Source: Undaria pinnatifida (taxonomy: Eukaryota > Sar > Phaeophyceae > Laminariales > Alariaceae). Taken from it: 64,000 bases of DNA. The DNA lies in NCBI GenBank assembly GCA_012845835.1, contig JABAKD010000006.1, positions 6,812,318-6,876,317 of the forward strand, in the 5' to 3' direction. The notes under the pieces were generated by a model, which was not told the origin of the DNA, did not search any database, and saw only the letters and a list, made by a program, of their open reading frames with translations. The position numbers and the translations under genes are program-made. Shown here one piece after another: positions 1-64,000 of the stretch (within the stretch, counting starts at the first letter, position 1; each line of letters begins with the position of its first letter).

Positions 1-1230
1 GCGCTCGTCATCAGAAAAAAAGACAAAGGTTGATCGTTGCGTATCGTCCATTACCAACCATGCATTGCTTCTTTCGATTTTTTTACCATGGGTATTATGG
101 TAATACCTCCCGTGCAACAGGTACCTGGTACTAACGTATTCGAAGTATGTAGAATCATTCGTAGGTACGTCAGGTATGCGGGGTGCCAGGTACAAGGCAG
201 GATGCATACGGTAGGATGTACACCAGTGTACACATGCACGTAGAATATACATGGTGTCTTCAATGCTGCTGTATCTTTGATTAATCGAGTACTCGAGTCT
301 TACAACATGCGAGCTCGTACTGGTGCTGTGGTATATACAACATACAAAAAACACGTCAGCAGTGGGGGTTCGATTGCCCACGTTGGTTGGCGAAAAGGTA
401 TCCAGTCGCGAATCGACACAAGGCACCAATCGAAAATTGAAAATCCGCGATGCAGGTGTGTACGTACGTGCACATACATGTACGCCAGGATACGGACCTG
501 CATGCAATACTCAAATCAATCTTCAACTCAACTGCTGTCTCTGAAAGCTGAAAGATGCAGAGATGGGGCCGAGAAATAAGGATCTCGAGCTTATGACGTC
601 ATATACTCGGAGTATACGTGTACCGTACTTGTTAATAGCCGCAACTAAAGCTTCGCTTTTGCGGTCATTTGTACCCACCAGCCGGAGGATAAAAAAAAGA
701 GAAAAAACGACGACCTAAGAAAGGGTAAATCGCCACGATGGAGGAGGGGCGGAGGGGGGAGCACTCAATATGGGCGCGGATCTGGGGGTCGAGAAAAAAC
801 GAAAAACGGAAACGAAAAAAAGTTCCTCGACACATTTTTTGCGGCCGCTCCGGGCGGAACCACGCACCAAACACCACAATCGCACACCTCTTCCCACGAC
901 CGATCGACCGACCGACCATCTGTTGCTCTCCTAGAATACGTACAAAACCACAAAACCACAAAACCACAAAACCACCACCACCAGCAGCAGCAGCTGTGGC
1001 CTCAATCACAAAAGCCGTCACGCTAACTCAACCGACTGACAGATTGATCGCTGCAACCTTACCTCCCACACGCCGGTACTACTCCTTTCATGTATCATGT
1101 TAATCGGTGTGTGCATCTTATGATCAACACTTCTATGGATAATACTGGTAATGATAGAATGCACTCGTGCAAATAAAGTTGCAAAATCTCCTCAGGCAGC
1201 CGCAGACTATTTTATAAAAATATTTTCAGG
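1..1230. other. Gene-free stretch with simple repeats
   Basis: No coding region can be supported. A palindromic TACCTGGTA word lies near 121, an A-rich segment near 690-830 resembles the terminal part of a dispersed repeat seen at 51.57 kb and 53.15 kb, and a short ACAAAACC-type tandem repeat covers about 945-985. The overlapping open frames on both strands of 660-1100 are low-complexity and show no recognisable domain. Confidence 0.5.
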
Positions 1231-1465
1231 ACGTCAGCTGTGAGTTCGACGAATTTCGGGTCAATACTCATCTTTACAAGCTGCGTTGTTGGTGCTTGTA
1301 ATATACTACATGGGCGAGTTTTTACTGGGAGGGCTCCTATTTTTCAAAAATATACTTCGAAGTATATTATAAAAAATGAAAAATACACTCCAGCTGTGAG
1401 ATCGAAGATTTTGTCGAAACTCATCTTTGCAAGCTGTGTGTGATACTCCGATCGCGCGTATTACG
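1231..1465 (-). repeat. Dispersed repeat F, two copies in tandem
   Basis: Two related units (about 1231-1290 and 1385-1465) carry CAGCTGTGAG followed by a block ending in CTCATCTTTGCAAGCTG. The same block recurs on either strand near 2884, 6500, 9540, 11330, 12340, 21350, 45600, 45730, 46070, 58260 and 60720. This is a dispersed non-coding family, probably a MITE or SINE remnant; the exact ends are not clear from one window. Confidence 0.65.
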
Positions 1466-2108
1466 GGTTGTGGAGAACAACGAAACATATATATATATTA
1501 CAATGGTTAGTGTTGATATTTTTACTTTAGGTGGGGAATTTTGAGCTAGATCTGACGCTCACGGATGCGGGGCACGCAGGGGAGGGCACCGGCACCCATC
1601 GCACGTTTGGGTCCCGGCCGAACTCCATGGCGAGAGCGCTGAGGGTCCGACTTCGAGCGAGCCAGCCAGAGCTAAAAGGGATTGCGTTCCGCATCGACGA
1701 GCCTCAAGTGACCATCGAAACCCCCAATTTCAGCCAAGTTGTGTATATGTTGCTCTTCCGTCTGCTGCTGTATCTGCTACCACACCACCCTCGAGAAGCT
1801 AATACCTTGCGGCAGCCACGGTACAACAGAAGCTGCACTTCAGCGTCTTTGCTTCACGAACGGAGCTTCTGTGTGTGCATGTGTGCGTGCATTCTAAGGG
1901 ACACAACTTGGGCGGTTTGAATCCACACTACATCTGAATTTCACGCCCCCCCCCCAGCTGCACTCCCCCAACCACACCAGAGCACAGCCACGGTCCAAAT
2001 AGCAACCAGCGCGCTTCAAGTTCTTGCCTTTGTTTGACACGCCGCGGTGCTTTCGTGTGCGATCAGGAGCTCAGCAGGACACATCGCCGAACCTCACGTA
2101 GGCTCATG

Positions 2109-2345
2109 AACATTTTTTTTTTATATTTTTATTTCACACATCCACTTTTTTTCAGCTTCTGGACAAGCCGTGGGTGGTCACAGGTGTCGTCCTTTCTCCC
2201 CCCCCGGTTCTTGCCTTCAATTTTTATCGCGCATAGGGTTCAGCAATCCCACTGCTCGTCGGTTTTTCATCAAGTGTTGCAAACTCACGCTCTACACAAT
2301 AAAAACGCCCAGTTTACCTCTTTCAACTTCCAGCCCCGCCGAGAG
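2109..2345 (-). mobile_element. SINE-1 copy, 5' truncated
   Basis: Reverse-strand copy of the tRNA-derived SINE-1 family defined at 38.55 kb. The T-rich start is the complement of the A tail, followed by the conserved CTTCTGGACAAGCCGTGG block and the CAATCCCACTGCTCGTCG block. The tRNA-like head is missing, as expected for a copy truncated at its 5' end. Confidence 0.65.
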
Positions 2346-2764
2346 CCCAAGGCGAGCACCTACCGAAGGGGGGCTTGTGTACAATACGATACGTACGTAA
2401 CCGAAAGAGTTCGCTATGCTTGGGAAGCACCAAGTACACAGGTAACAATCAGCCGCACTCCGCCGCACTCTTTTCCAAACTCTTGACTTTCTTCCTCGTA
2501 TTAATACACGAATGTAGTCAAGTCACCCGCGAGTCGAGACCTTCGTTCGTTCGTTCGTTCATCCATTTCGAATGGAAATTCCTCCGCCACACAGCAGTAT
2601 CTACCGGTTTCAAGTCTAATGTTGTATTTGATAGAATAGAGTTTTTCTTCGGAGGGATTGGCACCAATTTTTCCATGTTTTCAACACATCGGTTGCTCTC
2701 TTTAATGTCCAATCCATTTTCAGCAAAAGACAAAGCCGGGACTGCCTACACGCTCACACAATAG

Positions 2765-3060
2765 TTTTTTCGTTCATCCCATATACTATCTCCGCACTTT
2801 TCACTCTTTGTTACTAAGCAGGCTCTTCTCCCCCCTCCCCACTACGGTACGTGCCTTAATATCTTATAAAACTATTCTAACAACGTCAGCTGTGAGCTCC
2901 ACAAACTTAGGATCGATGCTCATCTTTGCAAGCGACGTAATACATCGGTCGTCCGTTTTCAGGAAGTGTTCTTACTATGGAACACGAGAAGACTTCCAAC
3001 GCTTTCTTCCCTCGTCGACTCGCATCCAGCTGCGCCTATCATACCCACGCTGCTAGGAGG
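2765..3060 (-). mobile_element. SINE-2 fragments with an inserted repeat F copy
   Basis: The segments 2765-2860 and 2940-3030 match separate parts of the SINE-2 body (GCAGGCTCTTCTCCCCCCTC and TTCCCTCGTCGACTCGCATC). Between them sits a repeat F block at about 2884-2945. The order suggests an old SINE-2 interrupted by a later insertion. Confidence 0.5.
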
Positions 3061-4089
3061 CTCTCAGCAGTGAATTCCTTTCTTTTTGTGAAACCAACGA
3101 ATGCCATACCCCAAGGCCAATCCAACCCGAGAAAAAAGGCTAACTGCGACAGTGCGCCATTTAGGCCCTCTTTAAGCAATTTTTCGCGCTTTAGCTCGGC
3201 CTTCGGTGATGGCGTCCGTTTGTTTCACATTGTCATAATTCCATGATTTCCTACCCTCATCAACTTTGGTACCAAGAACATCGCAAACACCCGGCGGGGG
3301 TGGGCGCGGGGTTCGACACCCGCCGGGTTCAAAATAAATAAATAAATGGCCTTTCTGTGCCTTTTCTCATGTCACCGAAAGCACGAGAGCTTGGGCTACC
3401 AAACTCCGACGATAATTACCGAGCACCGGGGGTGCTGGCCCCTACCGTCGCCACAAACACGAAGGGAAGTACCGGGGGGGCGGGGGGTAAGACAACTACT
3501 GCCTGCGACCAAGGGGTGTCCAGAAGGCCGCTCAGAAAAACCTCAACGAGTTGAGCTTGAAATGAAAGCAAACGTGATAGATCATAAGAAAAAAAAAAGT
3601 TCCCCTCCTCCGGCCTTTCCCATCCATGTGAAAAACTGAGCCACCAATGCCGTGCTACTATTTCCGTGTGCTGCTCACTATCAGGTTCAGTATCCAATGG
3701 TACAACCTCCACTGTTGCTTTTACTCCCTGCTCTTGTTGCTGTCTGCACTGCCACTGCTGAAACAGCTGGCATTTGCATCATATAGCACATCTTTGGTGT
3801 CGGGTATGAATCACGTTTCGGCATTACACAAACAAAATGGTGAGCTTGTTATCTCGAGGAAACCATTCCCTTAGGCAAAAACATGAAAAACTTCGGAAAA
3901 CTTGGGGACGTACTTACGTTCCAGCTCGGGTCGCCTTAGCGCCGGAGCTCCTCGTCCACGGTACTTTCAGCAGTTCTACAAAACAGCGGTGGAAAAAAAC
4001 ACAACAAAAAAAATTGTACCCTGTGATACATAAAACACAAGCAGAAAAAAAATCACAAAACATGACAAAACAAAAAATCAGGGCTTTTC
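3061..4089. other. Gene-free stretch
   Basis: No coding region is supported. Near 3285-3330 a short GC-rich hairpin carries a GGGTTCGACACCC T-arm-like word followed by a short AAAT repeat; it could be the end of a tRNA-derived element but has no box A that I can see. Frames across 3350-3640 and 3840-4100 are compositionally biased and show no domain. Confidence 0.4.
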
Positions 4090-4450
4090 AAGGGTCATGA
4101 TCCGACCCGTGGATCATACCACAAGTTTATCAAAACCTCTCGGGTCGAATGGGGCCGGGCCAGGCGGTGCTCGAAAAATCACCGGTCGTGTCGTGTCGTG
4201 TCGGGTCAGGTCGGGTCGTGTCGGGTCGTGCCGGGTCGGGTCAGGAAGTGTTCAAATCTCACGGGTCGGGTCGGGTCACCCTGACCTGACCCGACCTGCA
4301 AAAAGCCGTGGAAATGTCTCGTCGATATCTGTCCACAGACGCACCGCTCGGCGCGTGCACTCTCTCCGCTGAGGAGAAAACTCAGCTCGGAATTTCCCCG
4401 GAGGGGTGTGTACTATCTTGCGCGTTATACGGTATAATTTGGCAGGCGTT
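4090..4450 (+). repeat. GGGTC-rich repeat joined to a satellite-like unit
   Basis: Positions 4090-4310 are dominated by GGGTC/GTGTC pentamers and are related to the reverse complement of 41140-41330, sharing the order CGACCCGT, TATACCA-like, TCAAAAC, GGGTCCGG-like. Positions 4310-4440 resemble the flank units of the 17.3-17.9 kb satellite region, including the GGAGGGGTGT word and the end CGTTATACGGTAT. Confidence 0.5.
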
Positions 4451-4955
4451 TTAGGTGTGGAAAGCCTACGCCGTACGCCATTCATTCATTGACCGAGGGT
4501 CGTGTCTGGGCAACGGGCCGTCATTAGACATCGTTGCTGGTGCAACCTGGTAAGTTGCAGTGTGGAATGCGTCGGCCGTGCGGCACTTATTTGACCTAGG
4601 CTCGTGCTTTGGTGGCGTGACCGTCAGTAGACATCGTGTTGCTTGTAGGCGTGCAATATTCCGGCGACAGCCAAAAGTCTGCCGCTGTCAATGTCTCGCT
4701 AGGGGGGGAACTTCTCCATTCGTAGACCCAAGAAGCGCTTTACGTCTTTTTTGGGACTTCAGAGAGAAATCCCGTACGAAGAAAAAAAAAGGGCGATTTC
4801 GGCATGGGCAGCCCATGCAATGCTGCAATATAGAGACATATACGAGCATGAACATGCTGCCCCTGCACGCGAATCGCATACAAGTATCTCTCCACGTTCT
4901 GCGTCGTTGCAGTACGTACATGCCTGAACAGCCCTTCGGACTGCCTCTCCTTACA
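4451..4955. other. Gene-free stretch
   Basis: Frames of about 100-145 codons exist on both strands but show no recognisable domain, and their composition does not differ from the flanking repeats. No RNA gene or named element was recognised. Confidence 0.4.
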
Positions 4956-6043
4956 ACGCGTGCTACGATAGAGGTATCAGGTAGCACTTTTTTTTAAAAC
5001 CGGTTTCTGAACGACGGAGCCCCTTAACGCCTTTACAGCTGGAAACCCGTTGTGGGTAAAATTTACTTGGAATTAGTATAGGGAGGGGTTTTGGGGCTCG
5101 AAGGGGTTATAACCGCCCCTTCACGCCTTTACGGCTGGAAACCCGTTTTGGGGGAAAATTGCTTGGAATTAGTATAGGGAGGGGTTTTAGGGCTCTAAGG
5201 GGTTATAACCGCCCCTCAACGCCTTTACAGCTGGAAACCCATTTTGGGGGGAAATTACTTGGAACTATTGTAGGGAGGGTTTTTTCGGGCTCTTAAGGGG
5301 TTATAACTCAACATCGTCCGACTACGTATCGTTCTTTTTCTGCATCTTTTTTCGTTGGTATACCTCGGCGAGGGGATAGTAGTTCATCCGGTAGGACTTT
5401 TAGTTTTCTCCAAATCAGGTCTCGGGAGGTCTTAAGCTCCCAAATTGAGGAAAGGTAAGTGCTACGATCGAGGTAGCAGTTTCGTCTGAAATGGTTTCTG
5501 AATGACGGAGCTACTCCTTAACCCAAAATCGTCGAAAAAAAAACATACTTATACTTCGAAGCATTTTGGACGATTCTCGTTTTTTATACCTGGGCCAATG
5601 AAATGCTTGTTTCATCTGGTATCCTAGCAGTTTATTTTTCTCCAGAATCAGTTTCTGGGAGAGGTTTTGACCCACTTTCCAACTCCTACAAAGTTCCTAG
5701 TCTAACTCCAAGTGTTTTGTCCCCATGTCGGGACTGCGGTTTAAGAAGGTTGACCCCTTTAGAGCCCCCAAACCCCTCCGTATACTTCTATACTAATTCC
5801 AAGTAATTTTGTCCCAAAAAAGGGGTTCAGCTGTAAAGGGGGTCAAGCTCCTGGAGTTAGGAACCGAAAAAAAAACGGTGCACCCCTATCGTTGCACGCG
5901 TCTTGACGCCTTTACAACTGGAAACCCGTTTTTGGGGACAAAATTACTTGGGTTTAGTATAGGGAGGGGTTCGGGGGATGCTCTAACGGGGTTAAGCGAA
6001 CAACCTAATAAAAAAACATGGTGCACCTCTAGGTAGCATGCGT
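4956..6043. mobile_element. Nested MITE-D elements with an internal 96-bp tandem repeat
   Basis: The block opens at 4956 with ACGCGTGCTACGATAGAGG, restarts at about 5460 with GCTACGATCGAGGTAGC, and has right ends near 5901 (CTATCGTTGCACGCGT) and 6043. These ends are inverted relative to the left end, as in the single elements at 26.6 kb and 42.6 kb. Inside, three direct units begin near 5027, 5123 and 5219 (spacing 96 bp), each with ACGCCTTTACAGCTGGAAACCC and a GGGAGGGGTTTT block. No transposase is present, so these are non-autonomous. Confidence 0.7.
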
Positions 6044-7774
6044 CCTTTGTTGCACTTCGTTCGCACACATCTCCTTTCGTAACGCAGCAGCACGGGCTGT
6101 GTTATTGTGGCCGGTCCCCGGTGTTCCGTACTGGTCGATTGTTGTCGACATGTTTGCTATCTCAAGGTCCAGAGGGGTTACGGAACAACTTTAGCACAAG
6201 AAACCACAAAAAAAATACTAATGATAAAAGCTTCCGTGCACAGATTGATACGGTACTCAAATAATTAAATCATGAAGTCTTCGCATCAAACTGTTGACCC
6301 AAGTACCAGCTAGCCCTAAGGAGAGCCACCGACGTACGTATGTCCTTCACGAGAACAATCACACCCCGTAACACGCGCGATCGGAGTATACACCGTGGAC
6401 GCAAGTACTACAGCAGTAGCTAGTGCTAACGGGAGTCGCTAACTTGTAATCCTTCATGAAGACGTTCACACCGCGTACGAACACGCGCGATCCAAGTATC
6501 ACGCACAGCTTGCAACCATGAGTCTTGGCGAGATCCCCAGATCCTCGATCTCACAGCAGTGGTACCCATGGTGCATTTTTACTTGAAAATGAAAGAACGC
6601 CATAGCTATACCACCTAATGCGACACCAGGCATATATTTGAAATACGCACCCGTATTGCTCCTGCGCTCCTGCAACCAATTCAAGACAACAAAAAAGTTA
6701 ATGTTGTATTTACACCACTACATTATTATCACTACATTGCATTTTAGTCTACCTGGTATACTTTTTTAACGTACGCTACGGTGAAAATGAAAGACTGCCC
6801 GCGCGGGCCAATGGTCGGTCCGATTTGCCCCTACAAACACCGGAGGCAAAGTTAACTTTTCCAATATCGCGCATTTCGGTCGACCAAAAAGGGGGGTGGC
6901 GGGTCGAAGAAAATAGAATACGCTTAAGGTATCACAACAAGCAAGAAGGGTCTCCAAGTCTCTACGAGGCATAGTGGCAAGATACGAGTAGCGCTGTTCT
7001 TAGGCTAACGTCCTGAAGATGCAGCTGAAACCCTCATGCGGCTCACTGAACACCTCATGGCGCCTCGCGCTTGGTGCACGCGAAGTCTGCCTGTTTGGTG
7101 GAAACTCGATGTGCTCCGTCCCGGCATTGTGGGCATGCAAGGGTTTACGGTCTAAAGACCACGATGTATGAAATGAGTACACCCCCATCCGCCCCCTTGC
7201 CTCCCCTTCTACGAGTAAGCATGGTACAACAAATACAGTGTCAAAGGGGAAGGATGGACGAACGGACGTGCACGAGCGGACGGGAGGCGGGGGGCAGCAG
7301 AGCACCAGCAGCCGAACGAACCCCCGCCAATTGTGTGCTCGCCACGGTACGCGCCAACCATGTCATAGCCAGTGTCAACCCCAACTCCCGACCGCCTCCT
7401 CGTATCATATGGCACGCGTGTATCATGAGCTGTGCTATGATGTGATTTGCCAGAGCAGGTTGCAGCATTGCAGCATTGCAGCAGCAGTACCAGCCGCCGC
7501 CGCCGCCGCACCCCCGTCTATGCTCGTGAACGCACGAACCAACTATATATACAACTTGTAGCCAGTGCCAACTCCACCTACCAGAGCCGCTCCTCGTATT
7601 CTGTGTACGATACGTGAAATACCACGCGCTGTGCTACGATGGAGTTAGTTGCTTGCCCACGGCGGCAAGCAGAGAAAACAAAGGGGTCATATCCGATTAT
7701 ACCTGGTATCTGGTGTGACCAGTCTAATGAATCAAGGTATCGAATATACATAAATCCTGAATTATTTTCTTGTT
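6044..7774. other. Gene-free stretch with a repeat F copy
   Basis: A long repeat F copy covers about 6225-6590, from TTCCGTGCACAGATTGA to the CTCACAGCAGTGG block, with an internal partial duplication of the CACCCCGTAACACGCGCGATC segment. The remainder (6600-7774) holds only biased open frames on both strands and a short CAGCATTG and GCC run near 7470-7510. No gene is supported. Confidence 0.45.
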
Positions 7775-7975
7775 TACTTGTTCGTCCGTTCTATTATCTT
7801 CGCACTCTTTCTTTTTCCCTCTCCTTCCCTAGTAATTACTCAGATCCGGGGTCACAAAGCAGGCTCTTCTCTCCCCCCTCCCCACTACGGTATGCGCCTT
7901 CACGTTTATCGCGAGACTTAATTCGCCACTTTCTTCCCTCGTCGACTCGCATCGAACGGACTACACCCTTCATCA
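7775..7975 (-). mobile_element. SINE-2 copy, 5' truncated
   Basis: Reverse-strand copy of SINE-2. From the tail inward it has the ATTATCTTCGCACT block, TCAGATCCGGGGTCAC, GCAGGCTCTTCTC, CACTACGGTA and TTCCCTCGTCGACTCGCATC. The same order is found at 10.75, 13.0, 50.5 and 51.3 kb. The promoter-bearing head is missing. Confidence 0.7.
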
Positions 7976-8285
7976 CGGTCTATAGTATCTACTATCTGAC
8001 CACATCGTATATATTTTTGTTTATCGCTAGGAATAGAATCAGGCCGGACACCGGGTGAGCCAGTTGATGCTGTTGGGTGGAGAGAACGGCCTAACGTTGA
8101 GACATCACACACGGCAGCATCAAAACAACACAAACACGGCAATATTGAACAGCACCCATGATCACGGCTGGAAGAACTCACGTTGCACTATCAGCGGGAG
8201 AGAAACACTACAATATTTTCATAGAATCCTCCATCTCACAGCTGTAGTGAATTTTATTTTTTCTGACAAAAATACACAGCTCCCC

Positions 8286-8593
8286 TTAACGCAGGACGGG
8301 CACTTAAACGCAGGACGGGCGCGCAACAAGCTTTCTGCCGGTCGTTTGCGGTCAACTTGAACCATGCACGTCGGCCTAGACCAACCCGGCCCAACACCTA
8401 GCCCTATCCCCACAATCCTTGGCGGGGCTTAAACGTCGGCAGGGGCGGCTACACGACCCCACAGCTTGCTTTGGAGGCGTTTTCCCAGCAAAACCTGCGC
8501 GGCCAAGAGGCCAGCCTCGACCAATATAAGGCCAGCCTCGACCAATAAGACCAGCGACCGGCAGGAACGTTTTTGCATGCCCGTCCTGCATTT
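8286..8593. mobile_element. MITE with GCAGGACGGGC inverted termini
   Basis: The left end reads TTAACGCAGGACGGGCA and the right end TGCCCGTCCTGCATTTA, inverted repeats that match at 15 of 17 positions. The left motif is repeated once just inside (AAACGCAGGACGGGCGCG). The element is about 308 bp with no coding capacity. A direct duplication of GGCCAGCCTCGACCAATA lies near 8510-8548. No second copy was seen in the window. Confidence 0.55.
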
Positions 8594-8773
8594 AGGTCGA
8601 GTCACAAAAAACCAGGAAAGCTGGTACATAAGTACACAACCAACAGTAGTACCTCTGCTGCCGATACCGCCTTCGAAGCTATTAACCCGCTACCGTTCGT
8701 TCAGCACACGCGGCCGGAATGGGTGGGACGGTGCAACATCCGAGCAGCCGCCAAAAGCGGGGGGAAGGTGTTC

Positions 8774-9100
8774 GTATCGGTTCGGTTCGGTTCGGTTCGG
8801 TTCGGTTCGGTTCGATTGAATTGGGTTCGATTGAATTGGGTTGGGTTGGGTTGGGTTGGGTTGGGTTGGGTTGGGTTGGGTTGGGTTGGGTTGGGTTGGG
8901 TTGGGTTGGGTTGGGTTGGGTTGGGTTGGGTTGGGTTGGGTTGGGTTGGGTTGGGTTGGGTTGGGTTGGGTTGGGTTGGGTTGGGTTGGGTTGGGTTGGG
9001 TTGGGTTGGGTTGGGTTGGGTTGGGTTGGGTTGGGTTGGGTTGGGTTGGGTTGGGTTAGGTTGGGTTGGGTTGGGTGGGGTTGGGTTGGATTGGGTTGGA
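8774..9100 (+). repeat. TTCGG and TTGGG pentamer arrays
   Basis: About eight TTCGG units (8776-8815) pass through a TTCGATTGAATTGGG transition into an almost perfect TTGGG array of close to 50 units (about 8836-9085), with a few TTAGG, TGGGG and TTGGA variants at its right edge. The long open frames on both strands here are consequences of the pentamer. It is not a canonical TTAGGG or TTTAGGG telomere array. Confidence 0.95.
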
Positions 9101-9970
9101 TTAGGATTTTGATCCGCCCGTGTCCAAAAACCAACGCTTGACGTCGCGCGGAGGTCGGGGCGACAGAGCTTCAAACTGTTGCCAACCTTTCTCGCCGGTG
9201 CGTGCGTGGTGACGTGATGAAGCCATGGCATGGCCCTTTTAGATAGGGGCGTTACACGTTCATCAGGCAGACCTGCCGACACTAACCACCAGTACGAAGC
9301 ACAACATATGCCTATCATACCCGGTGCGTGTGTGTCATATCTCCATAAAAACCGTTCCATCTACCCAGCATTGTGATACATACCATCGGTATATATCACC
9401 CCGAATAGCTCGATACACCAGCCACCACCTCAACGCCTGCGCGCATGGTATCATATCATAAGCAATACCCTGCCTGCTGCCATCTTTGGGTTTCTCGCCG
9501 CTACTCCATTGTCATATTTTGAAGTTAAAGAAGACACCTCAGCTGCAATATTGAGAGTACCCACAATAGCTCATCTATGCAAGCTGTGTGTGATTCTTCG
9601 ATCGCGCGCGTTACGGGTTTCGTATCACCTCGTGAAGGATGTCGGTCAGTGCCTGACTCCCCTGGTCTGTAGCCCCCCGAGGGTCAACAGGACGATCATA
9701 CAAAGGCCGTCAGCCAATCATCCCTCCACGCGCGGATATTATATAACCCTCGTCGAGGGGAAGAATGTCTGACAGCTGTGGAACGCAAGATGTAGCCTCA
9801 CTTGCACATGGTTTTGGGTTGTCGTGCTATCATACTATTATATCTAACCCTAACCCAAATTATAACCCTAACCACGGAGTCTTGGTTTTTCACAAGAGTT
9901 TATTTGAGAACAACAACAACAACAACAACAAATATATAACGCCATTCGAAACCGTACATGACAGAACAAA
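9101..9970. other. Gene-free stretch with repeat F and telomere-like words
   Basis: A repeat F copy lies at about 9535-9615. Short CCCTAA-type words (TAACCCTAACCC and ATAACCCTAACC) occur at 9843-9875, followed by a short CAA run at 9910-9930. No gene is supported. Confidence 0.45.
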
Positions 9971-10185
9971 AAACGATGAGCGCGATCTAAGCAAGCGTCC
10001 ACGAAAATCGCTTGAGGCAATCCGAGTATCGCTACGCCTCACGCTTGCCTCGCAGCTTCCCGCGTCGCAGTTCGATCATATCTCCTACACCAGCAGAGGT
10101 CGGATTGCTTCACATGGCGGATGCTGTAATCGTCATTTTTTCGTATTTTTTTTCGTCTCAAGTCCCAAAAAGGGTTTATATTAAC
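9971..10185 (+). repeat. Dispersed repeat G
   Basis: The segment runs from GATGAGCGCGATCT through CGCTTGCCTCGCAGCTTCC and GATGCTGTAATCGTCATTTTT to a TTTTTTCGTCTCAAGT end. Related copies lie near 21.6-22.1, 23.05-23.19, 36.1-36.26 and 51.98-52.26 kb. Non-coding; probably a mobile-element remnant of unknown class. Confidence 0.55.
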
Positions 10186-10570
10186 CGTGACTTCGGAGTC
10201 AGTGCGATCGCGAAGTCAATTCCATGCCTCCCCGGAGCTGATTATACATACAAAGTACATACACATGCCACTACTACAAATACCAACCCCCCGCCTCCCC
10301 TCCAACTCATCTGACATGACACGTATTCCAAATATACCCATGTTTAACTGACACACAACCTTGAGGTAAGTGAAGAAGGCCGGCAAGTCCACGGTGTTGA
10401 CTAAACCGAAGGGGCGAGGTTAACACCAAGTCTGCGTGTTGCAGATGGACAAAAACTGGCACACACACGAAAGTGTACGGAGCTTGAGCTTTTTTATACC
10501 CAGATCTCCAGGAGGATCTAAAAAAATATACATAAAAAAATGAGCGAAAAATGATTTCCAGCACAGCCAA

Positions 10571-10736
10571 AGTCCCGCGTTAGTGCGGTACCCTTTAGTG
10601 CGGGGGGGCAGTTTAGTGCGGTGAAAATCGCTTACAACTTCGTCCTAAATATGACTCCAATATCCCTGTGATAGTGCGGGGTCCCACTTTAATGCCGGTA
10701 TTGTAATCCGGGAAAGCACCGCAATATAGAGGGACC
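10571..10736. mobile_element. MITE-C copy (TAGTGCGG type)
   Basis: The left end carries GTTAGTGCGGTACCC and the right end CACCGCAATATAGAGGGACC, which is inverted. Internal TTTAGTGCGG words repeat. The family recurs near 17.86, 19.0, 22.3, 34.03, 49.3-49.75 and 53.2-53.7 kb. It is short, palindromic at the ends and has no coding capacity. Confidence 0.6.
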
Positions 10737-10749
10737 ACGAATATATATG

Positions 10750-10920
10750 TTTTGTTCATCCGATCCATGATATCCGCACATTTTTTTCTTCTTCTCTTTC
10801 TCCCTCCGCACATGTAACTCAGATCCGGGGTCACTACGCAGGCTTTTTTCCCCCCTCCCTACTACGTTACGTGCCGTCGTTAGACACTTCAGCCCTCTCT
10901 TCCCTCGTCGACTGGCGAGG
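10750..10920 (-). mobile_element. SINE-2 copy, 5' truncated
   Basis: Shares TCAGATCCGGGGTCAC, the GCAGGCTTTTTTCCCCCC pyrimidine block and the TTCCCTCGTCGACT block with the other SINE-2 copies, in the same order on the reverse strand. It abuts the MITE-C copy on its left. Confidence 0.65.
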
Positions 10921-11179
10921 ACTTGCGCAGTGGAAAGGGGCTTAATAAGTAGTGGTCACCAGGTACAAGGGAAGAGAAAACAAATTAATTTGCAATAGGT
11001 AAGATCGCTGCTCCACACACAAACCTCGACGCAAACGATATATATCCTCTTGTTCAAACCCAGGCCCCCACGCCCTTACAAACTTCGCCCTCCCCTGACC
11101 GGTTATACGACTTACAGGATACACTTGGTGAACTAATGCATTTCCTTCCACAGCTGTCAGATTTTGTCCCCCTCAAAAA

Positions 11180-11400
11180 CGGGTTTTATAGTTTCCGCGC
11201 ACAGACTGACTAACATCACCCTGTTGACCCTGGTACAAGCTGCAGTTCCAAGGGGAGTCGCCGACCTGCATCCTCATGAGGACACACACCCAGTAATACG
11301 CGCGATGGAAGTATCACACGCAGCTTGCGAAGATGAGCTTCGACAAAATCTTCGATCTCACAGCTGGAGTGCATTTTTATTTTTATATATAATATTACAA
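11180..11400 (+). repeat. Dispersed repeat F, long copy
   Basis: Starts with TTTCCGCGCACAGACTGA, passes through CTGTTGACCCTGG and CACGCAGCTTGCGAAGATGAG, and ends with CTCACAGCTGGAGTGCATTTT. The same order is seen at 6.2, 21.2 and 45.5 kb, so this is probably close to a full-length unit of about 215 bp. Confidence 0.65.
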
Positions 11401-11726
11401 TATTCTGCTGCACACGTATGCGAGAACGCCATACGTCGTTGTGCTCTGCGTACACACTTTTCGCTTTTATCGGGATACAAGTAGCTCTTTCGAAGGTATA
11501 AAATATATAATGTGCTTCGGGTCTCCGAGTATAATGCTCGCACAAATATTACAAAGAGAGCAGTGGCAAGTCAGGAACATATATCCCTTACTACGGAAAT
11601 ATAAGGACGGTATCATACAAATACTGATATCACAATGACCCTTACGTTTGAGGCATACAATTAGTGGTATAAATTCAAGTACACAAGGCATATCATACCT
11701 GGTATGCTATTGGTGCTCTTGACACT

Positions 11727-12056
11727 TTTTTTCCCCCTTTTTTCTTTTTTTCACACTGCTTTCCAGTTTGTGGACAAGTCGTGGTAACAGGTGTCATCCC
11801 TTCTCACCCCCGGTTCTTGCCTTCAATTTTTATCGCGCATATGGTCCAGCAATCCCACTGCTCGTCGATTGTTCATCGAGTGTTGCTAACTCACGCTCTC
11901 ACGCTTTCAGCAAGTCAATTTGTGCACAAGAGAAAGTCCCTACGAAATTTATCTGTACGAGTACGAGCTTGCACGTATGCGCTTGGGGGGACTCGAACTC
12001 ATGAAACTGACCTATACCAGGCTCGAGGATAACCTGATACGCCACCGGGGCGACCG
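11727..12056 (-). mobile_element. SINE-1 copy, near full length
   Basis: On the reverse strand the tRNA-like head begins near 12056. Box A (TGGCGTATCAGG) is at 12033-12044 and box B (AGTTCGAGTCCC) at 11988-11999. The body carries the conserved GGGATTGCTG and CTTGTCCA blocks, and the element ends in an A-rich tail (T-rich on the plus strand) at about 11727-11750. Internal Pol III boxes at tRNA-like spacing identify a tRNA-derived SINE. It is the best preserved reverse-strand copy. Confidence 0.8.
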
Positions 12057-12514
12057 GCTACGTATATGATACCCTGGTATAAAATATACAGCGCATTCGG
12101 AGACAAGGGTACGATAACTTATTTGGCAGTGCAATAGGAACAGTCGAAACTTGAATAACGCCACAACCGAAACCACCACCAGCCAGCGAGCAGGCAGCAG
12201 CACGTAAATAATGGTGTTTTCTAGCACTTTGTCGTGCATGCATCGCAAGTATTGAAATGCAAAGGATGCCATCTTATAGTAGGTTATGACCCATGGAAAC
12301 TTACTAAAGACGGGCGGTCGAATTAGTACGCAGCTTGCAAAGATGAGTATCGACCCTAAATTCGTCGAACTCACAACTGACGTTTTAAATATTTAAATAA
12401 TACAATTTGACGCGATTTTTATCGCTGGCGGCAAACGAAAAACTTCCATTATTGTATGGATATCATATATGCCAGGTAGCTAACAAGCTATCAACACATA
12501 GAAAACCACGTTTC

Positions 12515-12600
12515 GACACCCCGGCTGACCGCCGTCCTACCATAGACAAAAACTAGTTATATACAACTGTCGAAAGAGGCCTTGACGCGTGAAACTAACA
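12515..12600. repeat. Single unit of the 20-kb GAGGCCTTGACG repeat
   Basis: One unit with GGCTGACCGCC, CTAGTTATA-like and GAGGCCTTGACGCG words, matching the basic unit of the array at 19.97-20.52 kb. It shows that the 20-kb tandem array also exists as dispersed single units. Confidence 0.45.
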
Positions 12601-12837
12601 CGCTATTTTAACATAATGTTGTTGACCACTGCCAAAATTTCAACACACTAACTCCCCCTAAACAATCCCCAAAAACGCGGGCCGATTTCGAGAGGGGTGC
12701 TACTGAAATCACGTCCGTGGTTGCTGCTATCCATTCGGGACCCAGGGAAAGCGAGCAAAGCAAAACTTGATACTCGTAGGGGGAAGGCCTTTTCAACAGA
12801 CTATTGAGGGAAGAAAAGGCTGGATTCTTCCCGAGAT

Positions 12838-13195
12838 AGAAACGAAGGCGAGTGCCGTATTGGGCAGGGGGAAGAGCCTGCTTACATTATGACCCCGGAT
12901 CTGGATTTACGTCTAGGGAGGGAAAAGGAGAAAGGAAAAAGTGCGAAGATAATACATCGATGGAATGAGCAAAAAGAAAAAAAAGCCTCTTTACTGCTAC
13001 ATTTTGTTTTTATTTGTCTTCATCCCATTTATTATCCTCGCACTACTCTCGCGCTCCCTCCCAGTAGTAACTCAGATCCGGGGTCACATAGGGGGCCCTC
13101 CTCCCCCCGTCTCCACTATGGTACGTGCCTTCAATTTTATCGCGAGAAGTATTCAGCATTTTCTTCCCTCGTCGACTCGCGTCGAATTGTACAGA
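12838..13195. mobile_element. Tail-to-tail inverted pair of SINE-2 copies
   Basis: A plus-strand SINE-2 body (12838-12992, with GACCCCGGATCTGGATTTACG and GGAATGAGCAAAAAG) is followed directly by a reverse-strand body (12995-13195, with TCAGATCCGGGGTCAC and TTCCCTCGTCGACTCGCGTC). The tails meet near 12990, so transcripts across the junction could fold into a long hairpin. Confidence 0.7.
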
Positions 13196-13395
13196 AACAT
13201 TAGTCCAAGTCGTAATTTCAAGTATTGATGTGTTTCCGGCGCAAGGGCAGTCTCAAAAGGATTCACCAACCTGGAATTCTTTACAAATACCAGTAAACCA
13301 ATTAATAAAACTGCACCCATGCATTTGCGGAAAAACGAGTCGGAATTAGTGTGAAATGCTTCTTCCATTTTCGAGACCAAAAAAAGCAAGAAAAG

Positions 13396-15120
13396 AACGA
13401 CGGGGGGCAACAAGTATCTTGACACACGCAACATGCATTGTTGTATCATTGGTTGGTTATTACCAGATTTGTCGTCAGCCAAGCAAACAGTGACCAACGC
13501 TATCATCGTAATTTCGTTGTCCTCACTGATCCCTCTCAAGCCCCAAAGCCGTCACCGCCAACATGACGGGGGGCAACAAGTATCTTGACGCACACAACAT
13601 GCATTGTTGTATCATAAGTTGGTTATTACCAGACTTGTCGTCGGCCAAGCAAACAGTGACCAACGCTATCATCGTAATTTCGTTGTCCTCACTGATCCCT
13701 CTCAAGCCCCAAAGCCGTCACCGCCAACATGACGGGGGGCAACAAGTATCTTGACGCACACAACATGCATTGTTGTATCATAAGTTGGTTATTACCAGAC
13801 TTGTCGTCGGCCAAGCAAACAGTGACCAACGCTATCATCGTAATTTCGTTGTCCTCACGGATCCCTCTCAAGTCCCAAAGCCGTCATCGCCAACATGGAA
13901 CATGTGACCCAACAAAAAAATCGATTTCCCTGTTCTTCAGCTCCCAGACTTCCGTACATCTAGCCAACTAAGCAGTGGCCAACGCTAACATCGTCATTCC
14001 TCGTCATCATAGTTCGGTACGTGCCAACGGGGTAAATGAAAACAACAAACATGAGTCCCAACAGAAGTTTCGATTTCGCTGTTTGTTCTTCGGATACCAG
14101 ACTTACATTCTAGTCAGCCAACCAACCAGCGAGTAACGTGGCCGATGCTGCCATTCATTATCGTTTTTGGTCATCACGGATCGCTCTCAGTTCTCAACGG
14201 GGCTAACGGGCAACAAGGAACACGAGACCCAACAGAAACTGCGATGTCGCTGTTGTTCTTCGGCTGACAGACTTACATTATACTCAGCCAACAACAAGCT
14301 GCGGCCGCCGCCGGCATCGTCAATTTTGTCCCCACGAATCCCTCCCAAGTCTCGCGCATGGGTTTTCCCAAATCTACGGAACATGTGAGCCCCCCACCAG
14401 AAGTTCCGATGTCGCTGTTGTTCTGCGGCTAACAGCGTGTAAGACTTACATGACAGTCAGCCAACAAGCAGTGGCCAACGCTATCATCGCCATTTTTCGT
14501 CCTGGCGGATCCTCTCCCAAAGGACACGTGCCAATTATACGGAACATGAATGAGTCCCAACACAGATTTCGATGTCGCTGCTTTTTCTTCGGCTAAAATA
14601 CTTGCATTACAGTCGCCGACAAGTCGCCAACGGTATCATCGCCATTCCTTGTCCTCGTGGATGGATCCCTCTCAAGCCTCCACGGGGTCACCAATTCCAC
14701 AGAATGTGAGCCCCAACAGAAATTTCGATTTCGACGTTGTTCTTGGGCTACCAGACTTTTGGGCAGCCAACCACAAGCAGTGGCCGGCGCCGACACCGTA
14801 AATATGTTCAGCCACGTTTCCCTTTCAAAGCTCGAGCCGCAAAGGGGTTCACAAGAAGACAGGACGTGAGGCCCAACAGAAAAGTCGATTTCGCTGTTTG
14901 TTCTTCGCCTACCAGGCTTTTATTCGGTCAACTAAGCAGGGGCCACCCCTAGCATCGCCATTCTTTGTCGTCACAGTTCCCTCTCAAGTCGCAAACGTGA
15001 TAAGAAACTAACGCGAAATAACATGGAACTGAGACCCAACAGAGACGTTCGACTTCGCTGTTTCGATTTTGCCGGGTTACCAGACATAGCAGTCAGCCAG
15101 CAACTAGCAGCGGCCGACTG
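13396..15120 (+). repeat. 166-bp tandem array within a degenerate ~160-bp satellite
   Basis: Three nearly identical units start about 13399, 13565 and 13731 (period 166 bp; GACGGGGGGCAACAAGTATC). To the right, degenerate units continue to about 15120 with recurring CCCAACAGAA words near 14059, 14228, 14714, 14873 and 15037 and recurring CAGTGGCCAACGCTATCATC. Open frames repeated from unit to unit are by-products of the array. It looks like an old satellite with a recent local amplification at its left edge. Confidence 0.85.
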
Positions 15121-15324
15121 AAAATGTGTATACGCCCCTAGAAGGCACCACTAGGGGTTATATAAGTCATGCAACCCGACCCACAGCCATGTATTTCATG
15201 TACACACCCCGATCCCACCCCCTATGATTTGGGGCTGGGTTAGAACTTAGGCTTCTCAGGTCGGGTTGGGACCTGGTTCCAGGTATATCGGTATATTAGC
15301 TCATTGAATTAGGGGTGCATAGCC

Positions 15325-15625
15325 TTTTTTTTTCACACATCTACTTTCCAGCTTCTGGACAAGCCGTGGTCACATGTGTCGTCCCTTCTCCCTCCCGGTT
15401 CTCGCCTTCAATTTTTGATCGCGCATAGGGTTCAGCAATCCCACTGCTCGTCGATTTTTCATCGAGTGTTGCTAACTCACGCTCTCGCGCTTGCCGCAAG
15501 TCAATTTGTGCACAAGAAGTCCCCACGAATTTATACGAGTATGCACTCGGGGGAATTCGAAATCAGGAAATGAAACCGACCTATACCAGGCTCGAGGATA
15601 ACCTGATACGTCACCGGGACGACGG
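15325..15625 (-). mobile_element. SINE-1 copy inserted next to the satellite
   Basis: On the reverse strand box A (TGACGTATCAGG) lies at 15602-15613; the box B region near 15550 is mutated. The body blocks match the other SINE-1 copies, and the A tail (T run) is at 15325-15333. Satellite-like sequence resumes at about 15650, so the SINE probably split a longer array. Confidence 0.75.
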
Positions 15626-15829
15626 GATGCCTGTTTACGCCCCTAGGGGTACATATTTTTGTTTTGGTGGCGGACACTGCTGTCCTCATCACTTGTCTGG
15701 TCATGTATCCCTCCCTCCCTCTCACAAGCTCAAGCCCCAAAGGGGCTCCAAAAGAAAAGCGTGACGTGCGGCCCAACGGAAAAGTCCAACAAAGGTGACA
15801 AGTTAACCGCGTCTCCAGAAAAGTGTACC

Positions 15830-17190
15830 CACGAAGCGGTCTTCGACATTCTACATCGAAAAGTCCTTGAAACAATACTTGGCATTTTTTGGTGGAGCTC
15901 ACAACACCGTGCAACACCCAAGATAACACGCCCCCCTGGGACGAATCCCAACGCCGATTTTGTCTACTTCCCGGGGGGCAAACACAACAAAAGTGGTCGC
16001 TTTGGGTAGATTTCGTCGAGACCTTTCCACAGAATGGTCTGCGATATTCCACCTGGAGCTGTCCTTGGAACAATACTTGGCATATTTTTGGTGGAGCTAC
16101 CGTACAACATCCAAGATAACACGCCCCCTGAGACTAATTTCAGAGCCGATATCGTCCAAACCCCAACGAAAGTGGCGGCTTGGGGTAGATCTCATCGAGA
16201 CCTTTCCACAGAACGGTCCGCGTCTGCCTGGAGTAGTCCTTGGAACAATACTTGGCAAAGTTCAAGTGGAGCAAACAATACCGTAGAACACCCAATATAA
16301 CACGCCCCCTGAGATTAATTTCAGAGCCGATTTCGTCCAAACCCAAGGGGGGGGCACACGCAACGAAAGAGGTGGCTTTGGGTAGATCTCGTCGAGACCT
16401 TTCTACAGAAAGGTCTGCGACATTCTGCCTGGAATAGTCCTGAGAAAAATACTTGGCGTTTTTTTGGGTGGAGCAAACAATACCGTACCACACCCAATAC
16501 AACACAGCCCCTGAGATTAATTTCAGAGCCGATTTTGTCCAAACCCAGGGGGGGGCACACGCAACGAAAGTGGCGGCTTTGGGTCGATCTCGTCGAGACC
16601 TTTCCACAGAACGGCCGGCGACATTCTACCTGGAATAGCCCTTGGAACAATACTTGGCATTTTTTGGGTGGAGCAAAAAATACCGTAGAACACCCAATAT
16701 AACACGCCCCCTGAGATTAATTTCAGAGCCGATTTCGTCCAAACTCAAGGGGGGGTGGGCACACGCAACGAAAGTGGCGGCTTTGGGTCGATCTCGTCGA
16801 GACCTTTCCACAGAACGGTCTGCGACATTCTGCCCGGAATAGCCCTTGGAACAATACTTGGCGTTTTTTGGGTGGAGTAAACAATACCGTACAACACCCA
16901 AGATAACACGACCCCTGAGATAAATTTCAGAGCCTATTTCGTCCAAACCCAGGGGGGGGGCACACGCAACGAAAGTGGCGGCTTTGGGTCGATCTCGTCG
17001 AGACCTTTCCACAGAACGGCCGGCGACATTCTACCTGGAATAGACCTTGGAGTAACACTTGGCATTTTTGGCTGGAGCAAAAAATGCCGTATAACACCCA
17101 AGATAACACGTCCCCTGAGATTAATTTCAGAGCCGATTTCGTCCAAACCCAAGGGGGGGGGGGGCACATCCAACGAACTGGCGGCTTTGA
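15830..17190 (+). repeat. ~200-bp satellite array
   Basis: CTTGGCATTTTT-like landmarks occur at about 15878, 16077, 16252, 16452, 16654, 16857 and 17059, giving spacings of 199, 175, 200, 202, 203 and 202 bp. Each unit holds TAACACGCCCCCTGAGATTA, an ACCCAAGGGGGG run of variable length and a TCGTCGAGACCTTTCCACAG block. All open frames in this segment come from the repeated unit. One unit has a deletion of about 25 bp. Confidence 0.92.
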
Positions 17191-17860
17191 GCATATCACG
17201 CCGAGAAGTGGGGGCGAGGAGGAGAGACCCCTGTAGGGGATGGGATTCGGCTTAATATGCTGCAGGCGGTGCTTGCGGTGGCCGTCATGGCCGTCATGAA
17301 GCTGAGATGGTTCAAACGATAACATGATTGGGGGGGAAGAGAGCTTCGCGTTATTTGTCCTTTTTAGCGGGAGGGCGGGACGGGGATGGTGGCCGTGATT
17401 CGGTCATCTTTCCATCGATGCGTCGCTCCGCGTTTGCACTTGCACCCTCGCCGTGTTCCAGAAAAGTCTCCTCCAAAATCGTCAGGGGGGTGTTAGCTAG
17501 GGTGCACATACCTTGCGTGTCATGCGGTAGTCGCTCTAATTAACTGCATTGTGGCGCCAGAGGCGGTATCACCGCACATCTTTTTGGCAGAGTCCACAAC
17601 ACCATAAAGCACGAAATATAACACACACCCTAGGACGAATTTCCGAGCCAGTTTTATCAAAAACCAGGGGGGCACACAACCAAATCTGCCGCTTAGGGAA
17701 GGCCTCGTCGAGATATTTCCATATCGGTAAACGTTATCGCTCGGCGTTTGCCCTCACTCTCCCCATTGTCGAAAAAAATAGCTCTGAAATGCGTCGGAGG
17801 GGTGTTAGTTAGGGTGCAACCTTGCGTGCCATACGGTACTTGCCCGGTAGTCATGCCCCG
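17191..17860 (+). repeat. Diverged satellite flank units
   Basis: Two degenerate units (about 17395-17535 and 17560-17850) share the satellite words CGTCGAGATATTTCC-like, CGAATTTCCGAGCC and GGGGTGTTAG followed by TAGGGTGCA. A related single unit lies at 4310-4440. They probably mark the eroded edge of the array. Confidence 0.55.
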
Positions 17861-18991
17861 TGTTAGTGCGGTACCGTTTAGTGCGTGGCCCCAACAGTGC
17901 CGGTTGAATAGTGCCAATGCTCTCTATAGTGCCTGTGAAGTAGCTTCAGCTCGCAACCAAGCCGGCTTAGCTAGCAACCAAGTCGGCTCGTAAGCAAGCC
18001 AGCGAGCAACCAACCACACAACCAAGCTCGCAAGTACACGCCGGCCACTGCTTCTGCTCTCGTCAGAAGACAGGGTCTAGAATCGATAAGATGATGCCGA
18101 CATCCATAAAAAATCAGTCAATCAAATCAATCAATTATTCAACCAATCATCGCGGCCAGGAGCTAGGCTATGGCAATGCGTCACTAACTATATACGAGAT
18201 CGACAATCAACCAATTTCAGCGTGACAACGGGCTATCAAAAGCATGTCAATGCCACACGCTAATGTGAGTTCAACTAAAACAATCCACTGTTACGGAGGG
18301 CATGCTCTACGTACGTGATTAGGCTAATAGATAAGACGGCGCGACAAGATGTCTGTTCTCATGAAGTGTACAATATGCTCTACGTACGTGACTAGGCTAT
18401 TAGACAAGACGACGCGGCATGATGTCAGTTCTCTCATGAAGTGTACAATAAGCCATGTCAAAGCTTTCTTAGATAGTCGACAGATATAGGCGAAGCGTCG
18501 AGAAAGCATCGCACATCGGATCAGTGTGTTCTGTAGTGCTTTTTGTTTTCTACAATTTCGTATTCTTCTCTTCTGTCTTCCCTGCAAATACGTGCAGGCT
18601 GTATATGCTTTGCCCTGTTATTCATTGCGGTTGGCATTGCATGGCCAAATCACCTTGCCGTGTTTGTATAGTGTATCTCTGCCTCGTAGTTTGTGACCAC
18701 AGAGGTCGTCTCTCTAGGAGGCAGAGATACGGGCACTGTGCTTGTGTTGGATGCAGATGGTTGGACATAGCAGTTAAACATACACACACAGTAGTGTTCC
18801 CTAGGGTCTGTGTCATGTGAAGACAATAACAAGTTACCCGGACGGCGGTGTCGGTGGATCCATTGATCAATTCACGCCATCGGTGGTCTTTGTCTGCTTG
18901 CTCGGAGTTCTGTTAATATAGCGTGCGATGGAACCAAGTCACGGTCAAAAGAGCGAGCGGGCTCGCTCGGGAGACAGGACATGCGGCAGAG
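17861..18991. other. Gene-free stretch with MITE-C and repeat H remnants
   Basis: A degenerate MITE-C (TTAGTGCGGTACC) lies at 17861-17935. A direct duplication of GCTCTACGTACGTGA with following sequence lies at 18304-18450. Repeat H, with TTTGTGACCACAGA inside an inverted CTCTGCCTC/GAGGCAGAG hairpin, covers about 18650-18835. No gene is supported. Confidence 0.5.
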
Positions 18992-19142
18992 GTCCCTCTG
19001 TAGTGCCAGTTGCCCGCTATAGTGCCTTTGAAATCGCTTGGCAAAGATGGGAACAACCAGTAGTGGCAGAATGCGGAGTAGTGCCAATATCCTAAAAAGT
19101 GAGGTTATCTCCGGCTGGCCCATACCGGCACTACAGAGGGAC
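18992..19142. mobile_element. MITE-C copy with clear inverted termini
   Basis: The left end GTCCCTCTGTAGTGCC and the right end GGCACTACAGAGGGAC are perfect inverted repeats of 16 bp. The element is 151 bp. Internal TATAGTGCC and TAGTGCC words repeat the terminal motif. No coding capacity. This is the clearest copy of the family in the window. Confidence 0.8.
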
Positions 19143-19965
19143 ACCCACTGTACCCCAGACAGCGAAAGGGCATTGTACGCGTCTCTCCGGATGCACGTGA
19201 AGGAGCATCTACTACTTTTCAGGCTCAAGAGGGAAAAAAACTGACAATTGCAGTATCACCCACCACAAGCAAAGCGGGCTGCCACATATGTCACGGGACA
19301 ATGCCTTGATTGTCGGAGTATGTCAGACCCCAAGGCCAGTGCATGTACGAAGACACACACGCACACCACGCAAAGCGGATTGCCAACTGCAAGAATGATT
19401 CTTTGAAGGTCAAGAGCACGTCAAGAATCCAACAGCCAATGCTATTAATAGGACGAACAGATGCGACAGACAGTAGCAGTGTGTCAAGACGCAAATCCAT
19501 TAATATAATGAATATGTGGATGCAAGACACGCTTGCGCGGAGCATGGGCTATCGTATACTGCACGCGCACACCACGGAGAGACCGCACGGCCCATATGTT
19601 CTATCGCCGTGCATGGGCCCCCCAAAGCATTCATCCCTATAGAAATGCACCATCGTTTGGGACGATAAAACTGTTGAGAATTAGTGCGGGATTTTTTCGC
19701 TGTCCCAAAAGTAAGCTTTGGAAGAGCCGCCTATGCACGCCACGCAAAGAAACATACTTTGAAGTATAGAGTAGGTTACGGTACGGGAAAAGGCAATGTT
19801 GTGTGTAGGGCGGGTGTGGTTCCAGTAATACGAGCAGGGATTTTTGATAGAAACGCCATAAACCTACCCTAACCCTAACCTCAACCCCTGGTTCACCTGT
19901 ATGAAAGTTGCAAGGAAAACATCCGGCAAAAAAAAGCGTTCTCCGGAGTCAAGTCCCATCACTGG
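19143..19965. other. Gene-free stretch with telomere-like words
   Basis: No domain is recognised in any frame. A short CCTACCCTAACCCTAACC run at 19863-19880 is of TTAGGG type on the other strand but far too short to be a functional telomere. Confidence 0.4.
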
Positions 19966-20525
19966 GGGAAAAGCTAAGAGACCGCGGTTTGACCCGTTGA
20001 GTGACCTGACCGCTCCTGTACACTAAAACTAGAGTATTGAGGCCAAAGGAGGCCTTGACGCAAATGCTAGGAGACCGCGGTCTGACCGCATGGCTGACCG
20101 CCCCCGCACAAAGTACAGCATATTACCGTCATAAGAGGCCTCAACACAAATGTAGGAGACCGAGGTTTGGCCCTTGACTGACCGCCCCCTACACTGAACC
20201 TGGCATATTAAGACCAAAACAGGCCTCGACGCGCTCGGGAAGACCGACCTCCTAGTTGGCATGTTTGATCACAGTTAGCGTTGAGATGTGGCCAAAATGC
20301 AACTTCGGCCGAGCGCACTAAGTACAGCATATTACCGTCAAAAGAGGCCTCAACACAAACGTAGGAGACCGAGGTTTGGCCCTTGACTGACCGCCCCCTA
20401 CACTGAACCTGGCATATTAAGACCGAAACAGGCCTCGACGCGCTCGGGAAGACCGACCTCCTGGTTGGCATCTTTGATCACAGTTAGCGTTGAGATGTGG
20501 CCGAAATGCAACTTCGGCCGAGCTT
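19966..20525 (+). repeat. Tandem repeat with ~85-bp units and 209-bp higher-order period
   Basis: AGGCCTYRACGC-type words recur near 20050, 20136, 20221, 20345 and 20430, each followed by GGAGACCG or GGAAGACCG. A larger block repeats almost exactly with period 209 bp (for example the GACCAAAACAGG word at 20212 and GACCGAAACAGG at 20421), including a TTGATCACAGTTAGCGTTGAG segment. Open frames repeated here are by-products. Confidence 0.8.
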
Positions 20526-21179
20526 CGAGCTGAGCTGGCGGTACGTACGCATCTATACGGTATACCGCACGAGCATACGGGTGGCATGATATGATATAAT
20601 ACAACGAAAAACTACAAGGCACGTGGGATAACATGGAGAACATGGGACAACAGCTGCCGCTATGTACGATATATGGCAATATCGGTACGTTACCCGCATG
20701 ACAGACACATACATTCTGTGTATGTCGCTGAGGGTCTGTTCGATCAGCCAACTACCCCCTCCTCGCCCCCCGGTCCGAAACCCCTTTGAAAAGGCTGCAT
20801 CACATCGCATCGTGGTAATATCTCGCGTAAGACACACCCACCCACCCCCGCTTCAACTGTTGCTGCCGCGCCACGCTAGGACGTATACCCTGCTGCTACA
20901 AAAACTGCTGTATTTAAAAAGTGGGATACTGCTGTATACTGCATTTTGAAAGGCGATACGTACCGTAGAATATAAAACACAGCCCGACTACAGGATGCAT
21001 GATTAATAATTTCGATTTGCTTCCACAACCTGACACCTGACCCTTTGATCCGTGACCGGTTTTGATCGAAGCTCGTCAGGGGTCGTTTGGGTCATGCCAT
21101 GGTCTCCCCGCGTTTAATTAACTACTGTCTGTAAGTACAATCAAATGGACATAAGCAATGCGGGCTATGACACGAGTAT

Positions 21180-21415
21180 TTAGCATCCGTGCGCAGAATG
21201 ATTTCAGTCTGGCCGTCTCGGAAAAATCGCCCTGTTGACCCGTTGCTGGGCATTCAAAGGAATCACCGAACCATTATCCTTCGTGAGGACACTCACATCT
21301 TTCATGAGGACGTACACACCCCGTCGCACACGCTATCGAAATATCACACACAGCTGGCAAAGGGGAGTTTCGACGAGGTCCTGGACCTCGCAGCTGGAAC
21401 TCATGTCAAAAGTTG
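21180..21415 (+). repeat. Dispersed repeat F, long copy
   Basis: Starts with CATCCGTGCGCAGAATGA, with CCTGTTGACCC, a direct duplication of the GAGGAC-containing segment, the CACACACAGCTGGCAAAGG block and the CTCGCAGCTGGAACTCA end. Same order as the copies at 6.2, 11.2 and 45.5 kb. Confidence 0.6.
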
Positions 21416-21589
21416 AAAAAAGAAACCGGGTCCTACGGTAAAAAAAAGTATACCTGACAAGACATAAATGTGAGAAAAAACACAGTGATATTTAATACTA
21501 CTGTTAATAGAGAGTATCACAACATGTTACAGATTAACCCTTTCGAGGCCCAGTAATATCGACCGAAAAACACGACAAAAATGGCGCCA

Positions 21590-22095
21590 TCGTATCAAAC
21601 GTTCAGGAAGGGCGCGAGAGCGGTTGTTCGAGTATCACCACACGGTGCGCGTGCCGTATCGCTTCTAACCTCGCGCGTCGGACGTTCCTCCCCTCCCGGC
21701 CTCAACGACCCGAGCTGCTTCGTATGGTCGACGCTGCTGCAATCGTCAGTTTTTCGGCAATTTTCGCCCTTGAATTCCCACACGGGTTAACCCACCTCCA
21801 ACTGCCAACATTACCCTGTTCAAACTCCAAGTGTTTTGTCCCCATGTCGGAGTGCCATCACCACGCTGTGTGCGTGCCGTATCGCTCCTAACCTTGCGCG
21901 TCGGACGTTCCTCCCTCCCAGTGTCAACGACCCGAGCTGCTTCGTATGGCCGACGCTGCTGCAATCGTCAGTTTTTCGGCAATTTTCGCCCTTGAATTCC
22001 CACACGGGTTGACCCATTTCCAACTGCCAACACTATCCTATTCTAAATCCAAGTGTTTTGTCCCCGTGTCGGGAGTGCGGTGCTAAAGGAGGGTT
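21590..22095 (+). repeat. 221-bp direct duplication of repeat G
   Basis: The segment from CGTCGGACGTTCCTCC through CGACGCTGCTGCAATCGTCA and GAATTCCCACACGGGTT to CCAAGTGTTTTGTCCCC occurs twice (landmarks at 21678 and 21899, spacing 221 bp). It joins a repeat G unit to the core of MITE-D (AAGTGTTTTGTCCCCATGTC), the same junction word seen at 5705-5735. Confidence 0.8.
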
Positions 22096-22295
22096 AAGGC
22101 ATCCATAGGACATTTACAGACTTACTTAATTTTAAACCGCTACTCGTAACTGCCATTGCCACTGCCGCGTAATAGCTCCCAATTCAAATTCATAATCAAA
22201 AGATTCAAATAGTTCGCCGTTCTAGCGTCCGTCCCTCCGCGGTGCAGTGAGGTTTGGTTTTGGTTTGGCGTGGCTTGGTTTGGTATACCAATGGT

Positions 22296-22462
22296 GGTCC
22301 CTCTATAGTGCCATACGTCCCAGCCCGAATGCCGGCACCATAGCAGCAACCTGCACTACTCCGCATACTGCCGCTACTAGCTGTTCCTTTCAGTGCCAAG
22401 CGGTTTCATAGGCACTATAGCGGGAAACCGGCACTATTCAACCGATGCTATAGAGGGGCATG
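22296..22462. mobile_element. MITE-C copy
   Basis: The left end GGTCCCTCTATAGTGCC and the right end GCTATAGAGGGGC are inverted. Internal ATAGGCACTATAGCGGG and ACCGGCACTATTC words are shared with the 49.6-kb copy. About 165 bp, non-coding. Confidence 0.7.
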
Positions 22463-23395
22463 CACTGTACTTGGGTGATTTTTGCTTGTTCGGCTTAGCG
22501 TTGGGTTTCCTAGCTTTGTTGGAGGCGGATGCTAGGGTAGGGGTGCACCTAACTACGCTTGAGCCTCCTCACAGTTCAAAGCTCACACATTTTCCATGAA
22601 ATTTCCAAAACCAAACAATTCACACCCCGGGCAGATCACGATTTACAAAATGTAAATCCTAACAGACAAGACAAGAGCAGACAGATCCATGGCGATTTAC
22701 ACAATCTAGGTATTGACATCTAGTACGAACAGCCAGATCCATAGCATGCATGATCTGCACGGCCTAAATAAATCGTGTTTCCAGGTTGGAGCAGTACGAT
22801 CCGCATAACCAAAACCAAGCACATGCTTCCTGGGTTGGAGCTGTACTTCACAGATCCTGCGCATCATATCACAACGACACACGCGATGTGCTAGATGATC
22901 TATTAATAGATCGTGATCTAAGCGAGGTGATAAAATGTATGTGGCGCTTTGCAACCGGGAGGCGATCTATTGACCCGTCTCAAGGGACGAGGAATCTCTT
23001 ACTGGGAGTTTCAAAAGCGGTGCGCAGGAATATGAGGTCCCTTGTATACCGTTTTTCTTTATCGCGGGATCTGACCTGTCCGGCGTGTGCGTGGTATCCC
23101 CTGCTCTAGTAGCTGTCTTAGCTCTGTGCGGCCGATACTGCAATCGCCGTTTCTATTCGTCATTTTTTCCCTTTCAAGTCGCACAAGGGTAAGGGCCCGA
23201 ACTAACGAGGAACTCGCCGAATCGAATTTCGATTCTTCTTTAGAATTGAATCAAATTTGCATCTGCTTAGTCAAAAAATGAATCACCAAGCAGGCATTCT
23301 CGGAATGATTATTGAAAATCATATCCAACGAACAAGTGAAAAAATACTTACTTGGTCGAATTTAGTCGAAAATCGCAATTTAATTTGGGGAGTTG
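22463..23395. other. Gene-free stretch with a repeat G fragment
   Basis: Repeat G-like sequence (GCGTGTGCGTGGTATCC followed by GCCGATACTGCAATCGCCG) lies at about 23040-23190. An imperfect inverted GAATCGAATTTCGATTC word lies near 23220. No gene is supported. Confidence 0.4.
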
Positions 23396-23905
23396 GTGCA
23401 CCTAGGCATGGCATGTACATGTAACCGAAGCCGTCCGCGCGAATTGGTGCCATGTCTTCGGCTGATTCAGAGGCGAGAAGCCACCATGCGAGAGGTAGGA
23501 CCACCGGAGCAGCCGCAGCGCGGCCTCCGAAGGCCCTTAGCACAGCCTAGACCGCCTGCGACGCTTCGAAAACAGTCGAGACCGCCGCAAACTCAGTTTT
23601 TCGTCGCCCTTCACCTCGAAAGTTACACGATCAATTACCACATCACGACTTCGCTCAGAAGTTCGACCGCTACATCCTCGTTGCTGCTGCCCGTGTGGGG
23701 CGGCGGGGAGGGGCCAGTTCATCCAAGAGGCGCCTAGAGCCAAGCCTCCTAGCCGCTGCCGGCAATAACAATCTGCCGCTAGCCGCGGCGCTCCGGGGAG
23801 GACGCCAGCCGTCGCTCGCCTCGGCCGTTGCCCACGGGTGCTCGTTGACGCTTTTGCGTTTTGTTAATTCTAGAACGCACTACGCGTACGCCGTTCCTTG
23901 ATGAG
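23396..23905. other. GC-rich, non-repeat segment; possible unidentified coding remnant
   Basis: This segment is more GC-rich than its neighbours and contains no repeat family seen elsewhere in the window. Plus-strand frames of 68-114 codons overlap a 68-codon minus-strand frame; none shows a domain I can name, and no convincing splice pair links them. It could be a decayed exon of an unknown gene or simply a compositional island. Confidence 0.2.
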
Positions 23906-24134
23906 AAAGAGAGTTGATTTTTTCGTGTATTTTTCATGAAATAAAGAAAAAAAAAAAAACGAATTACGATTTTCCGTGCTCTTCGTTGATCTGGGCCCTA
24001 AACAGCAAAAGAGCTGGCTGGTTGCGCCTCTTCACGTCGGGTCATCATCCACTCATCCACGGTCGGGGCCCTTTCCCCCCCCCCCCCGCGCCCCCATCGC
24101 ATCAAAACAGAGCTGCAACAGCGTCATCAAAACA

Positions 24135-24280
24135 CCGCTTCAACCAAAGATGTCAAGAGACGGGTCAGTCAAGGGAAAGCGCCCAGCGGAGAAGGGTATC
24201 AAACCAACCGTTACACACTAAAACCTAGTAGTTTTGGCGTCAGTCAAGGAAAATTACTGGAAAATGTCAAGACGAACGGT
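24135..24280 (+). repeat. Dispersed repeat J (CGGGTCAGTCAAGGGAA)
   Basis: The block GAGACGGGTCAGTCAAGGGAA followed by CCAGCGG and TATCAAACCAACCGTT is repeated with small changes at 47130-47300. A strong C run (24069-24088) precedes it. The short frames over it are not conserved between the two copies, so it is listed as a repeat. Confidence 0.5.
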
Positions 24281-24384
24281 GCTCGTATCATATTGAAAGG
24301 ACGCCAGCACGAGCATATACTGACTGTAGTTGTATATATAATACATGCGTCGCATGCGCAATCGTGTGTTCGTACAACACATGA

Positions 24385-24625
24385 TCGTACCAGTACTTCG
24401 CGCTAGATGCGCATGGGCCCGTCAAAAAGGGCGACGTAAGCAATACCTGGTGCTTGGTACAAAATAAGAATCTCGAACTCGTCCCAGGCACCTGGTGATA
24501 ACATCGTACCCAGTACTTCTCATTTGACGCCCATGGGCCCGAAAAAAGGCGACGCAAGCAACACCTGGCACTTGGTACATAGAAAAGATCTTATACACGT
24601 ACTCGTACCAGGTGCCTGCTGATGT
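24385..24625 (+). repeat. 120-bp direct duplication rich in CCTGGTACCAGG words
   Basis: The ATGGGCCCG landmark occurs at 24413 and 24533. Around it, CCAGTACTTC, AAGCAAYACCTGG and CACCTGGTGATAAC are shared by both units. Each unit carries CACCTGGTG or ACCTGG palindromic words of the type scattered through the window. Confidence 0.75.
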
Positions 24626-26588
24626 GTCACCACCGAGTCGTATCAACAAGGAAATTCCCTGACAACCCCGCAAGTTTAGAGCCTGTGGTAACAAATCAGG
24701 CCCAGCCCGTTCAGACCATACCATACCATATACCTCGTCCATGGCGGGGCGGGACTGAAACGGAACGGAACCATATACCATACCAAGCCGTACGTGGAAA
24801 CAGTTGTGTGGCTCTCGCTAGGAACTCGCGCTGGTCGATAACAGTAGTAACTACTCAGGTCAGCTGCTGCGCGCGTTCTTGGGAAGAAAAACAGTCTAAC
24901 GCAACGCAAACAGCAGTAGTCACACCGAAAGGAGAGTAACCGAAACTCGACCGTTCCTCGGGTTGTTCGTCATGGGAGATTCTGGTGGTCGGGACGGGGC
25001 ACCGAGATTCGGACACGCCAGGCTGAAGGTGAGCCCCTTTTTTTTTGCTGTCGTTTAAAGTTCGAATCTCGAACAGACTAATGTCCCGTACCGGTAGCAA
25101 TAATTATATCATACTGCTATGATATGCAAACTGATTGTCACGACCACGTACGCGAAAAATATAAGAAAACATTCATCAAGAAAACTACGGGGACACTTGG
25201 GATCCATCCCCGGGTTTCAGGTCTTGAGTGTCGGGTTGGGCCTAGGGATGTAGAGCGAGGTGCCGGTCTCGTCTCTTGGGCTGTGTGCCGTGTGCGAGAG
25301 CTGCAGCGACGGGATTTGACGGGCCTATGGCGTGATGTACATCTCGGGTTAGGGTTATACACCACAAAAAATAATGCTTCAGGGCTTAAGCTGTAGCAGC
25401 GCTGCTGGCTATGGGAGCTGGCTGGTGTGCTGGAGACGACGGATGTGGCGGGAACAAAACATACACCAAGTTCGGAAAAATGATAGCGGGACGGTCATCT
25501 ACCTCCCTTCCCTCCAACCCCTCTTTAACACACGACTACGGCGATCCTCCCCCCCCTCCGTTATCTAAATGTTCCCGCTGGGTGGGTTGGACGGATGCAT
25601 TCAGTGATTCGTTAATATATACTGGTACTGGTAGCAGACACACCACATCAATGGTCAGTGACTCAGTACGTAGACGTGGGAGAGCTAGAGCCCAGTAGCG
25701 GGGTGGCATCGCACTTCATATGCATCGGAGGGCATGTGTTTGGGTGTTATTTGACGTCACTCCCACATCACACGTCTCTTCAACATCACACTACTCTACG
25801 AGTATTAATGGCCACGATGTTGCTGATGCTGGCTTGCTTTTGAAATTGAATTATTTATCGGCACGTCAGTACCAAAACACGTTGCGTACTCACACAACTG
25901 CTGCTGATACTTCTGTAGTGCTGCTATAGTACGAGGTGCTACTGCTGCTGCTGCTACGGTACTATCGCACAGCTGCTATCCCAATATCCATACTACTGAC
26001 ATTAATACCACTGCGACGAACGATACTTACGTGTCATGCTGTGTACTTCCGCTAACGACTACTCGCCAAGTAAACTGGTACCGCCGTTACACGGAACTCC
26101 AGTAGCAGTTCTACGGCACTACCGCCTGCCTCTACGAGTGTGTATTCATAATACAGTCTGAAAGGTAAGGAGAAAAAACTGAAGGGGTACAACAAACAGC
26201 ATCAAAATATGTTACATGCGATGCAGAACAAGGCACTCAACAAGATGAAGAAACACAATTTGTGACCCAGGCTGGGTTTCTTGCTTAAGAAAGAACGCGT
26301 TCCGCACTACGTTCGGAAGAATTTCTCCCGGAAATATTATTTTCCTGGCAATCCCAACCTGCCTTTCTTATTACCTAAGAGTATTATTCAGTATACGCTG
26401 TTTCTTACCGTAAATGTCGTACTTCGTATACTTCGCATGATACCAGGTATCATATAATGGGTGTTCTGCCAGGTCCTGCACTGATTTTATAACTTTGTTT
26501 CTAACACGTCAGCTGTGAGTTCCCTGTACTGATTTGTATCACAGGCATACAAGATGCTGGTATATATACCTATAGACCTATAAATAAA
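24626..26588. other. Gene-free stretch
   Basis: Short direct repeats (CCATACCATATACC near 24720-24785), clustered CTGCTG and ACTACTG words (25900-26160) and a repeat F end near 26505 are the only structures seen. The overlapping frames at 25124-25700 show no domain. No gene is supported. Confidence 0.4.
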
Positions 26589-26930
26589 GACGCGTGCGAC
26601 GATAGAGGTAGCAATTTCCCCCGTTTTTTTTCTGAACGACGTGGTTCCCTAACGCCTTTAGAACTGGAAGCCTTTTGGGGTGGCAAATTTACTTCAAGTT
26701 AGTATATAGAGAGGGATTCTGGGACTCTACAACGGGTTATAACCCCATATCGTCGGGATGACGTTTTTGCTTTGCAACACATTTACTGTTATGTGTTGTA
26801 TACGCATGGGTTTGTTCCTCGGATCGCACTTTGACGTTTTCTCAAGATCGGTTCTTGGGTGAGGCACAAAAGGTCCTCAAGCGAGGAGCCACAAACAAAA
26901 ATCGGTGCATCTCTGTCGTAACACGCGTGT
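26589..26930. mobile_element. MITE-D, complete single copy
   Basis: The left end reads GACGCGTGCGACGATAGAGG and the right end GCATCTCTGTCGTAACACGC, imperfect inverted repeats of about 20 bp sharing GCGTG-TACGA-AGAG. The interior holds the shared ACGCCTTTAGAACTGG and GAGAGGGATTCTGGG blocks. About 340 bp, no coding capacity. Confidence 0.75.
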
Positions 26931-26994
26931 CTACAGACATGATGTTAGACGGATGATGAAAATATAGCAGGCATCCTTGCGCTGTCCCAAATAG

Positions 26995-27265
26995 TAGGCG
27001 AATCTCGCCCCTATTAAACGAAAGTCAAGTGATGCGGGTTCGAATCTTCCCGAGTGCAACCTCGTGCTCGTAGGGACATTTTCTTGTGGGTAAAAATTGA
27101 CGGGCGGAAAGCGCGAAAGCGTGAGTTGGCAAAAATCGATGAAAATCGACGAGCAAAAAGGCTGAAAAACGGGAAAGCTGAACGAATCCTATGCGCGGTA
27201 AAAATAAAGGCATGTAATAAGAGGGGGAGGAGAAGGGAAAACACCACCACGGCTTGCCCAGAGGT
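26995..27265 (+). mobile_element. SINE-1 copy, diverged
   Basis: Box B (GGGTTCGAATCTT) lies at about 27038-27050, followed by the SINE-1 body with GGCGGAAAGCGCGAAAGCG, AAAATCGACGAGC and CTATGCGCGGTAAAAA blocks and a CACGGCTTGCCCAGA end. The box A region is eroded. It is older than the 11.7 and 38.5 kb copies judging from its changes. Confidence 0.65.
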
Positions 27266-29810
27266 CGCTGAGGGTACAACCTCTTACGGGTAGAGCTGGA
27301 CACAAGTAAGAGTGATTACAAAATTAATGAAATACGTCGGATGTCGTGCATGGATCGTGTATAGGGTGTTGGGCTAGTCGGGCTTGTCTAGAGAATCGAG
27401 ACGACACATGCCGCGGTGCCGTTGACGCCGTGCTGGTGTGCCCTTCCGACATTACTCTTCCGGCGGCGGGCAGAAACGTTGAGTCTAGAAGGTTAGACTA
27501 CAGGAGAAACTAAACTTTCAAAAATAAAAATAAACTAAACTTCAAACTTTTAAAATTAATCGCTCGACTGGCGCACTGCTCTTTTACGTCGTTGGATATA
27601 TATGTGTCTCATACATTGTCCTGTGTGATCGGTAACCAGTACCCACAGGTATCGCATGATACGTATTGCACCCCTACCAGGTGTTATCAATTGTCAATCC
27701 TGACTATAGCACCGGAAGCATACTTCTCCGGCATCAGCACCAACATCCCGCCACCACGGTGATCTACACCTCCCGCCTACACCCTCAGCCTGGACCACCT
27801 GACATTTCATGTGTACGGTCCACGCGGACAGATAACAGATAGCAGGTAGTTCTGATATACAAGGTAGCAGATAGTCTTTCGTCCGTATCACACCTGTGCT
27901 CACTGCTGTACGTACGTAGCTTCTCGTACGTGATGATTTTGTGGAGCATGCAGACAGCAGCATCAGCGCATTTACTATTAATATTATTGGTGCTGATGTA
28001 CTGCACCATATGTGACGGCTGCGGCACTACTGCTTTGCCCTTTACACCCTACTCTACAGACACCAGAGAGCAGAGGTTTCCATGATGGTGTGATGCGGTG
28101 ATTGGTGAGCATCAGAAAAGCGGCGGAATAAGGGTTTCGTACGAATAAACGGCCAATCAGATTAACAGAGGTCAAATTGATCTAGATGTACTCGTGTGAA
28201 GTACCGAAAAATACCACCCCAAACACCCAAGGCAGACGAGGAAGCAGGAAGCAACAGCAGAGCAATAGGGCTTCTCATTCTAAGGCTAAGCCGTGAAGCC
28301 ATCGGGAGGTTTCCACGCGACTGAACTTTGTTCTTGCGTTCGGCAGAAGGCGTTTGTCTAATTAGGTTTCGCTTTTGAATTTGTTCTGTGTGATGTATTA
28401 CTCTGTACCAATACGTATTATCTCCGCGAAGGATATGATCACGTACACGTAGCCCGTGCCCACGAAACTTGATGGGTCTACATCCCGACTAATAATATTA
28501 GAATATCCACACAGGAACAAGAACCAAGAATAATACTGTAATAGGAGTTGATCTTTCGTCGGATAGAAAGAGCTGTCTAGTGCGGGTACACAGGCGGTAT
28601 GTTACGTCATACAAACCAGATGTAGCCCATAGGCCTGTACCTACGAGTGATGTGGAAGATAACCACGCAACGTCTGTACTTCGCTTATGGTGTGTCCGGC
28701 GATGTGCAGCAAATCTTGCACATATACGGACATGTTTCACTACCAAGACGAGAGATAAAAGCCAGAAAGCAACCAAACATGGAAAGGTAAAAAGAAAAAA
28801 CCCATCGAGTTCGCAGGACCAAAAGACAGCAGCAGTACGTAAGCAGCACATGATGAGCGCTTTGAGTTCACAAGAAGCCTTCGTGGTAGTGGTGGAGATT
28901 ATACAATGCCCTCTATAATCTGAGAGCTAACTGGCAAAGTAGAAGGCGTATACCCACAGGCCCACGTTTTCGGGGACACAAGCTGTGATACTTGGAATAA
29001 GCACCACAGACATTTTCGGCGGTTCAAAAATAAAGAACAAAAGGCGACCCGAGCAGCGAGGCCAGAACCCGGAATCCCCAGCTCTCCCCCGTTGGACTCA
29101 AAACAGCAATAACAACGACAACAACAATGACAACACATGACAAGAGATGACGAAGAAACAGAGCTTACGACAACGAGCACTGAAGGTGTCGTCTGCTGTA
29201 CGCAGCCAGCAGCAGTGCTTAGATTCATCATGCCGTAAGCTATACCCCGTGGTTGATGTTTGACAAGTGATGAGAACGAAGTGTGTTCGCGGGTTGTGAG
29301 AACCACCACGGCAACGGAATAACAGAACCAGATTCTCTCGATTCACCCCCAAAACACCTCGCGTTTGCGATGGGCAGTGAAACGCAAGCCCGGTCCGCGA
29401 GTACGTAGAAGTTTAAACCTAGTGAGGCGAGGGTGGAAACAAAGTTCTCGTGGACTGGCCTGGACTGGGGACACAAGCGAGTGCTCCTCTGCCTGTAACC
29501 CTGCCGGTGCATCACAATAAACCAAACAACCAACAGCCTTACCAATACTTGTAGAGAATACGAACTAGGCGCCCAAAGCAAAGCACCACCAACACATGCG
29601 GTTGCGAGACAAGGAGATGCGACAAACACCTCCGGTTACAACAGTACGTCGAGAACAAGCTCTCGAGTTACGTCAGCCCAAACGCTTCTACGCGCCACAG
29701 ATCACCAACCAAGCGTTAGTAAGGCCCATCAAAACAACCCTACCCACTCTACCCCTTCCCCTCGCCCTCCGCCATCCTCCCTCCCCACTCTGCCCTCCTC
29801 CTCCTCTCAC
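27266..29810. other. Gene-free stretch, putative intron or downstream region of the minus-strand bactofilin
   Basis: No bactofilin-like exon was found on the minus strand here. Several open frames exist on both strands (28498-29629) but none has a recognisable domain, and no splice signals tie them to the first exon. No repeat family was recognised. The next bases to the right (29746-29810) are the start of the minus-strand intron. Confidence 0.35.
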
Positions 29811-29958
29811 CGTCTGCTTCGACGACCACTGTCTTGGCTTCTACGTTCCCAGCGTCAAAAAAACCGCGCACGATAACCTCCTCGCAATTCTTGATGTCCC
29901 CCTTCACGGTGATGCCCTGTCCGATGATCACTCGTCCCGCGGTGGTAGGGGTGGCCAT
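29811..29958 (-). CDS. Bactofilin, first exon (minus-strand paralogue)
   Basis: This exon encodes 49 residues, opening with MATPTTAGRVIIGQG and ending in VEAKTVVVEAD, the first part of a bactofilin beta-helix: alternating hydrophobic residues and glycines, as in VIIGQG, VKGDI and EEVIVRGFFD. Bactofilins self-assemble into non-polar filaments used as cytoskeletal scaffolds in bacteria. The ATG at 29958 has a good context (ACCATGG); an open frame continues upstream but only from a non-ATG codon. The exon ends at a GCAGACG/GTGAGA donor in phase 1, the phase and near-position of the plus-strand paralogue. Unlike that gene it has no long Pro/Ala linker. Later exons were not found, so the gene is partial here. 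Confidence 0.72.
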
Positions 29959-31268
29959 GGTTTTCGTTGCGGTGGTGCAGGGAGTGGGGTAGGGTGGGCG
30001 GGAGGAGGAGAAGGAGGAGGAGGAGAAGGAGGAAGCTGGCTGGCAGAAGGAAGGTTTGTGCTTAGGAAACTTCAAGAGCTTGTGCCCCTGGGGGCCTCGC
30101 TATATTTCTCGGTCTGCCGAAAATTGAAAATTCCTTTCCGGTTGGTTGTTTTCGCTTGAAAAACAAACAAGCCGATTTCGGCAAAATTTGAACGGAGATT
30201 ATTCGATCGTCTGCTAGCGAGAGGACAGGTGGAAAGGCTTGGCAAAGGCAACGGCAGATTGAACAAGGGAAGACTGCGGTTCGATAGGGTCACGAGGGTC
30301 TCAAGATCCGTCGGTGGAAGCTTGTTTGTGTATAGGCCTGGGGTCCCTGCCGCTTGCCCGTTTCTCGTTTTTCTCTCACTGTGCAGTAGATATTAATGAA
30401 AGATTAGTACCAGCAAATAGCTGCCATAGCATCAGCGGAAGATTTATTGCCAGAATCTTGATTCGTGGGATAGGGTCCGGCGGTTCTGGTACAAAATGAA
30501 TGATTTTGATTGGTCGAAGACTACGTCCCGGGGCATGTTTTGCTTTTTTCGGCAGGACCTGCATGGGCTGGTTCGTGTTCGCCCATATGAGCTTTCTCGC
30601 TTCTGCACCTTCTAGTTATTAGTGGAATCCAGCATCCCCATCCACCTGCACTGCTAGCTTCGACCCAAGGTGCGACGTTCGTGGCAGACTACAGGCTTGG
30701 CGCTCTCGTTTTTCTGTTCCGTCAATAGATCTCTGCGTGGGGTTCCGGGTTCGCGCACAGCTGCCCTCCGATTGTGCTCTCCCGATACACCACCCCATAG
30801 AGAACTTTCACGTTTGGTGCCTGGTTTATCTCCGTATCGTATTGATAGTTGCTTCGTGTCAAGTGGATTCAGTACACAGCACTTTTGCGAGAGAGGAGGC
30901 GATTTAGCTTACGTGTGGTGGTACCGCTAAGCACGACCGCTGCTTGCTGCTGCAGCTGCTCCTACAGCCGAAGAAGCCGCTGCCGCCACGCCCCCCCGAG
31001 ACTCATCCCCCCAACTGAACACCCTGCCGCTGGCGCGCTCTCCCCACAAGCAGATCAGAAGCGGCGGAGTGAAACAAAACACCGGCGCTAATATCCGTCT
31101 CGGCTGGACTACTTCCTAGTGCTGCTCTACTGCCAGTATAGTGCTATTAGCTCTGGACTTGGAACGAAGGGGCTTATTAGAGTCCCAGGTAGAAGGAGGG
31201 GTGGCCCCAGCACAAACGCCAGCAGCACCAGCACGGGCAGCAGCACGGGTAACATATTATCTTGCACC
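29959..31268. promoter_or_regulatory. Shared upstream region of the divergent bactofilin pair
   Basis: About 1.3 kb separates the two proposed start codons, which point away from each other, so both promoters must lie here if the starts are right. A GA-rich block at 29995-30045 is the 5' leader side of the minus gene. No TATA box or named operator can be supported by eye. Open frames in the interval are short and show no domain. Confidence 0.4.
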
Positions 31269-31581
31269 ATGTTCAAGAAGAAGTCTTTTCGGGGTCTAAA
31301 GGAGATCACCACGGCTACGACATCATCCTCCCCCGAGCCGGCTGGGGCAGCCGCTGCTGTAGCCCCGGTTCCCCGGCCCGTCGCGCCGTTGCCTAAGAAA
31401 AAAGTCGAGGCCCCCCCTAAGCCGGTGGCGCCGCCGTCTATTGTTCCTCCGGGGACTAAGCGAGTGCTCGTGGTGGGGAAGGGGGTGGTGATGACAGCAG
31501 ACGTCGAGAACTGCGATGCGGTGATTGTCCAGGGGAACTTGGATGGGAACATCAGGGCGAAGTACATAGTCATCATGCAAG
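31269..31581 (+). CDS. Bactofilin exon 1 (plus-strand gene)
   Basis: This exon encodes 104 residues plus one base. It starts MFKKKSFRGLKE in a CACCATGT context, then a low-complexity Ser/Pro/Ala/Lys linker, then the first beta-helix rungs (RVLVVGKGVVMTADVENCD and AVIVQGNLDGNIRAKYIVIM). The donor is CAAG/GTGAGC. The open frame extends upstream without an ATG, so 31269 is the first plausible start. The segment after the donor (31582-31712) stays open but turns into Arg/Thr-rich sequence unlike a bactofilin, which supports splicing here. Confidence 0.8.
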
Positions 31582-34500
31582 GTGAGCACGTGGAGGATAG
31601 GGGGAGATTTTGTTGGGAGGTTTTCAAGAGGTTTTGGAATCGCATGACAGAGAGAGCGAGCGCGCGCACACGCATACGCACGCACTCAGGAAATATAAAT
31701 AGGTCACGTTAAATGCATACCAGTACACCCCACACTCAAGCAGGCTTGCTCGTACTCGTACCACGTGTCAGGTACAACCCTCAAGGGACAGCATGAGTTT
31801 GTCGTACCAAGACCAGATGCGATGCGACGGATTCGCATGAGTTCGAGTACAAGAGTTTCGCTTACTCTGCACTTATCCATCGCTCATCAAACATTCAGCT
31901 AAAAAAATCAACAACGACGAAATCTCATTGTTTTTCTTTCGTACCACCGAAGTATAATTATATATAGTGGTGTGTACATTTTCTGAAATTTTATGCACCG
32001 TTTTGATTTTAATATTTAGATTAACGGGTCATTATAATATAGTACGAAGGGTAATTAATATACAATGGTCGGTGGTTGCTTGCTGTTGCGGCCATCGTGC
32101 GTAGGACATCTCACTCGAACAATTCGGCGCGAACAATTGCTGTCAAATTCAAGTCACCCCAATAATTTCGAGTTTTCTTCATTGACGTTATCATAACATA
32201 GTTGGTGCTCCTTCTTCCGTTGATTCACCATTCCAATGTTTGCTTCCGAGGCCCAGTATGAATGTGATGTCTACAGCTGGATATTTACACTCGTCAAGTG
32301 GCTACCGTAGCCCCCCCCTTCCCCCCGAGCCAGCGCTCTCGCAGAGGCTCTCCCCCCCCCCCGCCCATCTGCAAGAGGTCTAGTGCCCAACATTTGGAGG
32401 TGGTTTGGCTGAATCAGCGGAGGAATAAAAAACCCTGTATTTGCCGGTTGTACGCGGTTGTACCCCTTTGCCTAAGGATAGTCTGGATGGCCCACCCTTT
32501 CCTCCCGCCCCCACCCCCTGCGAGTCATATGATGCTGTGATCAAACAGATGCTCCAGTTCGTTCATTTGTGAACAGCATAACATCCACCAGGTATTGGGC
32601 CTATGGCGTACCTCGCGTGTGTCGTGCCGAATATGAATCATTATTCTCAATGTATAGCAAGTAGAGTACCATATTGGACGTGGTTAACGTGTACCAGGTA
32701 TTCAACATTGGACGTAAGAAATTCAAAATGAAAAATGTACATGTGCTCCTGGGATTTTTTTTCATGTCGTACATTTGATGTATCATTTGTACCTGGTGCA
32801 GATATGATACACGAAACACACAAAAGAGTCTAGGTAATAGTACATGCATAATCTACGTACACACCTGATGCATGATACCTCTAATATCAAAGCAATGCGT
32901 CAGGCTTCTGTCGCACCCCTCAATATTCTGCCATCCTTACGTACGTCTTTACGCTGATGCCGCACCTCACTCGGATGCCGCTTCAGTTGCTCAAATATAA
33001 TATTCTTCGAATATCATACTGCTGTACCTGGTATCGTACAATCTTCCTCCCCCCCCCCATTTTTTCTGTGTTGCTTTTTTTTTCGCAATTTTTGCAAATT
33101 GATGCATTTTCCCCGTCAAAATCCTCTAAAGTGGTTCTCTCATCCCTTATAATATATTCAATGCTGTCCTTTTGTCCTGCCCGTTTTTTTTTCATTTTTG
33201 TGCATTTGAGTCGTTTTCGTTCGTGGTGGAAAATTGACTGTGGTGTGTACAAATTTGAACAATTCTTGAAAACTTTTCGCCCCCAACCTCCAACCTCACA
33301 ACAGCAGCAGTATAATAGTTGCTACCCACAAGTTTACTGTTTACTGCTGTACTCTGCCGAATATCATGTGCCTGTCCACCCGCCTTGTCCTCAAATCTCT
33401 CCTGAGTGGAAGCTCATCCAACTCCACCATAAAATATCGCTCTCATCCTCGTATGTACAATCCCCTAATCAAACATGCCTTCCAAATATATTAAGATTTA
33501 TTCCCACCCGCGCAAACCCCAGATTTGTTACGTACGTTTAATCTTTCATGTGGTACCTGGTACCGTACCCGTGTACGAGGCACCAGGTAAACGTTAAATG
33601 GTTAATGTGATGTTTCTGCTGTGGTCGCGAACTCTGAAATTGCTATACCCTAAAGTCCGACCTACCTGGTGTGTTGGGCGTCTCCCCTCCTGTCCTCCAT
33701 GTCCCTTCGGGAGGAGCAACGTTTGACGAGGCTTTCCTAGTGGATGCCACCCACTTCGTGATGTTTGGTGCTTTCTTGTTAACATTGCACGTGAATGTTG
33801 TTGCACTCGTAGTCGTATCTCGTATTTTTACGTGTTGCGTGTACACAACGTACACGCGTACACGTACAGCAGTAGCGCCACAAACTACAGCATGTAGAGA
33901 GCCCTGGTGTTTTTCTGTTCTTTTCTGGCATGGTTGCCGGCCGCTGTTATTTGAACGGCCTCTATCTTCGCTACAGACCAGACACACGACACGGACGGAC
34001 ATTGATCAACACCACGAGAACACCACAGTAAAAAGTCCCTGTATAGTGCCGATCGAGTAGTGCCGTTCTTCCGCTATAGTGCCTGTGGAATTGTTTTGGT
34101 TCCACCTTGGGACGAGGGAAAAAAAAGCTGTTCCTTTCTCGCGACAAAAATGAGAGTACGTGGGGAGAAGATCCTGCTTCGCGACGCCGGATCTGAGTTT
34201 TGCATCCAGGGACAGAGAAGGACGAAGACATTGCGACGGTAATAGATGGGGTGAGCAAAAAAACACGCTGCCACAGCACAGGGGTACTATTCATTGTATT
34301 TTTTAAAACCAGTACGAGGTACTTCTGTAGTAGCAGTTTGCGGAGTAGTGCTGGTTACCGCTGTCGTCGTGCTGGTTGCCGCTATTGTGCCGTTTTTTCC
34401 GGCTTGCGCATGCCGGCAGGATAGCGGGACACATTTTATTAACCCATGTTGTGTGAGAGAGACCCATGGACAGCGACCAAAAAAGCGATGCGGATTCCAT

Positions 34501-37500
34501 TATTGACCATGTGCAGCGACCAAAAACGATGATGACAAGAGTAGTATTAATATAGTATCAAGCAACTTCAGCTGTACTCGTGGGGAAAGCGTCAAAAACA
34601 TCATTTGCACCCCTACGTACGTAGCCGTGTATGTACGTATAACCCATGTACCCTTATTTAATAGTATACCTCTAGCAGCATACATATGTACCTGGTACCA
34701 GGTCGCAACCCGACCAGACGCGGGGCTAATCCCTAACCTAGCCCGAAAATCGTAAGCACCCTTACTTAATACGAGGTACACTACTTGTAGCATACCGATA
34801 TACCTGGTGCCAGGTCGCAACCTGACCACAAGCGGTACTAATCCCTAACGTAGCCCGAAAACCGTGGGGGGTGTGGTCGGGCGGTGTATACCAGGTATAA
34901 AATATCAGCTGTAAAATGCGATACGTTGGGTAGGGGTGCATGGGTTCATATATACGCCCTAGGGTTTGTAAGTTGTTTGGGATGGTGTAGCGGTACGGTC
35001 GTGCTGGTGTGATGTTGGGCGTATCATCACGCTTTGCGCGCGTGTCGTTGCACAAGTTTTCTCTCCTTGCAGTTCGGGCGCATATCACGCATCCCCTACC
35101 TGTGAGCGACCCCGGGCTGACTTGTGTAATCGATGCCGTACTCGTCAGATTTTGTGGACGGTTTTTCCCTGTGATTTTCCACTTGTGTGGTCGATGCCGT
35201 ACTCGTCAGATTTTGTGGACGGTTTTTCCCTGTGATTTTCCAGAAAAAACGTGAGCAACAGCACGAAAAGCTGTTCGAAACACGGAGAAAGATAAACGAG
35301 TGAGAGCAGAGAGGTCCATGGGGTTTGTTCATGGCAGGCGGTGAAATGTTATTTCTGCTTGCCGCTTGCTGTGGTGCATGTGGTACCACATCTACCTCAA
35401 CCCATGCCGTTGTCTCTAGCGGATTATCCCCCCAAACGTTCTCCTCTGGCAGGCCGTATGACCGGGTCTCAGGACTGGTAATGGTAAGGAATAGGATTTT
35501 TCGTCTATTTCATATAATAACCCACCAACAAGCCGCCCCCCATCCTATCTCATGACCTATTAACGCGTTCCCCAACATGTGGTACTCGTTCGTGTTGTGG
35601 TTCGCTTTCGTGTTGGGTGCTTGTTTTGGGTAGTTTGCGTGATCGTTGTGTGCTTGATTGATTGTTCAGTCGCTGACTGCTGTCTGTTTTGCTTTCAAGG
35701 ACTGAAAATTGTGAGAACGCTTGAGAAAAGGGTGTATTAAATAGCACTATTACCCATTTAGAGCCCCCGAACCCCTCCCTATACTAAATCCAAGTAACTT
35801 TATCTCAAGAATGGGTTTGCAGTTGTAAAGGGGTTAATACCTGGTAGGCGAGAGGGTGGAAGATAGCCGTTTAACTCGTGGAGCCTGCTGGTAACCACTC
35901 TAAAAAAATGCCTCACAGTACGTCATCAGTAGCTCTAAGTTTAACCCGAAAACGGACATGCCTCAGTAGTGGAAAAGGGTTTTGGGATCCAAGTAAAGCA
36001 ACGACCTCGTGCCGTGTGCGTGAGCTTGACGTTATTAACGTACTTCGGTATACTTGTAACGGAAGCGCGCAGAATTACGGAGTATCATGCACAAGAGTGC
36101 CATACTGCTGTGTGTCCATATCGGGGATGTCCTGGCATTCTATACTTCAAGTATATAGCTCGGGTACACTCCCTCCCTACTTGTGTCGGCCTGGAGCCCG
36201 CACTGCTTCGAGTAGCCGGCGTGTATGGATCGTCTGTTCTTTTCGTCATTTTTCGCCATTGAAATATTGAAAATCACGACGAGCAAGGGATTGGTTAGCA
36301 GGAAGCAGAGTGCCTGTTAATTCCAGGTATGTATTCTCTATCATAAGGGCTAGGTGGTGAACAGACGACCGACTAGCAGGTATATACGTACTCTGTTCCT
36401 TCCCGTGTTTTGGTTTTTGCGCCGCCGTCGCCGCCGCCGCCGCCGCCGCCGCCCGCTCGGACCTATCGAAAGGGATAGAGACGTTTTTTTCTGAACAATA
36501 ATGCCCTTTTAGATGCGACACGTATTATTGTTGGGCTTGTTGTAGAATAAACCCGATCTTCTCTTTTTCTGCTTGGTGAGCCCGTCATTTTCGACAAATG
36601 TTGCGGCGCCTCGGCGGCTGAGATCTCCGAACCAACGGGCTAGGGCTAGGACGGTAAAAATGAGATATTTTTTTACAATTCTTTAGGTACGGCAGTACCA
36701 GGTAAGGGTCCCTTATTTGGGCGGTGGTGTGCCGAGAGCACTATGATCGCTTTGTTGAGGGTAGCCGCATCACTCTTGAATAGGTCGGTTACCGCCTTGA
36801 TGAGAAAATACCTTTTGTTAGTGTGCTATACGGTACAGTATAATAGCTATTGACCTAGCAGAGCGCTGCACGACGGCGGAATGCTGCGGGTGACCACGTA
36901 CAGGGTCGGCACTGCTGTGCTCTATCCTGGGCAGCGAACGCAGATGCATACCCGGTCAAAATGAAGATCTGTCGAAAATTATGTATTATCGTCTCAGCAG
37001 AGTTGACATGGTATATGTTTGAAGATGATCGAAAGCAACTGACTCTGCTGCCGTAATGAGAAGTGCCGTCGACTGCCTACACCTTGCTGCTGTAGGTGCA
37101 CCAATCCGGAACAATGCAGCGTTACTGTAACAAGACCAGGAATACCGCACCGGAACCATGCAGCATATCTCTGCTGCGCTACCCCCTCCCCCTCCTCTCC
37201 TTTAGTCTAGAAAAAGGACGCATGCCGCGCTGGCTTGGACGCATGCGCTTCGATGAACGCCATCCTGGCCTTCTGCGGGTGGAAGACGGCGTTGTCATTG
37301 CCGCCCTCCTCCGCTGCCCTCTCCAGGAGGTCAAAGCCCCGAAGAAGTTTCAGCGTAGAGCGGCGGCACAGAGGCCTCCACACCCCGTCGTCTAGTTGTC
37401 GCCGTCCTCCTTCTCGTCAACAGTGGGGTCCACGCCCTCACACCAGTGCTATCCAACTGCCCCGTCATCTCTTCCACCGCATCCAACCGCGTTGCTTCGA

Positions 37501-40500
37501 AGACGCCCTCCTGGCCCTCTACTGTCGCCCAAACTTGAGCCTCTTCGATGGCGGCCTGCCTCGTCGGCGCACTCTCTCGGGATGTTCATAATCGTCAACG
37601 AATGGGGCAACTCCCGTGTCAAGTGACGGGCGACCCGTGTTGATCTGCCTGGCGCACACGTGAAACTCCTGCTGTGGAGCGTTTTCGCCAGCCCCTCCAC
37701 CGAAGGTTGTTGGGAACCGCCAGCGTCACGCACGTGCCGTTGTCACACGAAAAAGACGCAGGAAGTCATTCGTCTCTGTCTTTCTCAAACAGCAGTCTCA
37801 CATTTCACTTTTTGGTAGCAACAGACCGGGGCTGCTGCTGTTGCTACTGCGGCGGCGGCCTGCCATGAACGAAAGAAACGCCGCCAGAGAGCTCAATGAC
37901 CGGCGAGATTCAAGTTGTGTCCGACTATCTATCCATCACCAAGTTATTGCGCAACGTGCGAAAAGGAATTTGGTTGCATTCGGTCTCCAATTTGGTCAAC
38001 ACGTGTAATGCACAGGTTCGAAACCACCAGATGTTGTATACGTTCGTACCCGGTGTTTCATGTGTGGTAGTGTGTTTTTTTTTGTTTACCATCGTTACAC
38101 CTTCTCCCACATTCGGAGAAATCGTAATGGAAGGCTTTAGGTTGTGGGAAGAAACCAATAAGCCACTATCCAAACACGATTATTCCGGTTTTCGTAGTGT
38201 TTAAAGGAATAGGGTTAGGCTTTCAACCCCCCCCCCCCCCCCCCCCTCCCCCCCCTCTCCAAACAAGTGAATAACACTGTGATCAGGACGATGTACCTGG
38301 TACAGTGTTTGATCTGTTGTGGTTTTTCCCACGGCCATGAGCCTACAAATAGGTGTGCGACTCACAAACCGGACACTAAGTCGTGTACTTCAAATCAGCC
38401 AACCTCGTATATGCCTGGAATCAGTGCACTGTTGATACCACTAGCGAAAGGTGCTTGCAAAAATCTTGAGTACTGATTGCCGGTTTGGTCCAACTCCCAG
38501 CCCATGTACTGCCGTATACCAGGTATACCGGTATGTTAACCGCCGGTCGCCCCGGTGGCGTATCAGGTCATCCTCGAGCCTGGTATAGGTCGGTTTCGTG
38601 AGATCGAATCCCCCCGAGCGCATGCATACGAGTACTCGTATAAATTCGTGGGGACTTTCCTTGCGCACAAATTGACTTGCGGAAAGCGCGAGAGCGTGAG
38701 TTAGCAACACCCGAGGAAAAATCGACGAGCAGTGGGATTGCTGAACCGTATGCGCGATAAAAACTGAAGGCAAGAACGGAGGGGGAGAAGGGACGACACC
38801 TGTGACCACGGTTTGTCCAGAAGCTGGAAAGTAGAAGTGTGCGAAAAAAAAAAAAAAAGTGTTGTACCTAGCTCGAATTCGAGTTTCTCTTTCGCACCGC
38901 GCCATGAAATTAGACGGGCTTTTCGAAATTTTCTGGGGCCGGATTTGACGTGTGCTGTCGCCCGGCCGAAAAACGCACACAGGGTTGACGACAGGTTCAA
39001 CCTGCTGCGCGAGCTCCCACAGGTAGCGACACACTCATGCTTTAGCTTGCGATACCAATGAGTTGACACAAAATTCCGGGTTTTGTTACTGCTTTTGTGG
39101 TATTATTTGGTCATTTTGAACCCTTGTCAACCATTGTCTTGCGTGTTGTTTCGTCATCTTGACCCCTTGCCAAGCACTCTGGTGGACCTGTTTTCGCTGA
39201 CAAAACTCCTTGGAGTCGGGCTGGGTCGTTGTGCTGTGTGTGTTGTCTTCACATCAAACCGTTGTTTCTACCCAACGACTCAAGTACACCCCGAGTCCGT
39301 GCTGGTTCATCCTAGAGAGATACAAATTATGTGGTCACAGACGACTGCTGTGAAACAAAGTACACCAAACAGTAGTCGCGATTCATCAAGGTAAAGCAAG
39401 CGTACCGGGTACGATAACCCAACAAAACAAGGTACCTGGTAGACCATAAAAAAATATAAAAAAAAGGAAAAGGAAAAAGAACAAAAGGAAAACTAAGTGA
39501 AACAAACGACAGGTGTTTTGAAGGATGTGATGCAAGAAGATCTGAAAGGAAAGGATAGGCTACAATTGCCAGAGGAACACTACTGCTATACGAACATACT
39601 ATTTTAGTAATATTTTGCCAAGGATTAATATTATGATGCCTGGATATGAAATGCCAGTTGGGAACCTTATTTTCGTTAAAGTGTTCTTGTTTTAACCGCT
39701 TCTTATGAGACCGTTTCTTAATCCGAAAATGAAAGTAGTTTTCGGGCCGCAGAACCATTCGGGCAGAATCTTATCGATAACCCTTGTAATGAATTATTAT
39801 ACCGTTTTTTTTAAGATTGGGCAGAGTCGCGAATTTTTCAACAACGGTCATCTCGCTTGACTTCGTGCTGGTACGAGTTCGCCGCACCAGAACATCTCAG
39901 CGCACGCAGACGAAGCTTTGTAGGTGGGGCGAGGGAAAACACGCCGTGTGCGCTTCTTGCGAGGAGGGTTGTCTTTCCCGTCGCCCTCGTCAATCTGGTG
40001 CATAAATGACAACGACAGGTCGCAGACGGCGGCTGTCCTCATCCTCGACGGCACATATGTGTTTTGCGTTTGGCGAACGCCGCAATCGGAACCTCTAGGA
40101 AAGTGGCAATACTCTCGCAGTCGTCACCAACACTGTCCGACCCCATCGATCCGTCCTGATGCCCCGAGGTCTGCAAGTGGGTTGCCGGGCACAGCAGCGG
40201 CACGCATACACCCATGTATGATATGATTTGCTTGCTCAGCATTTGCATCGTGTTGTGTCTTGTGCTACTGCTGTTCCCGGCTGATTATCTCGCTTGTTGC
40301 CTCCCACGACGTATGGAAATCCGTCGTGATGCACATCCTGACGCCGTATTCGGCTACGATATTATCCGAAACTGGACCCCCCGTTACCGGGTGGGGGCCG
40401 TCCCAAAAACGATACCCAGCTATCCGAAAGTAGAAGGCTGAAAATCACCGGTTTCGGGTTTGTATGGGTTGCAAACCGGTTTGCTGTCCGAAATCGTTCA

Positions 40501-43500
40501 CTTTCGGATTCAGAAACGAACCGATTGTAAGAGGTGGCCAAAGGGCTAGTTCCGAAGGGGGGGGGGGGGGGCTCACAGCAAAGATTTGGGACACTTGCGT
40601 ATTTGTAGACACGAGCTTGTCGGAAAAGCCAAAGGTGGACGTTTTGACCCAACCTTCCCTCACCCACTTGGCACCTTGATCCGTACGACGAAAACATGGA
40701 AGCCGCTAACTGTCCACAGCCGGCACGGTGCATGTGTGCATGCATGCTTTATGGAAATGCAGACTGGCGTGTTCGGTGCCGTCGTCAGAAATCGTTTGTT
40801 CCACACGATTGGCTTGAAGTGGACCGGTCGCTCTATTCTCCAGACAGGTTGCATGTTAACCGTGGCAGTAGCAGCGGCGGCAGCGGCGGCGTCTGTATTC
40901 AGAGAAATAAATGTAGCCACCAATAAGAAACAGCTCTTGTACAAAACGTAGTCGGAGCAAGGCTTGCACCTTACGTAGTGTGAGTTGTGACTCCAAAACT
41001 GTTGCCTGGTGCTCGCTTTTGCTCGGCGTTTCTCGCTCCGCGGTAGCCCAGTACAGTACACTGATGCAATCCTGTATACGCAGTCAGTAGAGCATATTTT
41101 CTGCCTGAGGCAACCAACGCGCAGCTCTACGTTCGAGGGGCATTGAACGGGTCTAGTCGAGTCAGGGTAACCAACCCGTCCCGACCCGCGATTTTTTTCT
41201 TCAACCTTTTGACCCGACCCGATTCGTCCCGTGAGATTCCAAACACCTCCTGACCGGACCCACTCGAGCCGCCAAGTTTTGATACCTCCTGGTATAATCG
41301 ACGGGTCGGGTTATGACCCGCGAAAAAACCTGTTGTTCTTTTATCATATTTGCAGAACTTGAGAGGGTTGCAGAGTTTAAGTTTTATCGTCGATGGGCAA
41401 CAAGCAGCTGACACGGGATTCAAATATTTTACTTCAACTTTCGTGTAGAAAGAACCAGCACGAGCAGGGCTTCGCATTTTTTTTTTTTTTTTCTGATCGT
41501 CGGTGGGAAAGGAGAAAATAAAGTCAGCACGCATTCATAGTTAGCTCATGAATCCAGCCAATCGCTTGGTTAACTGTGTAATGGTATGTTTGGTCGCCGC
41601 GTATTGCGCTTTTTCTGCGCGTTTGTGATACTCGTTTTGTGTTGTTTTGTTTTGTTGACTGCTTTGGCACATGAAGTACTCGTAGTCCAATACAATTCCG
41701 CCACCTATCGAAGTCACGATCACTTCACGTGGCGTTTTCGGTTTGTTTCTCGCTGACGGTGATGACAACTAAGGGCTTTGCCAGCACAAAAGCGGTTACT
41801 TTTCTTCGTGCCGTAGCTCTTAGATTAGCGACGTTGCTGCTGTGGCGTGTGCTGCTTAGAGCTTTGGTGCAGTTATTACCCTTTTCTCTTGCTTTTGCTT
41901 TTGCTCTTGTTTTTGTTTGGGGGGGGTTGTTTTTGATTTTCCCTCCTTTTTCTTTCCTTGCTTTGGCTTTGTTCTTGCGTTAGGTTTTAGTTGTTTTCGC
42001 TTTGCTTTGTCCTGCAATCTTCGGAGCATTGGGTGAGGCGGGGTGGGGCGGGTTGGGTGGAACATCCTATGTCCTGCACATATGCTGCTTAAACGTTTTC
42101 GCCCCCCTGACCTGGCTGGATTTGGGGTCAGTGAGCGTTTTCTTTTTGTTTGTGTTTGTTTTGCCGCGGCCGGTTAACGTTTGGTTTTGTTTTTTGTTTC
42201 GTTTTTGTTTATGTTCTGATGGTATAGTACCAGATGCCAGGTATCAGGTGCCAGATATTTATTTGTATAGCTCGTCGAGTTTCCCGTAACAAGACAGAAC
42301 AGAAACTGGGTAGGCAAACAAGGAAACAAGCAGGCAGGCGGATACACGCAAAGGGAAGAGAGATCATCAGACGGGTAGACAGACAACTTAGCCCGGAGAG
42401 GAGCCAGACAGACGTGACATAGTAGACATGAACACCTTTTAGCACGCGAGATAAAACACCGTCTTGGTCGGTTTTCGAACCTGATTTTGTCGACAACGTG
42501 GAGAACGCAAACGCCGAGCGACCCACCCGTCTAGGCACAGGTTACGGTAACCGTGCAGAAGCTTGCTACGATAGAGGTATACCTTTTTTTTGGCGAAAAT
42601 GGTTCCTGAATGACGGGGCTCCTCAACCCAAAATTGTCGGAAAATAAATAAATAATAGGCAGTTTTTTTTCGGCGTGATTCTCGTCGTATACCTTGGCCA
42701 TGAAGTTTTTCTTTCGGTATGTATTAATAGCAGTTGTGTCTTCTCTGAAGTCAATTTTGGGAGAGGTCTTGACCCCTTTGGAGCCCCCGAACCCGTCCCT
42801 GTATTAAATCCAAGTAATTTTGTCCCCAAAAACGGCTTCCAGTTGTAAAAGGGGTTAAGCTCCCAAATTGAGGAACCTCAAAAAAAAAGTGGTGCATGCA
42901 CTTCTATCGTAGCACGCGTCTGCACTGGTTCTTTTTTATGCCGTCTCAAGGGTGGTGGCTTGAGCTCTGTGCGTTCTGAGGCAAAAGCTGATTTTGATCA
43001 GATTTTGAATATACTGAAAGTGCGACCCGATAAGAAGCAATTCCATGGCTTGGGTATCAAGAACAGAAACAACACTGCGAAACAAGAAAGACGTTTTCAA
43101 CGATTTTGGGCTATAAGAAAAAAGCCCACTCATCCAAGAATATTTATTTTACACAAACCGCTACGAGTACGTGTATCAAGCACGCGTCTCTTATGGGAAA
43201 AAAAAGCCGCCATTTTCGTTTTGTTCGCCGTTCTGGGGCTGGAGGAAATCGATTCTGAAAGCCATCGCAATCCCAGGGTGTTCGGTTTTTTTTTTTCTCG
43301 AGTTTTGTACGGTCGCTATAGGATAGGGGAACCGGTAGACAGGGCGTTCTTGCGTTTTGTACGGTAGCTATGGGATAGGGCGACCGGTAGACAAGGCAAG
43401 CAGGCAGCCTGCAGTAGCAAGAAAGACAATAACGACAGCTGCTGTTGAACTTTTTTTTTCATCTTTATCCCTTTGTCAACCCTGACGTGGACACGCGAGG

Positions 43501-46500
43501 CAGATATTATAGGACGGGCTGGGACATACGGATATGTGGAGATTTTTTTGTTTATATCGCCCTTTTGTGACTGTGACATTGGCAAGTGAGACAAGAGAGG
43601 ATATGGAACAGACAGACTTGTAGACAGACAATGTGGGAGTATTAGGTGGAAAAACGACCCAACATAGGCAAACCAGACAGATTTTTCGCCCTCGTGGGCT
43701 AGCCAGACAGATGTGACGTATGGTGCAGACAGACAGGCACTCAGATAAAACAGGGAGATCAGACAGGAAATACCTGACATAGACTTGTAGACAGACCAAG
43801 CAGGAAAGAGAGAACAACGACCTAACATAGACGATCCAGTCGGACGGACAGACAAAAAACAAACATGTAGACAGGCAAAGCAGGGGAGTATTTAGCAGAG
43901 AGGCGGGTGCGCAGAGGGACCGACAGATGTTCGTTGAAACGGACTATCTGGTACCTGTTTAGGTTATTTTTTGTGTTGCCCTATCAGACTAGCCAGACAG
44001 GTAGGATAAACGGACAGGAAGACAAAAAACGGAGGCAAGATATGGCAGAGAACGGAGTGACCGAGAAAGTTCGTGATAATATCTACCTGTTGGGCTCGTA
44101 CTGTGCTTTAGTCGTGGCAACAGACAGAGCGTGCGCCTTTTCCGTTGGATGTAACTGCTTGTTGGGCTAATGTAGTCGTGACAAGAGACAGACCGCGGCT
44201 TTTTATGATCTCTCCGGCTTTCTCTTGATACGTAGCCTCCTTTCTTGCTTCCCTCCATCCTTCTTTTGCGCCGTTTATTTTCTTTCGTTTGTTTTTCTTT
44301 CTCTCAACCCTTATTGATGTGCTTGTGTCGTTCTTTTTTGTTTTCCCCCCCTTTTGTCCACTATAGAACTGCGTGCACCCACGATCTTTATGCGCCAATC
44401 TTTTTGGTATTGTGGGATACTTTTTCGGGTGCTAAAATCTGCGCCCACGGTTTCGAAGACAGTGATTTGTTTACCCCCGATGTAAGAGCAATCAGCCTAG
44501 ATAAGAGCATTCGGGACACCCGTTTTTTTAGACATGACTTGGAATTAGTGTAGCGTGGGATCAACCCCTCTAGAGCCTTAAAACCGACCGCTCTGCCACT
44601 TCCAAGCAGTTTTGTCCCCAAAAACGGGTTTCCAGTGCTGGTAAAGGCGTTGAGAGCGATCAAATTGGCATGTCCCGCCATACTAATAATGAACACCTTA
44701 AGATACATAGTGGGGTCTGGCAAAGCACCAAAGGCTCTCATTCCGCTACTGCGATTGGTTGCTGTGTTCTCTGTACCCCTGGGAGGCGTTTCATGATTTA
44801 TCGTATGGTTATCATTTTTCGAATTATCGGAAGTATTTTCGAATCACCGGAAACTTCCCCAAGCTGTTTTTTTTTTCTTGTGGATTGGCCAGCCCGTACG
44901 GCTGTGCCCAGGGCCGAACTTCACGGCGATTAAAGTTGGCAATAGTTGGGTCGTGTAGTAAAGTACCTACCATTAATATTAATTGTAACTCCTGCTGCTG
45001 TGGTGGCTGCTCCGGCCGCGCGAATTTGCGCTGCTGCTGCGGCGGCGGCGGCGGCGGGCGGGAACTTGAAAGAGTTAGCCGCCGTTACCTGCGCGAAAGC
45101 AAACGAGGCTGTATTAACGTATTTTTGACCAACCTGATTTGAGGGGATTTGTTTGGTTCCGACTCGTGGCAATACTGTACCATAGATAGACTAACTCTAA
45201 AGTACGCAGGTCGGGGGGGACGGCAACACAAACTAACCCCAAACCCAAGTTTAAGGGGTGACCCGTCGGTGGATGCTGTGGCTTGTGGAGTGCGGCCGTC
45301 CTGGGTGCTGCGTTTTGGCCGTCGTGGATGCTGCGCTTGGGAAAGACGCGCCACCAATATAATTATCGCGTCGAAAACACGTTAATATGTTGACGTTTAA
45401 TTATCGCGTCGAAAACCCGTTACTATGTTGACGTTTTTTGTGTTCCCCTCAATGCGGGTTGTTCGGTTTCCGTGCGCGTAACAAGGCTGAACGTCTTAGT
45501 CCTGTTGACCCTGGCATTAGCAGGGTAGTCACCGACCTGCATCCTTCACGAGGTTTGCGCACTCCGTAACACGCGCGATCGAAGGATCACACGCTGCTTG
45601 CAAAGCTGAGTTTCGATAATTTTCCTTCTTGGTCGATCCCACAGCTCAAGTGTGCTTTTTCACTTAATTTGAAGGGTTTTGATCAAAATATCCGCAGCAC
45701 AGACGAGCGGCCGGTGTATCACGCAGCTTGCAAAGATGAGTACAGTGTCGACGCTTGATCAATCACAGCAGTGGCCGTGTTTAGAAGGTTTCTTTCAAAG
45801 TGTCGATCCCACAGTTGAAATCTAGTTTTTCTTTCTTCATGTACCGACCGAAACCGGGAGGAACATCGAGTGCCACGCGTCACATGCATGCCGTAGACGG
45901 TTGGTGTGTCGAACCAATCTCACATCGGACAGATTAGGTTTTGTTTTTTTTGTCATTTTTCCGGGGAAAAAAAAAGGTTGAGCTCACGACACTCGCACGC
46001 ATTCTCATACACGTCGTGTGTCGATTTATCTCGCACCGAGTAGTACGCGCGATCGGAGTAACACTTGCAAATATGAGTTTCGACGAAATCTTCGATCTCG
46101 CAGCTGGAGTGTGTTTAATTTTTTTATATGATAATTGTACTCGAAATCCCGTGGAAGCGACAGCGCGAGCTGTCCCTACCGGTGGTGCCCGTTACTGCTC
46201 CAGCAGCGCAAGTTGGCGTTGTATATATGCGCATGCGTGAGTATGTCGACCTGACCTAAACCCTGGGAATCAGGTGCGCAGATAAGATCCTTCTTCGTGG
46301 CGTTTGCCTTCCATGCAGACAGATCCCTGGTCTAAATGACAGATCCCTGGTCTAAATGACAGATCCCTGGTCTAAATGACAGATCCCTGGTCTAAATGAT
46401 ATGCTGGCGTATAGATCATGTTTCCGTGTGATAGCTGGATGATTTCGCAAATCTAGCGCATGTTTTTTCTGGATTGGATCTATTTGTACTGCGTGCACAA

Positions 46501-49500
46501 ATCCTGCGGTGTATCGTAACGGCAGAGATGAAAAATCTAGATGAGCTAGGTGATCTAGGTGATCTAGATGCTTTCTGGATTGGCGAGATGATCTGCTGTA
46601 GATTGTGATCTGTTGAAGTACCAGGTATGTGTTTTTGGTCGCTATTTCTTTTTGTCCCAAAAGCCCAAAGGCTCGACTTTTCAACGATCTCTTTACGCCT
46701 AACATCATGTGCGTGGTGGAGCTTCGTGCGCACATTTTGGCAGGATTATCCTGCTCATGCTGACCTTGCATCACGTTCTTCAGAACACCTGTCGTTTGTT
46801 TTGTTTTGCTTTGTTTTTTTTTTCCTTCTCTTTTTGTTTCTTTTTTTTCTTCTTTTTTTCCCTTTTTTTCCTGCTTTTTCCCATTTTTTCATGGTCTACC
46901 TTGTTTTGTTGTGTTCTTCTTGTACCCGGTACGCTAGCACTTCACTTGCTTTACGTTGATGAATTGCGACTGTTCGGTTTACTCTGTTTCACAGTCTGTG
47001 ACCACAGAACTTGTCCTCTCCAGGATGAAGAATGAGCACGGACTCTTTTGTGTACTGATGTAGTAGGTAGAAACAACACAGTTTAATGTGAAGATAACAC
47101 ACAATTTCGCGCGCCCACGCTACGTACTCGTCGCATGTGTCGCGAGACGGGTCAGTCAAGGGAAGACGTCCAGCGGTCAAGAGTGTCAAACCGATCGTTC
47201 CACACTAAATTATACCTGGTACCAAGTAGTAGTTTCGCGTCAAAGGATATTTTTGAAGAATTGCCGTCGGTCAAGCGGTCAAGTTGCAGTCTCCCGACGT
47301 TCTTCGCTTCTCGTAGACGGTTGGGTACACCCAAAGTTTTAATATTTTTGGTCGCTACATATCTGGGCGCCGCCTTTGGATCCGAAAAGGCAACAACCAC
47401 TTGCGCAGCTCTACCCATTTTCTCGGAGACAATTTTACGTGGAGTCAGGGCTGGTGTATACGATGATGGCCTGCAGATCTTACAACCAACTATGCAGCAA
47501 GTGCCGAACTGCTGCCACTTCGGCAACTAGAAGCCTGGACTGGTTGAAGGAAAACTCGGAATGTATCACATTCACGTTATTTCATTTTATTTTATTTTTT
47601 CCCCTTTTTGTTGCGGATAGGCTTGTGTGTTGGCTACGTACGAAGCATGTTTTTTTTCCGATTGTTGATTGCGCTTCGTTGCATGGCTAAATCAACCCAG
47701 CAAATCACCTTGGAATATTTGCAATGTTTATCTCTGTCTCGTTGTTTGTGACCACAGACAGACCTCGTTTCTCTAGGAGGACACTGGTTGTGCTGGGTGT
47801 GGATGGGTGGAAATTTGAATGTCAGTGTGATGCAAAGAGCACACACTGCTGTACAGCAGCTGCTGCAACAGTTAGTGTGTATAGTCCACCTGTGTGTCCT
47901 TAACATTGAAGTGCTATTCCCATCCATCGACATCCAGTAAACCCAGCAGTGTCTCGTGCTACGCAGAGAGAGGCAAACTCTGTCCACGTGGCACCTTTTT
48001 TTTTTGTACCAGAACAAGGTGGTATTAGTATATATAATCTGGTATTTTTCTACTATATATAATCTGGTATTGTGTAGCAGGCATACGCATACACCTTTGT
48101 TCGTAAAGGGTTGCGTTTTGGCCGGCGCTGTTTTATAGCTGTATAACATAGCCGGAAGCGCTTCCCACCCCGTGTACTCGTATACGTATCATATAGAAGA
48201 GGCGACCACCCGTCCCCAACCGTCTGTATGCAAGCACCACTAATTATCCTTGTACACTATTGTAGCACGTGTCAGGCTCTAATATGGACAACGCATGGCA
48301 ACAAGAAGAGAGAACCATCGGTCATGAGTGCACTCAGTCCTCCCCCATCCCCTGTACTATACACGCCTTCAATGTTATCGCGGGTTAATTCAGCGTTTTC
48401 TTGCTCATTCAACTCGCGTATGGACAACAGACGTACGACATCGCAGGTCATGAATAGGTGTTTTCCTTCTCTTCTGCACTCCCCCCCCCCCCCCCCCCCC
48501 CCCCTCAAGGCCCCCCCCCTGTGAGTTTTGTTTTTATCGTGCGCCCTGTTTTGTGCATTTTGGTTGGTTGAGTGCCGTTCGCGTGCCCTTTTGTTGTTGT
48601 GATCGCCGTTCATTGGACTGGTCGACACAGGACGCCGGCAGGGCAGGCCAACGTGACATTGGTAAACAAACCTACTACTGCTGCTGCTGTCAGCGAAAGA
48701 AAACATTTCATCGTATCGTACGACGTAGAGTGTATTTTAATTTCATAATAATCGTAGCCCGCATGCAGAGCCTATCATCTTTAAAACAGCATATATGTCA
48801 TTTTCGGGGAAAAATCCACTTTTATCTCGCGTAGGATTCTTTCGGCATTCCCAGTGCTCTTCGATTTGCATCGAATATTGAAACTACTTGAAATTCATGT
48901 ATGGGGTATTTTTGCAATGGTTGAATGGTTGAGTTTGGTGTCTGCGAGCGCGGCAGGGGGGAGGGGGGCAGGGGGGGGGGGGGGAGTACGCGATCAGGGC
49001 ATGTGGGCGAAGAAAACGAAATTCTTCCCGACACATCGAAGCAATAATTTGGGACAATGTTATTGTTTGTTGCTGCCGCGGCAAGATGCTAGCGACTTCT
49101 TGATGCTCCCCTCTTAGACTATGTATGTCGTAGCAGTGTGTGCGCGTGTTATTCATGTTGAAGTGGTATTTCCACCCACTTACGTCCAGCGCAACCGGCG
49201 TCCGTGCCGGTGCTTCCTAGTAATAGAGAGATGAGCTGTGTGATGACGTGATGACGAACTACGAGACGGAGATACGCTTTGTGAATGCAGCAAGGTGATT
49301 TCGCGATGCAGTAGTGGTCCCTGTATAGTGCCGGTATGTGCTCTATAGAGGGAAATACCGGCACTGCTATAGCGGCAACCGGCACCACTCCGCACACTCC
49401 CACTACGTACCGGTTTCGCCTAATTTTGAAATATAATGTGCCAAACACGTCCGCTGTGACTTGGATAAGATTTAGATTCGATGCTCCTCTTTGCAAGCTG

Positions 49501-52500
49501 CGTGATGCATGTAAATGTTGCGGATAAAATGGAGAGGACACACGGCGGTGTGTACGGAAATATGTGGAGGTTATTTGCGCAACATTACCATAGGCACTAT
49601 AGCGGGAAACCGGCACGATAGAGAACCAATTCCGATATTGTAGTATTGATAGTGTAACCCATACTGCGATTACGGCTGGAATTTCCCACATGTGCCGAGC
49701 AATTTCACAGGCAATATGGCGGGCACCCGGCGCTATACAGGGGGCGCTTGTAGTATATATAGTGGTGTAAGTAACGGGCACTAGCTTTGTCTCTAGGAGA
49801 CATAGGCCCTGGCATGGCACCGGTAGTGCTTGATGTAAATGGCTGGACAGGTCAGTTTAATGTGAAGGAACACACACTGACCAGCTGGCCAGCTTGGACT
49901 GACCACCTCCTGGCATGAATAGCGTAGAAGTGTATGTTTGCCGTACCAGTACAATTGTTGGAGACCTTTGAAATTGAAATGCGATATTGTTTTCCGCCCC
50001 CAATGTATTTTAGAATATTCAGCTGAAATAATGTTTGGTTGATTTGTTGTGAGATCGCGCATGGCAGGTTGTAGTTATGATTGATTGGTTGCTCTGATGT
50101 TGGATACTCTTATACTTGCGGAAAGCGTGAGAGCGTGAGTTAGCAACAACACTCGATGAAAAATCGACGAGCAGTGGGATTGCTGACCCCTATGCGCGAT
50201 ACAAATTGAAGGCAAAAACCGGGGGGGAGAAGGGACGACACTTGTGACCACGGCTTGTCCAGAAGCTGGAAAGTAGATGTGTGTGAGAAATAAATAAATA
50301 AATAAGTGGCCACAGCAGTATAGAGCCGGTCGCCCCGGCAGCCTCGAATACTGCTACTGCTGTGGCGTTGGTCCTTGAGTTCGATTCCCACCGTGGTGAG
50401 ATTTCACTTTATTTGCAAGAATGCAAATTTGCAAGAATGCAAAAACCAAAAAATGGATCAACTGCTGGGAGCACCTAGCAGCGTGGGTACGCACAATTCG
50501 ACGCGAGCCGACGAGGGAGAAAAATGCGGAGTTCTTCCCGCGATACAACATGAAGGCACGTAGCGTGGTGGGAGGAGAGAGGAGGGGCCCGCTATGCGAC
50601 CCCGGATCTGAGTTACTACTGGGAGGGACAAACGAAAGTGATGGAGATTTAAGCTTTTTTTACCCGGATCTCAAGGGGGATCTTTGAAAAAAAAAAGTGC
50701 GAGGATATTAGTCTATGTGGGATGGAAAAAAAAAAAGGAATACGGCTCGAAGTTTAGACTGAACTGGATCGTATGGATATGCCCTTTGAAGCAGAAGAAC
50801 TCTTCAGCAAATACGTTGACATATTTTCCTCGTTTCGCCCTCGTATATGAGTTCACAGCCGACATATTGAAATATGTGTGTGTGAAAAACCCACCCCTCT
50901 TTGGTATACTAGCCTTGTGTACTCCAGAGGGGAAACAATCGAAAGCACGTCGCAGGACGATACTAGCGTTGGGCACACGCAGCAGACATATTTTCCTCGT
51001 TTCGCCCTCGTATACGAGTTCACGGCCGACATGTTGAAATAATGTGAAAAATCCACCCCTCTTTGGAATACTGGCCTTATGTAAGAGTACTGCAAAGGGA
51101 AAACAATCGAAAGCACGTCGCAGGACGATTCTAGCGTTGGGCACACGCAGCAGCCCCCGGCCTGTTCGGGCGAGGCATGTGCCCCAATTGCAGAACACCC
51201 CTTACTATCTGGTGGAGCGAAAATAAGATTCGACTGAATGAAGTGCTGAAAGCGCCTGTTGTCGTAGCAGCGTTGATAAACGTAATTCGATGCGATTCGA
51301 CGAGGAAAGAAATATCTGGAGTCTTCTCGCGATCGAAAACGAAGGCGCGTACCGTAGTGGGGGGGGGGAGAAGAGCCTGCTTGGTGATGGCTGATCTGAG
51401 TTTTCGTTGTATGGAGGTAGGAGGAAGAGAAGTGCAAAGCTGATGGAAGGAACGAGCAAAAAAAGAAAACGAAAGGTAGATCCGCTCTATGATATCACAT
51501 GCTAAGGCCCACTAGAGCCAAATGACATGCCAGGAACTGTACAGCGTAGCAGGCGGCACGGTGATTTTTTTTTTTTTTCATCCTCCGGCGGATGGGGAAA
51601 AATAAAGCTTTTAGCTCACCACACTTCCACGTATTTTCATACGCGTCGTGTGTCGATTTAACTCAGTTGCTTTCGCAGCCCAACGCTGCTAGCTGGCGCA
51701 CCCTTCGGGTCCCAACGGTGATGCTTGGACCGCGGTGGTACAGGAGTTATCCGGCTGTAATCCTGGAACGGCGTTTTCACGTATACCCGTCTGCACGTGT
51801 CGACGCTTGCCATGGTTGGCTGGCTCTATGGTACCTGCTGTGTAGGCGTTACGTGTCTTGTGTCTTGAGTCGGAGGTTTGTCGCGCCGCCGGAGTATCGA
51901 TTGCTATTAGGTATCATCCCTAGAGCGTACCGCCTACCTGGTATGATGCCAGGTATTCGACGAAACCCGTTTGGTTGATGGAATACGGGTGTTTTCGCGA
52001 TGTTTCATTGGCCCACACGCGCACGCATACCCCCGTTGATTGGTCCGATAATAACGTTTCGCGGTGTTTCATTCGTCAACACATGCACACACCAAAAGCG
52101 ACGAGCGCGATCTGCCTCACGCTCGCCTCACAGCTTCCTGCGTTGCGGGTCGAACACGTCTCCTTCACAGGCGGCTGGGGTTGTTTGCTCCAAGTGGCCG
52201 ATGCTGTAGCCCTAGTCACCTTTTTCGTCATTTTTTTTCTCGTCTGATTCTCCGCAAGGTTCAATCAATGTGAGAACAGGAATAATCGCCCTTTTGGGAC
52301 TTTTCAGAGCCCCCCGCCCCAAAAATACGAAAACCAAAATGTGGCGATTGACTGAGTCTACGGTAGCCCCCCCCCAAAAAAAACACCAGCGATTTTATTT
52401 CACGAACGTTTCATGGCTGCTCGACGTAGAGGAAGGGCGCTGCTAAAAAATAGTCTCCACATGTTTCATTGGGTTGCAAAGGGCTATTGATCGATGACGT

Positions 52501-55500
52501 CGGGCATCGTATTTCAGGAGATACGGCCGGGAGCTGGTTTCAAAGCCGGCCATTTCGTTGAAGAAACGTTAGGGGGGCTACGGCGGTAGAACGACTCGAT
52601 TACAGCTCCGTCGGTTACACGACGGAACCCAGGCCGCTGGGCGCACGGGCGGCGGTAGTGGTGGCTGAGTCGCCACTGTTGGCGTGATTAAGACGGAGGC
52701 CTCTTTCACAGGGGAGGTCTCGAGCCTTCCGCAGTACGCGATGGCGCATTTGCGGCGCCTTGACCGCGCTCTAGCCTGAAGTCATACCGGATAAAAGCAC
52801 CAAAAATAGTTTGCTTTGCGGAGGGTTTAAGGCTTTTTGTGTGTGTTTGCGTTTTCTTCGCGAATCGCGAGAGGGCGTCGACCCAACCTTGAGCCGTATC
52901 CCAAGCTTTTACGTAGACCGTAAGGCTCCGACCTGCGCGCGCAGTTTCGCCGCGCGTTGTGGAGACAATCTGATAAAAATGTGCGGACCACATGAAAAAA
53001 ATCGAAATGTATTTGGTAAATTGTCTGGTGCCTGGCATCTCTTGTGGGTTTTAGAACACCGCGAAGGCTATGTATGCACTGGCGCATTTTGTGTCCTCAC
53101 CACCGCGCGCTGAAAATACGTGGAAGTGTGGTGGGCTAAAGCTTTACTTTTCCCCATCCGCCGGAGGATATACAAGAGAAGAAAAAAAAAAAAAAAGCTG
53201 CACGCAACGACAGCAGTCGTGGTCTCTTGTATAGTGCGGTGCCTTGGCGGCCGACCATACCCGCACTAAAGCGGAACCGTCGCAGTGTCCCGGGATTGGA
53301 TAACCGCACTAAAGTGGCACCCCGCACCGCTCCGGGATGGTCAGTAAAGCAGTATTAGTACTCAGGACGGGCAAGACCGTGGCAAGCAATTATCACAGCA
53401 TCAGACTGTGATCCACCGCTGTCTATAGGGTACTGCACTATCGCGGGACTAGGGCCGTATGCGAAAACAGCTTGCTCGACGATAACCGCACTAGAGCAGG
53501 ACCCCCGCACCATCCGCAAGTACACTAGTACTTTGTAGGGGCAAGCAGGGCCGTGACAGGCGATTCTCGCAGCAGTAAACTGGGACATCGCACTAAAGCG
53601 GGACCCCCGCCCTCTCCCTGGATGGTGTAGTAGAGTACCTGGCACTATATAGGACTATTAAGGTCGCGACAATCGTTTCTCACTGCACTAAACTGGGACA
53701 TCGCCCTCCAGGGTACCGCACTATCGAGGGACTATGGCTGTATGCGAATTTCAACTCGCTTGTGGTAGAATGTGAAGACACGTGGTGGTACTGTTATACT
53801 CGTCGTGTTTCGGTCGCTTTGTCTGGATCCCAAATAGGTGAAAGCCAGATAGTGGCCGTCACATGTAGATTTTTGTGTAATTTTGAAATTCAGTTTGATG
53901 ATGGGCCTTGTCTCGTGTTTCTTCTCGAGTTGTATGGTGGGAGGGGAGGAGTAAGAACCCTCCCCGTACCTCCTACCGCCCACCCCCGGGGGTTGTTTCT
54001 TGGACGTGTCTGCGTTTTTGCCAGTAGCGCGATGTCCTGCACGACACATCAGAACGATTTACATAGGACCTAAATGAGCTGGATCGTCATCTGTGCGGTG
54101 TGTGTAAAATAGAGGCGGTTATCATCGCGCAGCAGTTGCAGCAGCGTCGCTGCTGAGGGTCGCGGACGGGTAGCGGAAATTCCCGAACCATTTACAAGTA
54201 TGGGTTGTGATATGTCTGTTGCTGTGTACATATAGCCCATGGGCTCGAATTGCGCTTCGTTATGCACAGCGTGATGCGCTTGTGGTGCTGCCACGCTCAC
54301 TCTTGTTTATGTTAATGGTCGGTTGATTAGTTGATAGTCTAATACCGCACTTACAGCAGTATCGTTTGGACGAAGTGTTTGGTAGATGTACCCGGGCCTC
54401 AAGATGGCCCGTGGTCGAACCGTCCCAGGACAGCGCATCCGCTGCTCGTAGGCTACTTTTTTTTCAAGACACGTGCACCAGCATGGAACACTTGAACATC
54501 ATGATTTAGTCCGTTTGATGTACCTACTACGTGGTCTAATGTTCATTGCCCAAGTTCAACACGTGCAACAACAACGACAACAGATGTCATCATCAGTTTT
54601 GATACGCGCTAATCCAAGTAAGACGTACAAGTGCAACGAAGAACGTATCAACACCATCGTACTCCGTTTGGTACATAATTAATACTAAGTACTAAATAGT
54701 CCAAGCAAGACGCGTACAACAACTATGATATCGTATATATACTACCTGGTATTTTTTTACATTATACTACCTGATATTGTATGAATTAACAGTAACATAT
54801 TGATTCCAGGTATTGACACCAATGCTTTTTGATATCAGTACAAGCAGTACAATTTTTTACAGCAGCGCATGAATAAGCTACAGTCTAAATTGCTGCTGTA
54901 TGGATAATTGGCAATTTACCACAAGCAGTTATTTTATTCGAGTGTATCATACCACCAATATTTGTGTACCTGGTGTGTGGTACCAGGTATTTGTCTAGTC
55001 TACGTGATCTACTCATACTGTACGATAGTATAATGTACACTCGTAACACGTATACCTCCGTTTCGCTTTTCTTGTGTGTCTTAACAGCAGCAGAGTGTGA
55101 GCGTGCTTTTCTGCGTTTTTTTTTTTTTTCATCCTCTGGGGGATGGGGAATTGGCGCTTAACTCCTTAAGAGCCCCAAAACCCCTCCCTATACAAAGTTC
55201 AAGTAAATTTGTCCCCAAAAAGGGTTTCCAGTAGTGAAGGCGTTTAGCTCGCCACACATGAACGTATTTTGATACACGTTGTGTGTCAAGACAAGTGTAT
55301 TCGCAATCCAGCTGGTTTTCTGGCGTGTCCTTCAGTTCCCGTGGCAGCGACAGCGCGAGCTGTCCCTACCGGCGATCCCCGTTACTAATCCAGCAGCGCA
55401 AGCTGTCGTTGTATCCGGATGCGTGAGTATGTCGACCCGACCTGAGCCCTCGGGATCAGGTGCGGTGGAGATAGTGGAGATAGCCACACGGAACTTCATC

Positions 55501-58500
55501 CTTTCGGGTAGTGTTGGACTTGCGCAAGCTCGCCCACTAACAAAACACCCGGCCGCGACGAAACAGCCTTCCGCCGGACTTGGTCCAGTTACGGTCCACC
55601 CTACCCATTCGGGCGTTGGTCCTCTAGGCATTATATTGAAGTAGGAGGCGGGGGAGAGGGGGGGGGCAGGGCACCAGTCGCCTCCCCCTCTCAACTCCTT
55701 TAGTAGTGGGTGTATATATCGTAAGGTGGTTAGAGTGGCAACCGCTTGATATACAGCGGTTGAAATCGGTTTTCACGACAGCAGTAACTACGGATACAGC
55801 ATGCAGCAGGCTAGACGATTAGGGGGGCTGTCTCTCGATGCTGTAGTGCAGGCAAATTTTCTTCGCACCCATATTGGTCTGGCTTGTTTTGTTGTGTTTT
55901 TGCTTGTACCCGGTACGCTCTCACTTCGCTTGCTTTGCCTTGATGAATTGCGACTGTTTGGTTTACTCTGTCTCACAGCAGTCTGTGACCACATAATTTG
56001 TATCTTTGTAGGAGGAAGAATCAGCACCGGCTCTTGGTGTACTGATGTCGTTGGGTAGAAAGAACGGCTTAATTAATGTAAAGACAACACACACTATTAT
56101 ACCGCCTTATACAGGCTCCAATTTTGCTGTACCGTTTTGGAGATAAATTACTTGATGTTAGGGTGGGATAATCATGGCCGTAAGAAAAGGGTTATGAGCG
56201 AATTTTTCCCACTGCGTTTCATTATTCCATGGGTCGCATTATTTGCGTGGCGAAGATCGAGCAATAGGCGGCAAACGCACGTGCACGCATATCCCCTCAC
56301 CCCTTCGTCCACCCCCACCCGCCCCCACAATGGTTGCTTTTGGGTCCAGCCTCAGGGCCAGTTCGTCACGTCAATGGTTGTATAGGGTTATTTATTAGAA
56401 GTTTACATATGGTTATTTGCTGGTTATTTGCCGCCGTGTCGTTTGTTGTGGTCGCAGGCAGCCTTGTTGGCTTGTTGGGCTGTGGCTTTCATCACGCTCT
56501 CTTGTTCTCTCGCATGCCGTATGTCGTATGTCTGTTTAGGTTACAAACGCCAGTCGTCTTAAGCTCCCTAATGTAGATGTCTCTGTTTCGTTTCTTGTTG
56601 GCCTCGCTTTTTTATGTCTCTTGTTTCTTCGCCGCTCTCAAACTGCTGTGTCATCATTTTATCCTTGCCCCTTGTTGTTTCTCCTCTATTCCTCTACCAG
56701 TTATGTGTCTCCATCCCTGTCTCTAACTCGTGTGCTCGTTATTCACCCCGAATCTCTTGTGCCCCCCCCCCCCCCCCTGCCCTCCCTCCCTGCCTCTGTC
56801 TCTTCGTCTACTTCTATCGCTCCCCCCGCCCCCCTCCCTCCACCCATCCCCCTCTTGCCCTCCCCCTCTATGCAAACCCCGTATTATATTATTCTCTATA
56901 CGGTGTTAAGGTGGATGCATGCGAGGCAAGGTTGAGTGCGAGGAGGCGGATGTGGCGGGATCGTTCGAGGGCATGGAGATGGTGGCACACCACAGGCTGA
57001 CGCTCAGTGCGACAGCGAGGGTAGGGGGCAAGGTAAGACGGCGGTGGACGTGGGGGAGGGGCAGGACCACAGCATATTTTTGTCAAGATGTTACACGTGC
57101 AGTCTAGAGAGGCCATCTGGTATGGGACAAAGATGTGTGTTGACGGTCTAGTTTTGTCCCGTCAAGACCTTGTTAGACGTAATATACTGACTTTATTCAT
57201 GCATGAAGCGGTCCTTGACGGCTGCCCGTCATACGTCAATAATGCCGTCATCCGACATCTTTGGTATGGGGGGGGAGGGGGGACAGAAGCACGGCTTAAG
57301 TTATTACCATGTTACGTTTGGGGAGGCGGTGTTTGGGGAGGGGGGTTGTACTTCGCTTGTGCATGGCCGTAGTCGTATGACCATAGACCCGCGCATCCCT
57401 ACTCTGCCGGGACGGAGCACGTCGGGTTTTCACCAACCAGGCAGACACTGCTTACACCAAGCTTGAATGTTTGGGGAAGGGGGAAGAAATTATCATGCAT
57501 GGCCTTAGCCTCAACCCCTTCAGAGCCCCAAAAATATCTCCCTTTATTTATTTCAAGTAACTTGTCCCGAACAAACGGGTTTCCAGTTGCAAAGGCGTCA
57601 AGACCATAGACGCCTCGCATCCCAGGACGGAGTGTGGTGAGATAGGGTTTTCACTGGAAAATAGTATAGACTAGCGTCGTAGTATGGACAGTCGAGTCAT
57701 TATTAAGAATTGTCAAGTGTGGAGAAATAAGGTTTCCAGGGAAGAATTTGATTTTGGTTCGGGTGCTTACGAATTCTTCATGAGCAAGAAGTCCGTTTAA
57801 CGTTAAGACTTTTTTTAACCGTTTTTTGTTCTGTTGCTATTAATAGGCGGATTTTAACTTGAGAAAAAAATAGCAGGTTTTTTTAACCGAATTGCAGAGT
57901 GAAAAGGCGAAGTTTTGACCTGAGAGAGGACCAAATGAGAAGCAGGACGCTCAACTTCAATTGATTAGGCGAGAAAAAAATGGTAGCATCTGTGGGAAAA
58001 TGGGTTAAGATAGAAGAGAAGAAAAGACAGGTCTTCCGTTTAGATCGAATGTGCCGAGGCTAGGCGGTAAATGTCACACGAAGCTGGCGAAGAATTGGGT
58101 CTTCCCTGGCAGCGGTAGGTAGCCTAGAGAAGCGTTGGCCAGCAGTTATCTGAGGAGAACCGGCTTCTCTTCCTGCGGTTACTGCAGTTGTTGCGGTAGG
58201 GTTTGAGCTTGTCAGAATTTGGAAGAGTTGTTATAAAAATAAAAAATACCCTCCGGCTATGAGATCGAAGATTTTGTCGAAATTGATCCATGCAAGCTGT
58301 GTGTGACACTCCGATCGCGTTACGTAGCATTTTGGAGCAATAACGAGCAAGAAAAACGAGCTCCAATTGATCAGTCTCGTAGTATTCCGTCCTCAACCGC
58401 CTTTGCTGTATGAGACATTATTAAACGGTAGACCTTACCATTTACCATTTGTTAGTCGAGAAAATTTTGCGAGGTAGGTACACTACTGTGTACAAGACGA

Positions 58501-61500
58501 AGGGGCTTAACCCCATTGAAGCCCTAAAACCCCTCCGTGTACTAATTCCAAGTAATTTGTACCGAAAACGGGTTTCCAGTTGTGCAGGCGTTAACCTTTT
58601 TCGAGCCCCCAAATCCCCCCTGTGTACTGACTTGAAGTAAATTTGTCCCCCAAAAAGGGTTTCCAGTGGTGGAAGGCGTTAACCCTACCTTTGGTCGACT
58701 GGGTTTTATTGAGTCAGGGTTATAGAAATGAAAAATTATACCTCGGACAGATCACCGATCCCTACTTGATGATATACTGTAGAATTAACGCCTCGACAAC
58801 TGTAAACCCTTTTTGGGGGACAAATTTACTTGACGTTAATACAGGGGGGATTTTGGGGCTCTACAGGGGTTACAACGCCTGCAACCCGTTTTAGGGACAG
58901 ATTACTTGGAATTAGTATACGGAGGGGTTTTAAGGCTTCACCTTTATATTTCATGAAATATCTGTTTGGTCTAGCTCATGCTTCCCTATGGGAGCCGTAC
59001 GATCAGCATCTATAACACGTGTCTCCTGGGCTTGATATGTCCAAAGTATCTGTCCTACTAGTATGTCCCCTAATAAACATGCCTTCCAAAACGTAATAAG
59101 GTCCATTCCTGCTCCACAAAGCTCAGATTTACTTCGTTCAGTATTTTACGCTCAGGATCTGTCCGAGGCCCAGATTTCCTACGTTCATTGCAATCTTACA
59201 CGCTCAGGATCCGTCCGAGGTGTCGAAAAGTATCTCAACTTGTAGGACAGGTGGTAAGGTAACGTCTTTCTATAAGAAATGACCCTCGATGACGGCGAGA
59301 CACAGCATCGGCATCCATTAGCGGTCTACAAGGAGCGCACTTACTCCTTTCCCTCACATTGGCGTCGTCGGCAGTTCTGACGCCAGGATAGTGCCGCTGC
59401 TCGGGCACAGGGGGGCCTATGAAATCGCAGACATGAGCATGCTCTGCACGCGGCCAACCTAGCTTTGCGAACAACATGCTCCAGTCTGCGATTTCATGGT
59501 CTTCCTGTGCGCGATTGGCACTATCCGCTGGACTCACCGCGTCGCCCGGCACCACTGCCGAAGCCTCGGTCGTGGCGGCTGCCGAACTGGGGGCCGGGCC
59601 CTTCCCCTCCGGCGAGGGGACGAGCACGGATCCCGCTCCGTTCTCTCGCCTTCCGACTTGGGCGGAGATATCAAAGGGGACGCGGGTGATGTGGCTGTAG
59701 CAACGTCCTGGTAAACGTGTAACTCGGAAGGGGGGGGGGGGGCAGCGGGTGTTGTTTCGGCTGTTCCATCGGCGGGGTGTGGCGATAGCACGAGCTAAAG
59801 GCGCCTTTACCGGCGAGTGACGATGGCCTTGAACCGTGGCAGTCCTATCCCCACGGTTCTGACTGCTGTGGCGGGGTTTGCTAGATATATCCGGAAGGAT
59901 GCGAGAGGGGGGGGGGGGGTCGAGTCAACATTTTCTGATGCGAGAGACAGCGCGGATGTGAGAGGCTCGACTGCTAGATTCGGTGTCCGGCCTACTGCCG
60001 ATCGTCCCCTCCTTGAGCATGTGGGCCGCAGTAGTGCTACTTTCCACGACGGTGAGGCGGGGATCGGCCCGCACTCGACAACGCCGAATCAGGTATCCAG
60101 TGAGAGATATGCAGGGGACGGAATGTCACTGCGTGACTCGACATGCCTATGGGAGACGCAAGACGACGGGTCTCGGAATCAGGGATGCTACCCTGCTTGG
60201 TCACGCTACGCTCTCCCATAGCCTGACTCTCGACCCCCTGGAGGTCCACCGTACCTACCGAGTCCCCGCGGGTACTACCACGGCGAGGCACCGAGCTACG
60301 CATCAGAGCGCGACCGTGCGTGGTGCGCGCGTTTGAGCCGGCGTGAGAGAGAGCTGAGGTGTCTGGCCCACGACTACCCACCCATCCCCCCGTCCCACTC
60401 CCCGAAACGAGCTCACTGATGTTACTGTTGATAAGGCTTGGTTTTTGTCTTCTCTTTTCTCAGAATGGCGTCGTCGGCAGGCCGTGATATTTTTCAAGAG
60501 TGGGGTCGTATGTTGAATTCTTCATACTATTGATATATCTTTTCCAACCTAAGAGTGTGGAAATGGCGAACACCCTCGTCGTTATCGTCGTCGTCGATGT
60601 GTTTTTGGGTTTTGGCGTGGTTGTGGGTTGTTGGTGCTGGCGTTGGCGTTGGCGGCGTCGTGGTGGTTGTGGTTGTTGCTGGTGAAACTCGTTTTGTAAA
60701 CGGCGTGGAAAGACACGTCAGCTGTGAGGCTTCGTCGAGACTCGTCGTTGCGAGCTGCTTGCGATACGTTGGTCGCGCGAGCCACGGTAGTTCTGTTGTT
60801 AGCATTCTACTTTGTGGTATCCGATACTAGTGTTAGTACTGTAGTTGTACGTAATACCTCTCTGTGGTCCCTACCCGAAGGCCAGGAAACGGGGAGTTTC
60901 CACTATGGGAAGTTGGCTGGGCTGACGGGGTGGCATACATGACTGGATGTCCCATATAGGGCTTCCCGTATAATGTCCTACAGGAAAAAAATATCTCCAT
61001 GGGAGCATAATATCCCGTGGGATATTTCCCGTACGACCAATGTGTCCAGTAGGATATCTCATGGGTTTTTTTCCTCATGAGACGTCCTATAGGAAATCTT
61101 TCAATCACATGAGATATGGGACGTGAGATACGGGACATGCCATGGGACCAGTTGGGACTTCCCACAGGAAAACCTAGTTCCCGCGGGGCATCCCACGCGA
61201 CCGATGTGTCCCGTAAATGGAAATATCCGACATGGTATGTCCTACGGGACGGTCTTGTAAGGAACACCTGTCAGGTGGTGGTGTAAATCATACGGCTGAC
61301 GGGGCAGCCCCCGCCCCCCCCCCGCCGTTTCATCCATAACGCCTCAGACTACGGTGTTGGCTCTCACAGGTGGTTTGGCTGACCGTTGGAGGTGGCCGAA
61401 ACTGCGTGGCCTGAGTGTAGGATGGCATGTTGGGGGGGGGGGGGGGGGGGCAGAAGGTGGAGGTAAGGCTACAGGTGAACATGTGACTTGTGGGTTTGGT

Positions 61501-62728
61501 AGGTGTTGAGTTTGTCTGTATGCCTTCGTAGCCACTGCATGCCGTACGCCAGCCGAACGAAGACGGCTACAAAAATGGTCGATCCGCGAATTACACGGCT
61601 TGCCCAGCTTGCGCTTTTTTTTCTAAACTGTTTTTTTTTTGCCAAGTTGAAAGTTTTTGCGAGCTGGGTGAATGACACGGTGATGCGTTTCGATTTTGAT
61701 GGCACGTGTTTCTTATTCTTGGTCTATTTCAGGCAGCTGTTGTCGTTCTTGCGGCGGCGAGAGCTTTAGTAGTGGGTCCGACCAAAGGCGTTTTGAAACC
61801 CTTCCATGTGCATGTCACGTTCCCATCCCTCCCTCGCTCACTCCATCCCTGCTTCCTGTCCTGGCCTGCCCGCCTTTTCCTCTTCCCCCGACCCTCCCTT
61901 TCTCCCTTGTCGTCCCCCCCTGTTGCTCGCCCTTGCGTTTTCCCCTCCCTGCGTCCCTCCCTTTCCCTTTCCGTTTCGTCCCTCCATCCCTACCCCCCCC
62001 CCCCCTCTGCCTTGCCTCCATTACAATGTTGCCCAAAACCTTCTCTTGGGCCTGTTTTCTTTCGATTCTGCTCGTCTGCAGACAACGTACCACCGCCTTT
62101 CGGTTCACGATGGCGCGATCCTCACGGGGGAGCTCCAGTACAAGCCGTCCTCCCGAAAGCCCCGATCTGGGTCTACGGGAAAAGTTCCCGCTTCGACAAC
62201 GCTGGTAAGCCGGCGTGAAGACACCTCCCCCCCCCCCGCCTCCGCCTCCACCCCCTCGCGCTCGCCGTCCCCCTCCCCCCCCCACCAAACTATTGCCGAT
62301 GTTCGACAGCGGGCTGCCGTAAGCAGTCGCGACATGGTTGGGGCATCAGGTAGTCGCGAAATTGTGGGGGCGCAGGAGCAGCCGCAGCAGCTGCTACTGC
62401 AGCAGCAAGAACGACCGCAGCAGCAGCGCCAACTTCAGCTTCAGCAGCAGCAGCGCCAGCAACGATCCTTCCCGCAGCAGCAACTTGAACAGGTTCAGCA
62501 GGAACGTCAACCATTGTCGCCCCCGCAGCAGCAGCGCCAACAGCTGCAGCTGCAGCGCCGACAGCAGCAGCAGCAGCAGCAGCAGCAACAGCAACGCCAA
62601 CCACCACAGCAGTGGCAGCAGCACCATCAGCAACGGCAGCAGCGACTGCAGCAGCAGCAGCAGCAGCAGCAGCAGCGCGAAGAAGAGCACCCCCACCACC
62701 AGCAACAGCAGCGTCAGCAGCAGCAGCG

Positions 62729-62759
<31 letters not shown>

Positions 62760-63149
62760 AGGCTGCACTACCAGCAACTCCAGCAACAATTCGAAGCATC
62801 AGCGCGGAGACAAGGCTAAACCTCATCACGGTCACGCACAAAACGACAAGATTACAAAATGCTGCTGCCTGATGACGTCAGCCGGTGTTCAAGGTTCAAC
62901 ACCCTCCCCCCCCCCCCCTGCCTCCGCCCCCCCATCCCTTGCCTGCCGCCCCTCCCTTGCCTGCCGCCCCCCGCCCCTCTGCCCGTTTTCTCGATGGGAA
63001 CTTCCCCCCAGACTACCCCTGCACCCGAAGAATCCCCCGCCCCAGCAGCTACCGTAGCACCAGAGGAACAGCAGGGAGACTCTGCGAGTACAGGTGCCGA
63101 TTCACCGCCCGCTTCCAATGGGCCGGCGGATGCGGACTCCACGCAGTGA
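31269..63149 (+). CDS. Bactofilin gene, four-exon model spanning 31.9 kb
   Basis: The proposed exons are 31269-31581, 56911-57032, 62082-62204 and 63012-63149, giving about 231 residues. Order: basic MFKKKS start, Ser/Pro/Ala/Lys linker to about residue 62, bactofilin domain about 65-167, and a Pro/Ala/Glu tail. Bactofilins form unpolarised filaments and often bind membrane through the N terminus; the cell role in this organism is unknown. Splice phases fit throughout (1, 0, 0), each intron is GT-AG, and the joined domain runs without gap or stop. Introns are 25,329, 5,049 and 807 bp; the first two carry much mobile-element debris. The alternative is two or more bactofilin loci each with missing exons, which would need matching phases by chance. 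The last exon is the least certain. Confidence 0.7.
31713..34030. other. Gene-free stretch inside intron 1
   Basis: AT-rich segments (31980-32060, 33000-33260), C-rich runs (32310-32365 and 32500-32520) and several ACCAGGTA/TACCTGGT words (near 32590, 32695, 33020, 33550) are present. The 194-codon frame at 32957-33541 is rich in Phe, Ser and Leu codons from T-rich DNA and has no domain. No gene is supported. Confidence 0.4.
34031..34440 (+). mobile_element. MITE-C interrupted by a SINE-2 copy
   Basis: A MITE-C left end (GTCCCTGTATAGTGCC, 34037) is followed by a plus-strand SINE-2 body (34103-34262, with GCCGGATCTGAGTT and GGTGAGCAAAAAAAC). MITE-C-like internal words (GCGGAGTAGTGCTGGTTACCG, GCTATTGTGCCG) then resume at about 34325-34405. 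The arrangement suggests the SINE landed in the MITE. Confidence 0.5.
35121..35242 (+). repeat. Two-copy 61-bp tandem repeat
   Basis: CTTGTGTRRTCGATGCCGTA begins at 35121 and again at 35182, and the rest of the unit, through GGACGGTTTTTCCCTGTGAT, is identical. Only two bases differ between units, so the duplication looks recent. Non-coding. Confidence 0.9.
35750..35855 (-). repeat. MITE-D core fragment
   Basis: Carries the reverse complement of the MITE-D core: TTTAGAGCCCCCGAACCCCTCC, CCAAGTAACTTTATCTC and GGGTTTGCAGTTGTAAAGG. The inverted termini are absent, as in several other core-only fragments. Confidence 0.65.
36000..36275 (+). repeat. Dispersed repeat G fragment
   Basis: Carries TGCGTGAGCTTGACG and, towards the right end, GGCCTGGAGCCCGCACTGCTTCG followed by GTTCTTTTCGTCATTTTTCGCC, matching the right part of repeat G at 10.1 and 52.2 kb. 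Diverged; low identity by eye. Confidence 0.35.
36419..36452 (+). repeat. GCC microsatellite
   Basis: About eleven GCC-type trinucleotides in a row. The minus-strand frame across it reads as a poly-Ala run but has no flanking domain. A second GC trinucleotide run lies at about 45025-45060. Confidence 0.85.
37155..37640 (-). pseudogene. Possible decayed coding sequence, family unknown
   Basis: On the minus strand one frame reads APTRQAAIEEAQVWATVEGQ and continues through LDAVEEMTGQLDS to a stop near 37343 (plus-strand coordinates), and a second frame downstream reads FDLLERAAEEGGND and KARMAFIEAHASKP. Both have an ordinary, Glu/Ala-rich composition unlike the low-complexity frames around them, and they lie in the same direction with a frame change between. 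I do not recognise the family. It could be a frameshifted remnant or two exons of an unknown gene antisense within intron 1. Confidence 0.3.
38225..38262 (+). repeat. Poly-C tract
   Basis: An almost pure run of C, interrupted by two T-containing breaks, about 35 bases long. Similar C runs occur at 24069 and 48481 and G runs at 40558 and 61432. Their true length may be uncertain because of sequencing slippage. Confidence 0.9.
38545..38858 (+). mobile_element. SINE-1, full-length reference copy
   Basis: A 314-bp element with a tRNA-like head. Box A TGGCGTATCAGG is at 38556-38567 and matches the Pol III consensus TRGYNNANNNGG; box B (GATCGAATCCC) lies at 38602-38612, at tRNA-like spacing. The body follows with GCGGAAAGCGCGAGAGCGTG, AATCGACGAGCAGTGGG and ACCACGGTTTGTCCAGAAGC, and a 15-base A tail ends it at 38858. 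Other copies lie at 2.1, 11.7, 15.3, 27.0 and 50.1 kb on both strands, with shared 3' ends and variable 5' ends, as expected of retroposition. Such elements need a partner LINE, none of which is visible here. Confidence 0.85.
39305..39370 (+). repeat. Dispersed repeat H fragment
   Basis: Carries TCCTAGAGAGATACAAATTATGTGGTCACAGAC-type sequence in two pieces, matching the reverse complement of the TTTGTGACCACAGA block of repeat H at 18.7, 47.0, 47.75 and 55.98 kb. Confidence 0.4.
39845..40250 (-). pseudogene. Possible decayed coding sequence, perhaps transposase-derived
   Basis: Two overlapping minus-strand frames have ordinary protein composition. The first contains DDCESIATFLEVPIAAFAKR, the second MHQIDEGDGKDNPP and KKRTRRVFPRPTYKASS. 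The basic RRVFPRPTYKAS stretch resembles the sequence before the nuclease domain in some PIF/Harbinger-type transposases of algae and oomycetes, but this is from memory of the family and not decisive. No DDE catalytic region follows; the sequence to the left (39700-39840) is AT-rich with no domain. It may be the eroded 5' end of a transposase or an exon of an unknown gene. Confidence 0.28.
40558..40571 (+). repeat. Poly-G tract
   Basis: A run of about 13 G between simple AGGTGGCC and CTCACAGC sequence. The frames crossing it on both strands are low-complexity. Confidence 0.85.
41140..41335 (-). repeat. GACCC-rich repeat, related to 4.1 kb
   Basis: Clusters of CCCGACCCG and GGGTCGGG words. 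The reverse complement shares order and spacing of landmarks with 4095-4310 (ATCCGACCCGT, TATACCA, TCAAAACTT, GGGTCCGG, GGTGTTTGGAATCTCACGGG). So the pentamer-rich DNA belongs to a dispersed element and is not only a local microsatellite. Confidence 0.5.
41541..42560. other. Gene-free stretch with T- and purine-rich strand bias
   Basis: Long runs of TTTTGTTT-type words (41640-42210) give way to an A/G-rich GACAGAC and AGGCAAACAAGG series (42290-42420). Frames over it are leucine/phenylalanine or lysine-rich from composition. A CAGGTATCAGGTGCCAG word lies at 42238-42254. No gene is supported. Confidence 0.4.
42561..42920. mobile_element. MITE-D, complete single copy
   Basis: The left end GCTTGCTACGATAGAGGT and the right end ACTTCTATCGTAGCACGC are inverted repeats sharing TGCTACGATAGA. 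The interior holds the CTGAATGACGGGGCTCC block, the CCAAGTAATTTTGTCCCC core and AGTTGTAAAAGGGGTTAAGC. 360 bp. It is the best-defined copy of the family with the one at 26.6 kb. Confidence 0.8.
43320..44045 (+). repeat. Purine-rich GACAGAC-type degenerate repeat
   Basis: GTAGACAGAC, CCAGACAG and AGGCAAGCAGG words recur at irregular spacing, and a block AGGATAGGGGAACCGGTAGACAGG is directly duplicated (about 43319 and 43371 landmarks). CCAGACAGATGTGAC recurs at 43703 and near 42405. Long minus-strand Cys/Ser/Leu-rich frames are by-products of the strand bias. Confidence 0.5.
44525..44660 (-). repeat. MITE-D core fragment
   Basis: Carries the reverse complement core (CCTCTAGAGCCTTAAAACC, TTTTGTCCCCAAAAACGGGT, TTCCAGTGCTGGTAAAGGCG) together with a forward TTGGAATTAGTGTAG word. 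No inverted termini. Confidence 0.6.
44971..45088 (-). CDS. Possible exon of an unknown gene
   Basis: On the minus strand a CTTTCGCGCAG acceptor precedes 118 bases that open as VTAANSFKFPPA, run through a poly-Ala stretch encoded by a GCC/GCG repeat, continue as QIRAAGAATTAAGVTIN and end at an AATG/GTAGGT donor. The flanking splice words are good and the frame is open, but the poly-Ala core is a trinucleotide repeat and no domain is recognised. It could equally be a microsatellite with chance splice signals. Confidence 0.22.
45475..46125 (+). repeat. Cluster of repeat F copies
   Basis: A long copy at about 45475-45665 (GTTGACCCTGG, CACGCTGCTTGCAAAGCTGAG, CCCACAGCTCAAGTG) is followed by a partial copy at 45700-45830 and a third end at 46030-46120 (ACGCGCGATCGGAGTA, TTCGACGAAATCTTCGATCT, GCAGCTGGAGTG). 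Between them, 45935-46030 carries the terminal block of repeat E, GCACGCATTCTCATACACGTCG, shared with 51.6 and 55.25 kb. Confidence 0.6.
46318..46397 (+). repeat. 20-bp minisatellite, four copies
   Basis: Four exact direct copies of GACAGATCCCTGGTCTAAAT. Very recent local amplification; likely length-variable between individuals. Confidence 0.95.
46985..47310 (+). repeat. Repeat H fragment followed by repeat J copy
   Basis: 46985-47090 matches repeat H (CAGTCTGTGACCACAGAAC, GGATGAAGAATGAGCAC, TTTAATGTGAAGATAACACAC) as at 55.98 kb. 47130-47300 matches repeat J at 24.15 kb (GCGAGACGGGTCAGTCAAGG, GTCAAACCGATCGTTCC) and contains a TACCTGGTACCA palindrome. Confidence 0.5.
47685..47905 (+). repeat. 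Dispersed repeat H
   Basis: Carries GCATGGCTAAATCA, GTTTATCTCTGTCTCG, TTTGTGACCACAGAC, TCTCTAGGAGGA and TGTGTGGATGGGTGGA, in the same order as 18.65-18.83 kb (ATGGCCAAATCACC through GATGCAGATGGTTGGACA). About 200 bp, non-coding, both ends uncertain. Confidence 0.55.
48481..48507 (+). repeat. Poly-C tract
   Basis: A run of about 25 C followed by TCAAGG and a second short C run. It ends a fragment (48340-48420) that resembles a diverged reverse-strand SINE-2 body (TTCAATGTTATCGCG, CAGCGTTTTCTTG). Confidence 0.85.
49150..49890. mobile_element. Compound of repeat H and MITE-C pieces
   Basis: Repeat H on the reverse strand covers about 49155-49310 and 49790-49890. Between them MITE-C pieces carry GGTCCCTGTATAGTGCCGG (49318), CTCTATAGAGGGAAATACCG, ATAGGCACTATAGCGGGAAA (49591) and CAATATGGCGGGCACCCGG (49713), and a repeat F block lies at 49445-49505. 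The long minus-strand frame across it is a chance frame over several elements. The order suggests repeated insertion into one another. Confidence 0.55.
50110..50308 (+). mobile_element. SINE-1 copy, 5' truncated
   Basis: Begins within the SINE-1 body (GCGGAAAGCGTGAGAGCGTG) and continues to ACCACGGCTTGTCCAGAAGC and an AAAT-type tail (50288-50306). The tRNA-like head is missing. It lies directly before the SINE-2 copy. Confidence 0.8.
50309..50697 (+). mobile_element. SINE-2, longest copy with tRNA-like head
   Basis: The head carries a box B word GAGTTCGATTCCC at 50377-50389, preceded by an inverted repeat (GCCACAGCAGTAT at 50309-50321 and ATACTGCTACTGCTGTGGC at 50347-50365) that would fold into a hairpin. 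No box A with a full consensus match is visible. The body follows: GACGCGAGCCGACGAGG, ACATGAAGGCACGTAGCG, CGACCCCGGATCTGAGTTAC, ending in an A run at 50687-50696. Truncated copies occur at 2.8, 7.8, 10.8, 12.9, 13.0, 34.1 and 51.2 kb. Confidence 0.7.
50800..51175 (+). repeat. ~160-bp direct duplication
   Basis: CATATTTTCCTCGTTTCGCC, TTCACRGCCGACAT, CCACCCCTCTTTGG and CAATCGAAAGCACGTCGCAGG occur twice in order (landmarks 50819 and 50988, spacing about 169). The second unit ends in CACACGCAGCAGCCCCCGG. The long minus-strand frames reflect the duplication and no domain is recognised. Confidence 0.75.
51220..51480 (+). mobile_element. SINE-2 copy, 5' truncated
   Basis: Carries CGATGCGATTCGACGAGG, CGAAGGCGCGTACCGTAGTGG, AAGAGCCTGCTTGG, TGATCTGAGTTTTCG and AACGAGCAAAAAAAG in the SINE-2 order. 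It is the best-preserved body after the 50.3-kb copy. Confidence 0.75.
51567..51670 (+). repeat. Dispersed repeat E
   Basis: A T run followed by TCATCCTCCGGCGGATGGGG, a short hairpin, then AAAGCTTTTAGCTCACCAC and CATACGCGTCGTGTGTCGAT. Related copies lie at 53.12-53.2 kb (reverse), 55.12-55.29 kb (interrupted) and 45.94-46.03 kb (partial). Confidence 0.65.
51975..52260 (+). repeat. Dispersed repeat G, long copy
   Basis: Contains two partial duplicates of TTTCATTSRCCMACACRYGC (52001 and 52066), then GACGAGCGCGATCTGCCTCA, CGATGCTGTAGCC and TTTTTTTTCTCGTCTGATTC. Matches the 10.0-kb copy in order. Confidence 0.6.
52341..52601. mobile_element. Possible MITE with CTACGGTAGCCCCCC termini
   Basis: The left end GAGTCTACGGTAGCCCCCCC and the right end GGGGGGCTACGGCGGTAG are imperfect inverted repeats about 260 bp apart. 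No second copy was recognised in the window, so the element call rests on the termini alone. Confidence 0.35.
53115..53205 (-). repeat. Dispersed repeat E, reverse copy
   Basis: Reverse complement of the 51.57-kb block: ATACGTGGAAGTGTGGTG, TAAAGCTTTACTTTTCCCC, ATCCGCCGGAGGATATA and a 15-base A run at about 53183-53197. Confidence 0.65.
53221..53735. mobile_element. Long MITE-C relative
   Basis: The left end GGTCTCTTGTATAGTGCGGT and the right end ACCGCACTATCGAGGGACT are inverted. The interior repeats CGCACTAAAGCGGAACC-like and GGGACATCGC units several times (53266, 53307, 53590, 53684), so it is probably an expanded or nested form of the family. No coding capacity. Confidence 0.6.
54050..55120. 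other. Gene-free stretch inside intron 1
   Basis: Holds several TACCTGGT and CCAGGTATT words (near 54747, 54808, 54970-54992) in AT-rich DNA. A segment at 54390-54450 (GATGGCCCGTGGTCGAACCGTCCC) loosely resembles a tRNA-derived head but lacks a box A. No gene is supported. Confidence 0.4.
55120..55295. repeat. Repeat E interrupted by a MITE-D core
   Basis: The repeat E block (T run, CATCCTCTGGGGGATGGGG, 55125-55150) continues only after about 100 bp as TTTAGCTCGCCACACATGAA. Between the two halves lies a MITE-D core (AGAGCCCCAAAACCCCTCC, AAATTTGTCCCCAAAAAGGG). Comparison with the intact copy at 51.57 kb shows the insertion directly. Confidence 0.65.
55955..56095 (+). repeat. Dispersed repeat H fragment
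   Basis: Matches 46.98-47.09 kb over GATGAATTGCGACTGTT, GTCTGTGACCACA, GAATCAGCACCGGCTC and AATGTAAAGACAACACACAC. The shared segment also extends left (TTGTGTTTTTGCTTGTACCC at about 55895), so both belong to a longer duplicated unit. Confidence 0.6.
56911..57032 (+). CDS. Bactofilin exon 2
   Basis: The exon reads two bases that complete a Gly codon, then GCMRGKVECEEADVAGSFEG, EMVAHHRLTLSATARVGGK: the central rungs of the bactofilin helix with the characteristic GKV, ADVAGSFEG and ARVGGK turns. The acceptor is TGTTAAG after a very long C/T tract (56755-56880); the donor is GGCAAG/GTAAGA in phase 0. An ATG at 56919 opens an internal frame but is unlikely to be a start. The frame beyond the donor turns into Trp/Arg-rich sequence, which supports splicing. 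Confidence 0.78.
57506..57615 (-). repeat. MITE-D core fragment
   Basis: Carries CAACCCCTTCAGAGCCCC, CAAGTAACTTGTCCCG and GGGTTTCCAGTTGCAAAGGCG, the reverse-complement core of MITE-D, without termini. Confidence 0.6.
58490..58960. repeat. Clustered MITE-D cores in both orientations
   Basis: Reverse cores at about 58498-58595 and 58590-58685 (GAGCCC, GTCCCCCAAAAAGGGTTTCC) are followed by forward cores at about 58785-58870 and 58868-58945 (AACGCCTCGACAACTG, GGAATTAGTATACGGAGGGG). It forms an inverted arrangement of two pairs, similar to the tandem cores at 5.0-5.3 kb. Confidence 0.6.
59235..60410. pseudogene. Coding-like GC-rich segment, identity unknown
   Basis: The segment is GC-rich, free of the repeat families, and has longer frames than its surroundings. 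On the plus strand a 134-codon frame (59817-60221) is followed in the same frame, after one stop, by an open stretch with YASERDRAWCARLSRRER. On the minus strand frames at 59235-59627 and 60037-60381 overlap. Part of 59415-59510 is an inverted duplication around TGAAATCGCAGAC. I recognise no domain. It may be a decayed element gene; direction is uncertain. Confidence 0.25.
60935..61260. repeat. Cluster of short GTCCYATRGGAC-type palindromes
   Basis: Short imperfect palindromes made of TCCC and GGGA halves recur every 15-40 bases: GTCCTACAGGA, TCTCCATGGGAG, ATATCCCGTGGGATAT, GTCCTATAGGA, GCCATGGGACC, TTCCCGCGGGGC and GTCCTACGGGAC. The units are not tandem copies of one sequence but share a spacing-variable inverted plan. 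Confidence 0.6.
61432..61451 (+). repeat. Poly-G tract
   Basis: A run of about 19 G in otherwise mixed sequence. The minus-strand frame reads it as proline and is not supported as coding. Confidence 0.85.
62082..62204 (+). CDS. Bactofilin exon 3
   Basis: Encodes 41 residues starting TTYHRLSVHDGAILTGELQY, the last rungs of the bactofilin domain (a tYxRLxVxxGAxLxGxL pattern), then a Ser/Pro/Lys/Arg-rich stretch ending PASTTL. The acceptor is CGTCTGCAG after a long C/T tract; the donor is ACGCTG/GTAAGC in phase 0. Larger open frames that start near 61696-61806 only cross the pyrimidine tract of the intron. If the donor is not used, the frame runs on into the glutamine-rich tail. Confidence 0.78.
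62205..62819 (+). CDS. In-frame glutamine-rich extension of the bactofilin (retained intron or alternative end)
   Basis: From the exon 3 donor the same frame stays open for 204 further codons to a TAA at 62817. After a Pro/Ser-rich part it becomes dominated by CAG/CAA codons, with several runs of eight or more glutamines and scattered Leu, Arg and Pro. A 105-bp GT-AG segment (62205-62309) could be removed without changing frame. So one transcript form could give a bactofilin with a tail of about 170-205 residues. The alternative is that this is an expanded CAG repeat inside intron 3 and not translated. Confidence 0.4.
62385..62795 (+). repeat. Interrupted CAG repeat
   Basis: About 400 bp dominated by CAG and CAA triplets, with pure runs near 62560-62590, 62650-62677 and 62730-62760. 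Overlapping frames read it as poly-Ser, poly-Ala or, on the other strand, poly-Leu; only the glutamine frame connects to exon 3. Confidence 0.9.
63012..63149 (+). CDS. Proposed last exon of the bactofilin gene
   Basis: After a C-rich tract (62905-63010) and CCCCCCAG, the frame reads TTPAPEESPAPAATVAPEE and ends SNGPADADSTQ with a TGA at 63147. It starts in phase 0, as needed after exon 3. A short acidic Pro/Ala tail after the domain is common in bactofilins. No domain lies in it, so the assignment rests on phase, acceptor quality and direction. Confidence 0.5.
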   Translation, partial: TTPAPEESPAPAATVAPEEQQGDSASTGADSPPASNGPADADSTQ

Positions 63150-63239
63150 AGAAGACGACCCGAAAACAGGATGAAGATGTCTTCGCCCCCCGTACCTACC
63201 CCCCCCCCCCCCCGCCCCCCTCCCGGCTTGGTCCAGCTT

Positions 63240-63425
63240 GGTCCAGGGCAAGCGCGGTGCTGCGCGGCGTAATGTAGCGCAGTGCAGTGTAGCGTTGCGC
63301 AGAGCAGCGTAACCTTTGGCGTACCTATCACTGCGTAACGTAGCGCTGTGCAGAATAGTGTAGCGCAGCGCTACCTTGCGCTAACGTACCGCTGCAGCGT
63401 AGTGTAAGGGCGGCTCATAGGCGAA
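63240..63425 (+). repeat. GTAGCGCAG-type degenerate repeat
   Basis: Words such as GTAGCGCAGTGCAGTGTAGC, GCAGAGCAGCGTAAC and TGTAGCGCAGCGCTACC recur every 10-25 bases, with local palindromes (AGCGCAGCGCT, GGTCCAGC duplicated at 63229 and 63239). It follows the last bactofilin exon and may lie in its 3' untranslated region. Confidence 0.6.
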
Positions 63426-63819
63426 AGAACAGCGAAGGGGGGGAAAGGGGGGGGGGGAGGGCACGAAAGGGGTTGCTCGCAGGGAAGGGAAGAAAGTGGG
63501 GGTGTGTATTTGGGGGGGGGGGATTGCGCGACTGAGTTCTGGCTTTGTCTTGATCGCTTTTCAGTGATCACTGTTCAGTTGATGGCTGTTTTCAATCTGC
63601 GCGCGAGAATAACCTTGGGTTTGTTTTTGCGCCGCGGTGGCATGGATAGTGGCGTCGGCTGCCTTGACCAGTACCGACTGCTGTTGCTGCATGTGGGCCG
63701 CTCGGGCTCTGCTCCGTGAGCGCGCTGGGCGCGCTCGTTCCGTGATACTTGTTGTTGTTGTTGGTTTTGTGTGGTGTTTCCGGTGTGTAGGGGGGTATGG
63801 TAGTGGCGGCATGAGAGGC

Positions 63820-63970
63820 CTTGTCGACTTCCGCACGAGGCAAAAGGGCGAGTGGCTTTGACTCGGGGAGGAGAGAATGCAACGGTTTTCGACTTGTGCA
63901 CGAGGCTAACTCGGGCCTGGGGGGAAGGGTGGGGCATGCAGGAGCTTTCGACTTGTGCATGAGGCAGGGA
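63820..63970 (+). repeat. ~60-bp tandem repeat at the window end
   Basis: CGACTTCCGCACGAGGC (63826), CGACTTGTGCACGAGGC (63889) and CGACTTGTGCATGAGGC (63948) mark units spaced 63 and 59 bp. G-rich purine sequence fills the spacers. The array probably continues past the window. Confidence 0.7.
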
Positions 63971-64000
63971 TAGCTGACTGACGAAGTAGGAGGAAGAAGA

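Follow-up and report, generated by a model that had tools for sequence, protein, structure and literature searches.

Overall organization of the bactofilin locus

Analysis of a 64,000-nucleotide stretch of Undaria pinnatifida DNA (hereafter the window) indicated, at the level of its sequence, that the plus strand carries a genuine brown-algal bactofilin gene split by introns and comprising exons 1–3. A preliminary description of this DNA had proposed four exons, and all four are present (Table 1), joining in frame into 231 codons plus a stop codon, with GT-AG borders at three of three junctions. Its main claim, that a bactofilin gene extends over about 32 kb of eukaryotic DNA, agrees with a match to the Pfam family PF04519, with paralogues of similar intron plan, and with the brown-algal nature of the genome. 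In the frame of exon 1, a single ATG lies between the bactofilin domain and the stop codon upstream of it. The gene, its domain, an N-terminal motif, the paralogues and the intron plan are all visible in the DNA.

The minus strand also carries a bactofilin first exon, which the earlier reading overlooked and which belongs to a divergent partner gene. This exon reads MATPTTAGRVIIGQGITVKGDIKNCEEVIVRGFFDAGNVEAKTVVVEAD plus one base, and exons 2 and 3 of the partner lie to the left of the window, at C55:6809330-6809218 and 6799633-6799547. The partner product scores 63.4 bits against PF04519, and the plan of the partner is as in the window gene, the two being arranged head to head with 1,310 bp between the start codons. 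The bactofilin gene described here is, as the genome sequence reads, not solitary; it belongs to a head-to-head pair and to a family of about ten.

Table 1. Features of the bactofilin locus (window coordinates)
Feature	Position	Strand	Remarks
Partner bactofilin first exon	29811..29958	-	
Spacer between the two divergent start codons	29959..31268	.	1,310 bp
Exon 1	31269..31581	+	start codon; codes for MFKKKSF, the Pro-rich linker and the beginning of the domain; phase-1 end
MFKKKSF codons, candidate membrane-targeting peptide	31269..31289	+	resembles MFSKKKK (PMC12448750, accessible part)
Intron 1	31582..56910	+	25,329 nt; GT-AG; six-frame scan without any Pfam family at E<=0.01
C-rich pyrimidine tract 5' of exon 2	56733..56882	+	
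Exon 2, middle of bactofilin domain	56911..57032	+	22.9 bits to PF04519 alone; 30.5 bits to bacteria-only profile
Intron 2	57033..62081	+	5,049 nt; GT-AG
C-rich pyrimidine tract 5' of exon 3	61815..62036	+	
Exon 3 as proposed, domain end (at 62135) and start of tail	62082..62204	+	required for the match to extend to profile position 97
Open continuation of exon 3, poly-glutamine tail and stop; preferred 3' end	62205..62819	+	
Possible in-frame GT-AG intron within the tail	62205..62309	+	105 nt; by reading
C-rich pyrimidine tract 5' of proposed exon 4	62893..62995	+	
Exon 4 as first proposed; doubtful or alternative 3' end	63012..63149	+	in frame; no homology support

Scanning the window for Rfam families and tRNA genes returned no matches. 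Several tandem arrays were observed in the window: about 64 copies of the pentamer GGTTG (8779-9099), about five copies of a 201-bp unit (16164-17189), and two arrays in opposite orientation (5019-5307, unit 96 bp; 58522-58684, unit 85 bp) that seem similar on visual inspection.

The bactofilin domain is assembled from three exons

Profile search of the four-exon join against PF04519 revealed a match of 63 bits (E=3.3e-17; cut-off 27.9 bits) over residues 68–163, covering positions 2–97 of the 98-position profile, in line with the earlier assignment to this family. By position, the domain lies wholly inside exons 1–3. Taken singly, exons 1 and 2 score 16.5 and 22.9 bits, both below the cut-off, and exon 3 alone gives no PF04519 match. 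A single central domain is flanked, by reading, by an N-terminal region rich in Pro, Ala and Ser and a C-terminal region rich in Gln.

A bacteria-only profile, built from 15 bacterial relatives, gave a consistent picture. Among the frames of the window it ranked exon 2 highest (30.5 bits), followed by exon 1 (12.3 bits), the minus-strand exon of the partner (11.4 bits) and then a frame at 5.9 bits; exon 3 was not among the best eight. The joined protein scored 65.9 bits with the same profile. The best score across 30 dinucleotide-shuffled versions of the window was 9.8 bits, which exons 1 and 2 each exceed. Furthermore, profile A5, made from five domains of the type A defined below (four algal and one from Comamonas), matches the solved bactofilins 2n3d (E=5.9e-8), which we take to be Bactofilin A of Caulobacter, and 6ria (E=1.4e-6), presumably the Thermus bactofilin. 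As a single query, the window gene matches 2n3d with E=0.0028.

Introns and splice sites

The preliminary description had noted a long C/T tract before each later acceptor, and C-rich pyrimidine tracts lie just 5' of three of the three claimed acceptors. Seven such tracts were found on both strands of the window, three of them directly before the claimed acceptors. Three tracts pass a cut of 88% pyrimidine in 100 nt, two of which precede exons 2 and 3; with a cut at 93% in 60 nt, the single tract left is T-rich (46799-46892) and precedes no exon.

Comparison with the paralogues, designated here by contig, supports the splice sites. The window gene (Q[G]G) and the C38 gene (E[G]G) are interrupted within the domain by a phase-1 intron at the identical codon, and the C30 exon starts at that codon, such that the splice sites of the window gene gain support from the shared position and phase. 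Both introns of the partner have the same phases as those of the window gene, each junction being one codon off in the alignment. The C32 and C52 genes share an intron position that differs from that of the window gene. The domain intron of the C38 gene (L032, L031) seems to have a GC donor (GAAG, then GCAAGA) and a normal AG acceptor.

The reading of exons 1 and 2 as two separate genes was rejected, because the 25.3-kb intron 1, translated in six frames with stops as X, yields no Pfam family at E<=0.01. It is also countered by the domain-interrupting introns of the partner (32.8 kb), C38 (14.5 kb) and C32 (19.2 kb). The paralogue introns measure 32,797 and 9,584 nt in the partner, 14,472 nt in C38, 19,225 nt in C32, and 2,152 and 787 nt in C52; by these gene models, long introns are usual in this bactofilin family of Undaria pinnatifida.

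A glutamine-rich tail as the preferred 3' end

The frame of exon 3 remains open past the donor at 62204, up to a stop codon at 62817-62819. Within it, a CAG repeat coding for glutamine extends over 62310-62819, with many CAA and no TAG codons. The repeat part comprises 147 codons: 68 CAG, 37 that differ from CAG by one step and 42 that are more distant. The one-step changes fall on position 3 in 21 cases (15 to A, giving CAA), on position 2 in 13 and on position 1 in three. TAG occurs in none of the 147 codons, against 15 occurrences of CAA. Given equal likelihood of the two equivalent transitions, 15 against 0 would be improbable; the repeat frame is therefore probably translated, with slippage or strand bias as alternative causes of the 15:0 ratio. 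These counts make the poly-glutamine frame ending at 62819 the more likely 3' end, rather than exon 4. The 105-nt GT-AG stretch at the start of the tail may or may not be removed as an intron.

In the model first proposed, intron 3 (62205-63011) would be spliced out and the protein would end in exon 4 without a Gln-rich tail, with the same function. A good donor, a C-rich tract and the AG at 63011 speak for this ending, as does the open, in-frame reading of exon 4. However, exon 4 has no homology support, and its third-position GC of 0.51, taken from 45 codons only, compares with 0.68–0.78 in exons 1–3; the uninterrupted exon 3 frame, with a codon composition as if translated, also argues against splicing at 62204. 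We therefore retain exons 1–3, which contain the entire PF04519 domain, and consider it fairly unlikely that the four-exon model is right throughout. The extended exon 3, ending at 62819, is used below.

About ten bactofilin genes in a brown-algal genome

EsV-1-7 repeats are abundant in the genome, with 2158 first-look candidates; 150 were scored, all 150 exceeding the cut-off, and none of 14 control genomes contained them (cf. PMC7457493, accessible part). A large EsV-1-7 family is a brown-algal trait that is rare in other stramenopiles, according to the accessible text of PMC12993054, and the repeats thus mark the genome as brown-algal. Contig C30 accounts for many of the 150 matches listed.

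In the 511,146,479-base genome we count about ten bactofilin genes, which fall into two sequence types. Eight matches came from a genome-wide Pfam search; they reduce to six genes once the low-complexity match on C21 is set aside and two matches on C1 are taken as one gene; protein searches added the window gene, the partner, C52 and C30. Type A comprises the window gene, the partner, C38, C30, C32 and C52, and type B comprises C1, C18, C27 and C29. C52 and C30 are weak in the protein search (best E=0.014 and 0.018), and their inclusion rests on reading of the exons. Eight of the nine other genes score over the Pfam cut-off; the C30 gene, represented by one exon, stays below it at 23.6 bits, and without it the family counts nine. 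PF04519 is matched over nearly its full profile length by the window-gene join, the partner, C38, C32 and C52.

The C21 candidate was rejected despite a score of 37.4 bits, over the Pfam cut-off, as it reads as a low-complexity VKGRV repeat. Weak protein matches were left out of the count, namely two on C26, one on C36, C38:13944734 and C55:7150404, and the family may have further members beyond ten. Near the intact first domain exon of the C52 gene, a degenerate-looking extra copy of it with a weak score (MVLWRGIMMKGDVDDCA) was seen on the minus strand of L040 (9469-9552). Upstream of the C38 gene (L033/L032) lies a brief open stretch, MSHIRRKSFSRKLR, that is similar to the basic N-terminal sequence of the window gene and could be the first exon of C38.

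Phylogeny and origin of the algal bactofilins

A midpoint-rooted tree of 32 rows and 100 columns was calculated, in which six of the 29 inner branches are starred and 11 are open. Its rows include C1, joined by eye and probably containing about three intron residues, and partial C18 and C30 sequences; C27 and C29 were omitted. At the main split (94/97), type A falls together with proteobacterial bactofilins of the DCDTLVVEG type, and type B joins other bactofilins, close to those of Caballeronia and Paenibacillus. The six algal type A genes do not form one clade, as bacteria nest among them. The bacterial loci came from patterns made on the window gene and one Comamonas protein, such that the search leans to that type; at least 591 stretches matched and at least 14 loci were confirmed, among them L050 from a Rhodospirillales bin and L051 from an unplaced proteobacterium. 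The other bacterial sequences of the tree were taken from plasmids or PDB outputs. We infer from this tree, with its biased sampling and few firm branches, that types A and B might have been acquired separately.

Three other accounts of the gene were weighed. Bacterial contamination of the assembly, suggested by the mainly bacterial occurrence of bactofilins, can practically be dismissed: introns split the domain, the gene sits on a 12.7-Mb contig, and intron-bearing paralogues occur on other contigs. A relict or silent gene, with exons as remnants that are no longer expressed or filament-forming, might be expected from the very long introns and the divergence from bacterial sequences. Yet the three domain exons are open, the splice sites are intact and the domain is full-length, and the paralogues are intact too, all of which renders such decay distinctly improbable.

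A giant virus, and not bacteria directly, might also have been the source of the gene or the vehicle of its transfer. The accessible text of PMC12192438 reports a bactofilin in Imitevirales, and that of PMC12993054 describes giant-virus inserts in brown algal genomes, some of whose genes have gained introns. Against this, pattern scans of IMG/VR, which reach close relatives only, gave no relative, and the relatives found, by a biased search, are proteobacterial. A viral route appears quite unlikely to us. A search of phage records gave no match at E<=0.1.

Putative function as a membrane-held scaffold

The N-terminus of the window gene, MFKKKSF, resembles MFSKKKK, the membrane-targeting consensus of bacterial bactofilins according to the accessible text of PMC12448750; by this likeness only, it is a putative membrane peptide. 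The same text states that M1, F2, K4 and K7 of Caulobacter BacA matter for membrane binding, and that membrane binding and polymerisation stimulate each other. A pattern of F plus basic residues, sought anywhere before the domain and not in the first residues only, precedes the domain in 10 of the 15 bacterial type A relatives (L051 lacking its start), against 2.4 expected on shuffling. It is found in the window gene and C32 and is absent from the partner and C52, which argues against a membrane-scaffold reading.

On the basis of the N-terminal motif and the profile matches to solved bactofilins, we propose a membrane-held, nucleotide-free filament scaffold. The product would probably comprise about 390 residues, with a short basic N-terminal peptide, a Pro-rich linker, one β-helix domain and a Gln-rich, probably disordered tail. 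The N-terminal peptide may dip into the membrane. The domains would assemble end to end, with no need of nucleotide, into non-polar filaments, which the N-terminal peptides would hold on the cytosolic membrane face. The Gln-rich tail would be left free to recruit clients, the whole forming a stationary membrane scaffold; the partner, which has no such N-terminal peptide, may co-assemble with the window gene product. Expression, fold, polymerisation, membrane binding, the choice of membrane, clients and co-assembly all belong to the part of this model that we infer. Since the identity to bacterial relatives is only 29–35% among the matches listed, polymerisation may have been lost. To our knowledge, brown algae have no peptidoglycan, and the best-studied kind of bacterial client would thus be absent. 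Altogether, we regard as reasonably probable the view that this nuclear, paired gene of an approximately ten-gene brown-algal family encodes a product of about 390 residues that forms a membrane-held filament scaffold. A bacterial type of cell scaffold may thus operate in a seaweed.

A more far-reaching view, which we put forward tentatively and hold to be possible but doubtful, is that brown algae run a membrane-bound bactofilin cytoskeleton derived from two separately acquired bacterial lineages, which expanded to about ten genes, including a co-assembling divergent pair, and gained a Gln-rich tail. If true, a complex multicellular eukaryote would possess a further filament system in addition to actin and tubulin. 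A brown alga with about ten bactofilins of two types would be a natural test of whether a eukaryotic cell can incorporate a bacterial filament and of the role such a filament has where peptidoglycan is absent, and the gene models permit direct tests by RNA analysis, localisation and knockout.

Comparison with known bactofilins

Bactofilin is named among the polymer-forming proteins typically absent from eukaryotes in the accessible text of PMC12448750. The preliminary description held that eukaryotic bactofilins are known from stramenopiles, in agreement with Deng et al. 2019 as cited in the accessible text of PMC9448923. A literature search on bactofilin and algae, reaching few subscription papers, returned no title about an algal bactofilin; as far as it reached, the divergent pair and the brown-algal family are new, while stramenopile bactofilins have already been published. 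Compared by that citation only, the stramenopile bactofilins of Deng et al. 2019 (PMC9448923) share the domain and the kind of lineage with the window gene. The bactofilin of Imitevirales giant viruses, compared by report only (PMC12192438, accessible part), likewise lies outside bacteria, in viruses of eukaryotes.

Among the matches listed, the nearest prokaryotic counterparts, at the domain identity given above, are the proteobacterial bactofilins of the DCDTLVVEG type (at least 14 loci, mostly betaproteobacterial, in addition to Comamonas). Unlike the window gene as modelled here, they have neither introns nor a Gln-rich tail. The solved bactofilins 2n3d and 6ria share the domain of the window gene by profile, with weak pairwise similarity, and are separated from it in the tree by the main split. 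At the N-terminus, the membrane peptide of Caulobacter BacA is MFSKQAKS (PMC12448750, accessible part), compared with MFKKKSF in the window gene.
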